This document shows, piece by piece, positions 1-64,000 of a stretch of 64,000 nt of DNA; position 1 is the stretch's first letter; each line of letters starts with the position of its first letter. Position numbers and translations under genes: made by a program. The notes beneath the pieces are model-generated. The model searched no databases. It was given only the letters and a program-made list of their open reading frames with translations, and had not been told where the DNA came from. The DNA lies in assembly GCA_949317995.1 (NCBI GenBank), contig OX439044.1:46084166-46148165 (forward strand), given 5' to 3'. This DNA comes from Acholoe squamosa. Its lineage: Eukaryota > Annelida > Polychaeta > Phyllodocida > Polynoidae.

Positions 1-2290
1 GTGTGATTGCAATAATTAGAAACAAAGCAAATTGCCCTTTCTTAAATGTGATATATTATGATTCATGAAATCCATATGACACGTTGTATAACTGTTAAGT
101 TGAAAATGCCTGTCTGATATGATGCAATTATAATGATGGTGGGCCACTTCAGTGGTGATAGAAATATGGTTTCTAAATGAACACAAATTGACAGTCATAC
201 ATTCTGTATTATGGTGATGATTAATTCCAAATTCTCAGCCTTGTCTGAGAAATTGTATAATCTATTAATTATCAAAATTTTGAATCAACATGGCTTCTAT
301 AGGAAAATCACCTGTGGTAGCAATGGTAATTAAGATAGTAGTAGGTACTGGAGCCTTGCTTCCAGACACTTTATGGTAGGAGCTGGTACCATATTACTAG
401 TCAAAATGGATGCGTTATCCTCAGGACCCTCCACCTGTTGCTGGAGGTGTGAAGCAGGACAAGGTGTCCTGGTGCTGATGGGACCCAGCAGTGATGTTGC
501 TGCAGGTGGCTGCTGCTCCTGCTGTTGGTAATAATGTACACAATAGGCATAGAGCCAAGATGACCTTTGGTCCAACAGACTCCATAATAGCCATGGAGAC
601 AGTATAATGCCAAATTCCCTAGTGAATAATGATAATGTGGTGGTGGTGGTGTAGTGAAGTGCCCATTAGCCTGCCGGGCCTAGTGTATGGGTCTGAGGCA
701 CATGCATTCAGCATTGGATCCTGGTAATTAGTGTTATGCGGTCAGCTGATCAGGTGTCCTATTGAGAAGGGTAATGGTTGGTGTCTGAGTGTGCAATCAT
801 TGGTTTTGCTGAAACTTGTTTTGCGGAGGATATTTCCCAATGTAGGTTTTAACAAGAACTCTAAAAATTATCTCAGTATGCCAAGCCTTGCCCCATGCAA
901 TCTTATCTGACGAATGTGCCTAATGTCGATGAAATGCCTTTGACACAGGATGCTGTGGAAAGTACCGGTAACACTATACTGCTCAATCCCGTCTTCATGG
1001 TCCATTGTATGCTGCCATAGTTACACCACAGACCGAATGTTACGAGCTTTGATTGAGTATTGTATACATAGTCTTAACTTCATTTGCATTACTGGACCAA
1101 ATACAAAGCCATGCCGGAAGCACAATCAAAAGGAGAAGCCTATAGATGAAAGTCCAGAATCAATACAAAATGTTAGCAATTTGACACACTAAAGGGATAA
1201 AAGTGATGAGTGTATAGAACTGAGTACATAGTGAGAATTGTGGCTTAGGGTTAAGGTAGTATGAATATATAATATTATATAGACACTGTTCAGTAATGTC
1301 ACTGGCCGTTCACTGTTACAAAGACATCGATATTGTATACTTTCGGAAATCAGACATTGTTGCTGGCAATGGATGTCTGCAGAAAATAGGTGTTATACAG
1401 AATGGGGTTTTAACAATGAAGCCTAAATGTGATATTTCATCCGCCTCTATTACCCTAGAGTCCTGCTATATGCTAAGAATATATGAGCATTATATTTCTT
1501 GTTCTTTTTTAAAAGACAAATGCTGGAATGAACTTCCGAGAAATTTTACAATTCTGTTGTTAAAATTGCATTTACAACATAGTTTGCATGATCCAAATAG
1601 AAATGTCATGAGAACTCAATCAAAACCATGGATCTTATGTTATTGTTATAAACATCATTGAAAATAATCAAAATGCCAAAATGAAGAAGAGAAACAATAT
1701 AGTTGCTGCTCACAATGAAAAGGTGATATTTTATTGATTGCCTGTTACTCTGTAGTTCTTTAGGGTAAAGATAGTCAGTGTAGAGATATAGCAATGACCT
1801 AAGCTTGTATTCAGAATAATATGGAAAATGATCTGAGACTGTTATTGAGGTACCTACTAACTGTGGTTGATATAATATTACCATGGAATCTAGAGACGTT
1901 TTATAAGGTTCAACTCACTTCCTACTTTGCAGTACATGCACTTTTACAGATTTAAAATTAATGGATTGGAAATAATTCCTCCTCTCTTAATCTCACGATG
2001 TATAATATGTTCTACTCCTGACTGTAGTACTGGACTTACTATAATATGTATTAGTAACACTGAAGCTTTACTCCTGTTATGAAAAAAAGTGTTGCACAAG
2101 GTAGTTAGTACATTGTGTGCTTTAATGAAATATGGTTTATTGTTATTTTTATCACTATGACAAGCTCATTGAAGATCTGAACATTGAAAGATGGCGATGC
2201 TGGTGGTGCTTATGGTATTCAAAGGGAAGAGGATTAGTTAAGTTGGAAGGATTAAGGGTAGTTATCCTGGTTTTAGTGGGTTAAGTCAGT
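1..2290. other. AT-rich stretch, no gene recognised
   Basis: Open frames here are short (120 codons at most, 1296-1661) with no recognisable domain and AT-driven composition. A CTG/CAG-rich patch at about 490-530 gives Gln-rich frames on the minus strand and is best read as low-complexity DNA. I see no RNA gene or transposon end. Confidence 0.5.
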
Positions 2291-3240
2291 GTCTGTGTGG
2301 TTGAATGGTTAATGTTAATACTGACAGGATGGATTTCCCAGACGCAGGGGGAGAGGATGCAGGGGGTGGTGGGATTCCTACTGGATCCAAACCCAGGACG
2401 TGCAGACTAGATGTGTTTAGGTTGGGGTTACCACCGTCTAGAGACCTGGATGTGGCCCACGGGAGGTGGCCAGTGGTGCTTTCAAACGAGCCATCATTAT
2501 GGTATTAATGCTTTAATTTGCAGAACTAACATTAGGTCCACATTCTCTTTACTCTCATGTCAGCTGTCTTGTCTCATAGGTCAAGGGTCAGTAGTCTGGA
2601 GGAACCTCTGTCTAGTTAGCCTCATAAGCCACCCCACCCCCCTCACAACCTGTCCCTGCCTCCCTGCCTCTAACCTGATTCTACCTGCCTCCTCCTAGGG
2701 ACCACCTGCCTCGCTTTCACTCTGAGGTCTCATGCCCTCATGCCCTATGTGAGACTAACGAGAACTGAGAGTGGGAGACCAGATGTTCTTTCCTGAGAAG
2801 GAAGAGTGGAGGAACCTGGGAAGCTGGGTTTACTTTTTGCCTCACTTTTTTTTGTCCGCCACTTGCCTAGTTCAGTCTGCCCTGCTGTCTCCTTGTCTGT
2901 TCTTAGTTGGGGTGATGACGTTGGCAAGATGGAATTGAGTAGTCATGTCCCATGTCCCTGTCCATTTCCACCCATTTTTGTCTTTTTAGTACTACATGCA
3001 CCATGTTAGTGGGCAGAGCTTGGCCGCAGCTAGACAGGCTTTCAGTCATACTGCACCAGAGAGACACAATGTAAAACGATCGTATTTTGGGATGCCTATA
3101 GGGCCATGAGCACAGCTGAGAGACCCAAGCCGTCTAGCAACAGCTGATGGTCACTCTAGCCACCCCCTCCCACCCTGTCCTCCTATGTGACCACTGCACT
3201 ATAGACATAGTGGGCTTTAGGATCATGGTTTTTCCCCCTA
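2291..3240. other. GC-richer, pyrimidine-rich tract without a recognised gene
   Basis: Base composition shifts here. G-rich runs at 2340-2480 are followed by C/T-rich DNA (2625-2700, 3160-3250) with repeated CCTGCCTC-type words. Several short overlapping frames are open on both strands, none over 95 codons and none with a motif. It could be a remnant of an exon-rich or retroposed segment, but nothing identifies it. Confidence 0.4.
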
Positions 3241-6200
3241 ACCCTGCTCCCAATACTTTCCTCCACCATAATCCATACATCATTTATGGAATTGTTATGT
3301 ATGGCTTTATGGATGTTATTATAGGCAATGAGAGGGCACATGCTATTGGTGTTATTGTTTTGTTATAATAAGGTTTATCTTTCAATTTTTCATTGAGCCA
3401 AGTACTAAGTTCCTATACAAAGCAAATCAGTTCTTTCAATATATTTCAAACCACTTTTTTTTGTATACTCACAATCATGTACCGCATCAACCCAGTTGAT
3501 AGATCTTATTACTTGTGATGAAATATCACATCACTACTGTGCCTACAAAACGACTTTTATTCAAAAGTGAATTAAAAAAGGGTCTTTATGTCAGTTTCCA
3601 TTTGGTTTTACATAACATTTTTCCTATAAATACAAAGTGAACTGTCGTCCTGAGAAGGAAATGAAGGTGGCTGCAGAACTAAAGTAGGAGATTACACATA
3701 TGGCCACCACAACGTTGTATGGCCTGACATGTTCCTATATGGCCCAATGGCCCGGGGCAAAGAGGGAGTGGGGGTTGGTAGTTGGGATGGGTAGGTTGGT
3801 TTTCCGGAGGTGAAGAGAGCAGAAGGGGGAGGCTACTACTCTGTTCTCTCTTGGAAGATCTAAGACAAAACAGGCGTGTACCCCCATAAAGCATCGTGTC
3901 TTCATCTTATTCATTTTCTTTGCTCTGGTTAGCATTTATATTTTTTCTTGCTCCATCTTATGCTTGTTCCTCTTGATAACACTTTTTGTCTCCCTTTTAC
4001 TGAATGCACTTGGTGGGTTGGGTCTAAGGCTGGGTCTGAGGCCTGCATCCCTCAGTGATCCCCACTGTGGCATCTCACTTGGTGGGTCTAGTCAGTTTAG
4101 CATTAATGTAAGCAAAAGCTCAAAAGTCTCCTTCAAACTAAGAAGAAGTTGGGTTGGGGATGTAAGGAGGATGGGTCTAAACTCCTTACAGAATACAAAG
4201 AACACGCAGCAAAGTCGAAATAACCCTGCAGTAGGTTATTTCCTGTACATTTGTAACCTAGCAAAGTTGTTGGTGTGTACTTGGAAATGGGCACACAGAT
4301 ACATGGAGAGGGTTTTCATGTAGAGGTGGGGAATGACATAAAAGTCCAGCTTTCTCATAATGTTGATAAAACACACACGATTAGATATACATAAAAGATA
4401 AAGACTATAACATTAGCCTAATTCTCTGACGCATTTATATTTTGCTATGATGATGGATGGTGGATAAGATTGTAAGATTCATTTGAACAATGAACACAAT
4501 TATTTTTCAATATTGATGAATTATAATTAGATTAGCAATTGTGACTCATGCTATTACTATGTGCAATGATGTATACATACATCAAAGGGTTACAACTGTA
4601 CAGGTATATATAATGAAACTGATAAAAGGAAATGACTAGAGACTCATGAGATGTGTATGATAATATACATAGCTTTTACCTTGTGTTAATATTACAATGT
4701 GTGTATATTGTCGTGTGAAGATGTTCTATTTTTTCTGAATTATTCATGGAAAGTGTACTGTGAGTGTCTTACTGCCTGCGAGCATATGTCATATGGTATT
4801 TTACACTTGTAAGTAGATATGATATGGACTCATATAGATGTATGATATTATAATATGTTGAGACGAAAGTGCTTCAGACCAATCTATTTTATATGATATA
4901 TTATGTTTAAGTCAGCCCAGTAGCACTTCCATTCAAACAAATTTAACATGTGTAATACACAAAAGGGAAGATAGTCCTTAGTAAGATATCTATATTTTTC
5001 TCTTTATTGATATAATAATCGCTGGTCCTCTAATGTAAGGTGTAGATATATAAATACAGTCATATCATACAGCAGATGTCTGTACTACTCATTCGCTGGC
5101 ACCATGGTGCTATGGACTGTCAGCCCTTAGAAATTGTGTATATGAGGAGGAAAGAGTGTTTACGAATTGTTAAAGAAGCCTTATTAAAGGATACCAAATA
5201 TATTGTATTTTAAAAGAGGACAATAAAATTCAAATTATTTTCTGTTACAATATAATAAGTGTCTCTTTGTTATTATTACCACTGGATGTTTCTTTCTTTT
5301 AGTTTTTCCTCTCGGAAACCCTTATGCCCTAAAAACTAAGTCAATGAAGACTAGTAATATTACTAATTTTATGTTTTCTGTTGTGAACATGCACGAGTTG
5401 CACATTATTCATTGCTTTTTATAATGTAGTTTTCATGCTCATACTAGTTTTCAATTTACATGGCATATGTTAAAATGTATTGAATATAGCTCCAAGATGA
5501 TAATTACATCTTTATGAGGGTTTTATGTTGGCCCAATTTTGCCTATGAAATATCATGTAAATGAAATTCGGCAATAACAGATTACAAAACTTAAACTCAA
5601 ACTCAATTCATGCATCTAAATTGGAATGGAAGAAAAATGCTTTAGATTCATCTATCATTTATATGTAATCAGTAAATTTTATTGAAATGATGTCATTATC
5701 AAATCAATCACTTTTTTTCTGTACCACTGCTATTCCTTTTGTTAGAAGTGCATCTAAAAAGAGAAAGCATGATTATACTGTACAAAATATTATCAGATCA
5801 ATATCCATGGTAGAGCATAAACTTTTGAATTTGGACCTTCGAAATCAAATTATTTTGAAGGAAATGATATGTATAAGAAGAGAGTCCAATCTATGGATTA
5901 TACATCCAAAAATTAGACATTGATTCTCAAGTAGTGGGTGACTGAAACAACCCAAGGCCATTTGTACCTAACATGTTCTATAACCATCTTCTGATTTACA
6001 TGGGCATGTCTTATCAATGTTTTATCTTGAGGACATAGTCCCCTATATCTCCCAGGTCAGTGGCCTGGTTTATGCCTCAGGATGGGGATTTTTAATGCGT
6101 GACAATATGTGGTCTTTCAAGTGGCATCTGCCTGTAATTAAACAATAGAAGAGTGGTTCCACTTGATAGCTTCAAATTTATTTTTAATGTAAAGGAGGTA

Positions 6201-6454
6201 TGAATGTGATAAGCAGATAAGGGTCGGTTGATCACTCTTTGAGATTGAAATTAGGTTATTTGGGCCATCTCTATAACCTTAGCCCTTTGGGACAGCATGA
6301 TACATAAATTCAGCCCTCACTAATAATGCCATGCCAACACTATATATACAAGACATAGGGTTGATTCATCCAAAGGATTGGCATAATGCATCATTGCAAT
6401 ATAAGTAAAACCCCACTTATACAATAGGGGTTTTGTTTTCATTGACTTTCATAA
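3241..6454. other. AT-rich intergenic DNA
   Basis: No convincing coding exon, RNA gene or complete element is visible. A frame at 3964-4323 starts with a hydrophobic stretch but shows no family. A short 8-bp stem (AAAACCCC at 6407, GGGGTTTT at 6427) lies just before the first MITE. Confidence 0.5.
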
Positions 6455-6612
6455 CTGTGGCAGATTCAGCTTTCTGAAAAGGAGGGGGCGCACCCCTCAT
6501 TTATCCCTTATTTTTAGCTAAATTTCAGTCTTAAACGAGCCAAATAAACTCTAAACTACAGGGAAAAGGGAGGGGGCATGCGCCCCTGTGCCACCATCTG
6601 AATCCGCCACTG
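6455..6612. mobile_element. Short hAT-like MITE
   Basis: The ends are inverted: CTGTGGCAGATTCAG at the left and CTGAATCCGCCACTG at the right (6598-6612). GTGGCGGAT-type termini are typical of non-autonomous hAT elements in invertebrates. The inside has GA-rich and CCCC-rich subterminal blocks. A truncated relative starts at 14235 (CAGTAACGGATCCAGA followed by the same AAAAGGAGGGGG block). It encodes nothing. Confidence 0.55.
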
Positions 6613-6667
6613 ACATAGATATATTGTGGGGTCCGAAGAGGGTTAAACCAAACACATCTGTGGGCTG

Positions 6668-7278
6668 ATGAGGGGAAAGGGCCCTCCCTGTGGGATTTTT
6701 AGTACTGAATTTGGCCACTAGGGGGGCTAGAATGGCTAGATATGTGAAAAATAGACCAAAAATTGCTTTTATGTACTTTTTTGCACAGAAAAAAAGATGA
6801 TTTTCTCAAAAACTCAAAAACTCTTCCTGGCACTTCCTGTATATTTAGAATGCAAATGGATCGTTTTAAATCCAAAACAATAAGGGTTCTCAGAGAAATG
6901 TGTTGCCATGGCAACTAGAGTTGTATTCCAAAAAGAAAAACTAATGATGTCAACTTATATAATGATTCATGGGGATTCATATGCTGAAAAAAGCTCAAAG
7001 ATATCATTTCTAGATCTAGAGATATACCCAAATGTATGGAAAGGGATGGTCATTTTTAATTGATTATATAAATCATTATGCTAATTAAATGCCCGATTTA
7101 ATTAAAACAATGAATGATATAGCTTATTGGCTGTATTGATACAGTTATATTATTCTATTTTCATGAAGCAATATCTCAACGACTAGAAAGGCCATCTGCA
7201 AGTGTTATACCTCATTTTAAAGCTGATAACATCATTTTTAAATTTCACATTTTAACTCGGAGGACCCTTTCCCCTCAT
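6668..7278. mobile_element. MITE family A, copy 1
   Basis: The 611-bp element has 20-bp terminal inverted repeats, ATGAGGGGAAAGGG(C/T)CCTCC, with one mismatch between ends. A second copy in opposite orientation lies at 37913-38530. Next to one end is a degenerate CTCF-like block (6715-6728). The centre carries a perfect X-box-like palindrome (6902-6915). No coding capacity. Confidence 0.75.
6902..6915. promoter_or_regulatory. Perfect RFX X-box-like palindrome
   Basis: GTTGCCATGGCAAC is fully palindromic and fits the RFX X-box consensus GTNRCC-N2-RGYAAC. It lies in the middle of a MITE. Whether any RFX factor binds it is not known. Confidence 0.5.
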
Positions 7279-7631
7279 TCTTAGGCCTGCCCCAAAGAAA
7301 GCTAACATGAAACTAATCTCTTTCAGATTCGAGGGTAATTATTTATAAAATCAATTAAAAGAGAGTCAACATATGTGAAGCAATAATCCCTTTGACCTAT
7401 GTGGCACTGGATGTGGACTCACTGAAGAACAACAAAATATAGCAACAACCATTGCTCTATACCAATCTACATGCACATGGGTTGATTATCCCGCATATGT
7501 GGCACAGCTTATATAGGCTGAGATGAGCCCATTGTGGGGTCAGCATAAGTAAGGGGTACACCTTAAATAATCAGCGAGCATATTCTATATGAAATTAATA
7601 ATTATCTTGACCAAATCAAGCATATGTTGCC
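7279..7631. other. Spacer between MITEs
   Basis: About 350 bp of AT-rich DNA with no gene or element end that I can recognise. Confidence 0.5.
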
Positions 7632-8120
7632 AGATGAGGGAAAACATGCCTCCAGGGGGGAAATGGCTTTTTAAGGTATAAGTTGTGGGCTTTAAAATGA
7701 GATATCTTGAGCTAAAGTATCCCCGGTAGTTTTGCTGTAATTGCTTGTCAAACATAGGTTGGTGTGTACAACTGAAAATAGGAAATAAGCTCTATATACA
7801 TTATATCCCATCAAAACACTAATAATGCAAAAAAATATAGTTTTGTGGAAAAAGAACGAAAGAAATGTGATGTCTGAGCCGATTTGAGCCGATTTAAAAA
7901 ATAGCTTGTTCCAAAAATTCCCAATTGGAATAGGGGAGTGGTTTCTATGGCAACCAGAAATTGCCTTATCTACCAATTTTCTATGTTTCCATGGCAACCA
8001 ATGTTCCAAAAATGGAACATTTTCAGTGGAGATGGAATGATTTTAAGCATACCACTGGATTCCTTATCAAAAATCGGTCTGGAGACGCGTTCTTGCCTGT
8101 TGGGCCACATATACACATTA
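7632..8120. mobile_element. MITE family D, copy 1 (uninterrupted reference copy)
   Basis: The left end reads AGATGAGGGAAAACATGC, matching inverted the right end of the second copy at about 58650-58668. The two copies align over the shared GAGATATCTTGAGCT block and the segment around CTATGTTTCCATGGCAAC (7981-7998). That segment is the intact version of the site disrupted by the gypsy element at 48068-58457. Two X-box-like motifs lie at 7941-7954 and 7985-7998. The right boundary is approximate. Confidence 0.6.
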
Positions 8121-8759
8121 CAGTATTCAGGTAATGAAAGAATGATTTTATATACAAATGGAATAGTTTTCTGAGCAATGAAAGTCACCAATGTGAATAC
8201 ATAAACTATAATAACATCACGTAGTGATGAGACAGGTCTTCATCCCCCCAAACATACATACACACACAGCCACACCTACACAGCCACATGTAGATATTAA
8301 GAATGTCACCATTAATATGCAGTAAAATGTCACTTCCGCTTGTAGACATGAGCACACAGAGTATGTGAATGAATTTAAAAACATACTTGTCTGCTTCTGA
8401 CTGCTGTATCCAGGCTGCACAAAGTGCCATGTTTCAAAGACAGACCATGTCCTACTGACTGCAATGTCTCTCTAATACCTGAACTCCACTGCTCCATTTT
8501 TCAGATATATGGAAACTTCTGTGCCCAACTTTTCAGGAGCAAACACATTTATTTCTATTAGCGTCAAGCTCCATGATTATAACATTAACATCCACCTTGA
8601 TATGGTGAAATGATGCATATTATACAATGTATTAATTGCCATGTATATAGCGTTCTCATGGAAGCGCCTTATTCAGATCAGAGAATGTATTTAATTGTTT
8701 GTATAAAAACAGACAAAACTATTGAGTATTATATCATGATAATAATTGTTTTCCTATAG
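8121..8759. other. No feature recognised
   Basis: AT-rich DNA with a CA/TG-rich patch (8250-8290). Short frames only. Confidence 0.5.
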
Positions 8760-9060
8760 CCTTTTTGAAAACATGCAATGGGGATCCTATCTAAAGCTAA
8801 ATGTGACAAAACGTGGGAAAATCTAACATTACGGGGATTTAGTACTCTTTAAGGCCACCAGGGGGCACAATCAGTGCTGAATATGGTATAACCTCACACA
8901 ATGTCATGGAACTTTCTCCTGCTTCCCTTTGTCAGATTTTGATGATTCATATATCAAAATGATCATTGAGACCTTCTCATTTCAATGGACACAACTATGG
9001 TCTAATTGGTTTATTTGATATATCTTGGTCAACTGCTTACTTAAATCAGATAGAAATAAT
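8760..9060. repeat. Partial MITE relative with CTCF-like core
   Basis: The segment around 8832-8870 (GGGGATTTAGTAC, then CCACCAGGGGGCA at 8855-8867) matches the subterminal block of MITE families A and B. The rest is diverged and the ends are not clear. CCACCAGGGGGCA fits the CTCF core consensus CCASYAGRKGGCR exactly. Confidence 0.45.
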
Positions 9061-9896
9061 ATACATGAACTAAGGATATCACATTTCTGTCAGCCTGCAG
9101 AGGTAATTTCCATGTTGGACATGATGACATGCTTAGCAGTGTTGTATAAGAGGCCTTTGCCCAATATTCAGGGTCTGTAACTGTCCTAATATGTGGGAAG
9201 ACCTATAGAAAGTATTCTGATAGGTTACAGTAAATATATCTTACCGTTCTTTTTTTTTGTTGTGTCACCTAGAGGCTCAGAATAGCACTAAGTCACAAAT
9301 GACAAACATCAAGGAACAATTCAAATAATTATAATCATGTGTGCTGCTATGGCAATTGTGTAGAGCTACATACATCAAAAGGAGTCTAACCTGTGAGAGG
9401 TCCTGCAAAAAAAAGGCACTTCACATGGAGACGAATGCCATATCTTTTCTTCTTGATTTCTCATATTTCTAAATGTCCCGGCGAAGGTTACAGTTTTGTT
9501 GAAAAACTAGATTGAGCACTCAAATAAAATTGCGCGTTGCACACCTTCTGAAAAAGATACTCACACCTCAGTGGATATGCTGACAGTTCAATCATAATAA
9601 TTTTATTGGATTCCTGGGCTTGTACCTGTACCCATATAGGGTCACAATCTGCTGATAATAGATATATAACAAAGTTATACAATATGACACTGCAATTAGC
9701 ATCCATATATGGCCTATAAGTACATTATCCGCCAGGCATAACCCATTGATGAACCTTAATCAAAATCTGAGAACTCTTAAATGGCGGCGGTGGATGGGGT
9801 ATGGACGGATGGATGGGGGGGTGGTCGATTGGACGATATGGTGGGGGTATGTCTGTATAAATGTATACTGGTTAAATATACTGAGCTTAACTCTTC
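9061..9896. other. No feature recognised
   Basis: AT-rich DNA. A G-rich run of GGATGGGG-type words at 9785-9850 is low complexity. Confidence 0.5.
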
Positions 9897-10252
9897 CTTT
9901 ACGAGAGTATTTCAAAGCAATTTTTTGGGTTTTAGTTTATAACATAAACTCTCAAAAACCATTGGAATTGTCTGAATATTCAAATTAGAAGGGAAATGGT
10001 GACTGTTTAAGCTAGGATAATTTGTCAGATAGAATAACACCATAAGTTTTCTCTATCTAGTTTAATTACTGAGATATATCCTCATAAATGTGGTGATATG
10101 ATGAGAAAAGTTGATCTCATGAGTTCACTTCAAATTGCAATATCTCAGCATTCCCTGTATTGATTGCACTGATATAAAGTGCCTATTGTAGTTAACATTT
10201 AGTTTTGTTGGAATTTTGGCGGATAATGCATTTTGGAAGACATTCTTGTTTG

Positions 10253-10266
10253 GTTACCATGGCAAC
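10253..10266. promoter_or_regulatory. RFX X-box-like palindrome
   Basis: GTTACCATGGCAAC fits GTNRCC-N2-RGYAAC. It is one of two sites 34 bp apart inside the TTAA-flanked MITE. Confidence 0.45.
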
Positions 10267-10300
10267 CAAAACCATGCAAAATCAGCATTTTTTAATATCT

Positions 10301-10314
10301 GTTGCCATGGTAAC
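10301..10314. promoter_or_regulatory. RFX X-box-like palindrome
   Basis: GTTGCCATGGTAAC is the exact reverse complement of the site at 10253. The two form an inverted pair. Confidence 0.45.
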
Positions 10315-10692
10315 CAGGGAAAATGGCCAATTATCATCAAAATACACTGAAAATTTCCATGCCATTTTGTCAAGCATGAAAAAGTGTACAAAATCAATTT
10401 TCACAAAAAAAAATAATACTATTTGACATTTTTTCATGATTTTTAGCCTAAGTATTGATTAAATCTATGGAAAACTTTTAGGGTAAGATTTTGTCTCAAG
10501 TTTGTAAAACTGCCATGCTAAAAGTATAAGAGATAGACACTACCTCTTTGGATGCTGTGGAGAACCCAACTCAAACTAGGTCTGACAAAAGAATCGGACA
10601 GTTTCAATGGATTTTGTGGAAGTTATTGTGTACTCAAAATCGCTCAAAAATTGGCCAAAATCGGCCAAAACTACACATTAATGCGTAGTTAA

Positions 10693-11399
10693 ATGACATG
10701 GAGCATCATCGGGGGGCAGTCACTCTTTGAAACTACAGACCCCCCTTTTTGGCCATTGGACAGCCCCTTAAAACAACTAAAAAATTACAGCCCCCCCTTT
10801 TCAGGTAAGTCAGACAACAACAACCCTTTTTGGGGCCCTCCTCCATTTGAAATAAGTTTGTTTCACAGCTCTGGGATGATTTTATTCAATATTAAAATTT
10901 AGGCTATTTTGATTCCATACAAGTTATAGCAGCTATCAAAAAGCTCTGATCCTATAGTCTAATTCAGTTGACAGCCCCCCTTTTTCCCCCTTATCAGCCA
11001 CTGCTCTGCAGGGTCGGTACCACAGTTGGTACCCAAACTGAGGTGCAGTGCCCCCCATGGGAGCATCATGGATCATGGAATGGAATCATATAGAAGGAAA
11101 GGAATTTTTTACTAAGAAAGGAAACAAAATGAGAATTAGTATATAAGGGCTCAAAAGGTTAAAGGCTACCCAGCAGTCTTAATGGATTCGAACAGATTGT
11201 CAAATGCGATATTACTTTTATTGTAATTTTGAAATGGCAATAAACACATCTTCAATTTCCATTGCAACTAATATGCAAGCATTATTGCCAAATATATACA
11301 ATCCACAACACAGAATACCACAAAATAGTCTGCCTTGCATCTTCCAACAGGGCCCCTTTTCTGGACCTATTCTCACTACCATCTCCACAGTCACTTTAA
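10693..11399. other. C-rich repeat patch and spacer
   Basis: The word ACAGCCCCCCTTTT or close variants recurs at about 10765, 10792 and 10970. This may be a decayed repeat. The rest (11000-11400) shows nothing recognisable. Confidence 0.4.
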
Positions 11400-11670
11400 A
11401 TCAGACAAGAGGAAGAGAGGGAGAGAAAGAGAGAGAGAGACAGAGAGAGACAGAGAGAGACAGAGAGAGACAGAGAGAGACAGGGAGAGAGAAGGGGAGG
11501 GGTCCGAGGAAATGCAAATTGCAGAATTTGATAGTCCGAAGGGGGTGAATGTTAGAGATATGGGCACTCGGTTTTGATAGAGATATATGTTAGACGATGA
11601 GGAAGATGAGGAGAAATAGAGGTAAGAGGGAGAGAGTGGGAAAGAGAGGGAGAGAGAGAGCAATAGAGGA
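11400..11670. repeat. GA-rich simple repeat
   Basis: A 10-bp unit CAGAGAGAGA is repeated about five times (11436-11484) inside a longer purine-rich tract. Frames through it translate to RE-rich low-complexity peptides and should not be called genes. Confidence 0.85.
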
Positions 11671-13375
11671 AATTGCATAATACCATTGTTCTTCCTTAAT
11701 GGTGAAGTACCTTACATGGAATCACAACCAACCATGAAGAGGAACAGCTATGGAGAGTGGTGTATGTGATATGTGGTGGATGACAAGTCCCCCAGGGGGT
11801 CAGTACATGACAAAATACAGAATACATGTACGGTCCTCTCAGTGATGCACATGCATGTGTGTGTGTGGTTTAGGTTTAGGGGGGGAGGAGGGAGGGGTCA
11901 TGCTCCCAACGACTTGTGGGTCCCCATAGAGTTGTGAGATCCATGGTCATACTACAAATTGTCCTACTTGCACTTTCACTTTCACCATTTTGCAGCAAAA
12001 GGAAAGGTCTAAATGGACTTTTTTTTTCCATATAATACTCTTTACATTTAAAAAGCAAATAAACAAGCCTATTAGTTACATGCACACAACATGCCACATT
12101 TGTTACATGCACACAGCATGCCACATTCATAAAATTATCAGACAGGACATGTCCCCTTAGCTACAAGATTTATTTTACCAAAGCAAAAAACCAAAGACCT
12201 CTATAACCACAGGTGGTAGAAGGGGGTTATAGCAACTTTCCTTGTTACAGTCATACCGTCTATGGGTTTAAATAATCTCTCTTGCGGAACATAATGTGAA
12301 AGTCCAGAAGAAGAGAGCCATGGTGAAAAAATTTGATCCACACTATGCTAAAACCCCATGGCAATGCTACCTGTGACCATAATTTTTAAGTTAGACAATA
12401 TAAAACTCTAACACTCTTTGTTAAAGATTAGGAAGTGTCTAAAAGTATGAAAATGTAAAAGAAAAAATCCATTTTAGTCATTTTCATCAACATTGGAACA
12501 CCATAACTTAGAGGATCAAATTTGCTTTTTTTCTGTTTATCCTTTATAGACGTGCCTGGTAGAAGACCAGTGCAGGTCACAATAATTTGGTACAGCACCG
12601 CCCAAACCCCAAAAAAGAGCCTCCAAACCACTAAACACATGTATTCTTTTCCTCATCGATGTTGGTTTATGTCTGTCCATGGGTTTCCTCATCCAGATTA
12701 GCATGTAGCAAGAAATAGCTTTGCACATAATTTGTCATGGGATGGGGCGGGATGCAGGCGGTATTTCAGTGAGGCACTGAATCAAAGATTAATCCCTGAT
12801 GCGGGCATTTAGATATTTTCTTGCAGCATGACAAAGAGACCATGCCCAAAGAGACAGTTAATTTATATCAGATCGATCTCAATACAATTATAAGAACATA
12901 TCCACCAACCCACATTACAACATGCACCCCTAAAGTTATGAGTTAATCAGGGCAATAGCAACCCATTGGACACAGAATGGTAAATCAATGTTGAAAACTG
13001 GTTCACATTCTGTGTTCACAGGTTTTATATGTGTGTTCTGCGGCTGTACTCTGATGCATGGTCAACGATATGCATTAAAAGCTGGGCTGTCAGATAACTT
13101 ACACTTCTCTTGAATAATCTACATGTATTTCAACCAAATAAAATCTATCACTACCTGCCACACTGCATACTGCCTCGATTAGGATACAACATATATAACA
13201 TATTTTTAAAAAGGGTGAAATACATGTACATTAAGAAAAGCTACAGGGATCACCAAGGACGTGTGTGGAATCTGTAGAAAACAACCTTGGAACAAGGACT
13301 ACTTAGATAAAAAGAGGGCCCTATAGATGATGAGAAGATAACCATATTGATCATGTAGGTACTCCAGGGTCTTAC
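11671..13375. other. No gene recognised
   Basis: AT-rich DNA. A short duplication of a TGCACACA(A/G)CATGCCACATT word occurs at 12077-12126. Nothing else is supportable. Confidence 0.5.
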
Positions 13376-13481
13376 CTGCTCTGTTGTGGCCCCTACGCAC
13401 TATCTTATCAAAGTGGTATCGATCCATTGCTTCGGTCATGTGTTTGTGATCTCGTGAGTATATTATATTAATGGTCAATCC
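13376..13481 (-). CDS. Candidate internal exon of an unidentified gene
   Basis: On the minus strand, 106 nt are bounded by a good acceptor (CCATTCCTGTAG before 13481) and an excellent donor (GCAG|GTAAGA, exon end at 13376). The enclosed frame is fully open for 35 codons plus one base. It contains a composition-rich peptide with the core MTEAMDRYHFDKIVRRGHNR, which looks like a soluble charged helix rather than random AT-rich translation. I do not recognise the family. An in-frame TAG lies in the acceptor, so the reading depends on splicing. Neighbouring exons were not found. A chance open segment between two splice-like words remains possible. Confidence 0.35.
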
Positions 13482-15483
13482 CTACAGGAATGGATTTAAC
13501 TGTTATATAACGAGAAGGTCAGATGCTGGCCACATACATAACTACAGCTCTGGGTCGTAGTTAAATAAATAATTAAATCATTTTTAATTTGTTGCCAAAT
13601 ATATCTGACCTGATCTTTATCTCTGCATAAAGGCTATTTGAAAATTGATGCATTGAATTGAGTATTGCACTAACAGTTAAAAATTAAAGGGGAATGGGCT
13701 GGGCAGTGGATATCATTATATAGTAACATTGAAGATTCAGAATGGACAAATTTCTGCGCTTTGGCAAAAAGTAATTGGTATGAGGCTATCTGTCAAGCAG
13801 TGAATTGCTTTGTCATACTTAATTGAACTAATAGTTTATCAAATTCATGAACACCATGGCCAATAATATTTTCCATTGATCAGAAGAGGAATCAATTCAA
13901 CCAATGCTATAATTATTGACATAAAGTATACAGTGCATCTGCATAAAGACATGGAACAACCATAGTGATTAAACAATTTTCATGCACTGTAATGTACCAA
14001 CAGAATAAAAACAAACAAACAAGAGGGACAAGTCTTAAAAATGAAGCACCCAATTACATTGGGGCAGTACTCAATGATAATGTGTACAAAATCCTGCATC
14101 CCATGCTTATGTGATGTGGACCATTAGTGGGAATATATTATTTACACCGTTCCTCATTATTAAACTGTTGTTTAAGAAATACAAGAATGAGGGTGATACA
14201 CCATTATCAATGTGTTCAGGGGACGGGCCATCATCAGTAACGGATCCAGAATTTTGAAAAGGAGGGGGCACACCTTTTATTTAGCTTCATTTCTAAACCA
14301 AATCTGAAAAGGATGGGATGGATAAAAGAGGGGAAAGCTGGGACATTCTCCCTATCTATAAATACACGGTGAAAATGAGTGTCAAACGAGTCACACTAGG
14401 TCAGCTGCAACAGATTCATATGAAAATTAATGTTACAATCTAATTTTTGACACCAATTTGCAATTAAGTGAGAGTTATGCTGACCATTATGGCCAAAATA
14501 TATAGATGTGTAATTGGTATTATAGTAGTCAGGGCAACATGAATAATTAAGGCAAATGAAAACGCTCACGATATACATGTCTAAGTAATCTAAACGATGG
14601 GTTTGTATCAACAATAGCAATACAGTTTGTTTCGTCACGCATGTAATTGGCCAAGGACCAGCTCACCTCTTCTGACCCTGGCTTATCAACCTCACATATC
14701 TTACACAATCTTAATATGATTCCTTCCAGGTACACATGCATCATAGTTAGGCCTATCACATATCACTTATGATATTACTTCTGACTCTGTAGGCCAAGGG
14801 CATCTACTAAAAATACCTCTGGAGGTTATTACTTAACAGACTACGACCGCCCCACCCTCTTCAGATCGCACCTACAGTCAGGTAGGAATGGCACAGAAAT
14901 TATATAGTTGTAGGACTGGGCGTGATCGTATGCTGAAAGAAATGGCCTCCAGGTGATGGATGGGTGTGTGCAGGAACCATATATAATTATATGTTCTTCA
15001 ATGATAACTACCTGTGTAAACATACTCCACCATGGTCTGGTCTAACCATCATAATCTTGCTAGACGCATTAACATCATCAAGCCAATTCTTCTAGTTGTT
15101 TTTCAGCAAATATCCCCTTACACTAATAAAGGCATCTATGGTTGCACGGCACCTGTGTGGGCATTTGGACACATATGTGGTTGTCTCATGCCGTTCCTTA
15201 AAGTTTTGCATATAATACACAAGAATAGAAGAAGAGGGGAAGGAGAAAGTACTCGAGTATTATTCCCCATGCCTGCCATTGTGTCTATAGCCAGGCATCC
15301 ATGGTGGGTGCGTCAAGACAGATTCGCTTAGCAAGGGGTGCCAACCTACTGAGCGTGACTGATGCACGAGATGCTGCATCAGCAAAATCCTACAGGCTAT
15401 GTATGTGCCTCGTCTATAGGCCAAACAGAATAGGGTATGGCATGGTGTATACAATGAGCTAACTGGTCAGGTCTATGTAATGG
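13482..15483. other. No gene recognised; truncated hAT-like MITE end
   Basis: A hAT-like end with GA-rich block is at 14235-14270. A minus-strand frame at 14547-14759 contains a donor-like GAAGAG|GTGAGC, but no acceptor or family supports an exon. The remainder is anonymous. Confidence 0.4.
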
Positions 15484-15540
15484 AAAACCTCCACGGAGCT
15501 GGAGGTTTTGTGGCAAATCCTCTAGCTCCAAGGAGGTTTT
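15484..15540. repeat. Small inverted-repeat cluster
   Basis: AAAACCTCC (15484-15492) pairs perfectly with GGAGGTTTT (15501-15509), and a second AGGAGGTTTT follows at 15531-15540. It lies directly outside the giant hairpin and may be part of its flank or a separate MITE end. Confidence 0.6.
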
Positions 15541-15565
15541 CTTACCTTTACCAAGAAGCTTATAC

Positions 15566-17814
15566 TATAGGAGAGGTCACTGAGAGCATAGTCTATGGGT
15601 AGAGTGTGACAGGCCACCCCCCTCTACCCCCCCATGAAACTAGGTGCCTCTGTATTCCCATTGTTGATTTCTGTAGAGGATTAGGTGGTTTTTGGATCTG
15701 TGGTATTCCTTTATCAGGGTGATATTAAAGGGGAAGAAGGAACCACCTAGACCAGAAAATCCTGATGAATCCAAATTTTCTGATCATGATTCTCAGAAAT
15801 TGACTAAAAGTACCCAAAAATGAGGTTTGATGAAGAAAATATTTTAAAGATGTACAAAAATAATATTCAAAATAATGAGAAGTCTTTATAGACACGTGTA
15901 AACCAGAGGTAGTACCTCAATGCACATTTCCAAATGTCTGCCTATCTCCCAATTTGACAAGTATTCTAACTGTGCATTACTCTGCCTATCACACATACTG
16001 CCTATCCCTTAGTCTACCTATCACTCATACTGCCTATCTCCTAAATCTAAAGCATCTTGAAGTAAGGCTATCTCCCAAAACACCTAGATACTAAAGCTTA
16101 CTCCTTACTTTAGCTAATCTTCTCTGGTCCTAGTTTTCCATAGTATACCTATCCTCAGTCTTCCTATCATTCATTTTAACCTATCCCTCATGTGACTATC
16201 CCTAAGACCACCATGTTTAAACTGTGTTGTTCATCTGTTTATTTAGGCCCTAATGGATAACAGTACATTGCTTATCATGTCTATCATTTTGATCCTACCT
16301 ATCCTTAACAATGCCTATCATAAAGCCTACCTATCCTTCATTATACCTATCCCCCAACTCTGCATATCCCTCATATTTGACTTGCACATCTGTTGCTAGC
16401 ACCCATGTTTTCTTGTTTTACATTTGCTCATATTACAAGGTACTTTCTGTGTCTATCCCTTAAACTAGATATTGCACATGCTACTTATCCCCCTTGCTAC
16501 CAATCCTATTGAATACCTATCCCTCATGCTCTCCATGTGGTTTTCTTACCATGTCAGCTCAGTCAATCTAACCTGCTCTCTCTATACATATCTCAGCTTG
16601 TGTTCAATTTCTTCTACCTGTCTCCAGGTCTATGCCTTGTGAAATATACCTATCCCCCATTATGCCTATCCTCCGTTCATATCATATATAGGTAAATTGA
16701 AAGATATGCAGCATGAATGATAGGTAGATGTATGAATAAGGTGGACTGTAACCAGTATGTTAGGTGATAGGGTGACTAAGAAATGGTCATCATAATGAAG
16801 GTTGGTTGTGACATAGGTAGGTAAAGAGAGGTGAGATGGGTAAGAGAGCTTTATAGAGTACATGGGGGATAGGTAAGGATGGGTAGCAAGAGGGATAGGC
16901 AGTATGATTAATTAGCAATTTAAGGAATAGGCACATAGTACCTTGTAAGATGAGCAAACGTTAAAAAAAAAGAAAACATGCATCCTAGGGACAGATATGC
17001 AAGTCAAATATGAGGGATGTGCAGAGTTGGGGGATAGGCACAATGAGGGATAGGTAGGCTACATGATAGGCATTGTCAGGGATAGGTAGAATTGAAATAG
17101 TAGACATGGTAAGGAATGTACCGTTAAACAATAAAGGCTTATATAGCAGACAAACAGCGCAGATTAAACATGATGGTCTGAAGGATAGTCACCATGAGGG
17201 ATAGATAAAATGAATGATAGGCAGATTGAGGATAGGTAGACTAAAGGAAAGAAGGAACAAATGAGATAAGGTAAGGTGAGGGGCAAGCATTATAAGTTAG
17301 GCCTTTTAAGAGATAACCAGATTGAACTGTAGATGTTTCGGATTGAAGAGATAGGCAGGATGAGTGATAGGTACACAATTAATATGCTGTATGTGGGATA
17401 GGCAGAATAATGCACAGGCCAAGAACTTGCCTGACTGAGAGATAGGCAGACATTTGGGTATGTGGATTGAGGTATTAACTCTGATTTATGTGTTCTATAT
17501 TTAAAGATTTGCAATCATTTTCAATATCATTTTTGTACATTTTCAAATATTTCCCTCATCAAACATCATTTTCGGGTTCTTTTGGTCAAATTCTGATAAT
17601 AAAGACCAACATTTTTGGATTCAGCAGGATTTTCTGGCTTAGATGGTCTTTTCATTTCATTTGGTATCCCTTTCATGAAGATACATGATAGCTCCATAAA
17701 CCCCCTTATCCTACATAGGGCCCAATACTGAACACAAAAGGTCACCTAGTTTCATGGGGGGGTAGAGGGGGGTTGGCCTTCACTATAGGACTGTATGGAC
17801 TGACCTATCCTATA
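15566..17814. repeat. 2.25-kb giant inverted repeat (foldback/hairpin locus)
   Basis: The left half, read outward from about 16.6 kb, matches the reverse complement of the right half for roughly 1 kb each way. Outer ends are TATAGGAGAGGTCA (15566) and TGACCTATCCTATA (ending 17814). Clear pairs include CCATGAAACTAGGTG (about 15632) with CACCTAGTTTCATGG (about 17743), and TGTGCAAGTCAAATATGAGG-type blocks on the two sides. Both arms carry many degenerate copies of GGGATAGGCA/GGGATAGGTA, each as its complement on the left. The spacer is of the order of 200-300 bp. The arms are diverged by substitutions and small indels, so the palindrome is not freshly made. No long ORF is present. A transcript across it would form a long hairpin. 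Confidence 0.85.
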
Positions 17815-17993
17815 CTGTACAGTCCTTGCCTTTACTCCATCAACAGAAGTTTATATAACAGTAAAACCATGAATATTTATAGCATATTTTGATATAAACT
17901 GTAGAGGCCCAGAAGAGGATTTGAATCTTCTACACAGGCTATGATACAAAGCTATGATAGATATATGGTGTTCCGGGCTACAATCATCAACAA

Positions 17994-18056
17994 TCTCAAT
18001 AGTATAGTGGTTAGCAAGTCTGACTTTGAATCACAGAATGTGGGTTCAAGACTGCA

Positions 18057-18057
<1 letters not shown>
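17994..18057 (+). tRNA. tRNA-Gln-like pseudogene or SINE head
   Basis: TAGTATAGTGGTTAGCA resembles a D-arm/A-box. GACTTTGAATCA matches the anticodon loop of tRNA-Gln(TTG). GGGTTCAAGACTG resembles a T-arm/B-box. The acceptor stem does not pair, so this is not a functional tRNA. It runs directly into a TA repeat, as a SINE-type retroposon or tRNA pseudogene might. Confidence 0.5.

Positions 18058-18058
<1 letters not shown>

Positions 18059-18114
<56 letters not shown>
18059..18114. repeat. (AT)n microsatellite
   Basis: About 28 uninterrupted AT units directly follow the tRNA-like sequence. Confidence 0.95.
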
Positions 18115-18116
<2 letters not shown>

Positions 18117-20631
18117 GTTAGATTTTTTCTACCCACTATGGGCCAGAGAGTCAAAACATCTCAAAGTTAATATCAATTAAATGGACTTTATTATAATGGA
18201 AGACCAACATCTTGGGGCCCTAAAAAACCTGATTTAACCACTGTACTCATAAAATGTCAGTTTTGGTAAGCCATCAATGAAAATCATCTCTTTTCGTGCA
18301 ACGATGGTCACATTAATAATCTTTGTTCAAAGTGGACCCCCTAGAAATGCTCATATCACCCTTAAATTTGGTGTGCTTATACTGTCAATAGTTACCAATA
18401 TGCATGCCAAAAAGAAATATCGTGTCTCAAAAACCTTTTTATCTATGGATGATCTCAAAATTTTGAAAATTTGTTGATTTCCTCGCAACCCTTTTAGACT
18501 TTCCTATAACAACATTAAAATACCTTCTATTCTGCTGAATATCAGTCTGAATTATGTATAGGGTCCATACTATGTAAACCAAGTGCGATTGTACACTTGT
18601 TGTACAACATATGTGGTCTGTTGCCGCTCTAACCTTAGTCATTCATAATGTATAAATGTGACCATCGTTACACAATCTATAGCAATCAGCAGAACCACTC
18701 ATTTAACCATTTTCCCTTGCCTTAACACCTTTAACTCACCACATTTGTAGTTAACAGGTTGGGCAACTGATTTAAATATTTTGTACATACTTTGAACCCC
18801 GAAAGGGTGAGCACCATGCATCTCAATGTGGAAATGACAGAATTTTCAAGTCTGGATGGACATTGCACCAGGACAAAATATAATTACAACACTCTATACA
18901 CCTCTATTCAATGCCCAAAGTGGTCTAGGAACAGCTTAAACATCAACAGAAACCATGTGATCACTCTATATTCCATGGTAGGTCTTATACCAGACACTCG
19001 GTGAAAGGAATGGGAAAAGTTGTCCCTCTACAGGACACAAGTACAGTATTGCCAAAGTATATGATACAACTTTCCTGTTAAACATCTTATCTGAAAGCAC
19101 TTAGTCTATTGTGGTCTTCTGAAGCTACCAACATACCTTTTGTTCGAGTCAGGGGCATCTTACGCTAACAATGATCTTTAACCACTTCAGGTTCGTATTG
19201 GCATGTGGAAGGATTAGGGGTTGGCAGAAAATTAAATCCTTTGTATAAGCCTTCGTATATACTGTACACATAGTATGTCCCCCCTCCCTCCCACGCCCAA
19301 CATAAATTGCACTGTAGTTCCAACAAATTCACCTGCCGCTTTTCAATTTCACATCATTAATCACCATCAATCTGAAACCGAGAATACAGAAACGGCCTCT
19401 ATTCTATAATCTTTCAGATCTTGGCATTGAACCCTATCTTGACCAGCACACATGCCAACGATAAGATAAAGGTATTGACGTCAGTAGGGCATATCAGGGC
19501 AGGTCAATCAAAGGGTTGATGTGCTTCCATCAGCCATTACTGAAGGCTCATTCTTAAGGTACTATGACTACACACAACCACTACGATTTAAAATTCCTAA
19601 GCATAGGACAGTTGATTGTAGATACTGCCCTATGACTGCTCTGTACGTTAAGCACATAATGCAGTGATTGCATAAGGTTTGGTAGAGCAGTCGTACTGGT
19701 GAAGGCATTAGTATCCAATAGTGATTTGTTCTTGTAATGTCACTGCAATTGCAATATTGTAAGGCTTCTCACACCAGAGAAATTGCAATAATGTTGACTC
19801 GAGTGGTTTGGTTTTCCTGTGTCCAACACACAACCTCTTGCATATGGTGAAAGATATATGTGCAGTTACTATAGCCTAACACTTCAAGAGACCAGGACGG
19901 TGGAACATGGTTGAAGTTGGGGGGGCCAGGTCCCCCCAGCCCCCACCCATAGGGTACTGGTTCGGACAATATATAAATCAGGTTCTCGGGCCACAGGCCC
20001 CAGAAAACTTTTGGAAGTTTTACCTTTAAATTGTTGTATTTGTGAAGGATTGGAAATATGTTTTAGAAAATTTGGAAATTTTACATCGATATTTACTTTC
20101 AACTTGGGGGGCCTGGGCCCTGTTCTGCCTGCCTATGGAGACTTGTCACAATTACTGGCACAACAGAGTACTTTACTAATGGCTCATTGCTGTACAGGTG
20201 AACTGTCTGGCTGGTCATGAAAAACTCACTCTGCACTTGAGATTTTTCGTTGTAAAAGTAAAAATCAAATCAATCGAATCAAGTAATCAATTTGTATGAT
20301 ATAGATATAATTATACTCCATTTCCTTCATAACGGCATTCCATGCAGTTGGCCATCTATAGAATTGTAGGTCATCATTATTTTTCCATCGTTCAGGTATA
20401 GAACAGCTGCAAACAGGTTAGAACAACTGATGGTCTAAAATAACTCATCACTATGAATCCTCCTAATGACTGAATACGTCTAACCCTTTGAGGGCCGCAG
20501 AGTGTATTGATGCATCCTGGCCAAGGGTGATTGAAGCATGATCCCTGGGGACTAACTTACCTGGGCTACATTCTTGCATCATGCCGGTGACCTTTCCCTT
20601 CCTGAAGGATCAGTATGATGATCCAAAAAAC
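18115..20631. other. No gene recognised
   Basis: Mixed AT-rich DNA. A G/C-rich block at 19915-20110 includes GGGGGGCC runs with short overlapping frames on both strands but no identifiable domain. A GGCCCTCAAAGGGTTA-type MITE end occurs in reverse at about 20481. Confidence 0.45.
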
Positions 20632-20829
20632 TGTAAAACCTCGCTTATAAGAAGCGCTCTGCATATAAGGCGCGCCCGGAGTTCATGTAACACCTATAAG
20701 GCATATCTGGGATCATGTTTTGGCTAACATAGCATTCTATAGCTGTGAATCCTCATTTTGGCTGACCCTATTAGGCTCACTGGGGGGGCATCCTTGTGTA
20801 TCAGCCGCACCTTATACATGAGGTTTTGG
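20632..20829. mobile_element. Short pogo/Tigger-like MITE
   Basis: Imperfect inverted ends: TGTAAAACCTCGCTTATAAG on the left, and CTTATACATGAGGTTTTGGA on the right. AAAACCTC-type termini are typical of pogo/Tigger-like elements. About 198 bp, non-coding. Confidence 0.5.
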
Positions 20830-22632
20830 AGTAGTGCTGAAGTAGACTCACCAGCACAGCATTGGTACATCATGGCCATGCAGAAAGGAGCATGGAGTCA
20901 TCCTGTGACATTTATAGAGTTCAGACAGTAACTGCACGAACCCAGGTCTTATTATGAAAATCACTACAGATTGGGGGATGATGTCAGTTGTGTTGTATAA
21001 GACCCTAAAAGCAAATTAGAGCAGGCTAATTATTATTAAGAACTACTCTTTAGAGAGGAAACAAAATGCATGGCATATTATCGTATCAGTGTCTCTTTCT
21101 TCACTATTATCTTCAACATTGTTCTGCATATGACAGCACCATCATTATGAATACTAATTGTGGTGTAGAATAAGTATTACAAAACATGTAAGGCTTTGGA
21201 CAATACTTAGTATGTTCACTTGATATTTAAAAAGCACAATAATATGGAGAAAATAATATGGAGCTACCAGTGACCACAAATATTGAACAAAAATGGCAGC
21301 AACTCTGCTGCACATGTACTTTCAAGCTTTCATGTATAGGTAGTTTAAAGAAATATCCACAATATTGCATGATTTCATTGGCTCAAAGGTCTGTGGAGCA
21401 TGGGCCTCTCTATTTTTCATCGTGAATGGAAAAAGAGAAGTACTAGCTATCTAGTCCAGTGGGGCATTTTATCAAATAAGAATTGATGAGAATTATCAAG
21501 AAATGTATTCCAGAAAATCACAATCAGCTAGCTGTAGAATAATTTTAACATTTTTCCAAGGAATCAATTTTCTTGAACCAAATGTATAAATCTTTTTTGT
21601 AATGGATATAATTATGTATGACAAAATAGATTCAAAGAATGAAACAATTGGTAAACTGATCACGGTAATGAATACAGATGGAACATCCGTGGAGAGAATT
21701 AACACATGCCTAAAGAAAATAGAATAAGAAGTTCATCGAACTCTTTGCATGCAGGGGATCTGGATGGGGGTCCCCCATGTCACGTTTCGTCTTTTTAAGA
21801 AATGGCCATGCCACATGCCACTCAAATCCCCATGTCCCATGTCACCTCTAGGAACTTATCATATCCCATGTCCTGTCACTAATTTATTACCTCATGCCCC
21901 TAAGCCTCACGTCACATATCGTTGTTAAGAATTATAAATGACCATGTCACCATGTCACATTCAGCGGTCCAGACCTATTTTACAGATAGGTTCTTTGTAG
22001 ATAGAGTCGTCCCTTTACCACCTCTCACATGGTAGACAGGCTGGGTTCCACAAGGCAACCAAAAAGAGCTACCTTGGTCACGATTCTTGCACCGACCCAA
22101 AAAATAATCCCCATGAATATGAAAGACAATGGTGGGATGTGCTATAGTAGCTGTGACAACAGGTGCTATGTTTACCAAGAGTGTTGGTCCGTCCCGGCCG
22201 CTTCATGTTATAAAAGTAAACAATGAGCTAAACCACAGACAATGAGATCTTTCCTGTCCAGCAAATATATGGGGACACAATCGTGGCCAATAAATAGTAC
22301 AATACATAGCAAATGAAGATTTTCATTTCAATAATTTGACCAGACCTTTATATGTAGATTCCAAGCATGACTATATTATCTCCCTAATGGTCTTTAACAA
22401 TAGTATCATAATTTATTCATGATATTGTACATTGATTATTGAGAGATATTGAGCACATGTAAATTATGCTTCAATCTCTTTACAATTTACTTTTATTGAC
22501 TCATAACACAAGTACACTTTGCTAAATATGGATTGACTCGTCTATTAAGTGAGCATCATATACTACTTCAAATAAGTCATAAAAAAAGAGACATCAGATT
22601 GGAGGTGCCAAGAAACCTTAAATAACAGGTAC
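20830..22632. other. No gene recognised
   Basis: AT-rich. At 21790-21960 there is a run of CATGTCAC/CATGTCCCATGTC words, i.e. degenerate short tandem repetition. Nothing else is supportable. Confidence 0.45.
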
Positions 22633-22757
22633 GGTCTCAGTGTGAGTAAGTGAGTGAGTAATAGTTGTTTAACGCCATTTCAACAGCTAAGGTCATATTC
22701 ATGGCGAGAACTACATTACACAATTTCACAGGGGAATGTGTCAGTGCCCACGCATGT

Positions 22758-23353
22758 AGAGGCAAGGAGAAAGGGTGCTCCACGCTAAAAGTCAACTTTA
22801 AAATTCAGATCACTAGCTTTACAGTGATATATTGCATGAGAAGATACTCTTGTTAGTTTTGGAGGAAGAGCTTGCTAGGTATGACCATTTCGTGAATGTC
22901 AATAGGCCCTATGTCTCCATGGTCATCAGATACAACTATAATTAGCATAATTTATGCTAATTAGCTAAATTAGCATACATTTTCATTCTTTTGCCCATAA
23001 CTTTTGATCTAGAAATGATATTTTCATTCTGTTTTCACCATAGTGGACCTTGTGAAACGTTTCTTCAAATAGGATCATCGATTTTCTTATTTAAAATGAA
23101 TATCATGTTTCCATGGCAACAGAAATAAACAAAAATGCCTATTTTGGCCAAAAAACATTCTTTTTAATGCCAAATATGGAACCTGTCCCCCAAAAATAGA
23201 ACGTTTTATCAAAAATCTTTAAATTCTCCACAAAAAAAGTAGCCTATAACAGTTTTAGGCATATTTTTCCTATTCTAGCCCATAGTGGTGCCCCCTGGTG
23301 GCTAAAATAGGTACTAAATCCCGCAGGAACCCCCATTTCTGCTTGCTGGCTCA
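22758..23353. mobile_element. MITE family B, copy 1, nested in the SINE
   Basis: The insert begins AGAGGCAAGGAGAAAGGGTG and ends TGCTTGCTGGCTCA. Flanking ATGT (or CATGT) is duplicated on both sides, and the uninterrupted SINE at 27.2 kb provides the empty site. Relatives are at 31250-31314 (end only) and 32095-33856. It carries a CTCF-like core on the minus strand (23289-23301) and an X-box-like GTTTCCATGGCAAC (23107-23120). Non-coding. Confidence 0.75.
23289..23301 (-). promoter_or_regulatory. CTCF-like core motif
   Basis: On the minus strand this reads CCACCAGGGGGCA, an exact fit to CCASYAGRKGGCR. It sits near one end of a MITE. Binding is unproven. Confidence 0.4.
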
Positions 23354-23456
23354 CATGTGCACCACACACATCCTGAGGGGATAGGAAAGAGGAGAAATAG
23401 ACCCTTTTAAGTGGGCTAGGGAAGCCCGTTACAGATATAGTAAGGTCTCAGTGTGA

Positions 23457-23931
23457 ATGATGTGAGGATTCAACAACACTTCCATTTTCCAAACATAGTA
23501 TTATAACAAAATTGCTTAGTTTCATTGGCAGTGCTCCTTTTATCCATTGGCTTGTTCTAAATTGGTCCCTTCTCTTTATATTGGATATTTTACAGTTTCA
23601 ACAGTCACCAGCAGACAAGTCATCTCCAGGTGGGAAATGCTAACAAAATGTGTCTTTATACATATGGGTAGATGCATAAAAGCTATACACATAAATTTGT
23701 GATGCATCCTAACCAAATGAGTCACATCTCGGCCCTCACAGACCAGAGATAATGAAGTCAAAAGGTGGAAAATTGTGATATAAATGATTTTGACATTTTG
23801 GAATGTTTGCTTTTATTAGTATCTTCCCTGTGATTTGGTGAAAGTATTAATGAAAAAAAAATAGCAGAAATGATGAGAATTGGCCGATTTGGTGATTGTC
23901 GCTAATTTGTGACGCAACGATTTTCACCAAT
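23457..23931. other. No feature recognised
   Basis: AT-rich flank between the SINE and the terminal-repeat element. Nothing supportable. Confidence 0.5.
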
Positions 23932-24127
23932 AAATTTACAATATAATCACAATGTCTTGTATTGTAAAAAAGAATTGTAACAAAAAAGACTAAAGCTATT
24001 CATATGCACATGTAGCTTGACATTTTCTCCTTAAATTGGTACAAGCCTGGCTAGGTTTGTAGTCAAGAGATTCAGTCAAGACACCAATACAAAGATGGCT
24101 TCCACTTCTCTGTACGAGTTTAAATTA
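23932..24127 (-). repeat. 196-bp terminal direct repeat, left copy
   Basis: It matches 24807-25002 at about 194 of 196 positions. High identity implies recent origin or conversion. Confidence 0.9.
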
Positions 24128-24592
24128 TGTAATGGTAGAACCTACGGTAAGAGGTGAAACCTGGGGATTGAACGCACTCATGGCGCCCTGCCAAGCCCGT
24201 ATTCCATCGTTCATTTCTCGAAGAGAACGATTGTTATCGGCCCGAAGGCTTGCCAATTCCAGCTCCAGCTCCTTCCTCCTTGAAAGTCTGTCAATATTGG
24301 CTTTCCTGGTTTTCTCCTGCTTGATTTGCTGCAGTAGCTCCAGGTCTGGATCCTGTGTGATGGAGCCTTCCTCCCGGTCGCTCTCCCCGGCTGTCAGGTC
24401 GCTCTCCCCGGCTGTCAGGTCTGTAGTCATGGCTGCCTGGTCTGTAGACCCGGTGGCCCCTTCTGTAATCCCGGTTGTTCTGTGTCCCACCATCTGATCT
24501 CCTGCCTTCCAGTGTGGGTTGGGGCATGTGCACTGTGGACATGCTCTCTTGTTGCCATGATATTCATGTTGGCAAGAGTCACATACCACCAT
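24125..24592 (-). CDS. Zinc-ribbon and coiled-coil protein, unknown function
   Basis: A 155-codon minus-strand frame starts at the ATG at 24592. The same frame is open further upstream to 24808 but without an ATG. Residues 4-21 contain CxxC-x10-CxxC (CDSCQHEYHGNKRACPQC), a likely zinc ribbon, with another Cys at 23. A Thr/Gly/Ser-rich linker includes a doubled TAGESD unit. Residues about 80-125 are a Lys/Glu/Leu/Arg-rich amphipathic stretch likely to form a coiled coil. The frame ends inside the left terminal repeat. I do not recognise a family. Zn-binding plus coiled coil would suit a nucleic-acid-binding or gag-like role, but that is inference. Upstream in the insert, a CCTGTGCAGGTGAGTGGAGT unit is tandemly repeated. 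Confidence 0.5.
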   Translation of the reverse strand: MVVCDSCQHEYHGNKRACPQCTCPNPHWKAGDQMVGHRTTGITEGATGSTDQAAMTTDLTAGESDLTAGESDREEGSITQDPDLELLQQIKQEKTRKANIDRLSRRKELELELASLRADNNRSLREMNDGIRAWQGAMSAFNPQVSPLTVGSTIT

Positions 24593-24806
24593 AATTCCAA
24601 ATAAACAGACAGAGCTGAGGTGAACTGAATGTCTGTGCCTGCCTGTGCAGGTGAGTGGAGTGACTGGGCTGAACTGTCTGGGCCTGCCTGTGCAGGTGAG
24701 TGGAGTGCAGGTGAGAGGTGTGTGACAGGTAGGGCACTGGGTCACACAGGTGGGAGGCCCCCTAGGTACCAATACCCCGAACAGGGTATGACCGCTGTTC
24801 GATACC

Positions 24807-25002
24807 AAATTTACAATATAATCACAATGTCTTGTATTGTAAAAAAGAATTGTAACAAAAAAGACTAAAGCTATTCATATTTACATGTAGCTTGACATTT
24901 TCTCCTTAAATTGGTACAAGCCTGGCTAGGTTTGTAGTCAAGAGATTCAGTCAAGACACCAATACAAAGATGGCTTCCACTTCTCTGTACGAGTTTAAAT
25001 TA
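24807..25002 (-). repeat. 196-bp terminal direct repeat, right copy
   Basis: Partner of 23932-24127. It would be the 5' repeat if the element reads on the minus strand. Confidence 0.9.
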
Positions 25003-25778
25003 GATAAAAGGCCTATTTTTAGAGCTGTATTCCTCGTAACGATTGCTGGCCGCTTTATAAATTTGAAAATTCAGCAAAAATTGGCAAATAAAGATATTTT
25101 GATATAATCTGTTTTTATTTTAGTAGTACATATGCAATACAATGATATACAATAAATCCATAAACATCAGCAAGTGGGCTTGAGTAACAGACCAATTGCC
25201 CCTGCTCATTTATTATTAACAACAAACAATTAAATAACAAAGAAAAAATTTCCTGCGCCAGTGTCATTCATACAGTGTCAGAAAGCAATATGGCGCTCTC
25301 AGCGCCTTGCCAGAAGTACCAGCCTGGATGCGCATGCGCACACCTTCACATTAATATTCATGTGACATGATATTATATCCAGGAAATACAGTATATTACC
25401 TGGCAGGAAATAAAAAGTATTCTGAAGCTCTTAATGTACTCTTTGTGAATCCAGTATAATCCTTAAATCAATTTTCCCAACATGTGACTGATTAGGTAAG
25501 GATGCATCACATTTTCGAATGGCTACAGGTGTAAAGGTGTTTGGTCAACTGTTCCTTCATTCCACACTTCCTCATGGATAATTTTCACACTTGCCTATCT
25601 GGACGTTATTTGAGTATACAGGCTAGACTACAATCACACCCAGTTTCTACCATCGGAATCTGTCAGAAATTTGGCTGTATACCTTAGTATGCAATGTTGG
25701 GACCTGTGGTAGGGGAGAGCTCCAAATCTGCAACAGAAGCTTGATCCACTATAATCAACCTATATATAGAGAATACAG
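25003..25778. other. No gene recognised
   Basis: AT-rich. A TATA-like CTATATATAGAGAA (about 25759-25772) lies just upstream of the next frame but too close to its ATG to be its ordinary promoter. Confidence 0.4.
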
Positions 25779-26060
25779 TTGGCACACGGTTGCACTCTAA
25801 ATGTATGTAAAGGAGTGGTATTCCCTGCTACTACGACCCTTAGAAGTAGCCATTGTTCTGCAATTTGCAATTTTACTATTGCAACTGTATGGGTAGGTAA
25901 TTCAGGTAGATATTTTAAGGATGCCAACATTATACTACCTAAAGATTCCAGTAACATTGCTTATTTTGAGAAATCAGTGTTGGATGAAATTAAGATGAAT
26001 GATGAGACTGTAGAAGTGCTCTTTACAACAGCCATTTTACTAGAAGCTATAAATAACTGA
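25779..26060 (+). CDS. Hypothetical small ORF, 93 codons
   Basis: The frame opens with ATG at 25779 and ends with TGA at 26058. Composition is less biased than surrounding random frames (Cys in the N-terminal third, acidic residues in the C-terminal half). A poly(A) signal-like AATAAA follows at about 26136. There is no recognisable domain, signal peptide or neighbour support. It may be a fragment of a transposon ORF or chance. Confidence 0.2.
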   Translation: MAHGCTLNVCKGVVFPATTTLRSSHCSAICNFTIATVWVGNSGRYFKDANIILPKDSSNIAYFEKSVLDEIKMNDETVEVLFTTAILLEAINN

Positions 26061-26517
26061 GATTAAGACCATCTTGATTATACCGCCTTCAGGATTAGTA
26101 TGTGGTGCTGGGTACAAGAAACCAATTTGTTGTACAATAAAAGTTAATGTTATATAGCATAATACAGCTTTAATGTATCTCACGCTAGTCTTTATTAATG
26201 CAAGTTTGTCTTCGATAAGTTAATCTTGATGGTAATAAATCATATCTTAAAATGCACTGTATGTTTACTACATATGAGCTCAAGCATTCTTCAAGACTAA
26301 AACACTTATATGATACACTGCCCCCACCCAGGTGCCTTTTCAAACAGACCATTATTGTAGCCCCTTCTGATAAAAAGGGCACAGCATATATGGTATCCAG
26401 GATTTTGTCACTGAAAAACGTTAATGCATAATATTGTAATATAAAGGATTTGTTAGAATGGAGCAAATATTTCTCATCCCAGGCTTGTTCAGGGGTTGGA
26501 GTAAAAGTCACATGCTT
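26061..26517. other. No confident feature
   Basis: A 108-codon minus-strand frame (26185-26511) directly continues, in the same frame and past one stop, the proline-rich frame at 26518-26709. It may be the distal part of that remnant. Confidence 0.3.
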
Positions 26518-26917
26518 TTAGGCAAAGAAATGGTCTGGCCTCATAGGAGTCTGTCTCTGGAGTCTCCCTGAGCTAGTGCCCGGGACAGGGCCCTGTGGAC
26601 CAAGCAGAGCAGCTCTGAAAGCATGGGGAGGGAAGCCCACCGACCTCACTCCTGGAGCCCTGAGTGGCGGCTGTGTCGCTGGAGGCTGTGGCGGTGGTGG
26701 AGGTGGCACTGATCCATAGGTCCCCCTTGGGGTATAACGCTTGACAGTAGTGGCATAGTGGTGAGTCTGGATTGTGGCGGGACCAACGACTTCGACCCAC
26801 CCATGTGCTCTCCGCCCCCACAGGTGTGTACTCCTCCCCCAGGTCAGGTGATGGGGCCAGGCCCAAGGCCCACTTCTTTAATTTATCGGGCATTTCTAGG
26901 ATGCAGGGAAATTCCAC
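26518..26917 (-). pseudogene. GC-rich retroelement-like ORF remnant
   Basis: Two minus-strand frames overlap here. The upstream one (26917 to about 26750) encodes a Trp/Pro-containing peptide with LCHYCQALYPKG, a CxxC pair. The downstream one (26709-26518) is proline-rich (six Pro in a row) and runs on past a stop into 26185-26511. A single frameshift near 26730 would join them. GC content is much higher than in the flanks, as in the zinc-ribbon ORF at 24.1-24.6 kb. A CCAAT-like and a TATA-like word lie upstream on the minus strand (26935-26955). I read it as a decayed gag-like or transposon ORF; the family is unknown. Confidence 0.35.
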
Positions 26918-26939
26918 GATCTCCCTTCACCCTGATTGG

Positions 26940-27492
26940 TCCACATATAAATAGAATCATTACCGGGTATGACGACGCGTCGGATCTGACCAGATCCAAC
27001 CAGACCTGACCAGATCTGACCTGCTCCTACCGGTATAATTATTTCATCACCCTGTGAGCTGCTCACCTGAGTATATAAGACCCTATGAGCGGCTCCCAGG
27101 CATCTATTCTACTTCGGGCTTCCCCAGCCCACTTAAAAGGGTCTATTTCTCCTCTTTCCTATCCCCTTGGGATGTGTGTGGTGCACACATGCGTGGGCAC
27201 TGACACATTCCCTGTGAAATTGTGTAATGTAGTTCTCACCATGAATATGACCTTAGCTGTCGAAATGGCGTTAAACATCTATTACTCACTCACTCACTCT
27301 ATTCTACTTCTCTTATTCTACACACGACCTCCCTAGTATCTAGAACCTACGACAGGTTGAGCTACAAGCATAGGGGCAGAGCCTGCATGCTGGTGAGTGT
27401 ATCATTGTTACCACCTATATATATGTACACTCTGTCATCATGCAATAAACAAGGATCAAAGAACTTCTCTGGATTCAGTTTTCATTACAACA
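26940..27492. repeat. Possible LTR-like regulatory segment, interrupted by a SINE
   Basis: It contains a tandem CTGACCAGAT-type 10-bp unit (26978-27022), a TATA-like GTATATAAGACC (about 27071) and AATAAA (27444-27449). That order and spacing would suit an LTR once the SINE at 27116-27297 is removed. No partner repeat or clean ends are visible in the window, so the call is tentative. Confidence 0.3.
27103..27310 (+). mobile_element. SINE copy 2, intact, with 13-bp target-site duplication
   Basis: TCTATTCTACTTC is perfectly duplicated at 27103-27115 and 27298-27310. The 182-bp body (27116-27297) starts GGGCTTCCCCAGCCC and ends GGCGTTAAAC...ACTCACTCACTC. It is the uninterrupted counterpart of the copy at 22633-23456 and is in opposite orientation. 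A simple-repeat tail plus 13-bp duplication is the signature of LINE-mobilised insertion. The tail style is common in mollusc genomes. Confidence 0.85.
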
Positions 27493-27544
27493 TCAACTTG
27501 TAACGGTTCGTTGACAGCAGTGTCATCAATATAATGTTATTTAG

Positions 27545-27838
27545 CATGTTTCTACATAAGGATTCCTTCAAGCTGGCTCTATGGGTTACCCCAGTATCCT
27601 AGATTTATCAGAAGCAAACCAAAGTCATATAACAACAACCATTTGCTATCTAGGGACCTTGGTTGCTTAGCAACAGCAGTTATTTAAAGGATTTCCATAG
27701 CAACGGCATTAACCAAAGATTATTCAGCATGTTTCTACATAAGAATTTGTTCAAGCTGGCTCTATGCGCTACCCCAGTGACCTAGATCTATCAGAAGCAA
27801 AGCAAAGTTATATAGCAACAACAATTTGCTATAATTTT
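27545..27838. repeat. Tandem repeat of about 183 bp
   Basis: CATGTTTCTACATAAG...CAAGCTGGCTCTATG occurs at 27545 and again at 27728. The rest of the unit follows each time (TAGATxTATCAGAAGCAAA, then AACAACAxxxTTGCTA). The same unit occurs in reverse complement at 30700-31090. Confidence 0.75.
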
Positions 27839-28886
27839 CCAACATCAACAGTCCTGGCTCCTTACAGCACAAGAAAGACATAGACATAGACACCTTATAA
27901 AAAGACCTGTAGGTCTCCCAAATGATAGATTTGCCACTCCTATCAACTTAATGCCATTATCACAAGCTCTGCTATTTCAAATTACTCATGATGAACATTC
28001 CAAGAGTTGACCATGTTGGTTTAACAGGTACCACCCCAGCCCTTTCATAATTGATTAATGTTGCTAGCATAATTTTGATGCCATTTTCTTCACAATAGAT
28101 GTATACTAAGCAGTTCACCTTTGAATCATCTATACACAAGTGTAAATTCATGTGTGCTCTACATCCAGTATAGAAATGAAAGTGAATAAATTCATGTAAT
28201 TCATTTATTCAATTCCACAGTTGTTTTCCACACCATTTGTAAGCTGTCAGTCAGGTTTTCCTAAAGGCCCATGAATGGCTACCAACATAATATTGCCAAG
28301 TAGCAGTCATGCGTAATCTCTATAAGATGCATTTTTGAGTCTTCATGGACTAGAAATAATTATAGTCAAACAATATCAACCAACATGCAGTATGTCCTTC
28401 ATGAATGGCATAAGTTGGAGTAAGGGCTTTCAAAATTAGGCACATATTATAGAAAAATGACGTATATGGATTAGGTAAGTAAGTATAATTGAATGGTGAA
28501 TGGTAATTTGAATATTTCTATCAGTGGAGTGCAATTGACCATGTTTAATAAAGATATAAAGAGCTTACAGGTAGTCATCAGGTATTACCCAGAATTCTAT
28601 GCTGAATCCAAGATGGCTGTCAGGGACAGTCAATGATTAACTCTTTTGTGCCCAGCATTATTTGAAGACCTTTACATTATTTCACATTTGTATCACTTTG
28701 CTGATAAGACCATGTGTTATTTTGATCGTCTCCTTTGATATGGGCTCTGCATTATAATTTCTCAATACTCTGGTAACCATAGTTATGAAAAGATTCCATT
28801 TGTTGTCATTTAGTAGTATTTCATCTCTAATGTGCTATATAATTATATAGCCATATTCCCTGTAATCCTGAGACCTTACAGAACTG
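27839..28886. other. No feature recognised
   Basis: AT-rich intergenic DNA. No element ends or exons seen. Confidence 0.5.
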
Positions 28887-28928
28887 ATGTATGCAGGCAG
28901 AATCAAAGCTGATTCTGCCTGCATACAT
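28887..28928. repeat. Perfect 19-bp hairpin, 4-nt loop
   Basis: ATGTATGCAGGCAGAATCA (28887-28905) pairs perfectly with TGATTCTGCCTGCATACAT (28910-28928) around the loop AAGC. It is not visibly embedded in a MITE and no U-run follows to make it a terminator. Confidence 0.85.
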
Positions 28929-29087
28929 ACTGCCAGAAAATATAATGTGTTAGTAACAATGCATGGCTTGTTGTTATGGGTATGAACTGTTGTTGTAAAA
29001 TCTAATGGGAGTATGGGAAACTGTGTGTGTATGATCCATAATCACTTCAGTACAGTGTCAGACTTTAGCTCCCTGGAGGGTTCCCCT

Positions 29088-29282
29088 TTAACCCATTGAG
29101 GGCTAGCAGCGGCTAGCACCGACTATAGTCGACACCATGGTAGGCCTAGCATCGACTATAGTCGACGCCAATTACATAGGATTTGTGTAGAAATTGAAAA
29201 GAGGCTCGTCCTCTAGGAACCATACTTTCTTCAGAGGCCCATGGCCAGGACAACCACTTTTGCTCTGCTCTTAAAGGGTTAA
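29088..29282. mobile_element. Short TTAA-flanked MITE with internal palindromes
   Basis: TTAA at 29088-29091 and 29279-29282 bounds inverted ends (CCCATTGAGGGC; GCTCTTAAAGGG). Inside are two copies of a palindrome, CGACTATAGTCG (29120-29131) and TCGACTATAGTCGA (29152-29165). About 195 bp, non-coding. A related end (TAACCCTTTGAGGGC) is at about 20481. Confidence 0.6.
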
Positions 29283-29641
29283 TGGTCCACATAAAGCAAT
29301 AGTTAATTTTCAAGTTTTGACTCACTGTACCTGGTATATTGGAGATAGAGCCAGATAAATGTATCATAATTGGGACGTCATGAGCATTCTAGAGAGGGTC
29401 TAAGCTTGCAGATTGGACCTGTAGAAGTACCTGGATGAAGATTTCATTCCATATATACATGCATTAATCCCAAAATCATGCGCGTGGGCACCTGAGACCA
29501 ATGAAAAGAGATTTTAACATTTTTTGGGGGAGGGGAGCTTTTTGAAGGCAGTGATCCTGTATGTCTCATCTCAAATACCAGCTGGAGGAGCGAATTAGGA
29601 ACCATCTTGGATAATTCTTCAAAACCCAGTCCCATACCTGT
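29283..29641. other. Spacer, no feature recognised
   Basis: About 360 bp. Nothing supportable. Confidence 0.5.
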
Positions 29642-30412
29642 TTAACTCTTCTTTTACCAGGGTATTTCAGAGCAAATTTTGTAGTGTACTAGGAGGCTTG
29701 AACTTTCAAAAACTAGGCTAGTTGATCAGAAAGAGCAGAACCCAAGTTTTCTCTGTCTACTTTAATTAGTGAGATTTATCAGCAGAAAAGTGATGTCCTA
29801 ATTAGCAAAATCGATCATTCAATCAAACTTCAAATTGCAATATCTCAGTAATCCCTAAGTCGATTTTGATGAAATAAAGTGCACATTATAGGAAATATTA
29901 AATTTTACTGGAAATTTGGTAAATGGCAAATTTTCGGGAATATTCTTTTGGTTACCATGGCAACCACAATCATCCTGAAATCATCATTTTTAGCATATCT
30001 GTTGCCATGGAAACCAGCCCAAATGGCCAATAATGCATCAAAATAGACTGAAAATTTCGATGTCATTTTGTTCATCATGGAAAAATGTACAAAGTCAATT
30101 TTCAACAAAAAAATAATATTATTTGATGTTTTTCATGATTTTTGGCTTGAATATTGATAAAAACCATGGCAAACTGTTATGCTGAATCCAACTTATTGTC
30201 TCATGTTTGTAAGTCTGCCATATAAAACCTATAAGAGGTAGAGATTAGTTCTTCGGACTGTGTGGGGAACCCAACTCAAGATGGAGCAATGAGAAAAATC
30301 TAATGATTTCAGTTGATTTTGAGGAAGATACAGTGTGCTCAAAATCGGCCCAAAATCGGTCAGAATCGGCCCAAACTATGCATAAATGCGTAATTGGTAA
30401 AGGAAGAGTTAA
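29642..30412. mobile_element. TTAA-flanked (piggyBac-type) MITE, copy 2, complete
   Basis: TTAA at 29642-29645 and 30409-30412. Inverted ends CTCTTCTTTTACCA and TGGTAAAGGAAGAG. The 771-bp body aligns end to end with copy 1 (9897-10692), including the block AACCCAACTCAA and the ATCGGCC-rich right part. X-box-like motifs are at 29951-29964 and 30001-30014. Non-coding. Confidence 0.8.
29951..29964. promoter_or_regulatory. RFX X-box-like palindrome
   Basis: GTTACCATGGCAAC occupies the position equivalent to 10253-10266 in the paralogous MITE. It has been retained although surrounding sequence has diverged. Confidence 0.45.
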
Positions 30413-30699
30413 CTCAATTATTGGGACATTATCACCCAGCAATTTTGAATAATACAATAGTAATCCTGTTGCTGGGTAACTTTGGGAATTACTTGTAGTT
30501 ACTAAGTTGAAATGGTTATTTGAAATGATGTTGCCATTGATCATAGCCTTCAATTGATAGGAATACCTATCTGCCTATTTCATCACTTGAGAAATTTATA
30601 GGACCTATATGAGGGGCCAATGTTTAGAAATTTCCTGCTAGATAATGTGCCTGTTGCTATGGAAAATTATAGCAATTGGTAGTTTCTATATGATTTTGA

Positions 30700-31090
30700 T
30701 TGCTTTTAATATATGTGACTTGTTCTGTGAATAGGGACCTTAATGTACCCTGCACTAAGGGCCCTTTTCGCAGATCCTGTCACATATAGGGCACTGAGGT
30801 AACCCATAGAACCAGCTTGAATAAATACTGTAGAAAATGATGAAAAATGCTGAATAACCTCGTAAGGAAATCCTTTATATATGGCTGTTGTTGTTAAACA
30901 ACCAAGGTCCATAGATAGCAAATGGTGGTTTCTATATGACTTTCTGAAAGATCTAGGACACTAGGGTAACCCATAGAGCCAGCTTCAATGAATCCTTATG
31001 TAGAAACATGCTGAATAATATTATGATAATGGCGTTGCTAAGGAAATCATTTAAGAAAACTGTTGTTGCTAAACAACGAAGGTCCCTAGA
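30700..31090. repeat. Tandem repeat, inverted relative of the 27.5-kb array
   Basis: Two units contain GGTAACCCATAGAxCCAGCTT at about 30791 and 30967, plus GTTGTTAAACAACCAAGG-type blocks. The unit is the reverse complement of the one at 27545-27838, about 170-180 bp long. Confidence 0.7.
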
Positions 31091-31163
31091 AACAAACCAA
31101 TATATAAAGTAATCACATTAGGTTTGATATTAGGGGTGGTTTTCAGTGTTGCCAAGGAATACG

Positions 31164-31177
31164 GTTGCCATGGTAAC
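31164..31177. promoter_or_regulatory. RFX X-box-like palindrome
   Basis: GTTGCCATGGTAAC fits GTNRCC-N2-RGYAAC. It lies in a MITE-like fragment preceding the family B end at 31250-31314. Confidence 0.4.
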
Positions 31178-31249
31178 CAACATGGAAAGAAAAATTCCCA
31201 ACATACATTTTTGGAAACTTAGGTACCCAAGGAACATATTTGTGAGCCT

Positions 31250-31314
31250 GTAAAGCTAGTGATCTGAATTTTAAAGTTGACTTTTAGCATGGAGCACCCT
31301 TTCTCCTTGCCTCT
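31250..31314. mobile_element. MITE family B, terminal fragment
   Basis: AGCACCCTTTCTCCTTGCCT is the reversed terminus of family B. The other end of this copy was not found. Confidence 0.6.
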
Positions 31315-31512
31315 ACACATTTATGTATGTTAGTTAAAATTAACATCCACTTCCCACGAAACTATGCTTGCCCCTCTACTATTTGGTCAGTGCATCTAAC
31401 AGAATCATATCATAGGGCAGAATAGATAGGCTACAATACTGGTATAAATTGAAGAGGTTTTAATTCTATGACCTTCTTAAGATTCAAGATTGCTACCAGC
31501 TATATTTTTTAG

Positions 31513-31625
31513 CGCCTCCCACGCCGCATAGCGGCGATACCACGAAGCGGTACGGGAGTGCGCTATGATGATTTCATTTGCCCCATGTGATGAGGTCTCA
31601 CAATACAAAATAACAGTGGGAGGCG
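31513..31625. repeat. GC-rich short inverted repeat
   Basis: CGCCTCCCAC (31513-31522) pairs with GTGGGAGGCG (31616-31625). The outer flanks are T-rich and A/T-rich in mirror fashion. Between them, CCGCATAGCGG and nested GCGG/CCGC words contrast with the AT-rich surroundings. It may be a tiny MITE. Confidence 0.45.
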
Positions 31626-32094
31626 TTTTTTTACGCGGTCACAACGGCATTTCTTGTTAATGGATTCCTTGACCATAGATAATGTAGATTTTGCCTTTGA
31701 AATCGTGTTTCTAGGTTGATTAGAAGCTGAGTTGCATAGTTTTGAATACTTCAGTGTTGGCCATTTTTGAAAATGGCTGCCATATTGGTCAATCTGAATT
31801 GGCCAAGCAAGTAGGATTGATGGCAAAGACTTACTGGGTCTCTTTGATTTGGACTCTTTCCCAATACAAATTCATAGGTTCCCAATGCCTGGTGGGCTAA
31901 CAGTGCCAATGTGCCAATATTTTCAGTTTTTGCATAAATTATGCTAATTAGGCCCATGTGAAAATAATCTATGACAATGCAATCTTGATCTCTACCCATA
32001 TTAGAAGGTATATGGTCACTTTGGAGCCTTTTGGCCAATTCTTCATCACTTTTTCATGTACAAGCTGATATTTGTCCTACCTAATTAGAATATG
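31626..32094. other. No feature recognised
   Basis: AT-rich DNA between the small inverted repeat and the next MITE. Confidence 0.5.
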
Positions 32095-33856
32095 TGAGCC
32101 AACAAGCAGAAATGGGGGTTCCTGCTTATTTAGCCATCAGGGGGGACCACTAAGGGTTAGATAATGAAACATATGCATAAAACTACTAGGGTAAAGTGAC
32201 CATGAGTCGTCCAGCTGGGCCTCTTTACAACCTACTAGTTATTCTAGGATCTTTGTAATAATGGGAAAACTTGCAGGGAACATCTAAAAATGGATATAAA
32301 TATTAACCAGATGTCTTACTCTTTCCATCAAGTGATGTTACAACCTTCATACTGATAGTCATGGAGCTCTTTTAGCACCCATTATTCAATAGATGGGAAT
32401 TTTCTTTCATCAGTACCATGAGTCGGCCACTGCGGTACCTTGAGTCAGCCACATGATAAAATGACTCAACTAATTCATAGTAAAGAGTGTACTTATGAAG
32501 CAATATGAGGAAAATGTTTATTCCTGGCTGAGTGATCTTGGTCAGAGTGTTTCTGTAATGATTTTACTAATTACAATGCTGATTATCACTGTTCCTTGGG
32601 TAAACATAAATTATAGCAAACTTGTCCCCATTTATCAGCTGTCAGTTATTTCAAAGTGGCTGTCAATCTATCAGAAAACCTCTCTACCTAATTGATAGAA
32701 TATAGTTGATTTTATTGAAAAATAATGGATAGTGTTAGATTCACTTTCCCAAAGATGGAAAGATAGCAGGTGCTACAGCTCAACATATCCTACCAGTGTA
32801 AATATCTTAGAACCCAACGAAATGGTCACTACTAAGTTCATTTTGGACCAAAAAGCAATAGTGGCCGACTCAATGTACATGTATTGCTCAAAGACACCTT
32901 GGGTCAGTCTTATCATACCATGAGTCAACTTCTACACAGCAGATTGTTGACTTTTGCACTGAACACTATAAAAGGAATAATTTCAAGTTAAATGATGTTT
33001 ACAGAGTATGAATGCAATGCTTTATTCCAATTTTAGTTAGGTGTAACTCTGTTACTTGTTCAATATCACATTATCACTAATCTATCATTTTGTTGCTGGA
33101 AATCATCGGAAACCTATATCTGACTTCAAGAATAATTTACAAACTCTAGTGTCATCCAGAGCTCCTGGAAGGTGCTAGACTTATATTCCAAAGAATGCTA
33201 AGATAGCTTATAGCATATCTTGCTATATAGCACCAGTGCAAATAGCTTAGAATATACTAATATATTCATTAACACCTTCATTTTGTGCCCAAAACCAAGC
33301 AAAATGGCCGACTCAAGGTACCTGAAAGACTCTTGAAAGGTCACTCTACCCTATAGGGTACTTTTTGATGGCGAATTCAATGGTTTTTGATAAAATGTTC
33401 CATTTTGGATGGAAAGGTTCCAAATTTGGCATGTAAAAACAATGTTTTTGGGCCTAAATAGGCTTTTTTGTTGATTTCTGTTACCATGGAAACATGATTT
33501 TCATTCTAAATAGGAAATTTAATTATCCCATTTGAAGGAATGCTGCTGAAGGTTTACTATGGTGAAAACAGAATGAAAATGCCATTTCGAGATCAAATGT
33601 TATGGGCAAAAGAATAATAATGTATGTGAATTCAGCAAATTAGCATAAATTATGCTAATTATAGATGCATTTCTTGACCAATTAGACCTAGAGCTTATTG
33701 ACAACTGGGATATGGTCACACCAACCCATATTTAGCAAGCCATTCCTCCAAAACTAATAGGAGTATCTTATCTTGCAATATATCACTGAGAAGCTAGTGA
33801 TCTGAATTTTAAAGTTAACTTTTAGCGCGGAGCACCCTTTCTCCTTGCCTCTACAC
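32095..33856. mobile_element. MITE family B, copy 3, interrupted by a TA-flanked element
   Basis: It starts TGAGCCAACAAGCAGAAATG and ends GAGCACCCTTTCTCCTTGCC, the two ends of family B in reverse orientation relative to 22758-23353. Only about 600 bp belong to the MITE; the middle is a separate insertion at 32189-33351. An X-box-like GTTACCATGGAAAC is at 33480-33493. A degraded CTCF-like block is at about 32133. Confidence 0.75.
32189..33351. mobile_element. TA-flanked TIR element nested in MITE B
   Basis: GGGTAAAGTGACC (32189) and GGTCACTCTACCC (ending 33351) form 13-bp inverted ends with one mismatch. TA lies on each side (32187-32188, 33352-33353). Removing the insert restores a sequence like family B copy 1 (AAACTGTTATAGGCTAC). 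GAGTCGGCC-type words recur five times in both orientations near the ends (about 32204, 32418, 32865, 32922, 33304), often beside GGTACC, like transposase-binding subterminal repeats. No transposase ORF. Tc1/mariner-type mobilisation is inferred from the TA target. Confidence 0.7.
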
Positions 33857-36352
33857 ATATGCTAATTAGGGACCTTAGTATGCAAAATTCGCAATGTCCC
33901 CTGACAGATTTGGATTCCTTGGAAAAAAATACTTAAGAATCACTTCTCAAAACTTTGTCACATACCTGGGTGAGTAACTTATCAACATCTACATGGTGAG
34001 GAGGACTCACAACAATTTGTTGGGTCCCCTTAAAGCTTGTAGAAGCTACCTCTTTGAGATGTAATAATTAATGGTCAATAATAGTGTAATTCTATTCATA
34101 CACATAATTGCTGATACTCTAAATGCATTTTGCACATTTTCATTACAAACCCAAGAACAGGCCTGAAATAGCCTTACTGCTCTATATTCCAGTGATACCT
34201 ATTGGCATACGGAACTTTTTTCAATATTTTTATTTTTATACCATGAAGTTTGTTTTGCCTGCCTCTTTTATGTCTCCATTTATGACTGGGATATACCGAT
34301 TCTCATTTCTGTTTTTCACAAGTAATTCATAAAGAGTACCCACATGCAATGTTTGCTGAGCGAGGCCTTTCAATGTGAAGGCCACTCAAAAGTCAACAAG
34401 CATAAAGAAGATACCATCTTTAGGAATATTTTATGCTTTTTATTCTTTATTTATTTATGTGTAACGATTTCTAATTTTACTGTCTGAGGAAAATGTTCCA
34501 TATACTATTATTTCAGAAATTTTGCTAGCGATGTATTCTCCATACCATGGTGATGAGAAACAACTTGGGCTATGGCAGGCAGAGGGAAGTTTCAGGGTTT
34601 GTCTTGTAATGTTGGGGTTTTGTTTCTGGGAGAGGTAGTGGCTTGTTATTTTGAATGGGGTTTAGCCTTTATGATGGGGTTTAGCTAGCTTTTAAAAGGG
34701 GGTAGCTACGATGCAATGATCGAACTCGGATTTCCACCAGTTATTTTTTTAACCTCACTCCAATCTTCACTCGCAGTTTATGTTTCTCCTTCACCCCGTC
34801 TCCACTCGCGATGTGATTATATTGGGGAATGAACGTGTGCTAGCATCAAGTGGTAGAGCTTGTGTTTAAATACCCTAGCCCATTTGGAAAGAAAACACAA
34901 TTAGTTACTTCATCTCCAAGGGTTTTTATTGAATCGAAATATATATGCCAATCCAAGGTCGAATACAATTCCGACTCCAATGTCGATTTCACATTTCAAT
35001 TTAGAAGTCCTAAACATATGCCTTTAAAACAGGAAGAGTTTCAATGAGTTAGATCCAATCAATATTAAAATCCACATTGTCAATATCTATAAACCACAAA
35101 TAATACCACCACATTTCATTAATAACATCATACACCCAATCCTGGGCAGAAATAATTTCCATTGTGGTTGAAGGTGCGCAAAGTCGCACAATTACAAACC
35201 TTTACAAATTTCCATCCTCATTGCAAAGTCCAAATGCGAGGTTATTTTCCAAACATACATTCAATAATAATTTGAAATGCCTAAACTCCATTATAAATGC
35301 CGATCTCCATATGCCATCACAAATGATATGAACTTTTGAATTCCATCATGGTATAACTGCAGGTTAAATCAACAATCACAAAGGGATATCACAATCACTT
35401 CTGATGGGTGGTTCCTCTATGTATGTAACAAGCAAATCTCTTAGATTGTGTGTCTAGATCTCCAATTGAATGAAGTTAAGAACCCAGAGAGCACTCCCAA
35501 ACAGTGGCCAAAGCTCCAGTAAATACTATTCAGAATTTCAATTGACTCCTACTTGTGGACTACCAAATATAAATCTCTTCCCCTATAATTCCAGGATAGA
35601 CCGTGAATCCCTTCCTTTGGTACACAGTCTGCACCCCACCTCTACAGTTCCAGCCTTATATACTCCCAGACTGCCGATGGTTCTGGTCTTTTGCCATCCA
35701 ACACCCTTTGGACTTTAGTCTGGTAGTGCTTTAATAGATCACTCAGAGGACACACCCATCCACTCATAAGGACATAACCTCCACTGCTGCCACCGGGACC
35801 CCCAGGAACTACTTGGCTCAAGTCCAAAACAATGACTCAGCCTTCACAGCCAGCCCCAGCATCCTATAGGGCTATGTGACTGAGGACTTATAGTGACATT
35901 CTTTAACTGTCCCCGGTGACATATCGCATTCAAAAGTTTCCTGTCTTTAGATCATGCTTTATAGTAAACATTTATGTGTGCTACAGGGATATATCTAGTA
36001 TGAAGGAACCCCACGTCTTTGTATTATTTCCAGAATTACTATTGCAACTCCCCAAATAATAGCGATCGACATGTCGCTCTTCTCAATTCCCTATAACTCA
36101 AACTGTTTCTTCTGGATTGGTTGGCCTAAATGCAGTGTACAATGCATTAAGGCCCCTCCCCCTTGAAACAATGGATATTGATGCCCATTCCTTCAAACCT
36201 AGATGATGCAAAAAGGCCCATGTATTGTGGAGAGGCCCCTAATGTCTCAACGGGAGCCAGTCAAATATAAATACATGAACAGCAGAGAATCTGGTAACAG
36301 CCATTTGTGGAGATCCTCCTGGACCAGGAAATATCTTACAGAGGTCGACAGA
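33857..36352. other. No gene recognised
   Basis: AT-rich to about 34.7 kb. A more balanced stretch at 34.7-35.9 kb has short frames and repeated CACTCGC/CCAATC words. A TATA-like AATATAAATAC lies at about 36260, upstream of the GRL pseudogene start. No other feature is supportable. Confidence 0.45.
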
Positions 36353-37355
36353 ATGGCAATAAAACATTCAGATTCATTTATTGGAATGGCACAATCCCAA
36401 GAGTTAGCTCTGCATCCAAGGCCTATGATCTATGCTCCCAATGTGCCAGTCTCTTTTCTTTTAGCAGCTTTTGGTCTTTTCCACTTCCGACATGGTCCGC
36501 TCAAAGGAAGGATAATACCGACGCTGTCGCAGGTCTATGCAGTACTGGTCATGATATTTAACTACGTATTGCTGAATTTAGTGTTATTGTTTGCTCTAAA
36601 TCTGGGCAGGGCATGATAAAGCATGTACACCTTGGTCTTGCTCTCATCAACGCCATAAACCACTGCTTCATGTTCTGTTTCTGCTCTAGGGGAGATCTAT
36701 TTGGTTCTATCTGTGCAATGCTAACTAACATCAAACAATTCTGGTTAGAACGAAGATTTTACATCTTCGCGGGCACTGATGTCTGAGTAATGCTTTTCCT
36801 CTCTGTTTTCCTTATTGTCTATTTCGCAGTGATAAATTCAGTTAATCTAGATTGGAAGTTTGGAATCTTTGAATTTTAGAATTTACGTAAGTCTGTGTTT
36901 ACAGGTAGAGAGGGCGGTACAAACTGTGGCTGGCTTTTGGACAAGGGAAACTGCAACAGCTCAGGATCTGTCAAAGGTAAACATAAAGTAATTTTCTTTG
37001 ATATTCTTCCCATACTTCATTAAGTTTTATTGGTATATACATGTAAGTTAGAATTTTCGGGTCTAATCCAAAAAAAAGAAAAGGGAAAAAGTCGTATGTG
37101 CAAAAGGGATATTCGACTACTGTCTTGGAGTGAGGCTTCTCCCTATCACATAGGTGCATCTGATAGTCATCTCATAAAGTTAGCCACTTTCATACTGTGC
37201 AAGTATCATTCATAAAACCTGACCATGCATGGTGAGCAAAAGTCATATGCCTTATACATGTGTCTTGTAATTTCAGGTTTCTCTGATTATCTCAAATGAT
37301 CATAATGGATGGATGTTGTGGTTTCGAAGTATTGACATTTGGTACCTTTCTTGTG
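36353..37355 (+). pseudogene. Gustatory-receptor-like (GRL) 7TM pseudogene
   Basis: This is a decayed paralogue of the gene at 60372. The frame from the ATG at 36353 aligns with the N-terminus of that gene and shares the near-identical core FGLFHFRHGPL followed by LSQVYA. A TGA stops it at 36614. Homology then continues past the stop: INHCFMF and NIKQF match INYCFMF and DIKQF of the good copy. It breaks again at a TGA near 36785. Much of the middle is deleted. A second-exon remnant (about 36905-36976) retains the AGFWTRETATA block and an AAAG|GTAAAC donor. A third-exon remnant (37277-37355) begins VSLII and keeps NGW, but is 79 nt instead of 90, so it is frameshifted. Splice signals remain visible while the frame is lost. 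Function: none expected. Confidence 0.8.
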
Positions 37356-37912
37356 GTATGTTGGCCTACATGTCATACATTTAATATCGTCACAACCGTT
37401 TGTTAATACACTGAAAACATGGAAGATCCGAAACTAGTCAGCGGTGACCACTTTAGGTCCTCAAGTTGACGATACCTAAACTACAACTTTAGGTAGTCAA
37501 AATGACGTCAGGATGACGACCTAAAGTCGTCATTTTGTTTTCGATTTTTCTTTTCTTTTTTCTTCTAACCTTTAAATGATTTTCTGATTTTGAGATATGT
37601 ATCTCATACTGTATGGCCCAGAGGTTTAGAGCCCCAGTGTTCCTGCCCATATCACCCTCCCGGCTGGGAAGATTTCAAAAACAACTGACGACTGACTGTG
37701 TAGGCCTACTGCTTCTTCGTCCATGTCTCCTTGTCATCCAGTAAAATTTAGGTAGTTATGTAAGCCAACCCTTATGTAAAATGCCATTGATGTCAAGATT
37801 TATGTAAATTTAACTCGTTATAGGTGATCCATCACTTCTATACTCCATCCACCTCAACCTGGGTGGCATTACATAAAGACAAACAACCATCAAACAACCA
37901 CAAATGTGAACA
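37356..37912. other. Palindromic patch and spacer
   Basis: CTTTAGGT...ACCTAAAG and AAAATGACG...CGTCATTTT pair within 37488-37540, giving an imperfect hairpin of MITE-like character. CACTTTAGGTCCTCAA at about 37449 is a further copy of the same word. No gene seen. Confidence 0.45.
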
Positions 37913-38530
37913 GGTGAGGGAAAGGGTCCTCCGAGGTTAAATATGAAATATAAAATTGATGTTATCAGCTTTAAAATGAGATACAAGACTTGTAGATAGC
38001 CCGTCTAGTCGTGGCGATATTGCTTCACGAAAATTGAATAACATGACTTTATCAAAACAGCCAATAAGCTCTATCATTCAGTGTTTTAATTAAATCAGGC
38101 ATCTAATTAGAATAACAATTTAAATAATCAATTAAAAAATAACCATTACTTTCCATAAATCTAGCCATACCTTGGGATCTAGAAATTGTATCTTTATGCT
38201 TTTTTCATCATATGAATCTCCATAAATCATTTTACTAGTTGACATTATTTTTTTTCTATTTGGAATATAATTTTGGTTGCCATGGCAACACATTTCTCTG
38301 AAAACCCTTATTTAGGCCTTGTTTTGTATTCAAAACATTCCATTTACATTCCAAATATACAGGAAGTGCCAGGAAATAGAACGTTTTTAAGAAAACCACC
38401 TTTTTCTGTGTAAAAAAAAAGTACATAAAAGCTATTTTTGGTCTATTTTTCACATTTTTTGTCTTTCTAACTCCCCTAGTGACCAAATCCAGTACTAAAT
38501 ATCCTGCAGGGAGGGCCCTTTCCCCTCATC
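37913..38530. mobile_element. MITE family A, copy 2 (inverted relative to copy 1)
   Basis: TGAGGGAAAGGGTCCTCC at the left and GAGGGCCCTTTCCCCTCAT at the right form the family A inverted ends. The body aligns in reverse with 6668-7278. It contains a perfect X-box palindrome at 38276-38289. Non-coding. Confidence 0.75.
38276..38289. promoter_or_regulatory. Perfect RFX X-box-like palindrome
   Basis: GTTGCCATGGCAAC is identical to 6902-6915 in the paralogous MITE, although the flanks differ. Confidence 0.5.
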
Positions 38531-39978
38531 TGTCCACAAAACCTCTTACAATTTAGTTCAAAATGTGAATTGTCTTTGTGTTTCATCGTTGATTTTTGTC
38601 TTTAAGGCCTCCTTAGAGGATGGAGAAAAATGGTCCAACCTTTTATTAAAACATATAACGACAATCAATGTCATAGCACTATCATGTTGCTTAGGGACTT
38701 ATAACGTCCCCAGGCATCAGGTCCAATGTCCCGGCTTTAACATAGTATATTCAACACCTTCCTGACATGCATACCCTTTGAGTGATGAGTCCATATGTAA
38801 CACCATGTAAAAATCATGCTTTTTTGGCCCTCTCCATCGCTGTTTCCTCATCAACGATAATATCTAACTCAATGAATAACAACATTTTGTATATGTGTGA
38901 AAGGAAGACATTCAATAACTAGACAGGTGCCCCTAGATGGCAGGAAAAAGAGGCATTAGTATCGTGCACAGACCAAGACAAAACATAACTCTGTGGGTAA
39001 TACATACAGGGTGTATGAACGATGTCTCACACAATTACAGTAAGAACCTACCCAATCAGCATTGGAGCATTGGGCCATGATTGTCCATGCTTGGCCCAAT
39101 ATAAGCCGACATGGGCCAAATATAATCCGCCATTGGACCAATGTATCCTTGCTACCGGGGTATGGACAAATTATATATTATAAAGAGACATTGAAAACAT
39201 TACATATCTTCTGATCATCATTAAATGAATATACAGTTGAATAGGCATAAAGGGGATGGTAAAATTCAGCGATATCGAAGCCAATGGGAAGAAACCATAG
39301 AAGAATGTATTAATGCAATAATGGTTGATATTGAAGCCGGGGGGGGGGGCTCTCCCTATGTTGAACATACACATATGTGACAGGTACTGGGGAAAAGGGT
39401 CTTGGGGCCCCCTGCACTAAGCCCCATTTTCGCAGATCATGTCACATATGTGCGGCTGGCAAGGGTACTTTTTCAGCCAAATGTCCCTACCAAGCCTCTG
39501 GTTTCAGACCAGAATGTCCCTAGCAAAGGTCAACTTTCAGCAAAATACCCCGATTCAAGTGGAAAATTCAGAAATTTCCATGAATATTTTCCCAGTTTTC
39601 ATGAAAATAGCACGAACAAAATTCAAATCTTCTCCTAAACAAGGTCAATTTAAGATATTTTGAGCAAAATCTAAGACTGTTATGTCAAAAGTTCCCTAGC
39701 AAGGGTAGGTTTTTGAAGAAAAAACCCGCAATTGAGGGCCCTAGCAAGGGTAAGGTTAGTCGGGGGTTCAGCCACACACCCGTATAAAAAAATTGAAGTG
39801 CCCCCCCCCCCGGGTATTGAAGGCACTAGAGCTGGATAGCCTGGATATTCCAGCACGAGGCTATATAACCCATGTGCCTTCAATATCAACCCTCAATGCA
39901 TTTATACTACGATTTACCCATCAAAAATCAAGAAAAAAATCAAGAAATTCATATTGACTACGAAACGTTCACCACCCA
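38531..39978. other. No gene recognised
   Basis: AT-rich DNA with a G-run at about 39340 and a C-run at about 39800. The phrase GCACTAAGGGCCC...TTCGCAGATC, also present near 30755, recurs at about 39414, so part of this is a dispersed repeat. Confidence 0.4.
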
Positions 39979-40052
39979 GCCCTAGACTCGAAACTGGTAA
40001 GCCTATCATAAAATGGATTCGTGGTCCAACGCTCTATCGACTGCACCAAAGC
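39979..40052 (-). tRNA. tRNA-like sequence (pseudogene or SINE head)
   Basis: On the minus strand, TGCAGTCGATAGAGCGTTGG looks like a D-arm/A-box leading into an anticodon arm. CAGTTTCGAGTCTAGG resembles a T-arm/B-box. The anticodon loop region reads GGACCACGAATCC. The acceptor stem is not convincing, and the enlarged variable part argues for a retroposed or degenerate copy. Another B-box-like GGGTGATCAAATCCC lies nearby at 40214-40228 on the plus strand. Confidence 0.4.
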
Positions 40053-41829
40053 TACTGCTACTGGAGGTGGTGTGTAATCCAACTCTATGTACGTTCACAG
40101 TGACCAGAGCAAGCCAGGCGTTCGCGGTGGGCGCGCTGTGGTGGCTATAGTAGAGGTAGAAGAGGTGGTAACGTGGTAACGTGGTAAGGCGTAGGTCTTA
40201 CTACCTAGAGATTGGGTGATCAAATCCCACCTTTGGCAATGTATTCCTTGCTCAGATTTAATATGAAAAAATGTAAGTGTTGTAAGGGCTACACTTAGAT
40301 AATATTTCTAACATTTAGAAATACTGGTATATCTAAGAAAACCACTCAAAATAAAAAATCGTGCAGGTATATCCTGGATAAAGCATGCCTGGTATCCTTA
40401 AAATGAGCCAAAAAAGCACTCAAAAGCTAGAATAGTGGTATAAGGCTGATTAACATGTGGGTGAAGGTCTACTGCAGGAGTAATAAAGTTGATTGTACTC
40501 AGAGGTCACCTATACCTGTGTTGATCATATTACCAGACGTATAATGTACACAGGAATTTAGTTTAAAGTAGCTATCTATCACAATGTGCCCTAAACATAA
40601 TTAAAGGTTTCAACGGTAACCAGGCAATAAAATTCCATTCCCAATATCAACCACCTGTATATGTAATACATTCATGTCTACGATGAACTGGGGGAGGGGT
40701 TTTCTGTTCAGTGTGCGGCATCAACATCCCGGGATCAACATATATGATAGATTTACTGTTGATACACTCAAAATATAGGGAGAATAAAATTAGAGTCGTT
40801 TAATGATCATTCTCGCTAAGAGATTAATATTCATAGAGGCCCAGGGCAAAAACATTGAAATTGATTTGGAGGTGGGTTGTGTTATTCATAAAATACTTGT
40901 ATTAGACACGTATCAACATCCCCTAGATATCCATATACTTTGACCTAGATGTTATGTAAGTGAAGGAAAATCATGATTTTGCACCTGCACTTAGCCAAAT
41001 GTAGTCATATTTGCTATCAAACTAAAGCCTGATATGTCAGCAATGTGGCTAGCTATGAATAATCAGCAATTTTACAGTTTTTATTTGCCCTTTCAAACTA
41101 TGAATGTTTATTGTAGACCACCCCCCACCCCTACTAAGAAATCCCAATGGGTCCTCATAATAAGCTTTAAAAAGAGGAGGTGCCAGGATTACATTAGCAC
41201 GTCTTGAATAATCAATAATCATATCTACATGTCAGAATGATTTCAATGAACTATAAATGATCAGAGTCCAACTACGGCGTGATCTTGAAGTAATTTGGTT
41301 TTATTGAGTAAGTATTTATTTTTGTTCCAGCTTCACCACATCATTTTCATGACTTTACGTGGCTGCAGAACCTTTATTTCCACAACTAACTCTAGGCATA
41401 CAAAGCAATCCTGAAGCTTACATACAATATAAATTTTTATCATGTGGATAGACTTCAAATAACATAGAATAGTTGGAGTAGAGAGTTGATAGGGTAAAGG
41501 TAAAAGTAAACACTGCTGATGCCAACCAGACAGTGAGATAGTAGATATTTTGGTGAGTTGAGTAGAAGTTGATAATAATGGTAGTTGTTTTCCCGGCAGT
41601 GTGGGCATTTTAAATAACTATAGGGAACTAAAACTTCAAACCTCTCTTCAGTCAAAGTTTGGTCAAATCAGATATAGAGTATACTGTGTTTGCTGTAATT
41701 TCAATGCAGTTTCTTTTGACATGTGCCTAGCCAACAATTTAGGGATTATGATAGCCGCTGTGTCAATGATTACTCAGTAAAACAAAGACAGGAGCCCAAA
41801 CTTTCTTTAGTCTGGCACTTCCCAACTAG
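40053..41829. other. No gene recognised
   Basis: Contains a GGTAACGTGGTAACGTGGTAA tandem word (40167-40187), then anonymous AT-rich DNA. Short frames only. Confidence 0.45.
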
Positions 41830-43397
41830 CCTATTAAGGCTGGAGCAAGATTGTACTTGCTGTATAGTGACTTAAATTCTGAAATAGACTTGGCTTTTTT
41901 TAGCTCTGGCATCAATACTGTCCCATAGGTGGACACCCCTGTAATATGGACTCCTCTTATATTTTTCAACATTAGGCCTTTTCTGTGGGAATTTATTTTT
42001 TAAGTCACCCCTGGTCCTTTCGGTTTCATTGACCATCAGGCACAGCTTGGTGGCTTGCTTGTACATGAAGATCGCCAGCTGGTTTTTGCATCGGGTTTCT
42101 AACCTGTCTACTGCACATCGGGTGTGAAGGACCTCTGTACTTGTTTTGATACTAAATGTTTTAGTAATGATCCTAAGCCCCCTGTTTTGTAGCCTCTGGA
42201 GTTTTGCAACTTTGTCCATATTTGCACCATCAATCACGAAACTGCAGTAATCAAAATATGGGAGAATAGTATGCCTGTATACAGTACCCGCAACCTGTTC
42301 TGTCACGAGGTAACGCAGCTTACTGAACATGAACAATTTCTACCCTATGACTGATCTAGTGTTTGCCATCTGGGCATTTAGTGATAGGGTAGAGTCTATT
42401 TTGACACCTAAGTATTTGTATTCACTTGGGGAGTCTAGTATGGTTTGTCCGATCGTGATGTTTTGGAGTCCTGCCACACAAGCTTTCTCCCTCCCACCAT
42501 ACCACACAACTTTCGTTTTCTTGGCATTAATGTTCGGGCCACTGGTAGTACACAAGTCTACTATGTTATCAAGATCTATTTGTACATGCTCTTTAACCTG
42601 AGTGGAGTCACAGTCTTTAGCTGTTATAACTATGTCATCTGCATATAGTATGACTCTGCAGTGTTCCACAACTGAGACAACCTGGTTTACATATAGTATA
42701 AACAAAAGGGGTCCAAGAATGGACCCCTGGGGGACTCTAAAGGAAACTTTCTTTTCACTTGACCTTGATCCGTTTAGCAATGTAGTTTGCTTTCTGTGAC
42801 CCAGGTAACTGGCTAACCAGTTTAACAGAGACCCACTAATTCCTAAGTCTTTTAACCTTTTTAACAGGACGGTATGGTGAATGCTATCTAACGCCTTGCT
42901 GAAGTCTATATAGGCAGCACAGGCTAATTTGCCTTCATCTCTGGCCTCGTATAAATAGTTCAATAGGTCATAGACAGCATCGGGTGTGCCTTTATTTCTA
43001 ACAAAGCCATTTTGTTGGGGTGATATCCAGCCTCCTTCTTCTGCTAGCTTTGTAATGTGGGCATGGACTACTCTCTCCATGAGCTTACCTGGTAGAGGTA
43101 GAAGGCTTACAGGTCACCAGTTTGATACCTCATTCAGATTTCCAGTCTTTGGGATTGGGATCACAGTAGCAGTGCCCAGTTTTTGGGAAAGCTACCCTGG
43201 CGGAAACTGTTATTAAACAATGATGTGAGCTGAGGTGCCAATACCTCAAAGGCAACCTTTAGAACTCGGTAGGACATATTGGATATGCCAAGTATATCAA
43301 TAAGTGACCACCTGGAGATGACTGGTGTTACAACTGAATGCAACTGATGATCACCAGTGGTTGTTCCAGGGCTTATATCCCAGCCCTGGAGCAACAC
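41830..43397 (-). pseudogene. CR1/L2-type LINE reverse transcriptase, 5'-truncated and broken
   Basis: The minus strand encodes the second half of a non-LTR retrotransposon ORF2. Order: a pre-RT block (LAPQLTSLFNNSF...FPKNW, 43397-43161), then NW[stop]PVSLLPLPGKL leading into the RT palm. Recognisable motifs are QNGFVRNKGT, YIDFSKALDSI, RVPQGSILGPLLF and the catalytic YADD (VILYADDIVI), ending at a TAG at 42340-42342. The same frame resumes at 42336 with the typical C-terminal domain (LQRLQNRGLRIITK, then PYYRGVHLWDS). An A-run indel shifts the frame near 41890. The endonuclease and 5' part are missing, as usual for truncated LINE insertions. Breaks: at least two stops and two frameshifts, so inactive. 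The CR1/L2 assignment rests on motif order and the C-terminal domain style. Confidence 0.8.
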
Positions 43398-44550
43398 AGG
43401 AAGTCAGTGTCTCCATGGTGACTGGTTCGGTACATATAGTAACAAAGCATATTATTGGTGGGGAGTATCACATAGTAGTGAAGCTAGCTGCTGATTGGTG
43501 CAACAGGAGCTGTCACCAGCCTCAGGGGGCGCCACCTGGTGGGCCTGAGGTGTGAAAGTGGCCGCACCTTTTTTTTAGTTTTATGTAGATGTCCATATAT
43601 GGTAAGTATATAATTCATTAAGGTGTGAAAGCTGTCATCGCTTTCTGACACAAGTTTTATGTATATGTCCATTTTTGGTAATAAGGTAAAGGTAGAGCTT
43701 AATACTTGGCGTTTTATGAGGGTATAATCCTTTGGCTTTCTTAGAATTATGCTGGTGCGGCGATACCAGCATTATTGTTGGATTAATAAGGTCCATATTC
43801 CATCTGTTACATATTTCATATAATAAATCATTATATATACATTTATCGATAATACATACTTGTTATAACGTGTATTTGTCCTTACTGTGGACTATTTACA
43901 ATCTGTGTGGTTATAGTTCATTCATACATAATATAATATCCCATATCAATATTGATGATCATAATTGTTATGTAATAGAGGGATGGATGTGGCAGATAGT
44001 GGGGTGACACATGCATTAAATAATTTCTAAAGCCGTTGATTAACTTGGAAGCTTTTTGCAGTTAACATTTTTCACCTTTTTTTTAGACATAATTTACCTC
44101 TACCTGTATTACATGGATCTCTCACTCATATATTCATTGAGAAACACTTGTAGGGTAGTAGTAGGTAGGGATGACATGTCAATCCATGACCAACAAAAGC
44201 TATGATTTGTCTTAGAAGACTTGTAGGAGTGATAGAAGGGGGTTTCAACATTTTTTGAAAAAATCGTGATATATCGGAATATCGAGAACAAAAATCGTGA
44301 TAATCGGAATCGGAAAAAATGGATGTCAATGACATCCCTAGGTAGAACAAACCCCCTTATTTATTACTAAATAACCAAAAAGAAAACAAACAAGATATTT
44401 CCGTCCTGGGACCCAAGAAGCAATGTACCTACCTGTGGGGTGTGTGAGACTGTGTGGTACTGTGAAAGAGAGGTTGACCCCAAGGGGTCAGGAGGTGGGA
44501 CACCTCCACACACACAGTGACCAGTGAGGTCCCAGGTGGGGGTTACATGT
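43398..44550. other. No gene recognised
   Basis: Contains GGGCGCCACCTGGTGGGCC (about 43525), a CTCF-like but imperfect word. A duplicated phrase (AGTTTTATGTAxATGTCCATxTxTGGTA) occurs at about 43577 and 43650. The rest is AT-rich DNA. Confidence 0.4.
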
Positions 44551-45827
44551 GGGTCAATCCACTGAAAGTGGGCACTTGTCCATGGAAGAGGGTCATTTTT
44601 AAAAACAAAGAATTAGATCATGAAACTTAATTTTATTGATAGCCCTATATCTTGGCTCCTAGGAAAGGTTCATTCAAGTCACTAACTCCCAAGCGGTCAG
44701 TTTTTATTGCAAATTATGAAAATGTAATGGGCGTGAGCAAAATGAGTTCTTCTCTACATCACAGAAATATTTGTCAGAACTACATGATTTTCAGTTAGGA
44801 TATTTGACAAAAGGTCCCAAAGAAACACTATGAAGAAAATAGGAAAAAAAGATGGATATTCACAATACATAAGGAAATAATATGAATGTAATGGGCGTGA
44901 GCGTAATGGGCGTGAGCGAAACAACTTTCCCAGGCTTCAGACAGCCACTCAGCAATATAACCGCACCCAGAATTAATCTAGGCAATGAAAATAATCTAAG
45001 AATACTTATAGGATGCATTTGGAATGCATCAAGCCTGCCAACATGCTTGCAGTGCATTTTACTCAAGCCCATTACGCTCACGCCCATTACATCTGTCAGT
45101 TAAACCCTCTTTTTGGCATAACCTAGGCATGTAGAGACTCCAGTCCTTTTTTAAAATGACTTATCAATAATAGATCTTAAAGTTACGCTGGTTGAGAGAA
45201 AGAAAACTTTGATAGTATTTGTCCTGGATGCAGAAATTTGAATGTAATGGGCGTGAGCAAAATGGACTTGAAAACACTTGAATATGTACCGCACAGTCAT
45301 GCCTGCAAGTAGACCCTAGGTTTCTGTACCAGAAAATCCCTTATGACGACCCTAACCTTGGTGGGAAATAAGAAGATTGAGGGTAGTGTTTTAGTAGGCC
45401 TAGCAGTGTACTTTTATTTTGCTCACGCCCATAACACCACCTGTATTTGGTTATAGAAATGAACAGGGGAAAAGGAATGCCAACCAGAGCACCTCCAAAC
45501 AACATGAAAATGTTAGATAGGACCCCACACTAAGGAATTGATAAAATTATATTGGTGTGTTGCTGTTTGGCTTGATGGTATAGACCCTGGGATGAGGTGG
45601 AAATTGAATAAAAAGGCAATTTCTGGCCATTTTTGAACTTTGGGCCACCATATCTAAAAGAAAACAGGCCGACATATGTAAACTTGCCCTTCTTTTGAAG
45701 CCCAAGGTGTTTTCTTTCAAATGAAACCAGAAATAAGAAGAATGGTTACTAACTTTTTATTTTACAGCCCCCTGTATCCAAAAAAGACCAAAACGGACCC
45801 AGGTGCCCACTTTCGGTGGATTGACCC
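44551..45827. mobile_element. TIR element with internal 14-bp motif array
   Basis: Ends are GGGTCAATCCACTGAAAGTG... and ...CACTTTCGGTGGATTGACCC, 25-bp inverted repeats with one mismatch. ATGT is duplicated on both sides (44547-44550, 45828-45831). The 1277-bp inside has no transposase. It holds six copies of TAATGGGCGTGAGC: 44725-44738, 44889-44902, 44904-44917 and 45245-45258 on plus; 45076-45089 and 45421-45434 (one mismatch) on minus. Plus copies lie mainly left, minus copies right, with some mixing. The superfamily is not recognised. Confidence 0.75.
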
Positions 45828-45831
45828 ATGT

Positions 45832-46336
45832 ACTAGTAGCCCTCTGTCATATATATAATTCTAATAAATGCACACATAGATTATAATACAAAATAACATT
45901 GTTTGAGTACATGTAAAAATGTTATTTTGACGTTGAAAAAAAAACACGTTTTGTAAACTCAGGAACCAAAAAAAAATACGTCAAAAACGTTTTTCTGCCA
46001 AGACTTGTGACTTTTGACTCCATTGGTTCCTGAGAATTTGAGGCCTATGCATAGCTTATACTAAACTCCTTCATTTGGAAAGCAAAGATGAAGAAACTAG
46101 GATAAAGCACCAATCGACTATGGCTGCTTCATCAGTCCATTCTGAAATAACCTGCATGTCTCTTGCTCATTGTGTTATGAAAATACTGCACTCCCAAGAT
46201 GACATAAAAAGTGAAATTTCTGAGACTAATTGTAAGTGCCTATCATGTATACGGTCGAAATTGGGAGATCATGATGTATTCTGGACTTGTAGTTGCTTGT
46301 AATTTGTATGTTTGAATGAGGAACAAGTCAGAAAGC
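45832..46336. other. Flank with a duplicated 68-bp segment
   Basis: The segment from about 46273 to 46344 (ATTCTGGACTTGTAG...GGAACAAGTCAGAAAGC) is repeated inside the neighbouring LTR element at about 46904-46975. No gene is supported. The frame at 46075-46302 shows no domain. Confidence 0.45.
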
Positions 46337-47395
46337 TTGTAGATTGTTGCAGGACCGGAAGTAGCATCCCGGTGTCACAGTAAATATTTATTGGTTATAA
46401 ATGTTATCCGGTGAAGTTCGCGATCACAACATATCTCCCTTTCTCAAACCAGATATGGAGTAACGTAATACATGTAATATGAACAGTAAATGAAATATAG
46501 TATAGCACAACAATCTTTATTGATATCACTATGAATAATGAACACACAGTGTAAATGTTAATTAAGTCTGATAGTCATTGAGTCTCTGCGGAGTGCGCCT
46601 AACATGTGCTCCCCGTCATGGGTTGTTTTCATTAGAGACTGGCTGTGCCACCCTAGGTACATCATTTTCATTTTGGACTGATTGTGCCTGCTGTGGCATA
46701 ACTGGTACAGGCTGAATGTTGTCATCATTCTCTACCGACATATCCATGTGCTACCAGTCATTTAACTCATACTATTTACTTTTGACTTGTACCTTGCACA
46801 ACCTAGAAGTGTTCCATTTTTTACCATCTTCCAACATTACACAATTACCATGTACTTGTTTCACTTTTAGAGGTTTGGAATATCCCATCCTCGTTGCCAT
46901 TTGATGCATTCTGGACTTGTAGTTTCTTGTAATTTGTATATTTAAATGAGGAACAAGTCAGAAAGCTTGTAGATGCAAAAGGGTCACTTTTTGCAGAATT
47001 GACCTGGCCCTCCGTGGAGACGAATGTTGATGCCGCCGCGCTTCCCTGGGTGCCCGGCCTAATGGGGGTTCGGGGGCAGAGCCCCGATCAAGGATATATG
47101 CCAGAACTATCTGAAACTTATGGAAACTTAAATGGAAGATTATTATTCAGATGAGATCTCATCTGAAAACAGTCAGAAGTGTGTGACAGCATGGTCCCAC
47201 CACATCCCTGAGGAACTAAGGCGGCATGAATGTTTGTCTCCAGTGTGACGTCATTCTAATTTCCGGCCAGGTTAAAATCCCAAGAAGAGACCCACATGCA
47301 TTGTAGATCATTGCAGGACCGGAAGTAGCGTCCTGGTGTCACAGTAAATATTTATTGGTTATAAATGTTATCCGGTGAAGTTCGCGATCACAACA
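46337..47395 (-). mobile_element. Small deleted LTR retroelement, minus strand
   Basis: Short LTR-like direct repeats (46337-46431 and 47301-47395, about 95 bp, about 4 differences) end in TGT...ACA form. On the minus strand each holds AATAAA. Directly upstream of the 3' LTR is a polypurine tract, GAGAAAGGGAGATA (46432-46445 read on minus). The 870-bp interior keeps a pol C-terminal fragment (46772-46888). Most of gag-pol is gone. No convincing primer site or target duplication was found. It lies just upstream of the orphan GRL exon and may be what separated that exon from the rest of its gene. Confidence 0.6.
46772..46888 (-). pseudogene. Gypsy-type pol C-terminal fragment
   Basis: The 38-codon frame reads GYSKPLKVKQVHGN, then VMLEDGKKWNTSRLCKV. 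This matches the general pattern of the region after integrase in Ty3/gypsy pol (a small beta-rich block ending in D-G-x-x-W-x-x-S-R-L). The upstream pol is absent. A diverged continuation with stops runs to about 46600. Confidence 0.5.
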
Positions 47396-47439
47396 GATCA
47401 CTTGTTGAAATACCATGGAATGACCCTCTGATATTTCAG

Positions 47440-47529
47440 CCTTCTGTCATTGTGTCACAGTTATATAATGGATGGATTAGGATAACACTCTGTGGTCTGC
47501 AAGTATTGACAGTTAGGGTATTTATACAG
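47440..47529 (+). pseudogene. Orphan GRL C-terminal exon
   Basis: It is exactly 90 nt, phase 0 on both sides. The acceptor is TGATATTTCAG before 47440 and the donor ACAG|GTATGT after 47529. It encodes PSVIVSQLYNGW, IRITLCGLQVL and VFIQ. This aligns position for position with exon 3 of the GRL gene at 61916-62005 (ISLIVTQITKGW, MTLCGVEAL, GFIA). No stop or indel, but no exon 1 or 2 was found upstream; the preceding kilobase is LTR element. It is either the remains of a third GRL gene or an exon whose partners are too diverged for me to see. Confidence 0.7.
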
Positions 47530-48067
47530 GTATGTGCATAAAATCCTACCTTGTGTCACCAGACAGGTAATAAATCGTCCTAGTATAAACAAGGATTTCA
47601 TCCACATTTACACTGAATTTCCCATCTGGAAATACCCTTTTTATATTTTATAGTATAATTATTTGATATATTGCTGATTGAGACTGGTTTCCCAATATAC
47701 ATGTTAAGTTACTTTTTGAGAAAATGTGACCAGATGCATCAAGGGAGGATATTGCTTTTTAAAGTCATGTGCTTTAAAATGAGATATCTTGAGCTGAAAT
47801 ATTCTTGGTAGTTCTTCTGTAATTGCTTGCCAAACCTAGGTCGGTGTGAGCAATTGAAAAATGCAAATAAGCTCTAAATACATTATATCCTAGCTTAAAT
47901 AGTGATAATGCAAAAAATACAGTTTTGGGGGAAAATAAACAAAGAAATGTGATTTTTTTATCATAAAATCAGCTCTAGAGGGAATTTTCTTGGTCTGTTT
48001 TTTGTTCTCAGTTCCTTATGACAATATCAAACACATTTGTGGCAAAAATTCCAATTATCTATGTTTC

Positions 48068-48610
48068 TGTAACGGGCAAGCTTACGCACTACCCTACTGT
48101 TCTATAATAATAACATATGTTTACTTCGATAATGTCTTATCGACCGGTGATGTAAATACGGGTACTTATCAGTACCGACCGGTACCATATGTTTAACAAC
48201 CATTTAGGCGTTAAGCCTGTTATGTAAGAGGATTAATATCTGCCGCATGGTTCTCACCTATGCTAATTGTAATCTATATGTTAATAATGTCATGTGTTAA
48301 TGAACCTACTATATAAAGGACCTCATGTTCCTACCTCTGGGAGTGTGTCTTAGGCGCTAAGACCTCTCGTACCTCCATACTATTTCCAATATCTGTTAAA
48401 ATCTACTGTCTATACCTAGGCAGATAGAGCCATACGATATTACCCTATAGAATCTGTACACATTTTTTGACTATTGAACCAAGCAATCCATGTTCAACAA
48501 AGTAATAAAGCTTCGGAAACTCTAAGTTCCTTGTGTTGTTGTCTCTAAGTATTGGAGTCGCATAGACAGATAACCTGACAGGCTTACCGACGGGTGGCCT
48601 GATGGTTACA
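48068..48610 (+). repeat. 5' LTR of the gypsy element
   Basis: 543 bp, beginning TGTAACGGGCAAG and ending GGTTACA. The terminal TGTAAC/GTTACA form a perfect 6-bp inverted repeat. It contains a TATA box (TATATAAA, 48310-48317) and a poly(A) signal (AATAAA, 48504-48509), giving a plausible U3-R-U5 order. Confidence 0.9.
48310..48317 (+). promoter_or_regulatory. TATA box of the 5' LTR
   Basis: TATATAAA lies 187 bp upstream of the AATAAA in the same LTR. It would drive the genomic RNA. The equivalent segment is deleted from the 3' LTR. Confidence 0.6.
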
Positions 48611-48611
48611 C

Positions 48612-48623
48612 TGGTGCCGTGAC
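48612..48623 (+). promoter_or_regulatory. Primer-binding site complementary to tRNA-His
   Basis: TGGTGCCGTGAC starts one base after the 5' LTR. It is the complement of the 3' end of animal tRNA-His (GTCACGGCA plus CCA) over 12 nt. The match stops there. Confidence 0.7.
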
Positions 48624-48911
48624 CACCAAAACTTGCCTGACAACACAGGAGTCGTACTCTTAGAAATAACCAAGCTTTATGTATCAATATGGACTATGTC
48701 CGAGGTCTTTATCGATCTTTCACATCTATCAGACAGTGGGATTCTTCATTTGATGAGAGACAATCTGCTATAAAAGCAGTATGATCTTTCACAAATAAAC
48801 AAGAAACCCCAGAAACCGATCCACTGGTAACGGTACCTAGACAGATATCATCTCAGACGGAGGAAATAATTCCTTCCTGTAATCAGTCAGGGACCGCAGT
48901 TACCGACGGAC

Positions 48912-50703
48912 AGATGACAGGCTTTTAACCATGCGGAAGGTAACACTCCACACTCCCTCGATGACCTTAGTGCCGCTGTATTTGAAATACAGGGTACTAC
49001 ATCGATTCCCAATGTGAGGAGAAGGCAAGTGGAACGTTCAACCCTAAATCAAGTACCTATCGATGATAGTAGTACTTTAACCACGGTAACACCTGTAGCA
49101 GAAACTCTCAGTCATATGGAGATTAACCGCTTTTTGGACATCAAGCCAAAACCTACGGGACCCGGCTTGTTTGGTAAAACACCTACCGAAGCTCCTTCTG
49201 GTTTACCTTTAGACGAGTCGGTAGTTAGTCAAATGCTGGACAAGGATCTCCTGGTCAAACTGAAACAATTAAAGAAAGCAAGGGCTAAGGTTGTAGAGTT
49301 GGAGAAGAAAAAGAACTCTCTGAACTCAGATTATCTGGAGAAATCTAAGAGATTATCTGAAATATCGACCGATATAGCTGCCAAATCTTTTGAATTAAAA
49401 GAAATGCAGCATAAAGGTGCAACTACACAAGTCCAGCTGAATGAGCTTTTACAAACAAATGAGCAGGTGGCTGCCCAAGTAAAAAAAGCTCAGACAGACT
49501 TACCTGAACTTATGAGTGCCACATCGGCAGTAAATTTGCAACGCCAAATCTTGCTGGGCCAGATTACCAATAAACCCAATACAAATGCCGACTCTAATTG
49601 TTCTATGAGAACTGGAAGGGTTGGAATGCATGCATCAGTCAGTAACCAATCGGGTTCGAACAAAGGAAATGAAGATTTCCGGCGAACCATGAATAACACC
49701 GTCCCGAAGTATAACAATACTTTTGTGTGGACCTCGGCTACACAACAGAGTACCACAGCCCCAAAGATACGAACGGGGTTAACTCCTGGGGAACAGGAAA
49801 AGATTGCTCAGAACCCGGCTATTTTAGCGACTGGGTTAGATGTAGTACCGAGGGCCACGGAATGTCTGATCGAACAGTGTAAAATGGTACACTTCCATAC
49901 TACCTGAGATCCTGACACTGCAAAGTCAAAGGCTCTAAAAGTCAAGCCTTTTACCGGCAATCCACCTTGGCGAAAATGGCTGTCCCATTGGCATAACGTT
50001 AACTTATCCAATGGAGCCAATGATCGCCAAGCGCTAATGTCACTGAAGGAGGCATTAGAAGAGGGGCCCGGCAAAGTGGTCATCTGAGCTTTCGAAAAGA
50101 ATGGTGACGTTACCCTGCGTGGGTTAATTGAAACCGCCACCCACCTTCTCGTTAAAGTAGGTGAGGAAGACCCAAAGGCCCTCTTGTACAAACGGACTCA
50201 GAAACCCAAAGAGGGGACCAGAGTCTTCGGGTTTGCGATCCAAGAACTTGTTTCTGAACTAAATGCAGGGTGCCGACCAGATGCGCCCGTAGTATTTCAG
50301 GAAGCTACCACCCAATTTATAAACATCTATAGATATCTATGAGACTAAGAAAGCTGTGTTTCCCACACTAGGGGCAGTGGCCGCTGTAGCATCGACCGAC
50401 AACCCACAAGAAGGTGTCGGTATCGCTGCTGTCAGTGCCCATAAGAAGGGGAAAGATGCTAAACAGCCTCAGAAATTGCTCAATGTTAGTTCAAATGCCG
50501 AAATAGAAACTTTAGTAAAAGAACTAGTAGCGAAACAGGTGAAAAGATCTAACACTGGTAAGAATTCTCGAAAGGAATGGAAAAAGAAACAGACCTGTAA
50601 TCGGTGCCAGGTCTTGGGGCATATCACACCTGAGTGTCGAGCCCCAGCTCCGGTTCCTAAAGAGGATTCCTCAATCGACCAGGGGACAGCTCAGGAAAAC
50701 TAG
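48912..50703 (+). pseudogene. gag: gag, degraded (coiled-coil N-terminus, CCHC zinc knuckle)
   Basis: The open frame from about 48912 to 49904 has no ATG at its start. It encodes a Lys/Glu/Leu-rich coiled-coil region (roughly codons 110-200 of the frame) before a TGA at 49905. The frame continues after it, with a second TGA at 50085 and a TGA and TAA near 50340, where it shifts by one base. The last part (to the TAG at 50701) is basic and ends with the zinc knuckle CNRCQVLGHITPEC, a correct CX2CX4HX4C. Gag would package the RNA; the knuckle binds nucleic acid. Several stops and a frameshift make it non-functional. Confidence 0.75.
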
Positions 50704-50725
50704 GTCGGGGTGATGCTAATGGCAC

Positions 50726-53700
50726 ATGATCGGTGGCGAGACAATAGTCGTTGCTAACCCGGTCGGCAGTGTTTCAACAGGGCCTGATCCACCTCCAGGG
50801 AACACTATCGACGGGACCAAGCTAATTAGAGCTGTTAATGAGGAGTCCTGGGCCCACACTATTTCACGGATAGGTGGTGTCGACATCTCCCCTGACGATC
50901 CATGTTTTCAGTATTTGAAAACAATAGGGGTAGCTCAGAGCAGCGGGGGTATTGAAACAATATCGACCGGGAAGTGCACCCCATTAAGGGGTAAACGTTG
51001 GTATGTATGTTTGTCCGTCCTCGGACAGAGAGGTGAGTTTCTTCTTGACACAGGTGCGTCACACTCACTGGTTGGGAAGAGATTCATGTCCCTGTTAGGT
51101 CGACAGTCTGAAATCCCTCAAGAAGGGATAAGGGCTCGGACGGCCAACGGAGACAATTTACAAATGTATGGCAAGACTGTTTTGCCGATATTGGTTAATG
51201 GTAGGACGTACCTGATCTGTCCTACCGTTGCCGATATCACGGATGACGGCATCCTCGGTATGGACTTTGCTGCACTCTATGGGGTGACAGTAAACTCCAG
51301 TACTGGGAAAGTAAGGATTCGATCACCTTTTGATCATGCTATCCAGTGTGAGCTCCAGGTTGAATCCGGTACTGCCTCTGTAGTGCAAACCACCAAACTC
51401 AGCCCAGATCAGATATCTGATGTCTTGATCAGCTACATAGGTGTACAGGGGAACAGACAATCGGTATTTGAGCCTGAACAGTCCACTCTAGCATCTCTTG
51501 GGCTGGAAGGCTTCGATACGATAATTGTTAACCCTCGATGGACTGTGATACCGATAAGCAATCCCTCTACTGAAACTGTAGTTTTACGGAAAGGAATGCC
51601 GATCGGTACCTCGGCCTGAATTGTGAGTCACGAGTCATCACATGACAATGAAATGCATGTCTCCGCGATGGGAGTGCCCCCATCTTCGAGCCTACTGATG
51701 CATTTAGTACCGTTAGTCATGGACTCTGACTTAGGAGAAGAATACCATCAAGAGGTTATTAATAAGCTGTCCCCCTATAAGACTGCTTTTGCTGCCCCTG
51801 GTGAACCTCTTGGCCTAACCGACACGGTTCAACACCAGGTGGACACTGGCAATGTCCGACCTATTATGCTGCCTTACCAACGTCTCCCCATAGCTAAGAA
51901 ATCTGCTATGGAGGACGAAGTAAATAAAATGCTGGCAGAAGGTATCATCTCTCCCAGTGATAGCCCCTGGTCTAGCCCTGTCGTTATGGTGACCAAAAAG
52001 GACGGGACACGTCGGTTCTGTATCGATTACAGAAAACTGAATGGAGTCACTAGGAATAATGCATATCCCTTACCTCGAATCGACGAATGCCTAGAGTCTC
52101 TCGGCGGAGCCAAATGGTTTTGCACTCTCGACCTGCAATCTTGGTATTGGCAGATTGGAATGGACCCTAAAGATAGAGAGAAAACAGCATTTGCGACTCA
52201 TATGGTGCTGTCCGAGTTCAATGTCATGCCATTTGGTTTGTGTAATGCCCCAGCGACGTTCGATTTGACGATGGAATCCATACTTAGGGATTATCTGTGG
52301 AAAAAATGCCTAGTGTACTTGGATGACGTCATCGTCTATGGAAACACATATGGACAGTGTCTCGATAATCTCTGTGCTGTGCTAGATCGACTACAAGCCA
52401 ATGGTTTAAAGCTGAAGCCTAAAAAATGGAAATTATTTAGAAATTCAGTAGAATACCTAGGTCGGATAGTATCTGGACAGGGCATTGCTGCCGATCCAAC
52501 CAAAGTCCAAGTAGTGGAAAATTGGCCCCTACCGACCGATAGCAAGGAGATTCAATCCTTCATCGGGTTCTGCTCCTATTACCAGGACTTTATCCCTAAT
52601 TTTTCGAGAGTATCGGCTCCTCTACAGAAGTTGATAATTCCCGAAAAGAAGGGGAGACTAAAGGTTGTGTTGAACCAGGAAGCCATCAGTGCATTTGAGG
52701 AACTGAAATGTCTCATCAGAGAAACCCCAGTTACCCTAGAGCGGACGGCAAGTTCATCTTGGATACTGATGCCTCCAATGGAAGCATTGGAGCTGCGTTG
52801 TCCCAAATCCAAGATGGGAAGGAGGTATCATTAGCCTTTGCCTCCAACAGCTTGAACAAGGCTCAACGCAACTATTGTACTACAAAAAGAGAACTCCTTG
52901 CTGTGGTGGTCTATATGAAAAAGTACTGGCATTTTCTCTATTGTGGAGATTTCGTTCTGCGTACCGACCATTCCACACTCAAATGACTCCTTAATTTTAA
53001 GGATGCCGAAGGAATGATAGGGAGATGGCTGAACCACCTCTCTGAGTTTGGCGTGACCAATGCTCACATCGAACAAAGGAGTGGTGCTAAGCATATCAAT
53101 GCCGACTGTTTGTCACGCATCCCCATGCAGAAATGTCATCGGATAGACTGTACAGATTATGGAAGTTACAATGCAACAATTGCTTTGGTAGCTCTGCCGA
53201 TTCCCAACTGGACTCTCCAGGATTTGGGAAGGAAACAGTTGGAAGACCCTATCGTTTCCAAAGTCAGGCTTTGGATCGAGAATGGTGAACCTAAACCAAC
53301 TAGGCCGGCATTGTCTATAGAACACAAAGAAACCCGAGCTATGATAGCTCAATGGGATGACTTGTGTGTGTCAATGGAGGACCCAACCGGGTAGAAGAAA
53401 GAATTTACAGGCAGTAGTTCCCTATGAACTCCGCCTGGAAATAATGGACTTCTGCCACGGGCATAGGACCTTGGCACATTTTGGAAGGGAAAGAACGGAA
53501 CAAAAGATCAAATCCCGCTACTATTGGCCAGGTATGACGGAACACATCCATCGATGGGTTAAACAATGTGATAAATGTTGTCTAGCCAAACCAGGGCCTG
53601 GCCTAGGGAAGCTTCCATTAAGCCAAGAGATCTTTGGTGTCTGTTTCCCCCGTATAGCTGTGGATATCATCAGTGGATTCCACACTACCCCGGCAGGTAA

Positions 53701-54778
53701 CACATGTATGATGGTATTGCAGGACTATTATACAAAGTACATCCAAATATATCCCCTACCAAACCAAACTGCTGTCACCTGTGCAACAGCGCTCTTCGAG
53801 AATTGGATTCTCACATGGGGAGCTCCATTGATGTTGCATTCCAACCAAGGCCGAGAGTTTGAGTCTCGCCTTTGGGCTGAGATGTGTGAGAAGGCGTACA
53901 TCTGTAAGATGTATACGAATCCCTACCGACCGCAAAGTGATGGTCTGGTAGAATGATTCAATCGGACTCTTATAAGCTGCCTCATCACTATGGTAAATGA
54001 ACATAGAGACAACTGGGGCAATCAGTCTCGCTATGTGGCACATGACCGGGTGCACCCCTAACCTATTGGTAATGGGAGAGAGATCCCCATGCCTTCTGAC
54101 ATGGTGTATGGAGTCCCAGGGTTAGCCAGGGAGCAGCCCTGTACTGTGACTTTTGTTGAGGCACTTAGACAAACGTTGCGGGATGCTTTCCCATTAGTAC
54201 GAAGTGATTTGGAACATTCTGCCAAATTACAGAAAGTGGCCTACGATACTGAACTTAAGACCTGACAGTTTGCACCAGGGGACTTAGTAGTTCAGTATAG
54301 CACTCCACAAGCCAATGAGAAGGTCAACTATGACTGGGTTGGGCCTCTGGAAGTTTTAGCAGTGATCAATGAAACCACTGTTCTTCTAAAGTCTGCCCGT
54401 GGTAGGAGATACAACTCTCATGTGGCCCGCTTGCGACCCTGGAATGGGGTACTGGCCGATGAGTTTGACCTACAGACCGGTAATAAGGAATCAAAGATTC
54501 CTAAAACCACACAAACCGCTACATCACAGCAGGTCAAGGCGCCGACTGCCACTACCAAACATCAAAGGAAGAAAAGTAAGAAGGCTAGAATTAACAAAGC
54601 CCCGGCTGTTGTATCAATCACACCCACGGCTCGTGACCGAGGTGATAGGTTGAAGCCCAGATTAGCCTGTATCAAGCAGGCTGAGCTAGAGAAATCTAGG
54701 TCACCTGCCTCGGATATGGCTAGGCTGTTATGGCGAAGTCGACGCAAGGCTAGTGGTGATGAATCAGTTCTTGTTTAA
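50726..54778 (+). pseudogene. pol: pol, degraded (protease, reverse transcriptase, RNase H, integrase)
   Basis: Protease: LLDTGASHSLV with DTGA at codons 108-111 from 50726, and ILGMDF 68 residues later. A TGA at 51617 separates it from RT in the same frame. RT (51623 to about 52735) has FCIDYRKLNG, CTLDLQS, VMPFGLCNAPATF and catalytic YLDDV. LDLQSWYWQ has Trp where Gly is usual. A one-base shift near 52735 leads to RNase H (52708-53394) with ILDTDAS, TKRELLAV and LRTDHSTLK, then a TGA at 52984. A second shift near 53390 restores the first frame for integrase. Integrase has an HHCC finger (HGHRTLAHF...CDKC), DDE first Asp in AVDII, LHSNQG with Asn instead of the second catalytic Asp (53843-53845), and the Glu in GLVE followed by TGA (53954). 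More stops follow at 54059 and 54263. A basic tail ends at 54778. Confidence 0.85.
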
Positions 54779-55150
54779 GGCTGTACACCACAGTGCCCTG
54801 ATTGTCTTGTTTCTTTGTTGTAGACTACCCTCCTCTCCCCCGTACACCCGCAATGGGATCCTATGGTCCTATGGAATGAAATTACACAACGACAAGTACA
54901 ACCTCATTGTAACTACAAAATCTTATGTCCAGTCAGGGAGTGATGTATATTGAAACCAGGGTGGGATGGACAGGCGTTGCCTGCATTCATCATATTATGA
55001 GAATGTTGGATCCACATATCACTGTGTGTTTTATTATATATCAGATCCAATAGATGTTGACAGTACCATGGCCAAATGAAACACTTTGCGCACTATCAAG
55101 GAGTCGATGATCCTAGGCGTCAACAATATCTCCTTATTTGGTCAAGTCTT
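54779..55150 (+). other. Gypsy element spacer between pol and the third ORF
   Basis: About 370 bp with no ORF of note. It precedes the promoter-like cluster. Confidence 0.5.
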
Positions 55151-55240
55151 TTTGGCGCCAAACGCGGGTGGCATTAGATTGCGACACGCTGATTGGCTAT
55201 TCACACCGTCCGATTCCACCAGATAGCCTCCTATAAATAG
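55151..55240 (+). promoter_or_regulatory. Internal promoter: E2F-like site, inverted CCAAT box, TATA box
   Basis: TTTGGCGCCAAA (55151-55162) is a perfect palindromic E2F consensus. ATTGG (55192-55196) is an inverted CCAAT box. TATAAATAG (55232-55240) is a canonical TATA box. Spacing (about 30 bp CCAAT to E2F, 36 bp CCAAT to TATA, 83 bp TATA to ATG) suits a cell-cycle-type promoter starting at about 55265, ahead of the ATG at 55323. That such a promoter works here is inference. Confidence 0.6.
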
Positions 55241-55322
55241 AGGCGCTGACAAGATCAGAGTTCAGAATTGTTTTACGATTCTACAGTCAACATCTCCTAG
55301 CAGATTTGACTGGCATTCTGAT

Positions 55323-57732
55323 ATGAACAGCATGGCTACAGCAGATAACTTGACGCCGGCAGAGGAGAAGAGGTTGCTGGCATCGGATGGTAAGAAGGGT
55401 ACCGGTCGGCTTCCTACCGACCATGGTACCACACCTCAGACCAGCCCGACACCGCCACCTTCCCCACCACTGCTGGGGCAGGAGGTACCGAAGCTGGTAG
55501 CTCTCAAAGAGGAGGCCATGGAGGTCGAATCTACCGAGACTACCAACACAGAGTCCAAAAAGAGGCCTAAGAAAAAAAAAAGAAACGTTCTTCTGAATCT
55601 GAAGCCCCTAAAGGAGGCCGGTACCAACCCGGCCATAGAACCTGCGGAAGAAGAAGAGGTAGTAACTACTTGTTACGGCCCTTCGGAATCTCGCAAAGAC
55701 AGACGGCGCCAGGCTAATAAAGCACAGGAGGCCGATGCTGTCAGGACAGAGACCCGGCCGAATGTGACGCTAGAAAGTCTGCAAGACAAAAATGGTCGTC
55801 ACTGGGTGCCTAAACTGTTTGACCCCAATACCGGTCTGTCGGACGAGGAGGACTGGATGAGCGACACAGACCATCCGTTAGATTGGTATGTGGATGAACT
55901 CACCTTGCTTCTCCAACTACCTGATGCTGGGTCATGGGTTTCAAATGAAGCTCAACTACTCTTGGAGGTACTACGCTCTGGGCGACCCCTGCCCCTTTCA
56001 AAGGTGCCAGGAGCGCTCGGGTGCTAGACCTGCAATAAGATGTATCAGCATGGCTCGCTTTGCTCGGTATCTATGTGAGAACCACCTCCCAACCCACCTT
56101 CCCATCTATTGTGTACCAGCAGACGAAGGTAGGACGGCCTGCCGGCTGTGGGATGATAGTGAATACCACCGAAATGCTCGTCGAGGGATAGTGGTACGCC
56201 ATCTGATGAAGAACGGCTACCACCAACACCCTCTGACCAGAGCACTCGGTATGGTGACTATTTGTTGGGAGGCTAAGGTCGGAGAAATCTGTACCGGCCG
56301 CCTCCAGAAACGCCAAGTAGCCAACTGCCTGATTAATCGGTTGAAACTTATGGATCATGAGTAGGATCGCTGTAACGGCAAGACTAAGGGCTGTGGACCC
56401 CAACAGGAGATGGGTGAGTCCAGGTCCGATGTCTTACCAAGGGAGCAAGTCAATGAAGCCACCTGTGTCGGTTCTAAACGCTCCCGACAGCCCACCAGGG
56501 ACGAGTCATCGGGCCCACCCCCGAAGACTAAGACCCCTGCCAAGAAGCCAGAACCCAAGTCGAAGCCGAAGCCTTCTGGTTCACGAGCGACTAAGAAGTC
56601 AGGTGGCACCACCGCTACTGGCTCTCTCTCTCGAGGGCAAGATGCGGGAGTGCAACAAAGTGACTTCTATCGTGCAAGATGTGTGGGGCACTGACACAGC
56701 TAGTGTCATCCGCCAGACCTACCTGGAGAGCCAAAAGCAATCCATGAAGGTCTTGGATGACATTAAGGTGAAACCCTCACAGACCCGGCCGATAGCCTCC
56801 ACCTCGAGCACTGTCAGTAGCATGAGTGCTCTAAGCTTGGAGGTCAGTGGCCAGGTCACTGGCATGTCCACCCAGTCACCTCATGGTATAAACTGGAGCG
56901 GCTCTGCGGCTTCGGTAACACCTGGACTGGAGGGACTATTTCATCAGGACTCCCTTTCTCGACGGAGCTCCTCTAACTCCGACGGTGCGTCGGTTCCCAC
57001 TGAAGTGGCCAGGCCCCTGTTGTCTGGACCCTACCAGAAGAGAACAGTGAGTTCTCGGAGCGAATGAGCGCCCCAGTGCGGGAGCTTTGAGACTCGCTGA
57101 CAGAGCAGTTCAGCCAAACTCTAGCCTCTTAGGTATACGTAGCGGCTTTCGAGCAGTCGTTGCTGAAGACCTCTTCTATATTGTCCGAGGAGGACGAAAA
57201 GAAGAGGACTAGAGAGAAGGCAAGGGGCCAGGCAGAGCTGGACAGCTACAAGGAGCAGGTTTCCCTAGACGCTGCCTTCGATAAGGCACGTCACGAGGAG
57301 ATAACTCTGAAATGGAATCAGGCCTCATCACATTTCCACCGAATGTCTGGAATGTCTTTAGAGGCCTGGGAGAGGAAAGGCTACCCGACGCTTGCGCCGA
57401 TGAGTAGCCACATCCTAGGGCCCAGCATGACATTGGACCCGAGGATGACAGCCCCTCCAGGCTGGCAGGCCATGGGCTCCCAGACCCACATTTTTCACAT
57501 GATGGGTATGAGGGATGCCAGTGGCCTGACAGGTCAGGGAGTGCCACCATCTGGCTTCCCTATGGTACCACTGGCCGGGTTGCTCACACTCCGCCCTTCA
57601 GGAGTTGATGATCAACCGGCCGGAGAGTAGAAGCCTCCTACGGAGGATGTCTCCCCGGCACCGCAGCAGCAGATGGACACTGAAGCCCCTGTAGAAGAGG
57701 ACAAGCCGCGTGGAGATGGTGACACTGCCTAG
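55323..57732 (+). pseudogene. Third ORF of the gypsy element, unknown protein, frameshifted
   Basis: It starts at the ATG at 55323. The first part (to about 56000) is acidic/basic and Pro-rich, with a KKRPKKKKR stretch that could be a nuclear-localisation signal. After a shift, a Cys/His-containing segment follows (ARFARYLCENHL, then RHLMKNGYHQHPLTRALG, about 56050-56360). Then comes a Lys/Pro-rich linker (56410-56640), a shift, an S/T-rich part (to 57064), and a charged helical plus Met-rich C-terminus (57160-57630, open to 57732 after one stop). Read together this would be about 780 codons. There is no transmembrane segment or signal peptide, so it is not an ordinary env. I recognise no family. 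Frameshifts occur near 56000, 56390 and 56640. Position between pol and 3' LTR plus its own promoter suggests an accessory or captured gene. Confidence 0.55.
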
Positions 57733-58365
57733 TCTAGGTAGCTGCTCTCAATCTCTATCTGATGCAGACCTGGCTATTACCATGGACTAACCCGATCGAT
57801 AACGGAACCTGATGACCCCGGTAGCCGTGCCGCGTTACTGACAGAAGGATGATTTTGCCTTATCTACAAAGGACGATCTCTTATAAACTGTTATTACTAA
57901 CCTGTGGAAGAAGGATACCTGCCATATGTTGCTGTCAGTGAAGCTGGACTTTTACTATGGAGCCTCTAACTATATAATATCCTACCCCTATTGGACGTCT
58001 ACAGACTAATTGTTTTATGAAACAAATGAAAGAAAACAAGTTGGAGTTTCCCATACCTATTCTTTATTGGACTAAAATTGTACGTCTGTGTTCTACATTT
58101 CGGCTGCTATACCGGGCTGAATACATAGTAGGTCCTCCTTAGTTCCGTTTTTTTGTATGAACCAGACCCAAGGAGTTGGAATCTAATCGCTACCTGGAAA
58201 GACTGTTGTAACATTGACTTATGCCAGTTATACTATGTTGTTCATTATCACATAACATGTTTCAAGTCTTTATTCAGTCAATCTCTTACGAGTGGTCTAT
58301 TGAACTGTATAAACAATACTACCAATGTTGTTTTTTTTTTTAAAAAAAAACCTGTTCTCATTCTT
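57733..58365 (+). other. 3' untranslated part of the gypsy element
   Basis: AT-rich, with a T10A9-type run at 58331-58350. It leads to the polypurine tract. No gene. Confidence 0.6.
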
Positions 58366-58376
58366 GAGGGGGGTAG
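58366..58376 (+). promoter_or_regulatory. Polypurine tract
   Basis: GAGGGGGGTAG lies immediately before the TGTAAC start of the 3' LTR. It is where plus-strand DNA synthesis would begin. Confidence 0.75.
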
Positions 58377-58457
58377 TGTAACGGGCAAGCTTACGCGCTA
58401 CCCTACTGTTCTATGATAATAACATATGTTTACTTCGATAATGTCTTATTGGTTACA
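58377..58457 (+). repeat. 3' LTR with 462-bp internal deletion
   Basis: 73 bp match the start of the 5' LTR (two mismatches), joined directly to the last 8 bp (TGGTTACA). Everything between (5' LTR equivalent 48141-48602), including TATA and AATAAA, is missing. The outer end is intact because the TTTC duplication follows immediately. Confidence 0.85.
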
Positions 58458-58670
58458 TTTCCATGGCAACGGATGTCTCTTTTGCATCCCATAAATGGTT
58501 TCAGTAGAAATGGAATAATTCTGAGCATACGACTGAATTCCCCATAAAAAATTGATCTAAGCCATTTTTCATATATTTTTCAATGTTTTACTCATACATT
58601 TTTCATATATTTTTCAATGTTTTACTCATACACTGCCCCCTGGTGGCCAAATGCACGTTTTCTCCAGATG

Positions 58671-59255
58671 GGTCACAAAAGTTTATCAAAATCAGAGGGA
58701 ATCAGAGACCCGGTTAATCTAAATTGAAGATACAATTTCAATACAAGGGTAGCTTTAAAAGTGTTGGATAGTGTTCCCTTCTTTATACAATCACAGAATC
58801 CTGTAGTAATTCTTACACACTTATTCTCATTTTCAGAAACTTTCCATGTTAAGTGTAACATTTCTATTTGGTTGCACATACTCTATAATACAAGGCCGGA
58901 TAATAGCCCATCCGCAGCATGATTCCTATGTAAGATAGAGTTAACATTATGCCTAATTGAGACATGCAAAAGAAAACATTAAAATGTTGCTAACCTTCAT
59001 TGAAGAGCAGCTAGGGCAAAGACCTTTCAATAAAATAATCGAGGAGATATTCTGTCATAGATCGTCTTTCAGAGTTCTCGTTCAGAACGTCATTTTAGAA
59101 TAATGACTGAAACACATTTATCACTTGTGAACAATATCCGGGGGACCCTTGGTGCATTGAAGCCCAGGAGTAAAGTATTTAGGCCTATTTCACCTGTCAC
59201 ATATCTATAACCTATGGGCTGCTACAGCCAAAGAACCACTTACCAAATGACCACG
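58671..59255. other. No feature recognised
   Basis: Anonymous AT-rich DNA between the MITE and the next element. Confidence 0.5.
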
Positions 59256-59600
59256 GCAGGGGCGTAGGAAAAGGGGGGGGGGGCTGACCCCCCCCCCCAA
59301 TCATGAAGGAGGTGGAGCCTGAGTATGTCTGGGCCCCCCAAATATTTGCCAAGAATTCATGATAAATTTGACAAGAAGGTAACACTTTGCATCTCAATTT
59401 AGATTGATATAGCAATGGGATAGGGAAATGGGGGTGTGGGCTTAAAATTAGATTTAAAATTCATTAAAAAAAATCACTTTTCTATACAAATTTTATATAG
59501 GTATGTATAGGTGCTATTGCACTTGAGCCGACGATCCAAGGTGTTCACAGCGGGGCCCCCGCTGGGCCCCCCAATAAAAATTTGCTTCCTATGCCTCTGC
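59256..59600. mobile_element. hAT-like MITE with G/C runs
   Basis: GCAGGGGCGTAGGAA at the left and TTCCTATGCCTCTGC at the right form imperfect 15-bp inverted ends. Next to each end are long G or C runs that can pair (about 59272-59300 and 59550-59572). 345 bp, non-coding. Target duplication is not clear. Confidence 0.5.
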
Positions 59601-60371
59601 ACGGGCATTATGAAGAAATGAATAACGATCCCAAATTTCAGAAGCACACAAACCAAACAGTTAATGATTTTAGTTCGATTCCTATATTCTATGATTACCA
59701 ACTCTGGTGCTTAAAGCGATGCAGGTACGAGAAACAAAATCGAGATGTGTGGGTGTGTTTGCTGTACTTCTTCCGATGCAATCATTTTGTTCAAACCTTT
59801 GAAGGATAGGCCTATGGGGAGTTGTGATAGCCGAAGTCACTCCCTCTGCTAATGTGTGTTTTATCTACCAGTAGCAATCTCTCTAATGTAGCTATGTGTA
59901 AATTGCCACATTCAGTGATGGACGCTGTTGTAACATTGGTCACTGTGGTGAGATCATCTCTGGGAAGCAGCCAATAAATTATTGATACGTCTCCTCGTTG
60001 GAGCAGACATCGACTGCGGTAAATTGTGTACAGGGATAAGGTGTACAAATTGATTGAATGCAAAATCCATGAGAGAACAGTGTGGGATTTTGGACCATTA
60101 GAGAACAGCGGAAAAGCATCATGTAAGGCTAACAATACCAGAGTTGTAAATGGAATTTTCATCTAGACTAATGGTGGGATGGTAATAAATATTGATGAAT
60201 AATGAATGACATCAAATAGAGGTTGGCTGCTGGGTATAGTGACAGCACTCACATTTGCATTCAGTTCCTAGCGAACCGATTGAAGCAGAGTTGGTTGAAA
60301 ACTTTGCCTCCTCAGATCTCAGTTAGGATAACTGCAGTGACAAAAACTAGAAACAATCCATTGTCTTCAAA
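59601..60371 (+). other. Upstream region of the GRL gene
   Basis: A 116-codon minus-strand frame (59812-60162) starts with a hydrophobic stretch but shows no family. No clear TATA box is seen near the GRL start. The segment at 60200-60371 is presumably its 5' leader. Confidence 0.4.
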
Positions 60372-62005
60372 ATGGCAGTGAAAATCGAAGGGAGTCCACA
60401 GAAGGTTGTCATTAGGATGGGACCACCGCAAGAAGCAACTACACATCTTAGACCACAGACTTACACTCCTATTGTGCCGGTCTGTGCTCTTCTAGCATCT
60501 TTCGGCCTTTTTCACTTTCGACATGGCCCTTTGAGGACGAGGATCGTCTCAAAACTGTCCCAGGTGTATGCCGCAGTTTTAATAGTACTGAATCTGGCTC
60601 TACTGATTGGCGCTTCTGTGTGTGTTGGCCATGGAGGGAGTGTGCAGGCAAAGCCCCTTGAAATCGGATACTGCTTCCTGACTTTGATAAATCTAATCAA
60701 CTATTGTTTCATGTTCTACATTTGCTGGAGAGAAATTAGATTCGCAGCTGTCCTTAATGCTCTGGTTGACATCAAACAGTTCCTTCAGGAGCAAGGGTGT
60801 TCAATTCTCACAATACCTTTTATTTGTCTGATGCTCCTTCTTGCTGCCTTTCACATTGCAACTATTACTTACTTTGTTGTCAGTTTTGATGGAAGGTCAA
60901 TTTCCACATTTTTGCTGGACAATGTAGGACTCTACCAATGTACATCAGATACCACCATAAGGAGAATGCTCCTTGGGGTGCAGCCTTTTCTGTGGGTGAG
61001 CAGCTCTTTGCTACCATGCTGGTTTTATCTTACCTTAACCTCCTGCACCTGGATGAGCATAAGGAATGTAAGGAGATATCTTAAGTATAGTAACATATCC
61101 TACAGTATGACCATTCTGACCAACACAGTTCATCAGGTCTCTCAACTTGTTGGAGCCATGGACAGCTGCTTTAAATGGTATTTGCTTCTAATGATAGGAA
61201 TGTTCGCAGCATTGGCATTTGTCTCTATTGTTGTCTTAGGAGAATTCCTGTGGGCTCTTTGGCTTCTCTGCCCTGTGATCATCGGATTATTTGCTGCCTT
61301 TCTAGTTAATTATGAGGTAGGTAAAACTCTTGTCAATAGTTTGAACAACTTGTACCAGTTCTCTTTGATCAAAAGGTAAATACTTAATAAATAATATCTA
61401 ATAAGTATCTGAGTAATATCTAATTGAATTGTTCAAAACAGTGTGGTAAATGATTTCATTCGGACCTCGTATGCTATCTCTCAGGCACTAGAACTTGCTG
61501 AGACAGTTTGTGGATTCTGGACTTGTGAAACAGCAACAGTTGAAGATCTGATGAAGGTGGGTAGAACATCTAATAATACACCTTATAAGATATCATCCAG
61601 TTTCACGTGTTTTTTTTTTAATTTGATCTTCACGAATAACAACATACGCCTATGATGTCTCAAGGCCATGTCTAGATCGAATGATTTTGATGCAAAGGCC
61701 CTGCTAGGTTGAAAAAAATGTATAATGGTGCGTTAATCCCTAATATGAATGAAAAGCAAACGGTCAGAATGCTTTGTCTGAGAATTATTTCATGATTATC
61801 CTTACAGTACATGCAGGTGTATTTCCGAAGCTGGCTCGGCATTGAACTATCATGCACAATTTGAAATATTTTATCGTGGACAAACATTGATATTATGTAT
61901 ATATTATTTTTCTAGATTTCACTTATCGTCACACAAATTACCAAAGGATGGGTCGGGATGACGCTCTGTGGCGTCGAAGCATTGTCATTATCTGGCTTTA
62001 TCGCA
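60372..62005 (+). CDS. Gustatory-receptor-like (GRL) seven-transmembrane protein, 3' end not found
   Basis: Three exons: 60372-61375, 61442-61556, 61916-62005, joining to 403 codons. Splice sites: AAAG|GTAAAT with AAAACAG, AAG|GTGGGT with TTTTCTAG, and GCA|GTAAGT for the next intron. Intron phases are 2, 0, 0. Exon 1 codes an N-terminus of about 60 residues and six hydrophobic helices at roughly 64-86, 96-118, 145-171, 203-226, 267-290 and 293-313. Exon 2 holds CGFWTCETATVEDLMK. Exon 3 starts the seventh helix (MTLCGVEAL...GFIA). Length, N-terminus inside, a long loop before TM7 and phase-0 C-terminal introns fit the insect-Gr/animal GRL superfamily. Those proteins act as ligand-gated cation channels or, outside arthropods, have mostly unknown roles. 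The short last exon is not recognised before 64000. Two paralogous remnants upstream support the exon structure. Confidence 0.7.
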
Positions 62006-62224
62006 GTAAGTATCACAACACTATGAAATCTGATATTTCCAACTGCTCTCTTGCGATCCTTTCCCTTCAATATCAACTAAAAGACCTTGCCTTCTTGAAT
62101 AGCAAAAGAAAAGAAAATTTTCAGTGGTTCATAAATCATCTACTCTAATCTGAGGTCTGAAATTGTCTCCGATTATAAAACCATTGCACAAACGATTAAC
62201 TTCGCATGCCAATATATTATAAGC
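62006..62224 (+). other. Presumed GRL intron 3 start
   Basis: It follows a good GTAAGT donor at 62006. No exon seen. Confidence 0.4.
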
Positions 62225-62883
62225 CCATTTGTTGCATCCACCTCAGAAGCTTGATTCAAAACATCCTGGGATCACAACCCCAGCGATCTTAGGAATAAAT
62301 CAGCCTTATCCTATTAAGCGATCTTAAGAGTTGACTGGGTTCACATATCCTAGCCAGCACTAAGATCGCATCGATCTTAGCCTCAGCCCTCCTACACTAT
62401 TCTAAGAAGTACTTACTGGGCACAGGGGTAAGAGTCCCAAAATAAAGGAATAGCTGTGGAGTCACTCTTCTTCACAAGAGTGCTTATACCATCGTTCCCC
62501 GTCCCCATATGGGCTAAGAAATATATTAGATTCCATCTGTAAATAAGGTAACTTTAATGCAAATGTTCAACCAGTATAAAATAAAAATATCTTACCTCAA
62601 TAGAGACAGACAGATGAAATTCCCCAAAGACAGAGTCTAGCTTGCAGCAAGAGGATACCAAAGGGAGTGGGGGATCCCAGGATGTTTTGAATTAAGCTCC
62701 AGGAGCTTAATTCAAAACATCCTGGGATCCCAACCCCAGCGATCTTAGTGTAGGCACATATCATAAGACCTGGCTGGTCTACCCTATGTAATGCAGTGGT
62801 TGCAAGCCTGTCCAGAATAGCTAGTCCTGGGATCACTTCATTATTCCATTTCCACCACTAAGATCACTGTGATCTTAGTGAAA
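62225..62883. repeat. Palindrome-rich repeat cluster
   Basis: CGATCTTAG/CTAAGATCG words recur throughout (about 62284, 62370, 62747, 62856). CACTAAGATCAC-T-GTGATCTTAGTG is a perfect palindrome at 62856-62880. The phrase ATTCAAAACATCCTGGGATC occurs at 62253 and 62711, and inverted at 62671. It looks like one or two foldback MITEs inside or beside GRL intron 3. Confidence 0.65.
62671..62731. repeat. Perfect 61-bp palindrome
   Basis: Thirty bases (62671-62700) beginning GGGATCCCAGGATG and ending AAGCTCC are perfectly complementary to 62702-62731 around the single base A at 62701. No mismatch at all, unlike every other inverted repeat in the window. Confidence 0.9.
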
Positions 62884-63096
62884 GAAATGCATAGTGGTTT
62901 CACCTGAGTACAAGAGCACTTACAGGGAACACTCCTGATTGAAGGAGTGAATAGCCTGCTGCATACATATAGAGGGGAGGGAGGACGTTTGCTGAGTGTC
63001 CTTGAGGGCTCTTAGGACTACTCATGCGTTAAGTGCACTGTTAGGTAATTCTTCCCTTCTCTCTCTTTGTCCTGGGGGAGGGCACAATGCTTCTAA

Positions 63097-63974
63097 TACA
63101 CTGCAAAAATGGTGTTTAGATCCTAAACACAATTCTAAACATATTCTTGCAACGTTTTTGTAATCACATTAATTTCCTAAACATGTTTAGCCAAACAATG
63201 TGATTAGCTCAAGTGTTTAGAAATGTAGGTGTTTAGGTTAAAACCTTTGTGTTTAGATATATGATTTTTTGTGTTTAGGTGTTTATGAATTTTTGTGTTT
63301 AGATGTTTAAATGATTTGATGGAGATTTAAGGTTTGCAGACATGTATGCATTAAATAACAGAGATATATTTTTTTTCTCATTTACTGGGGGGGGGACATC
63401 AGCAGGTATAAAATTTACTTGTCAAAGTCTCCAAAGATGTCAGCCACAGCTATACATGTACATCACTTGAGAAAGTACAACAGCTTGACAGGAAGGAAAT
63501 TGCCTTATCTATTCCAGAATAACATCAAATAGGTGTCAGTCATGGAGTTTATTGATTATTTTATGGTAATGATGGTGGCATGAGGTGAATCTAGTCAATT
63601 TTCTATTGCCCTTTCTATTCACATGACATTCTATGAAATGAAACCATGATAAACATGGGATTTGGGGACATTTGTCACAACAATTGATTATAACTGTGTG
63701 CAGATAGTCCAGTCAAACGTAGTGCTGCTACCTGGTGTGGATTCAACATCCAAGTATCTAAACATATTGATGTTTAAATCTAAACACCTATTTTTCAACT
63801 GTCTCAACTCTAAACATCTAAACATGTTTAGCATAAATGTTTATGTAGTTAGAATAAAAGTGTTCATTTCCTAAATGTGTAGTCGATGAGACACCTAGCT
63901 GACCTATATGTTTAGGTTTTAAATGTGTTTAGACCTAAACATGTTTAAAATCTAAACACCATTTTTGCAGTGTA
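63097..63974. mobile_element. TA-flanked MITE with GTGTTTAG repeats
   Basis: TA lies at 63097-63098 and 63973-63974. The ends are perfect 23-bp inverted repeats beginning CACTGCAAAAATGGTGTTTA. Inside, GTGTTTAG/CTAAACAC words recur many times toward both ends (63115-63310 and 63750-63960). The central 400 bp is unrelated AT-rich DNA with no ORF of note. Confidence 0.8.
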
Positions 63975-64000
63975 GGCAAGCATAAATCATACATTCATGG

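Follow-up and report, generated by a model that had tools for sequence, protein, structure and literature searches.

Gustatory-receptor-like channels (GRLs) are inverted seven-helix cation channels, which are tetrameric and opened by chemical binding. At some insect Gr loci, variable 5' units are spliced to one constant last exon. The insect Gr references used here were 8uvt, which we take to be BmGr9, Gr43a (8jm9), and the Pfam family 7tm_7. In the available text of PMC7746228, GRLs are recognized by a length of 350-500 aa, seven TM segments, an N-terminus inside, and longer inner loops, and they are reported from few deuterostomes, that is, from echinoderms and hemichordates and not from chordates. 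Several GRLs, SpurGRL1 included, are predicted with an extra N-terminal segment (PMC7746228, available text). The 3' introns of this receptor group are described in the accessible parts of PMC9998090 and PMC2680840; according to the latter, nearly all Gr genes of Daphnia have their last 3' intron six codons upstream of TYhhhhhQF.

The window, meaning the whole 64,000-nucleotide stretch of DNA that was analyzed, was searched by tblastn with the pieces of its best-preserved gene. The three plus-strand copies of one gene family claimed by a sequence-only reading of the region were confirmed within 36.35-62.0 kb (Table 1). Exon 1 of the gene matched exon 1 of the pseudogene in two stretches (E 1e-24), exon 2 matched exon 2 of the pseudogene (E 3e-6), and exon 3 matched the orphan exon 3 (E 7e-7). 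The next-ranked matches were found at E 0.31, 1.2, and 0.34 for exons 1, 2, and 3, respectively. No additional copy was detected in 1-36 kb on either strand with the exons of the gene.

Table 1. Coordinates of the family copies and of the neighboring mobile elements in the window.
Feature	Position	Strand	Description
Pseudogene (copy 1) exon 1	36353..36886	+	starts ATG; 3' end approximate
Putative intron 1 relic	36887..36904	+	18 nt, GTAAGT...TTTACAG; reading from sequence
Pseudogene exon 2	36905..36976	+	72 nt, VERAVQTVAGFWTRETATAQDLSK, open, AG/GTAAAC
Pseudogene exon 3	37277..37355	+	79 nt, TTTCAG before, GTATGT after
Small element	46272..47395	+	160-bp terminal direct repeats (TG...CA), 5-bp duplication GATCA
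Orphan exon 3 (copy 2)	47440..47529	+	90 nt, PSVIVSQLYNGWIRITLCGLQVLTVRVFIQ, AG/GTATGT
Gypsy-type LTR retroelement	48068..58457	+	10,390 bp, target duplication TTTC (4 bp)
Possible last exon of copy 2 (weak candidate)	58837..58938	+	strong acceptor, then 33 codons and TAG
Gene (copy 3) exon 1	60372..61316	+	945 nt, 315 codons, ATG to phase-0 donor
Gene exon 2	61485..61556	+	72 nt, ALELAETVCGFWTCETATVEDLMK, phase 0/0
Gene exon 3	61916..62005	+	90 nt, ISLIVTQITKGWVGMTLCGVEALSLSGFIA, phase 0/0, donor GTAAGT
Element with inverted ends	63097..63974		33-nt inverted ends (94%), TA included on both sides; after gene exon 3

Copy 3 was described as a well-preserved gene encoding 403 residues. Preservation was borne out for exons 1 to 3, whereas the last exon was not found, and the three exons support a protein of 369 residues. 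Its predicted introns follow codons 315, 339, and 369, all in phase 0. The exons carry GT..AG borders, with the third intron represented by a donor only, without a confirmed acceptor. Copy 3 (60372-62005 and beyond) is probably alive.

Copy 1 is a pseudogene with stops and deletions, as claimed: 87 open codons are followed by a stop, frame changes, and more stops. About three fifths of exon 1 is kept, and the match to gene residues ~190 to 315 is gone. The 18 nt between exons 1 and 2 are a possible remnant of intron 1 left by deletion. Exon 3 is 11 nt shorter than 90 nt and is therefore out of frame. Its match is weak, both by tblastn (E 1.3) and by blastn with the orphan exon (E 0.007), and it was accepted because of its splice borders and its position after exon 2. 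Whether this cluster was "caught in the act" of decay is a matter of taste, since copy 1 (36353-37355), with roughly two fifths of its exon 1 gone, is clearly a dead gene.

Copy 2 consists of the orphan exon, which proved intact, at exactly 90 nt and open between its splice borders. Two FWTC matches upstream of it, at 46279 and 46909, were considered as exon 2 relics. This was rejected because both matches are part of a separate small element, within its terminal direct repeats. Exon 3, perhaps together with exon 4, is what is left of copy 2.

Mobile elements were inserted between the copies. The terminal repeats of the small element are identical at 152 of 160 positions, and a 326-bp insert (46975-47300), itself with an 8-bp duplication (TTGTAGAT), splits the 3' repeat; the element ends 44 bp upstream of the orphan exon. 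The 10.4-kb retroelement noted between the orphan exon and the gene is a Gypsy-type LTR element, with a 5' LTR of 543 bp (48068-48610) and a 3' LTR shrunk to 81 bp (58377-58457). Its removal was expected to leave the orphan exon about 4 kb from the gene; the actual distance to the ATG is 2,448 bp once the element (10,390 bp) and one copy of the 4-bp repeat are subtracted. Elsewhere, a reverse transcriptase at 42340-43113 showed up to 52% identity among the best 120 of 1203 matches. The heptamer AGGCCTA, which is usual in sea urchins, occurs 10 times, against 2.8 expected, a count that was given no weight.

The shared features of the copies were then compared. FGLFHFRHGPL and the exon 2 block had been assigned to all three members. 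Both are common to the pseudogene and the gene, with FGLFHFRHGPL identical and the block reading GFWTRETAT and GFWTCETAT, respectively, whereas the orphan has exon 3 only and lacks both. The 90-nt exon 3 was confirmed in two copies, namely the orphan and the gene. Exon 2 measures 72/72 nt and exon 3 measures 90/90/79 nt across the copies, all with AG/GT borders. By codon block, amino-acid identity between copies was 41/75, 20/46, 13/24, and 13/30, and none of 20,000 codon shuffles reached the observed identity in any of the four blocks. The 75-codon block gave dN 0.36 and dS 1.62 (dN/dS ~0.22), and dN/dS was ~0.16 in the 24-codon block and ~0.31 in the 30-codon block; in the 46-codon block, synonymous change was saturated and dN was 0.466. 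This pattern indicates that the copies split long ago and evolved mostly under constraint. The homology of the individual exons, together with their lengths and splice borders, the disabling changes, and the substitution pattern, supports a tandem family in decay, and duplication followed by decay and mobile-element insertion between copies is an ordinary history for such families.

We consider it fairly probable that the locus is a small, old tandem seven-helix family, most likely of GRLs, with one copy probably alive, one dead, and one reduced. Under this reading, the order of events would be an old duplication, long constraint, and then decay. The intact copy would be expressed, would be a GRL, and would act as a ligand-gated channel, and its last exon would carry the TM7 motif. 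GRL identity itself, as read from the predicted protein, is plausible but unproved. The topology and the phase-0 introns of the earlier assignment fit the published anatomy as far as they can be read, whereas the profile searches were negative.

Nine hydrophobic segments above 0.9 were found in the protein of the gene (31-49, 67-85, 101-119, 145-163, 164-182, 200-218, 271-289, 294-312, and 351-369), with values of 1.01 for 164-182, 1.27 for 200-218, which is the weak TM4, and 1.43 for 351-369, which is TM7. TM1 to TM7 were taken as the seven segments besides 31-49, with the weak 164-182 left out; TM7 is partial because part of it lies in the missing last exon. Exon 1 thus carries the hydrophobic segment 31-49 and TM1 to TM6. 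The 369 residues encoded by exons 1 to 3, to which the unfound last exon would add, fall within the GRL range of 350-500. With 31-49 taken as a re-entrant stretch, K/R residues number 18 inside versus 4 outside. Residues 1-30 and 50-66 hold four K/R each, so that if 31-49 spanned the membrane, the N-terminus would be outside and the charge contrast would shrink. The same difficulty in predicting the N-terminus arises for SpurGRL1 from its N-terminal hydrophobic segment, according to the available text of PMC7746228. Inner loops total 115 residues versus 55 for outer loops, a difference that depends on which segments are counted as the seven, and on TM4 in particular. When the Daphnia rule was placed on 8uvt and 8jm9, the intron fell 11 residues after the conserved G, at a position inferred from that rule and not from the introns of those insect genes. 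In both the gene and the orphan, the G of TLCG is likewise followed by 11 residues before the donor.

The main alternative is that this is a tandem multi-helix family of another kind, a lineage-specific membrane protein or channel whose Gr-like topology and phase-0 introns arose by chance. A profile or structural match to the Gr/Or fold had been set beforehand as a test, and all profile searches run were negative. For the 369-residue protein, 7tm_7 was not listed by Pfam up to E 10, with filters that drop most weak matches, and only DUF4191 appeared, at E 0.89. PDB sequences gave a single, unrelated match (E 0.9), and two protein searches, which scored 8000 and 236 candidates, returned no homolog at E <= 10. 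Against an HMM of three insect Gr sequences, the protein scored -0.3 bits, a value reached by 64 of 400 pattern-keeping shuffles. Profile-profile comparison with insect Gr by hhalign gave a probability of 0.08%, with shuffles as good in 122/150 local and 80/150 global alignments. In fixed register, exon 3 exceeded its own shuffles against the Gr block only at p 0.035 for the gene and 0.015 for the orphan. Of the window's 94 open 90-mers between AG and GT, one unrelated stretch outscored the orphan and two outscored the gene. Within the gene's own protein, at least 5 of 340 segments did better than exon 3, the best of them at residue 230. The two structure models, made of exon 1 alone, were too poor to set beside Orco or a Gr (mean pLDDT 51.2 and 49.9). 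Moreover, animal introns are most often in phase 0, so three consecutive phase-0 introns are not rare. On the other side, the locus fits GRLs, where readable, in its length, its loop lengths, its N-terminal hydrophobic stretch, and its short phase-0 3' exons, and it may fit them in segment number. We regard a non-GRL family as rather unlikely.

The last exon of the gene, where the TM7 motif is expected, was not identified in 62006-64000; hydrophobic phase-0 candidates in 62040-64000 and motif scans yielded no convincing one. Phase-0 candidates downstream of the three units were compared with each other, and the best scores of 46, 39, and 34 do not rise above those of shuffles (35-46). For scale, the exon 2 pair scores 71 and the exon 3 pair 77 in the same comparison. 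A post hoc scan of the orphan's downstream sequence for acceptor and hydrophobicity returned candidates at 58837 and 48012. The latter was dropped, as its reading runs into the retroelement. The former is hydrophobic, with T-F at codons 8-9. Because 12 of 3,089 candidates on both window strands score about equal or better, 58837 and 48012 among them, 58837 is a weak lead only, and it may be due to chance.

The three copies could instead be, or have been, variable 5' units of one locus, all spliced to one constant last exon beyond 64 kb. None of the units has a convincing last exon of its own nearby. In the gene as in the orphan, exon 3 ends at a phase-0 donor, and either copy could be spliced to a shared last exon. 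If short last exons were lost or diverged, however, they would be missing in the same way, and a local one is weakly suggested at 58837-58938; the shared arrangement appears improbable.

A GPCR family with its N-terminus outside would also have about seven helices, and chemoreceptor GPCRs often form tandem families in marine invertebrates. No GPCR Pfam model was listed up to E 10, however, and the K/R contrast of the seven segments used places the N-terminus inside. If 31-49 spans the membrane, the N-terminus call becomes ambiguous, but there are then eight segments. A GPCR family is very improbable. Finally, chance or repeat likeness of the three sites without any gene family can be practically dismissed, since the exons agree in length, phase, and splice borders and synonymous change is several-fold above non-synonymous, even though the region is full of mobile elements and the two FWTC matches turned out to be element sequence.

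With the GRL family as the preferred reading, the locus resembles the echinoderm and hemichordate GRLs (SpurGRL1, Saccoglossus; PMC7746228, available text) in its ~350-500 residues, in an extra N-terminal hydrophobic segment as in SpurGRL1, and in predicted introns near the 3' end, and it may resemble them in seven helices and an N-terminus inside. This likeness is drawn from published descriptions only, and the TM7 motif was not seen in the gene of the window. Insect Gr proteins are similar in predicted topology, in closely spaced 3' phase-0 introns, and, if the Daphnia rule holds, in a third intron equally far from the conserved G; no sequence similarity to them was detected by HMM or profile-profile comparison. 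As in the arthropod Gr clusters of Daphnia pulex described in the accessible part of PMC2680840, there are tandem copies and fragmentary pseudogenes, in Daphnia with one adjoining its intact gene, whereas here there are only three copies, dS is above 1.4, and mobile elements lie between. No report of decaying GRL clusters in echinoderms or hemichordates was found among the papers listed, from a collection with few subscription journals. If confirmed, the locus would add a tandem family in which the course of loss can still be read, and the GRL reading gives a sharp prediction on the missing last exon.

The third copy, referred to here as the gene, is the best of the three, with 369 open codons over exons 1-3. 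When its pieces were searched against the six frames of the window, three related sites were recovered, all on the plus strand, with between-copy E-values of 1e-24, 3e-6 and 7e-7. Codon identity between copies was 41/75 and 20/46 in two blocks of exon 1, 13/24 in exon 2, and 13/30 in the lone exon 3 of the middle copy (the orphan exon). None of 20,000 shuffles attained the observed identity in any of these four blocks. The similarity among the sites therefore exceeds chance, and the matching exon lengths and phases support this independently.

The first copy is a pseudogene. From an ATG at 36353 it remains open for 87 codons, followed by a stop and frame changes. The region corresponding to gene residues ~190 to 315 is absent, and its exon 2 follows the rest of exon 1 after only 18 nt, which resemble an intron 1 remnant. 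Its shortened exon 3 matched weakly alone (tblastn E 1.3, blastn E 0.007); the position is right, and splice borders are present at both ends. This dead copy would yield at most a short N-terminal fragment. Neither exon 1 nor exon 2 was found with the gene's pieces across the 10,084 bp separating the pseudogene from the orphan exon, which may have lost its first exons by deletion or never have received them. By itself, the orphan exon would have no function. The sequence-only reading had described a decaying tandem cluster of one family, comprising a pseudogene with stops and deletions, an intact orphan exon and a preserved gene, with a 90-nt exon 3 in two of the three. The three-copy anatomy and the decay are both real.

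Coordinates of the three copies and of the mobile elements lying between them
Feature	Position	Strand	Length	Details
Pseudogene exon 2	36905-36976	+	72 nt	open
Pseudogene exon 3	37277-37355	+	79 nt	vs 90 nt
Small element	46272-47395			160-bp direct terminal repeats; GATCA (5-bp) target duplication
Orphan exon 3	47440-47529	+	90 nt	open; AG/GTATGT
Gypsy-type element	48068-58457		10,390 bp	between orphan exon and gene; protease, reverse transcriptase, integrase matches
Gene exon 1	60372-61316	+	945 nt	ATG at 60372; phase-0 end; GT donor
Gene exon 2	61485-61556	+	72 nt	phase-0 end; GT..AG borders
Gene exon 3	61916-62005	+	90 nt	phase-0 end; intron 3 seen by donor only

Synonymous change far exceeded other change: dS and dN were 1.62 and 0.356 in the 75 codons of exon 1, 2.52 and 0.414 in exon 2, and 1.41 and 0.444 in the orphan exon, while the 46-codon block had a dN of 0.466 with synonymous change saturated; the dN/dS values are two-branch averages, from which present-day constraint on the third copy does not follow. 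Thus, the copies separated long ago and were under constraint for most of the time since, with the first dying late in that history.

The G+C content of the window is 35-47% in 4-kb steps, and mobile elements are abundant. In the large element that separates the orphan exon from the gene, the domains follow the Gypsy-type order. TTTC flanks it on both sides, and its two LTRs share 71 of their first 73 bases, although the 3' LTR is 81 bp long and the 5' LTR 543 bp; this points to a rather young insertion. With this element taken out, the orphan exon and the start ATG of the gene are 2,448 bp apart, instead of the about 4 kb proposed earlier. Past the integrase, ~2.4 kb contain more open frames (55227-57630); the two scanned, of four listed, had no Pfam match. 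The small element ends 44 bp upstream of the orphan exon. Its 3' repeat is split by a nested 326-bp insert with an 8-bp duplication, and its 5' repeat represents the uninterrupted state. Downstream of the gene's exon 3, a repeated module is present in two copies (62244-62380 and 62700-62878), accompanied by a perfect hairpin of 30 nt at 62671-62731. An ~880-bp element at 63097-63974 has 33-nt inverted ends and TA on each side, and a GTGTTTAG-like motif recurs several times inside it. On the minus strand, a reverse transcriptase fragment at 42340-43113 (RVT_1 E 6e-31) apparently derives from a non-LTR element, with at most 52% identity among the matches listed. Also on the minus strand, a 249-codon open frame with cysteine-rich stretches (24125-24874) gave no match in a Pfam scan.

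Gustatory-receptor-like (GRL) channels are characterized, in PMC7746228, by ~350-500 residues, seven TM helices, an inside N-terminus and inner loops larger than outer ones; several, including the echinoderm SpurGRL1, carry an extra N-terminal hydrophobic stretch. The readable part of the gene appears to fit these criteria. In its predicted protein, residues 31-49 are hydrophobic, and seven other segments were assigned as TM, of which TM4 is weak and TM7 partial; this count omits a ninth, weak segment at 164-182. Under this assignment, K/R residues number 18 inside and 4 outside, and loop residues 115 and 55, respectively. If 31-49 spans the membrane, the N-terminus would lie outside, a difficulty that PMC7746228 also describes for SpurGRL1. 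Phase 0 at three predicted intron borders matches GRL gene structure. Furthermore, almost all Daphnia Gr genes place the last intron six codons upstream of the TM7 motif, according to PMC2680840. In a short alignment of our own, this rule, rather than the genes themselves, placed the intron of the Gr sequences 8uvt and 8jm9 at 11 residues past a conserved G; the gene and the orphan exon likewise have 11 residues from the G of TLCG to the donor.

Profile and sequence comparisons of the gene protein, however, provided no link to Gr proteins. The Pfam scan returned nothing but DUF4191 (E 0.89), the insect Gr HMM scored at shuffle level, and profile-profile comparison against insect Gr gave a probability of 0.08%; the expected profile match to the Gr/Or fold was therefore negative. 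A PDB sequence search gave no meaningful match, and two large protein searches gave no relatives. Because relatives are lacking, the structure prediction was poor, and PDB fold comparisons therefore carry no weight. The exon 3 block scored better than its own shuffles (p 0.035 for the gene and 0.015 for the orphan exon). However, when 94 comparable stretches from the window were scored, one unrelated stretch ranked above the orphan exon 3 and two above the gene's exon 3; within the gene protein itself, at least 5 of its 340 windows outscored the exon 3 block.

Taken on gene structure and topology, the family is likely GRL. Insect Or and Gr proteins are tetrameric ligand-gated cation channels with TM7 lining the pore. 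By analogy with these receptors, a GRL here would be a tetrameric, ligand-opened cation channel with a TM7-lined pore. Daphnia chemoreceptor families with pseudogenes are described in PMC2680840. A chemoreceptor family with pseudogenes is a well-known phenomenon, to which this locus adds a case; a shared last exon, if true, would make the locus unusual.
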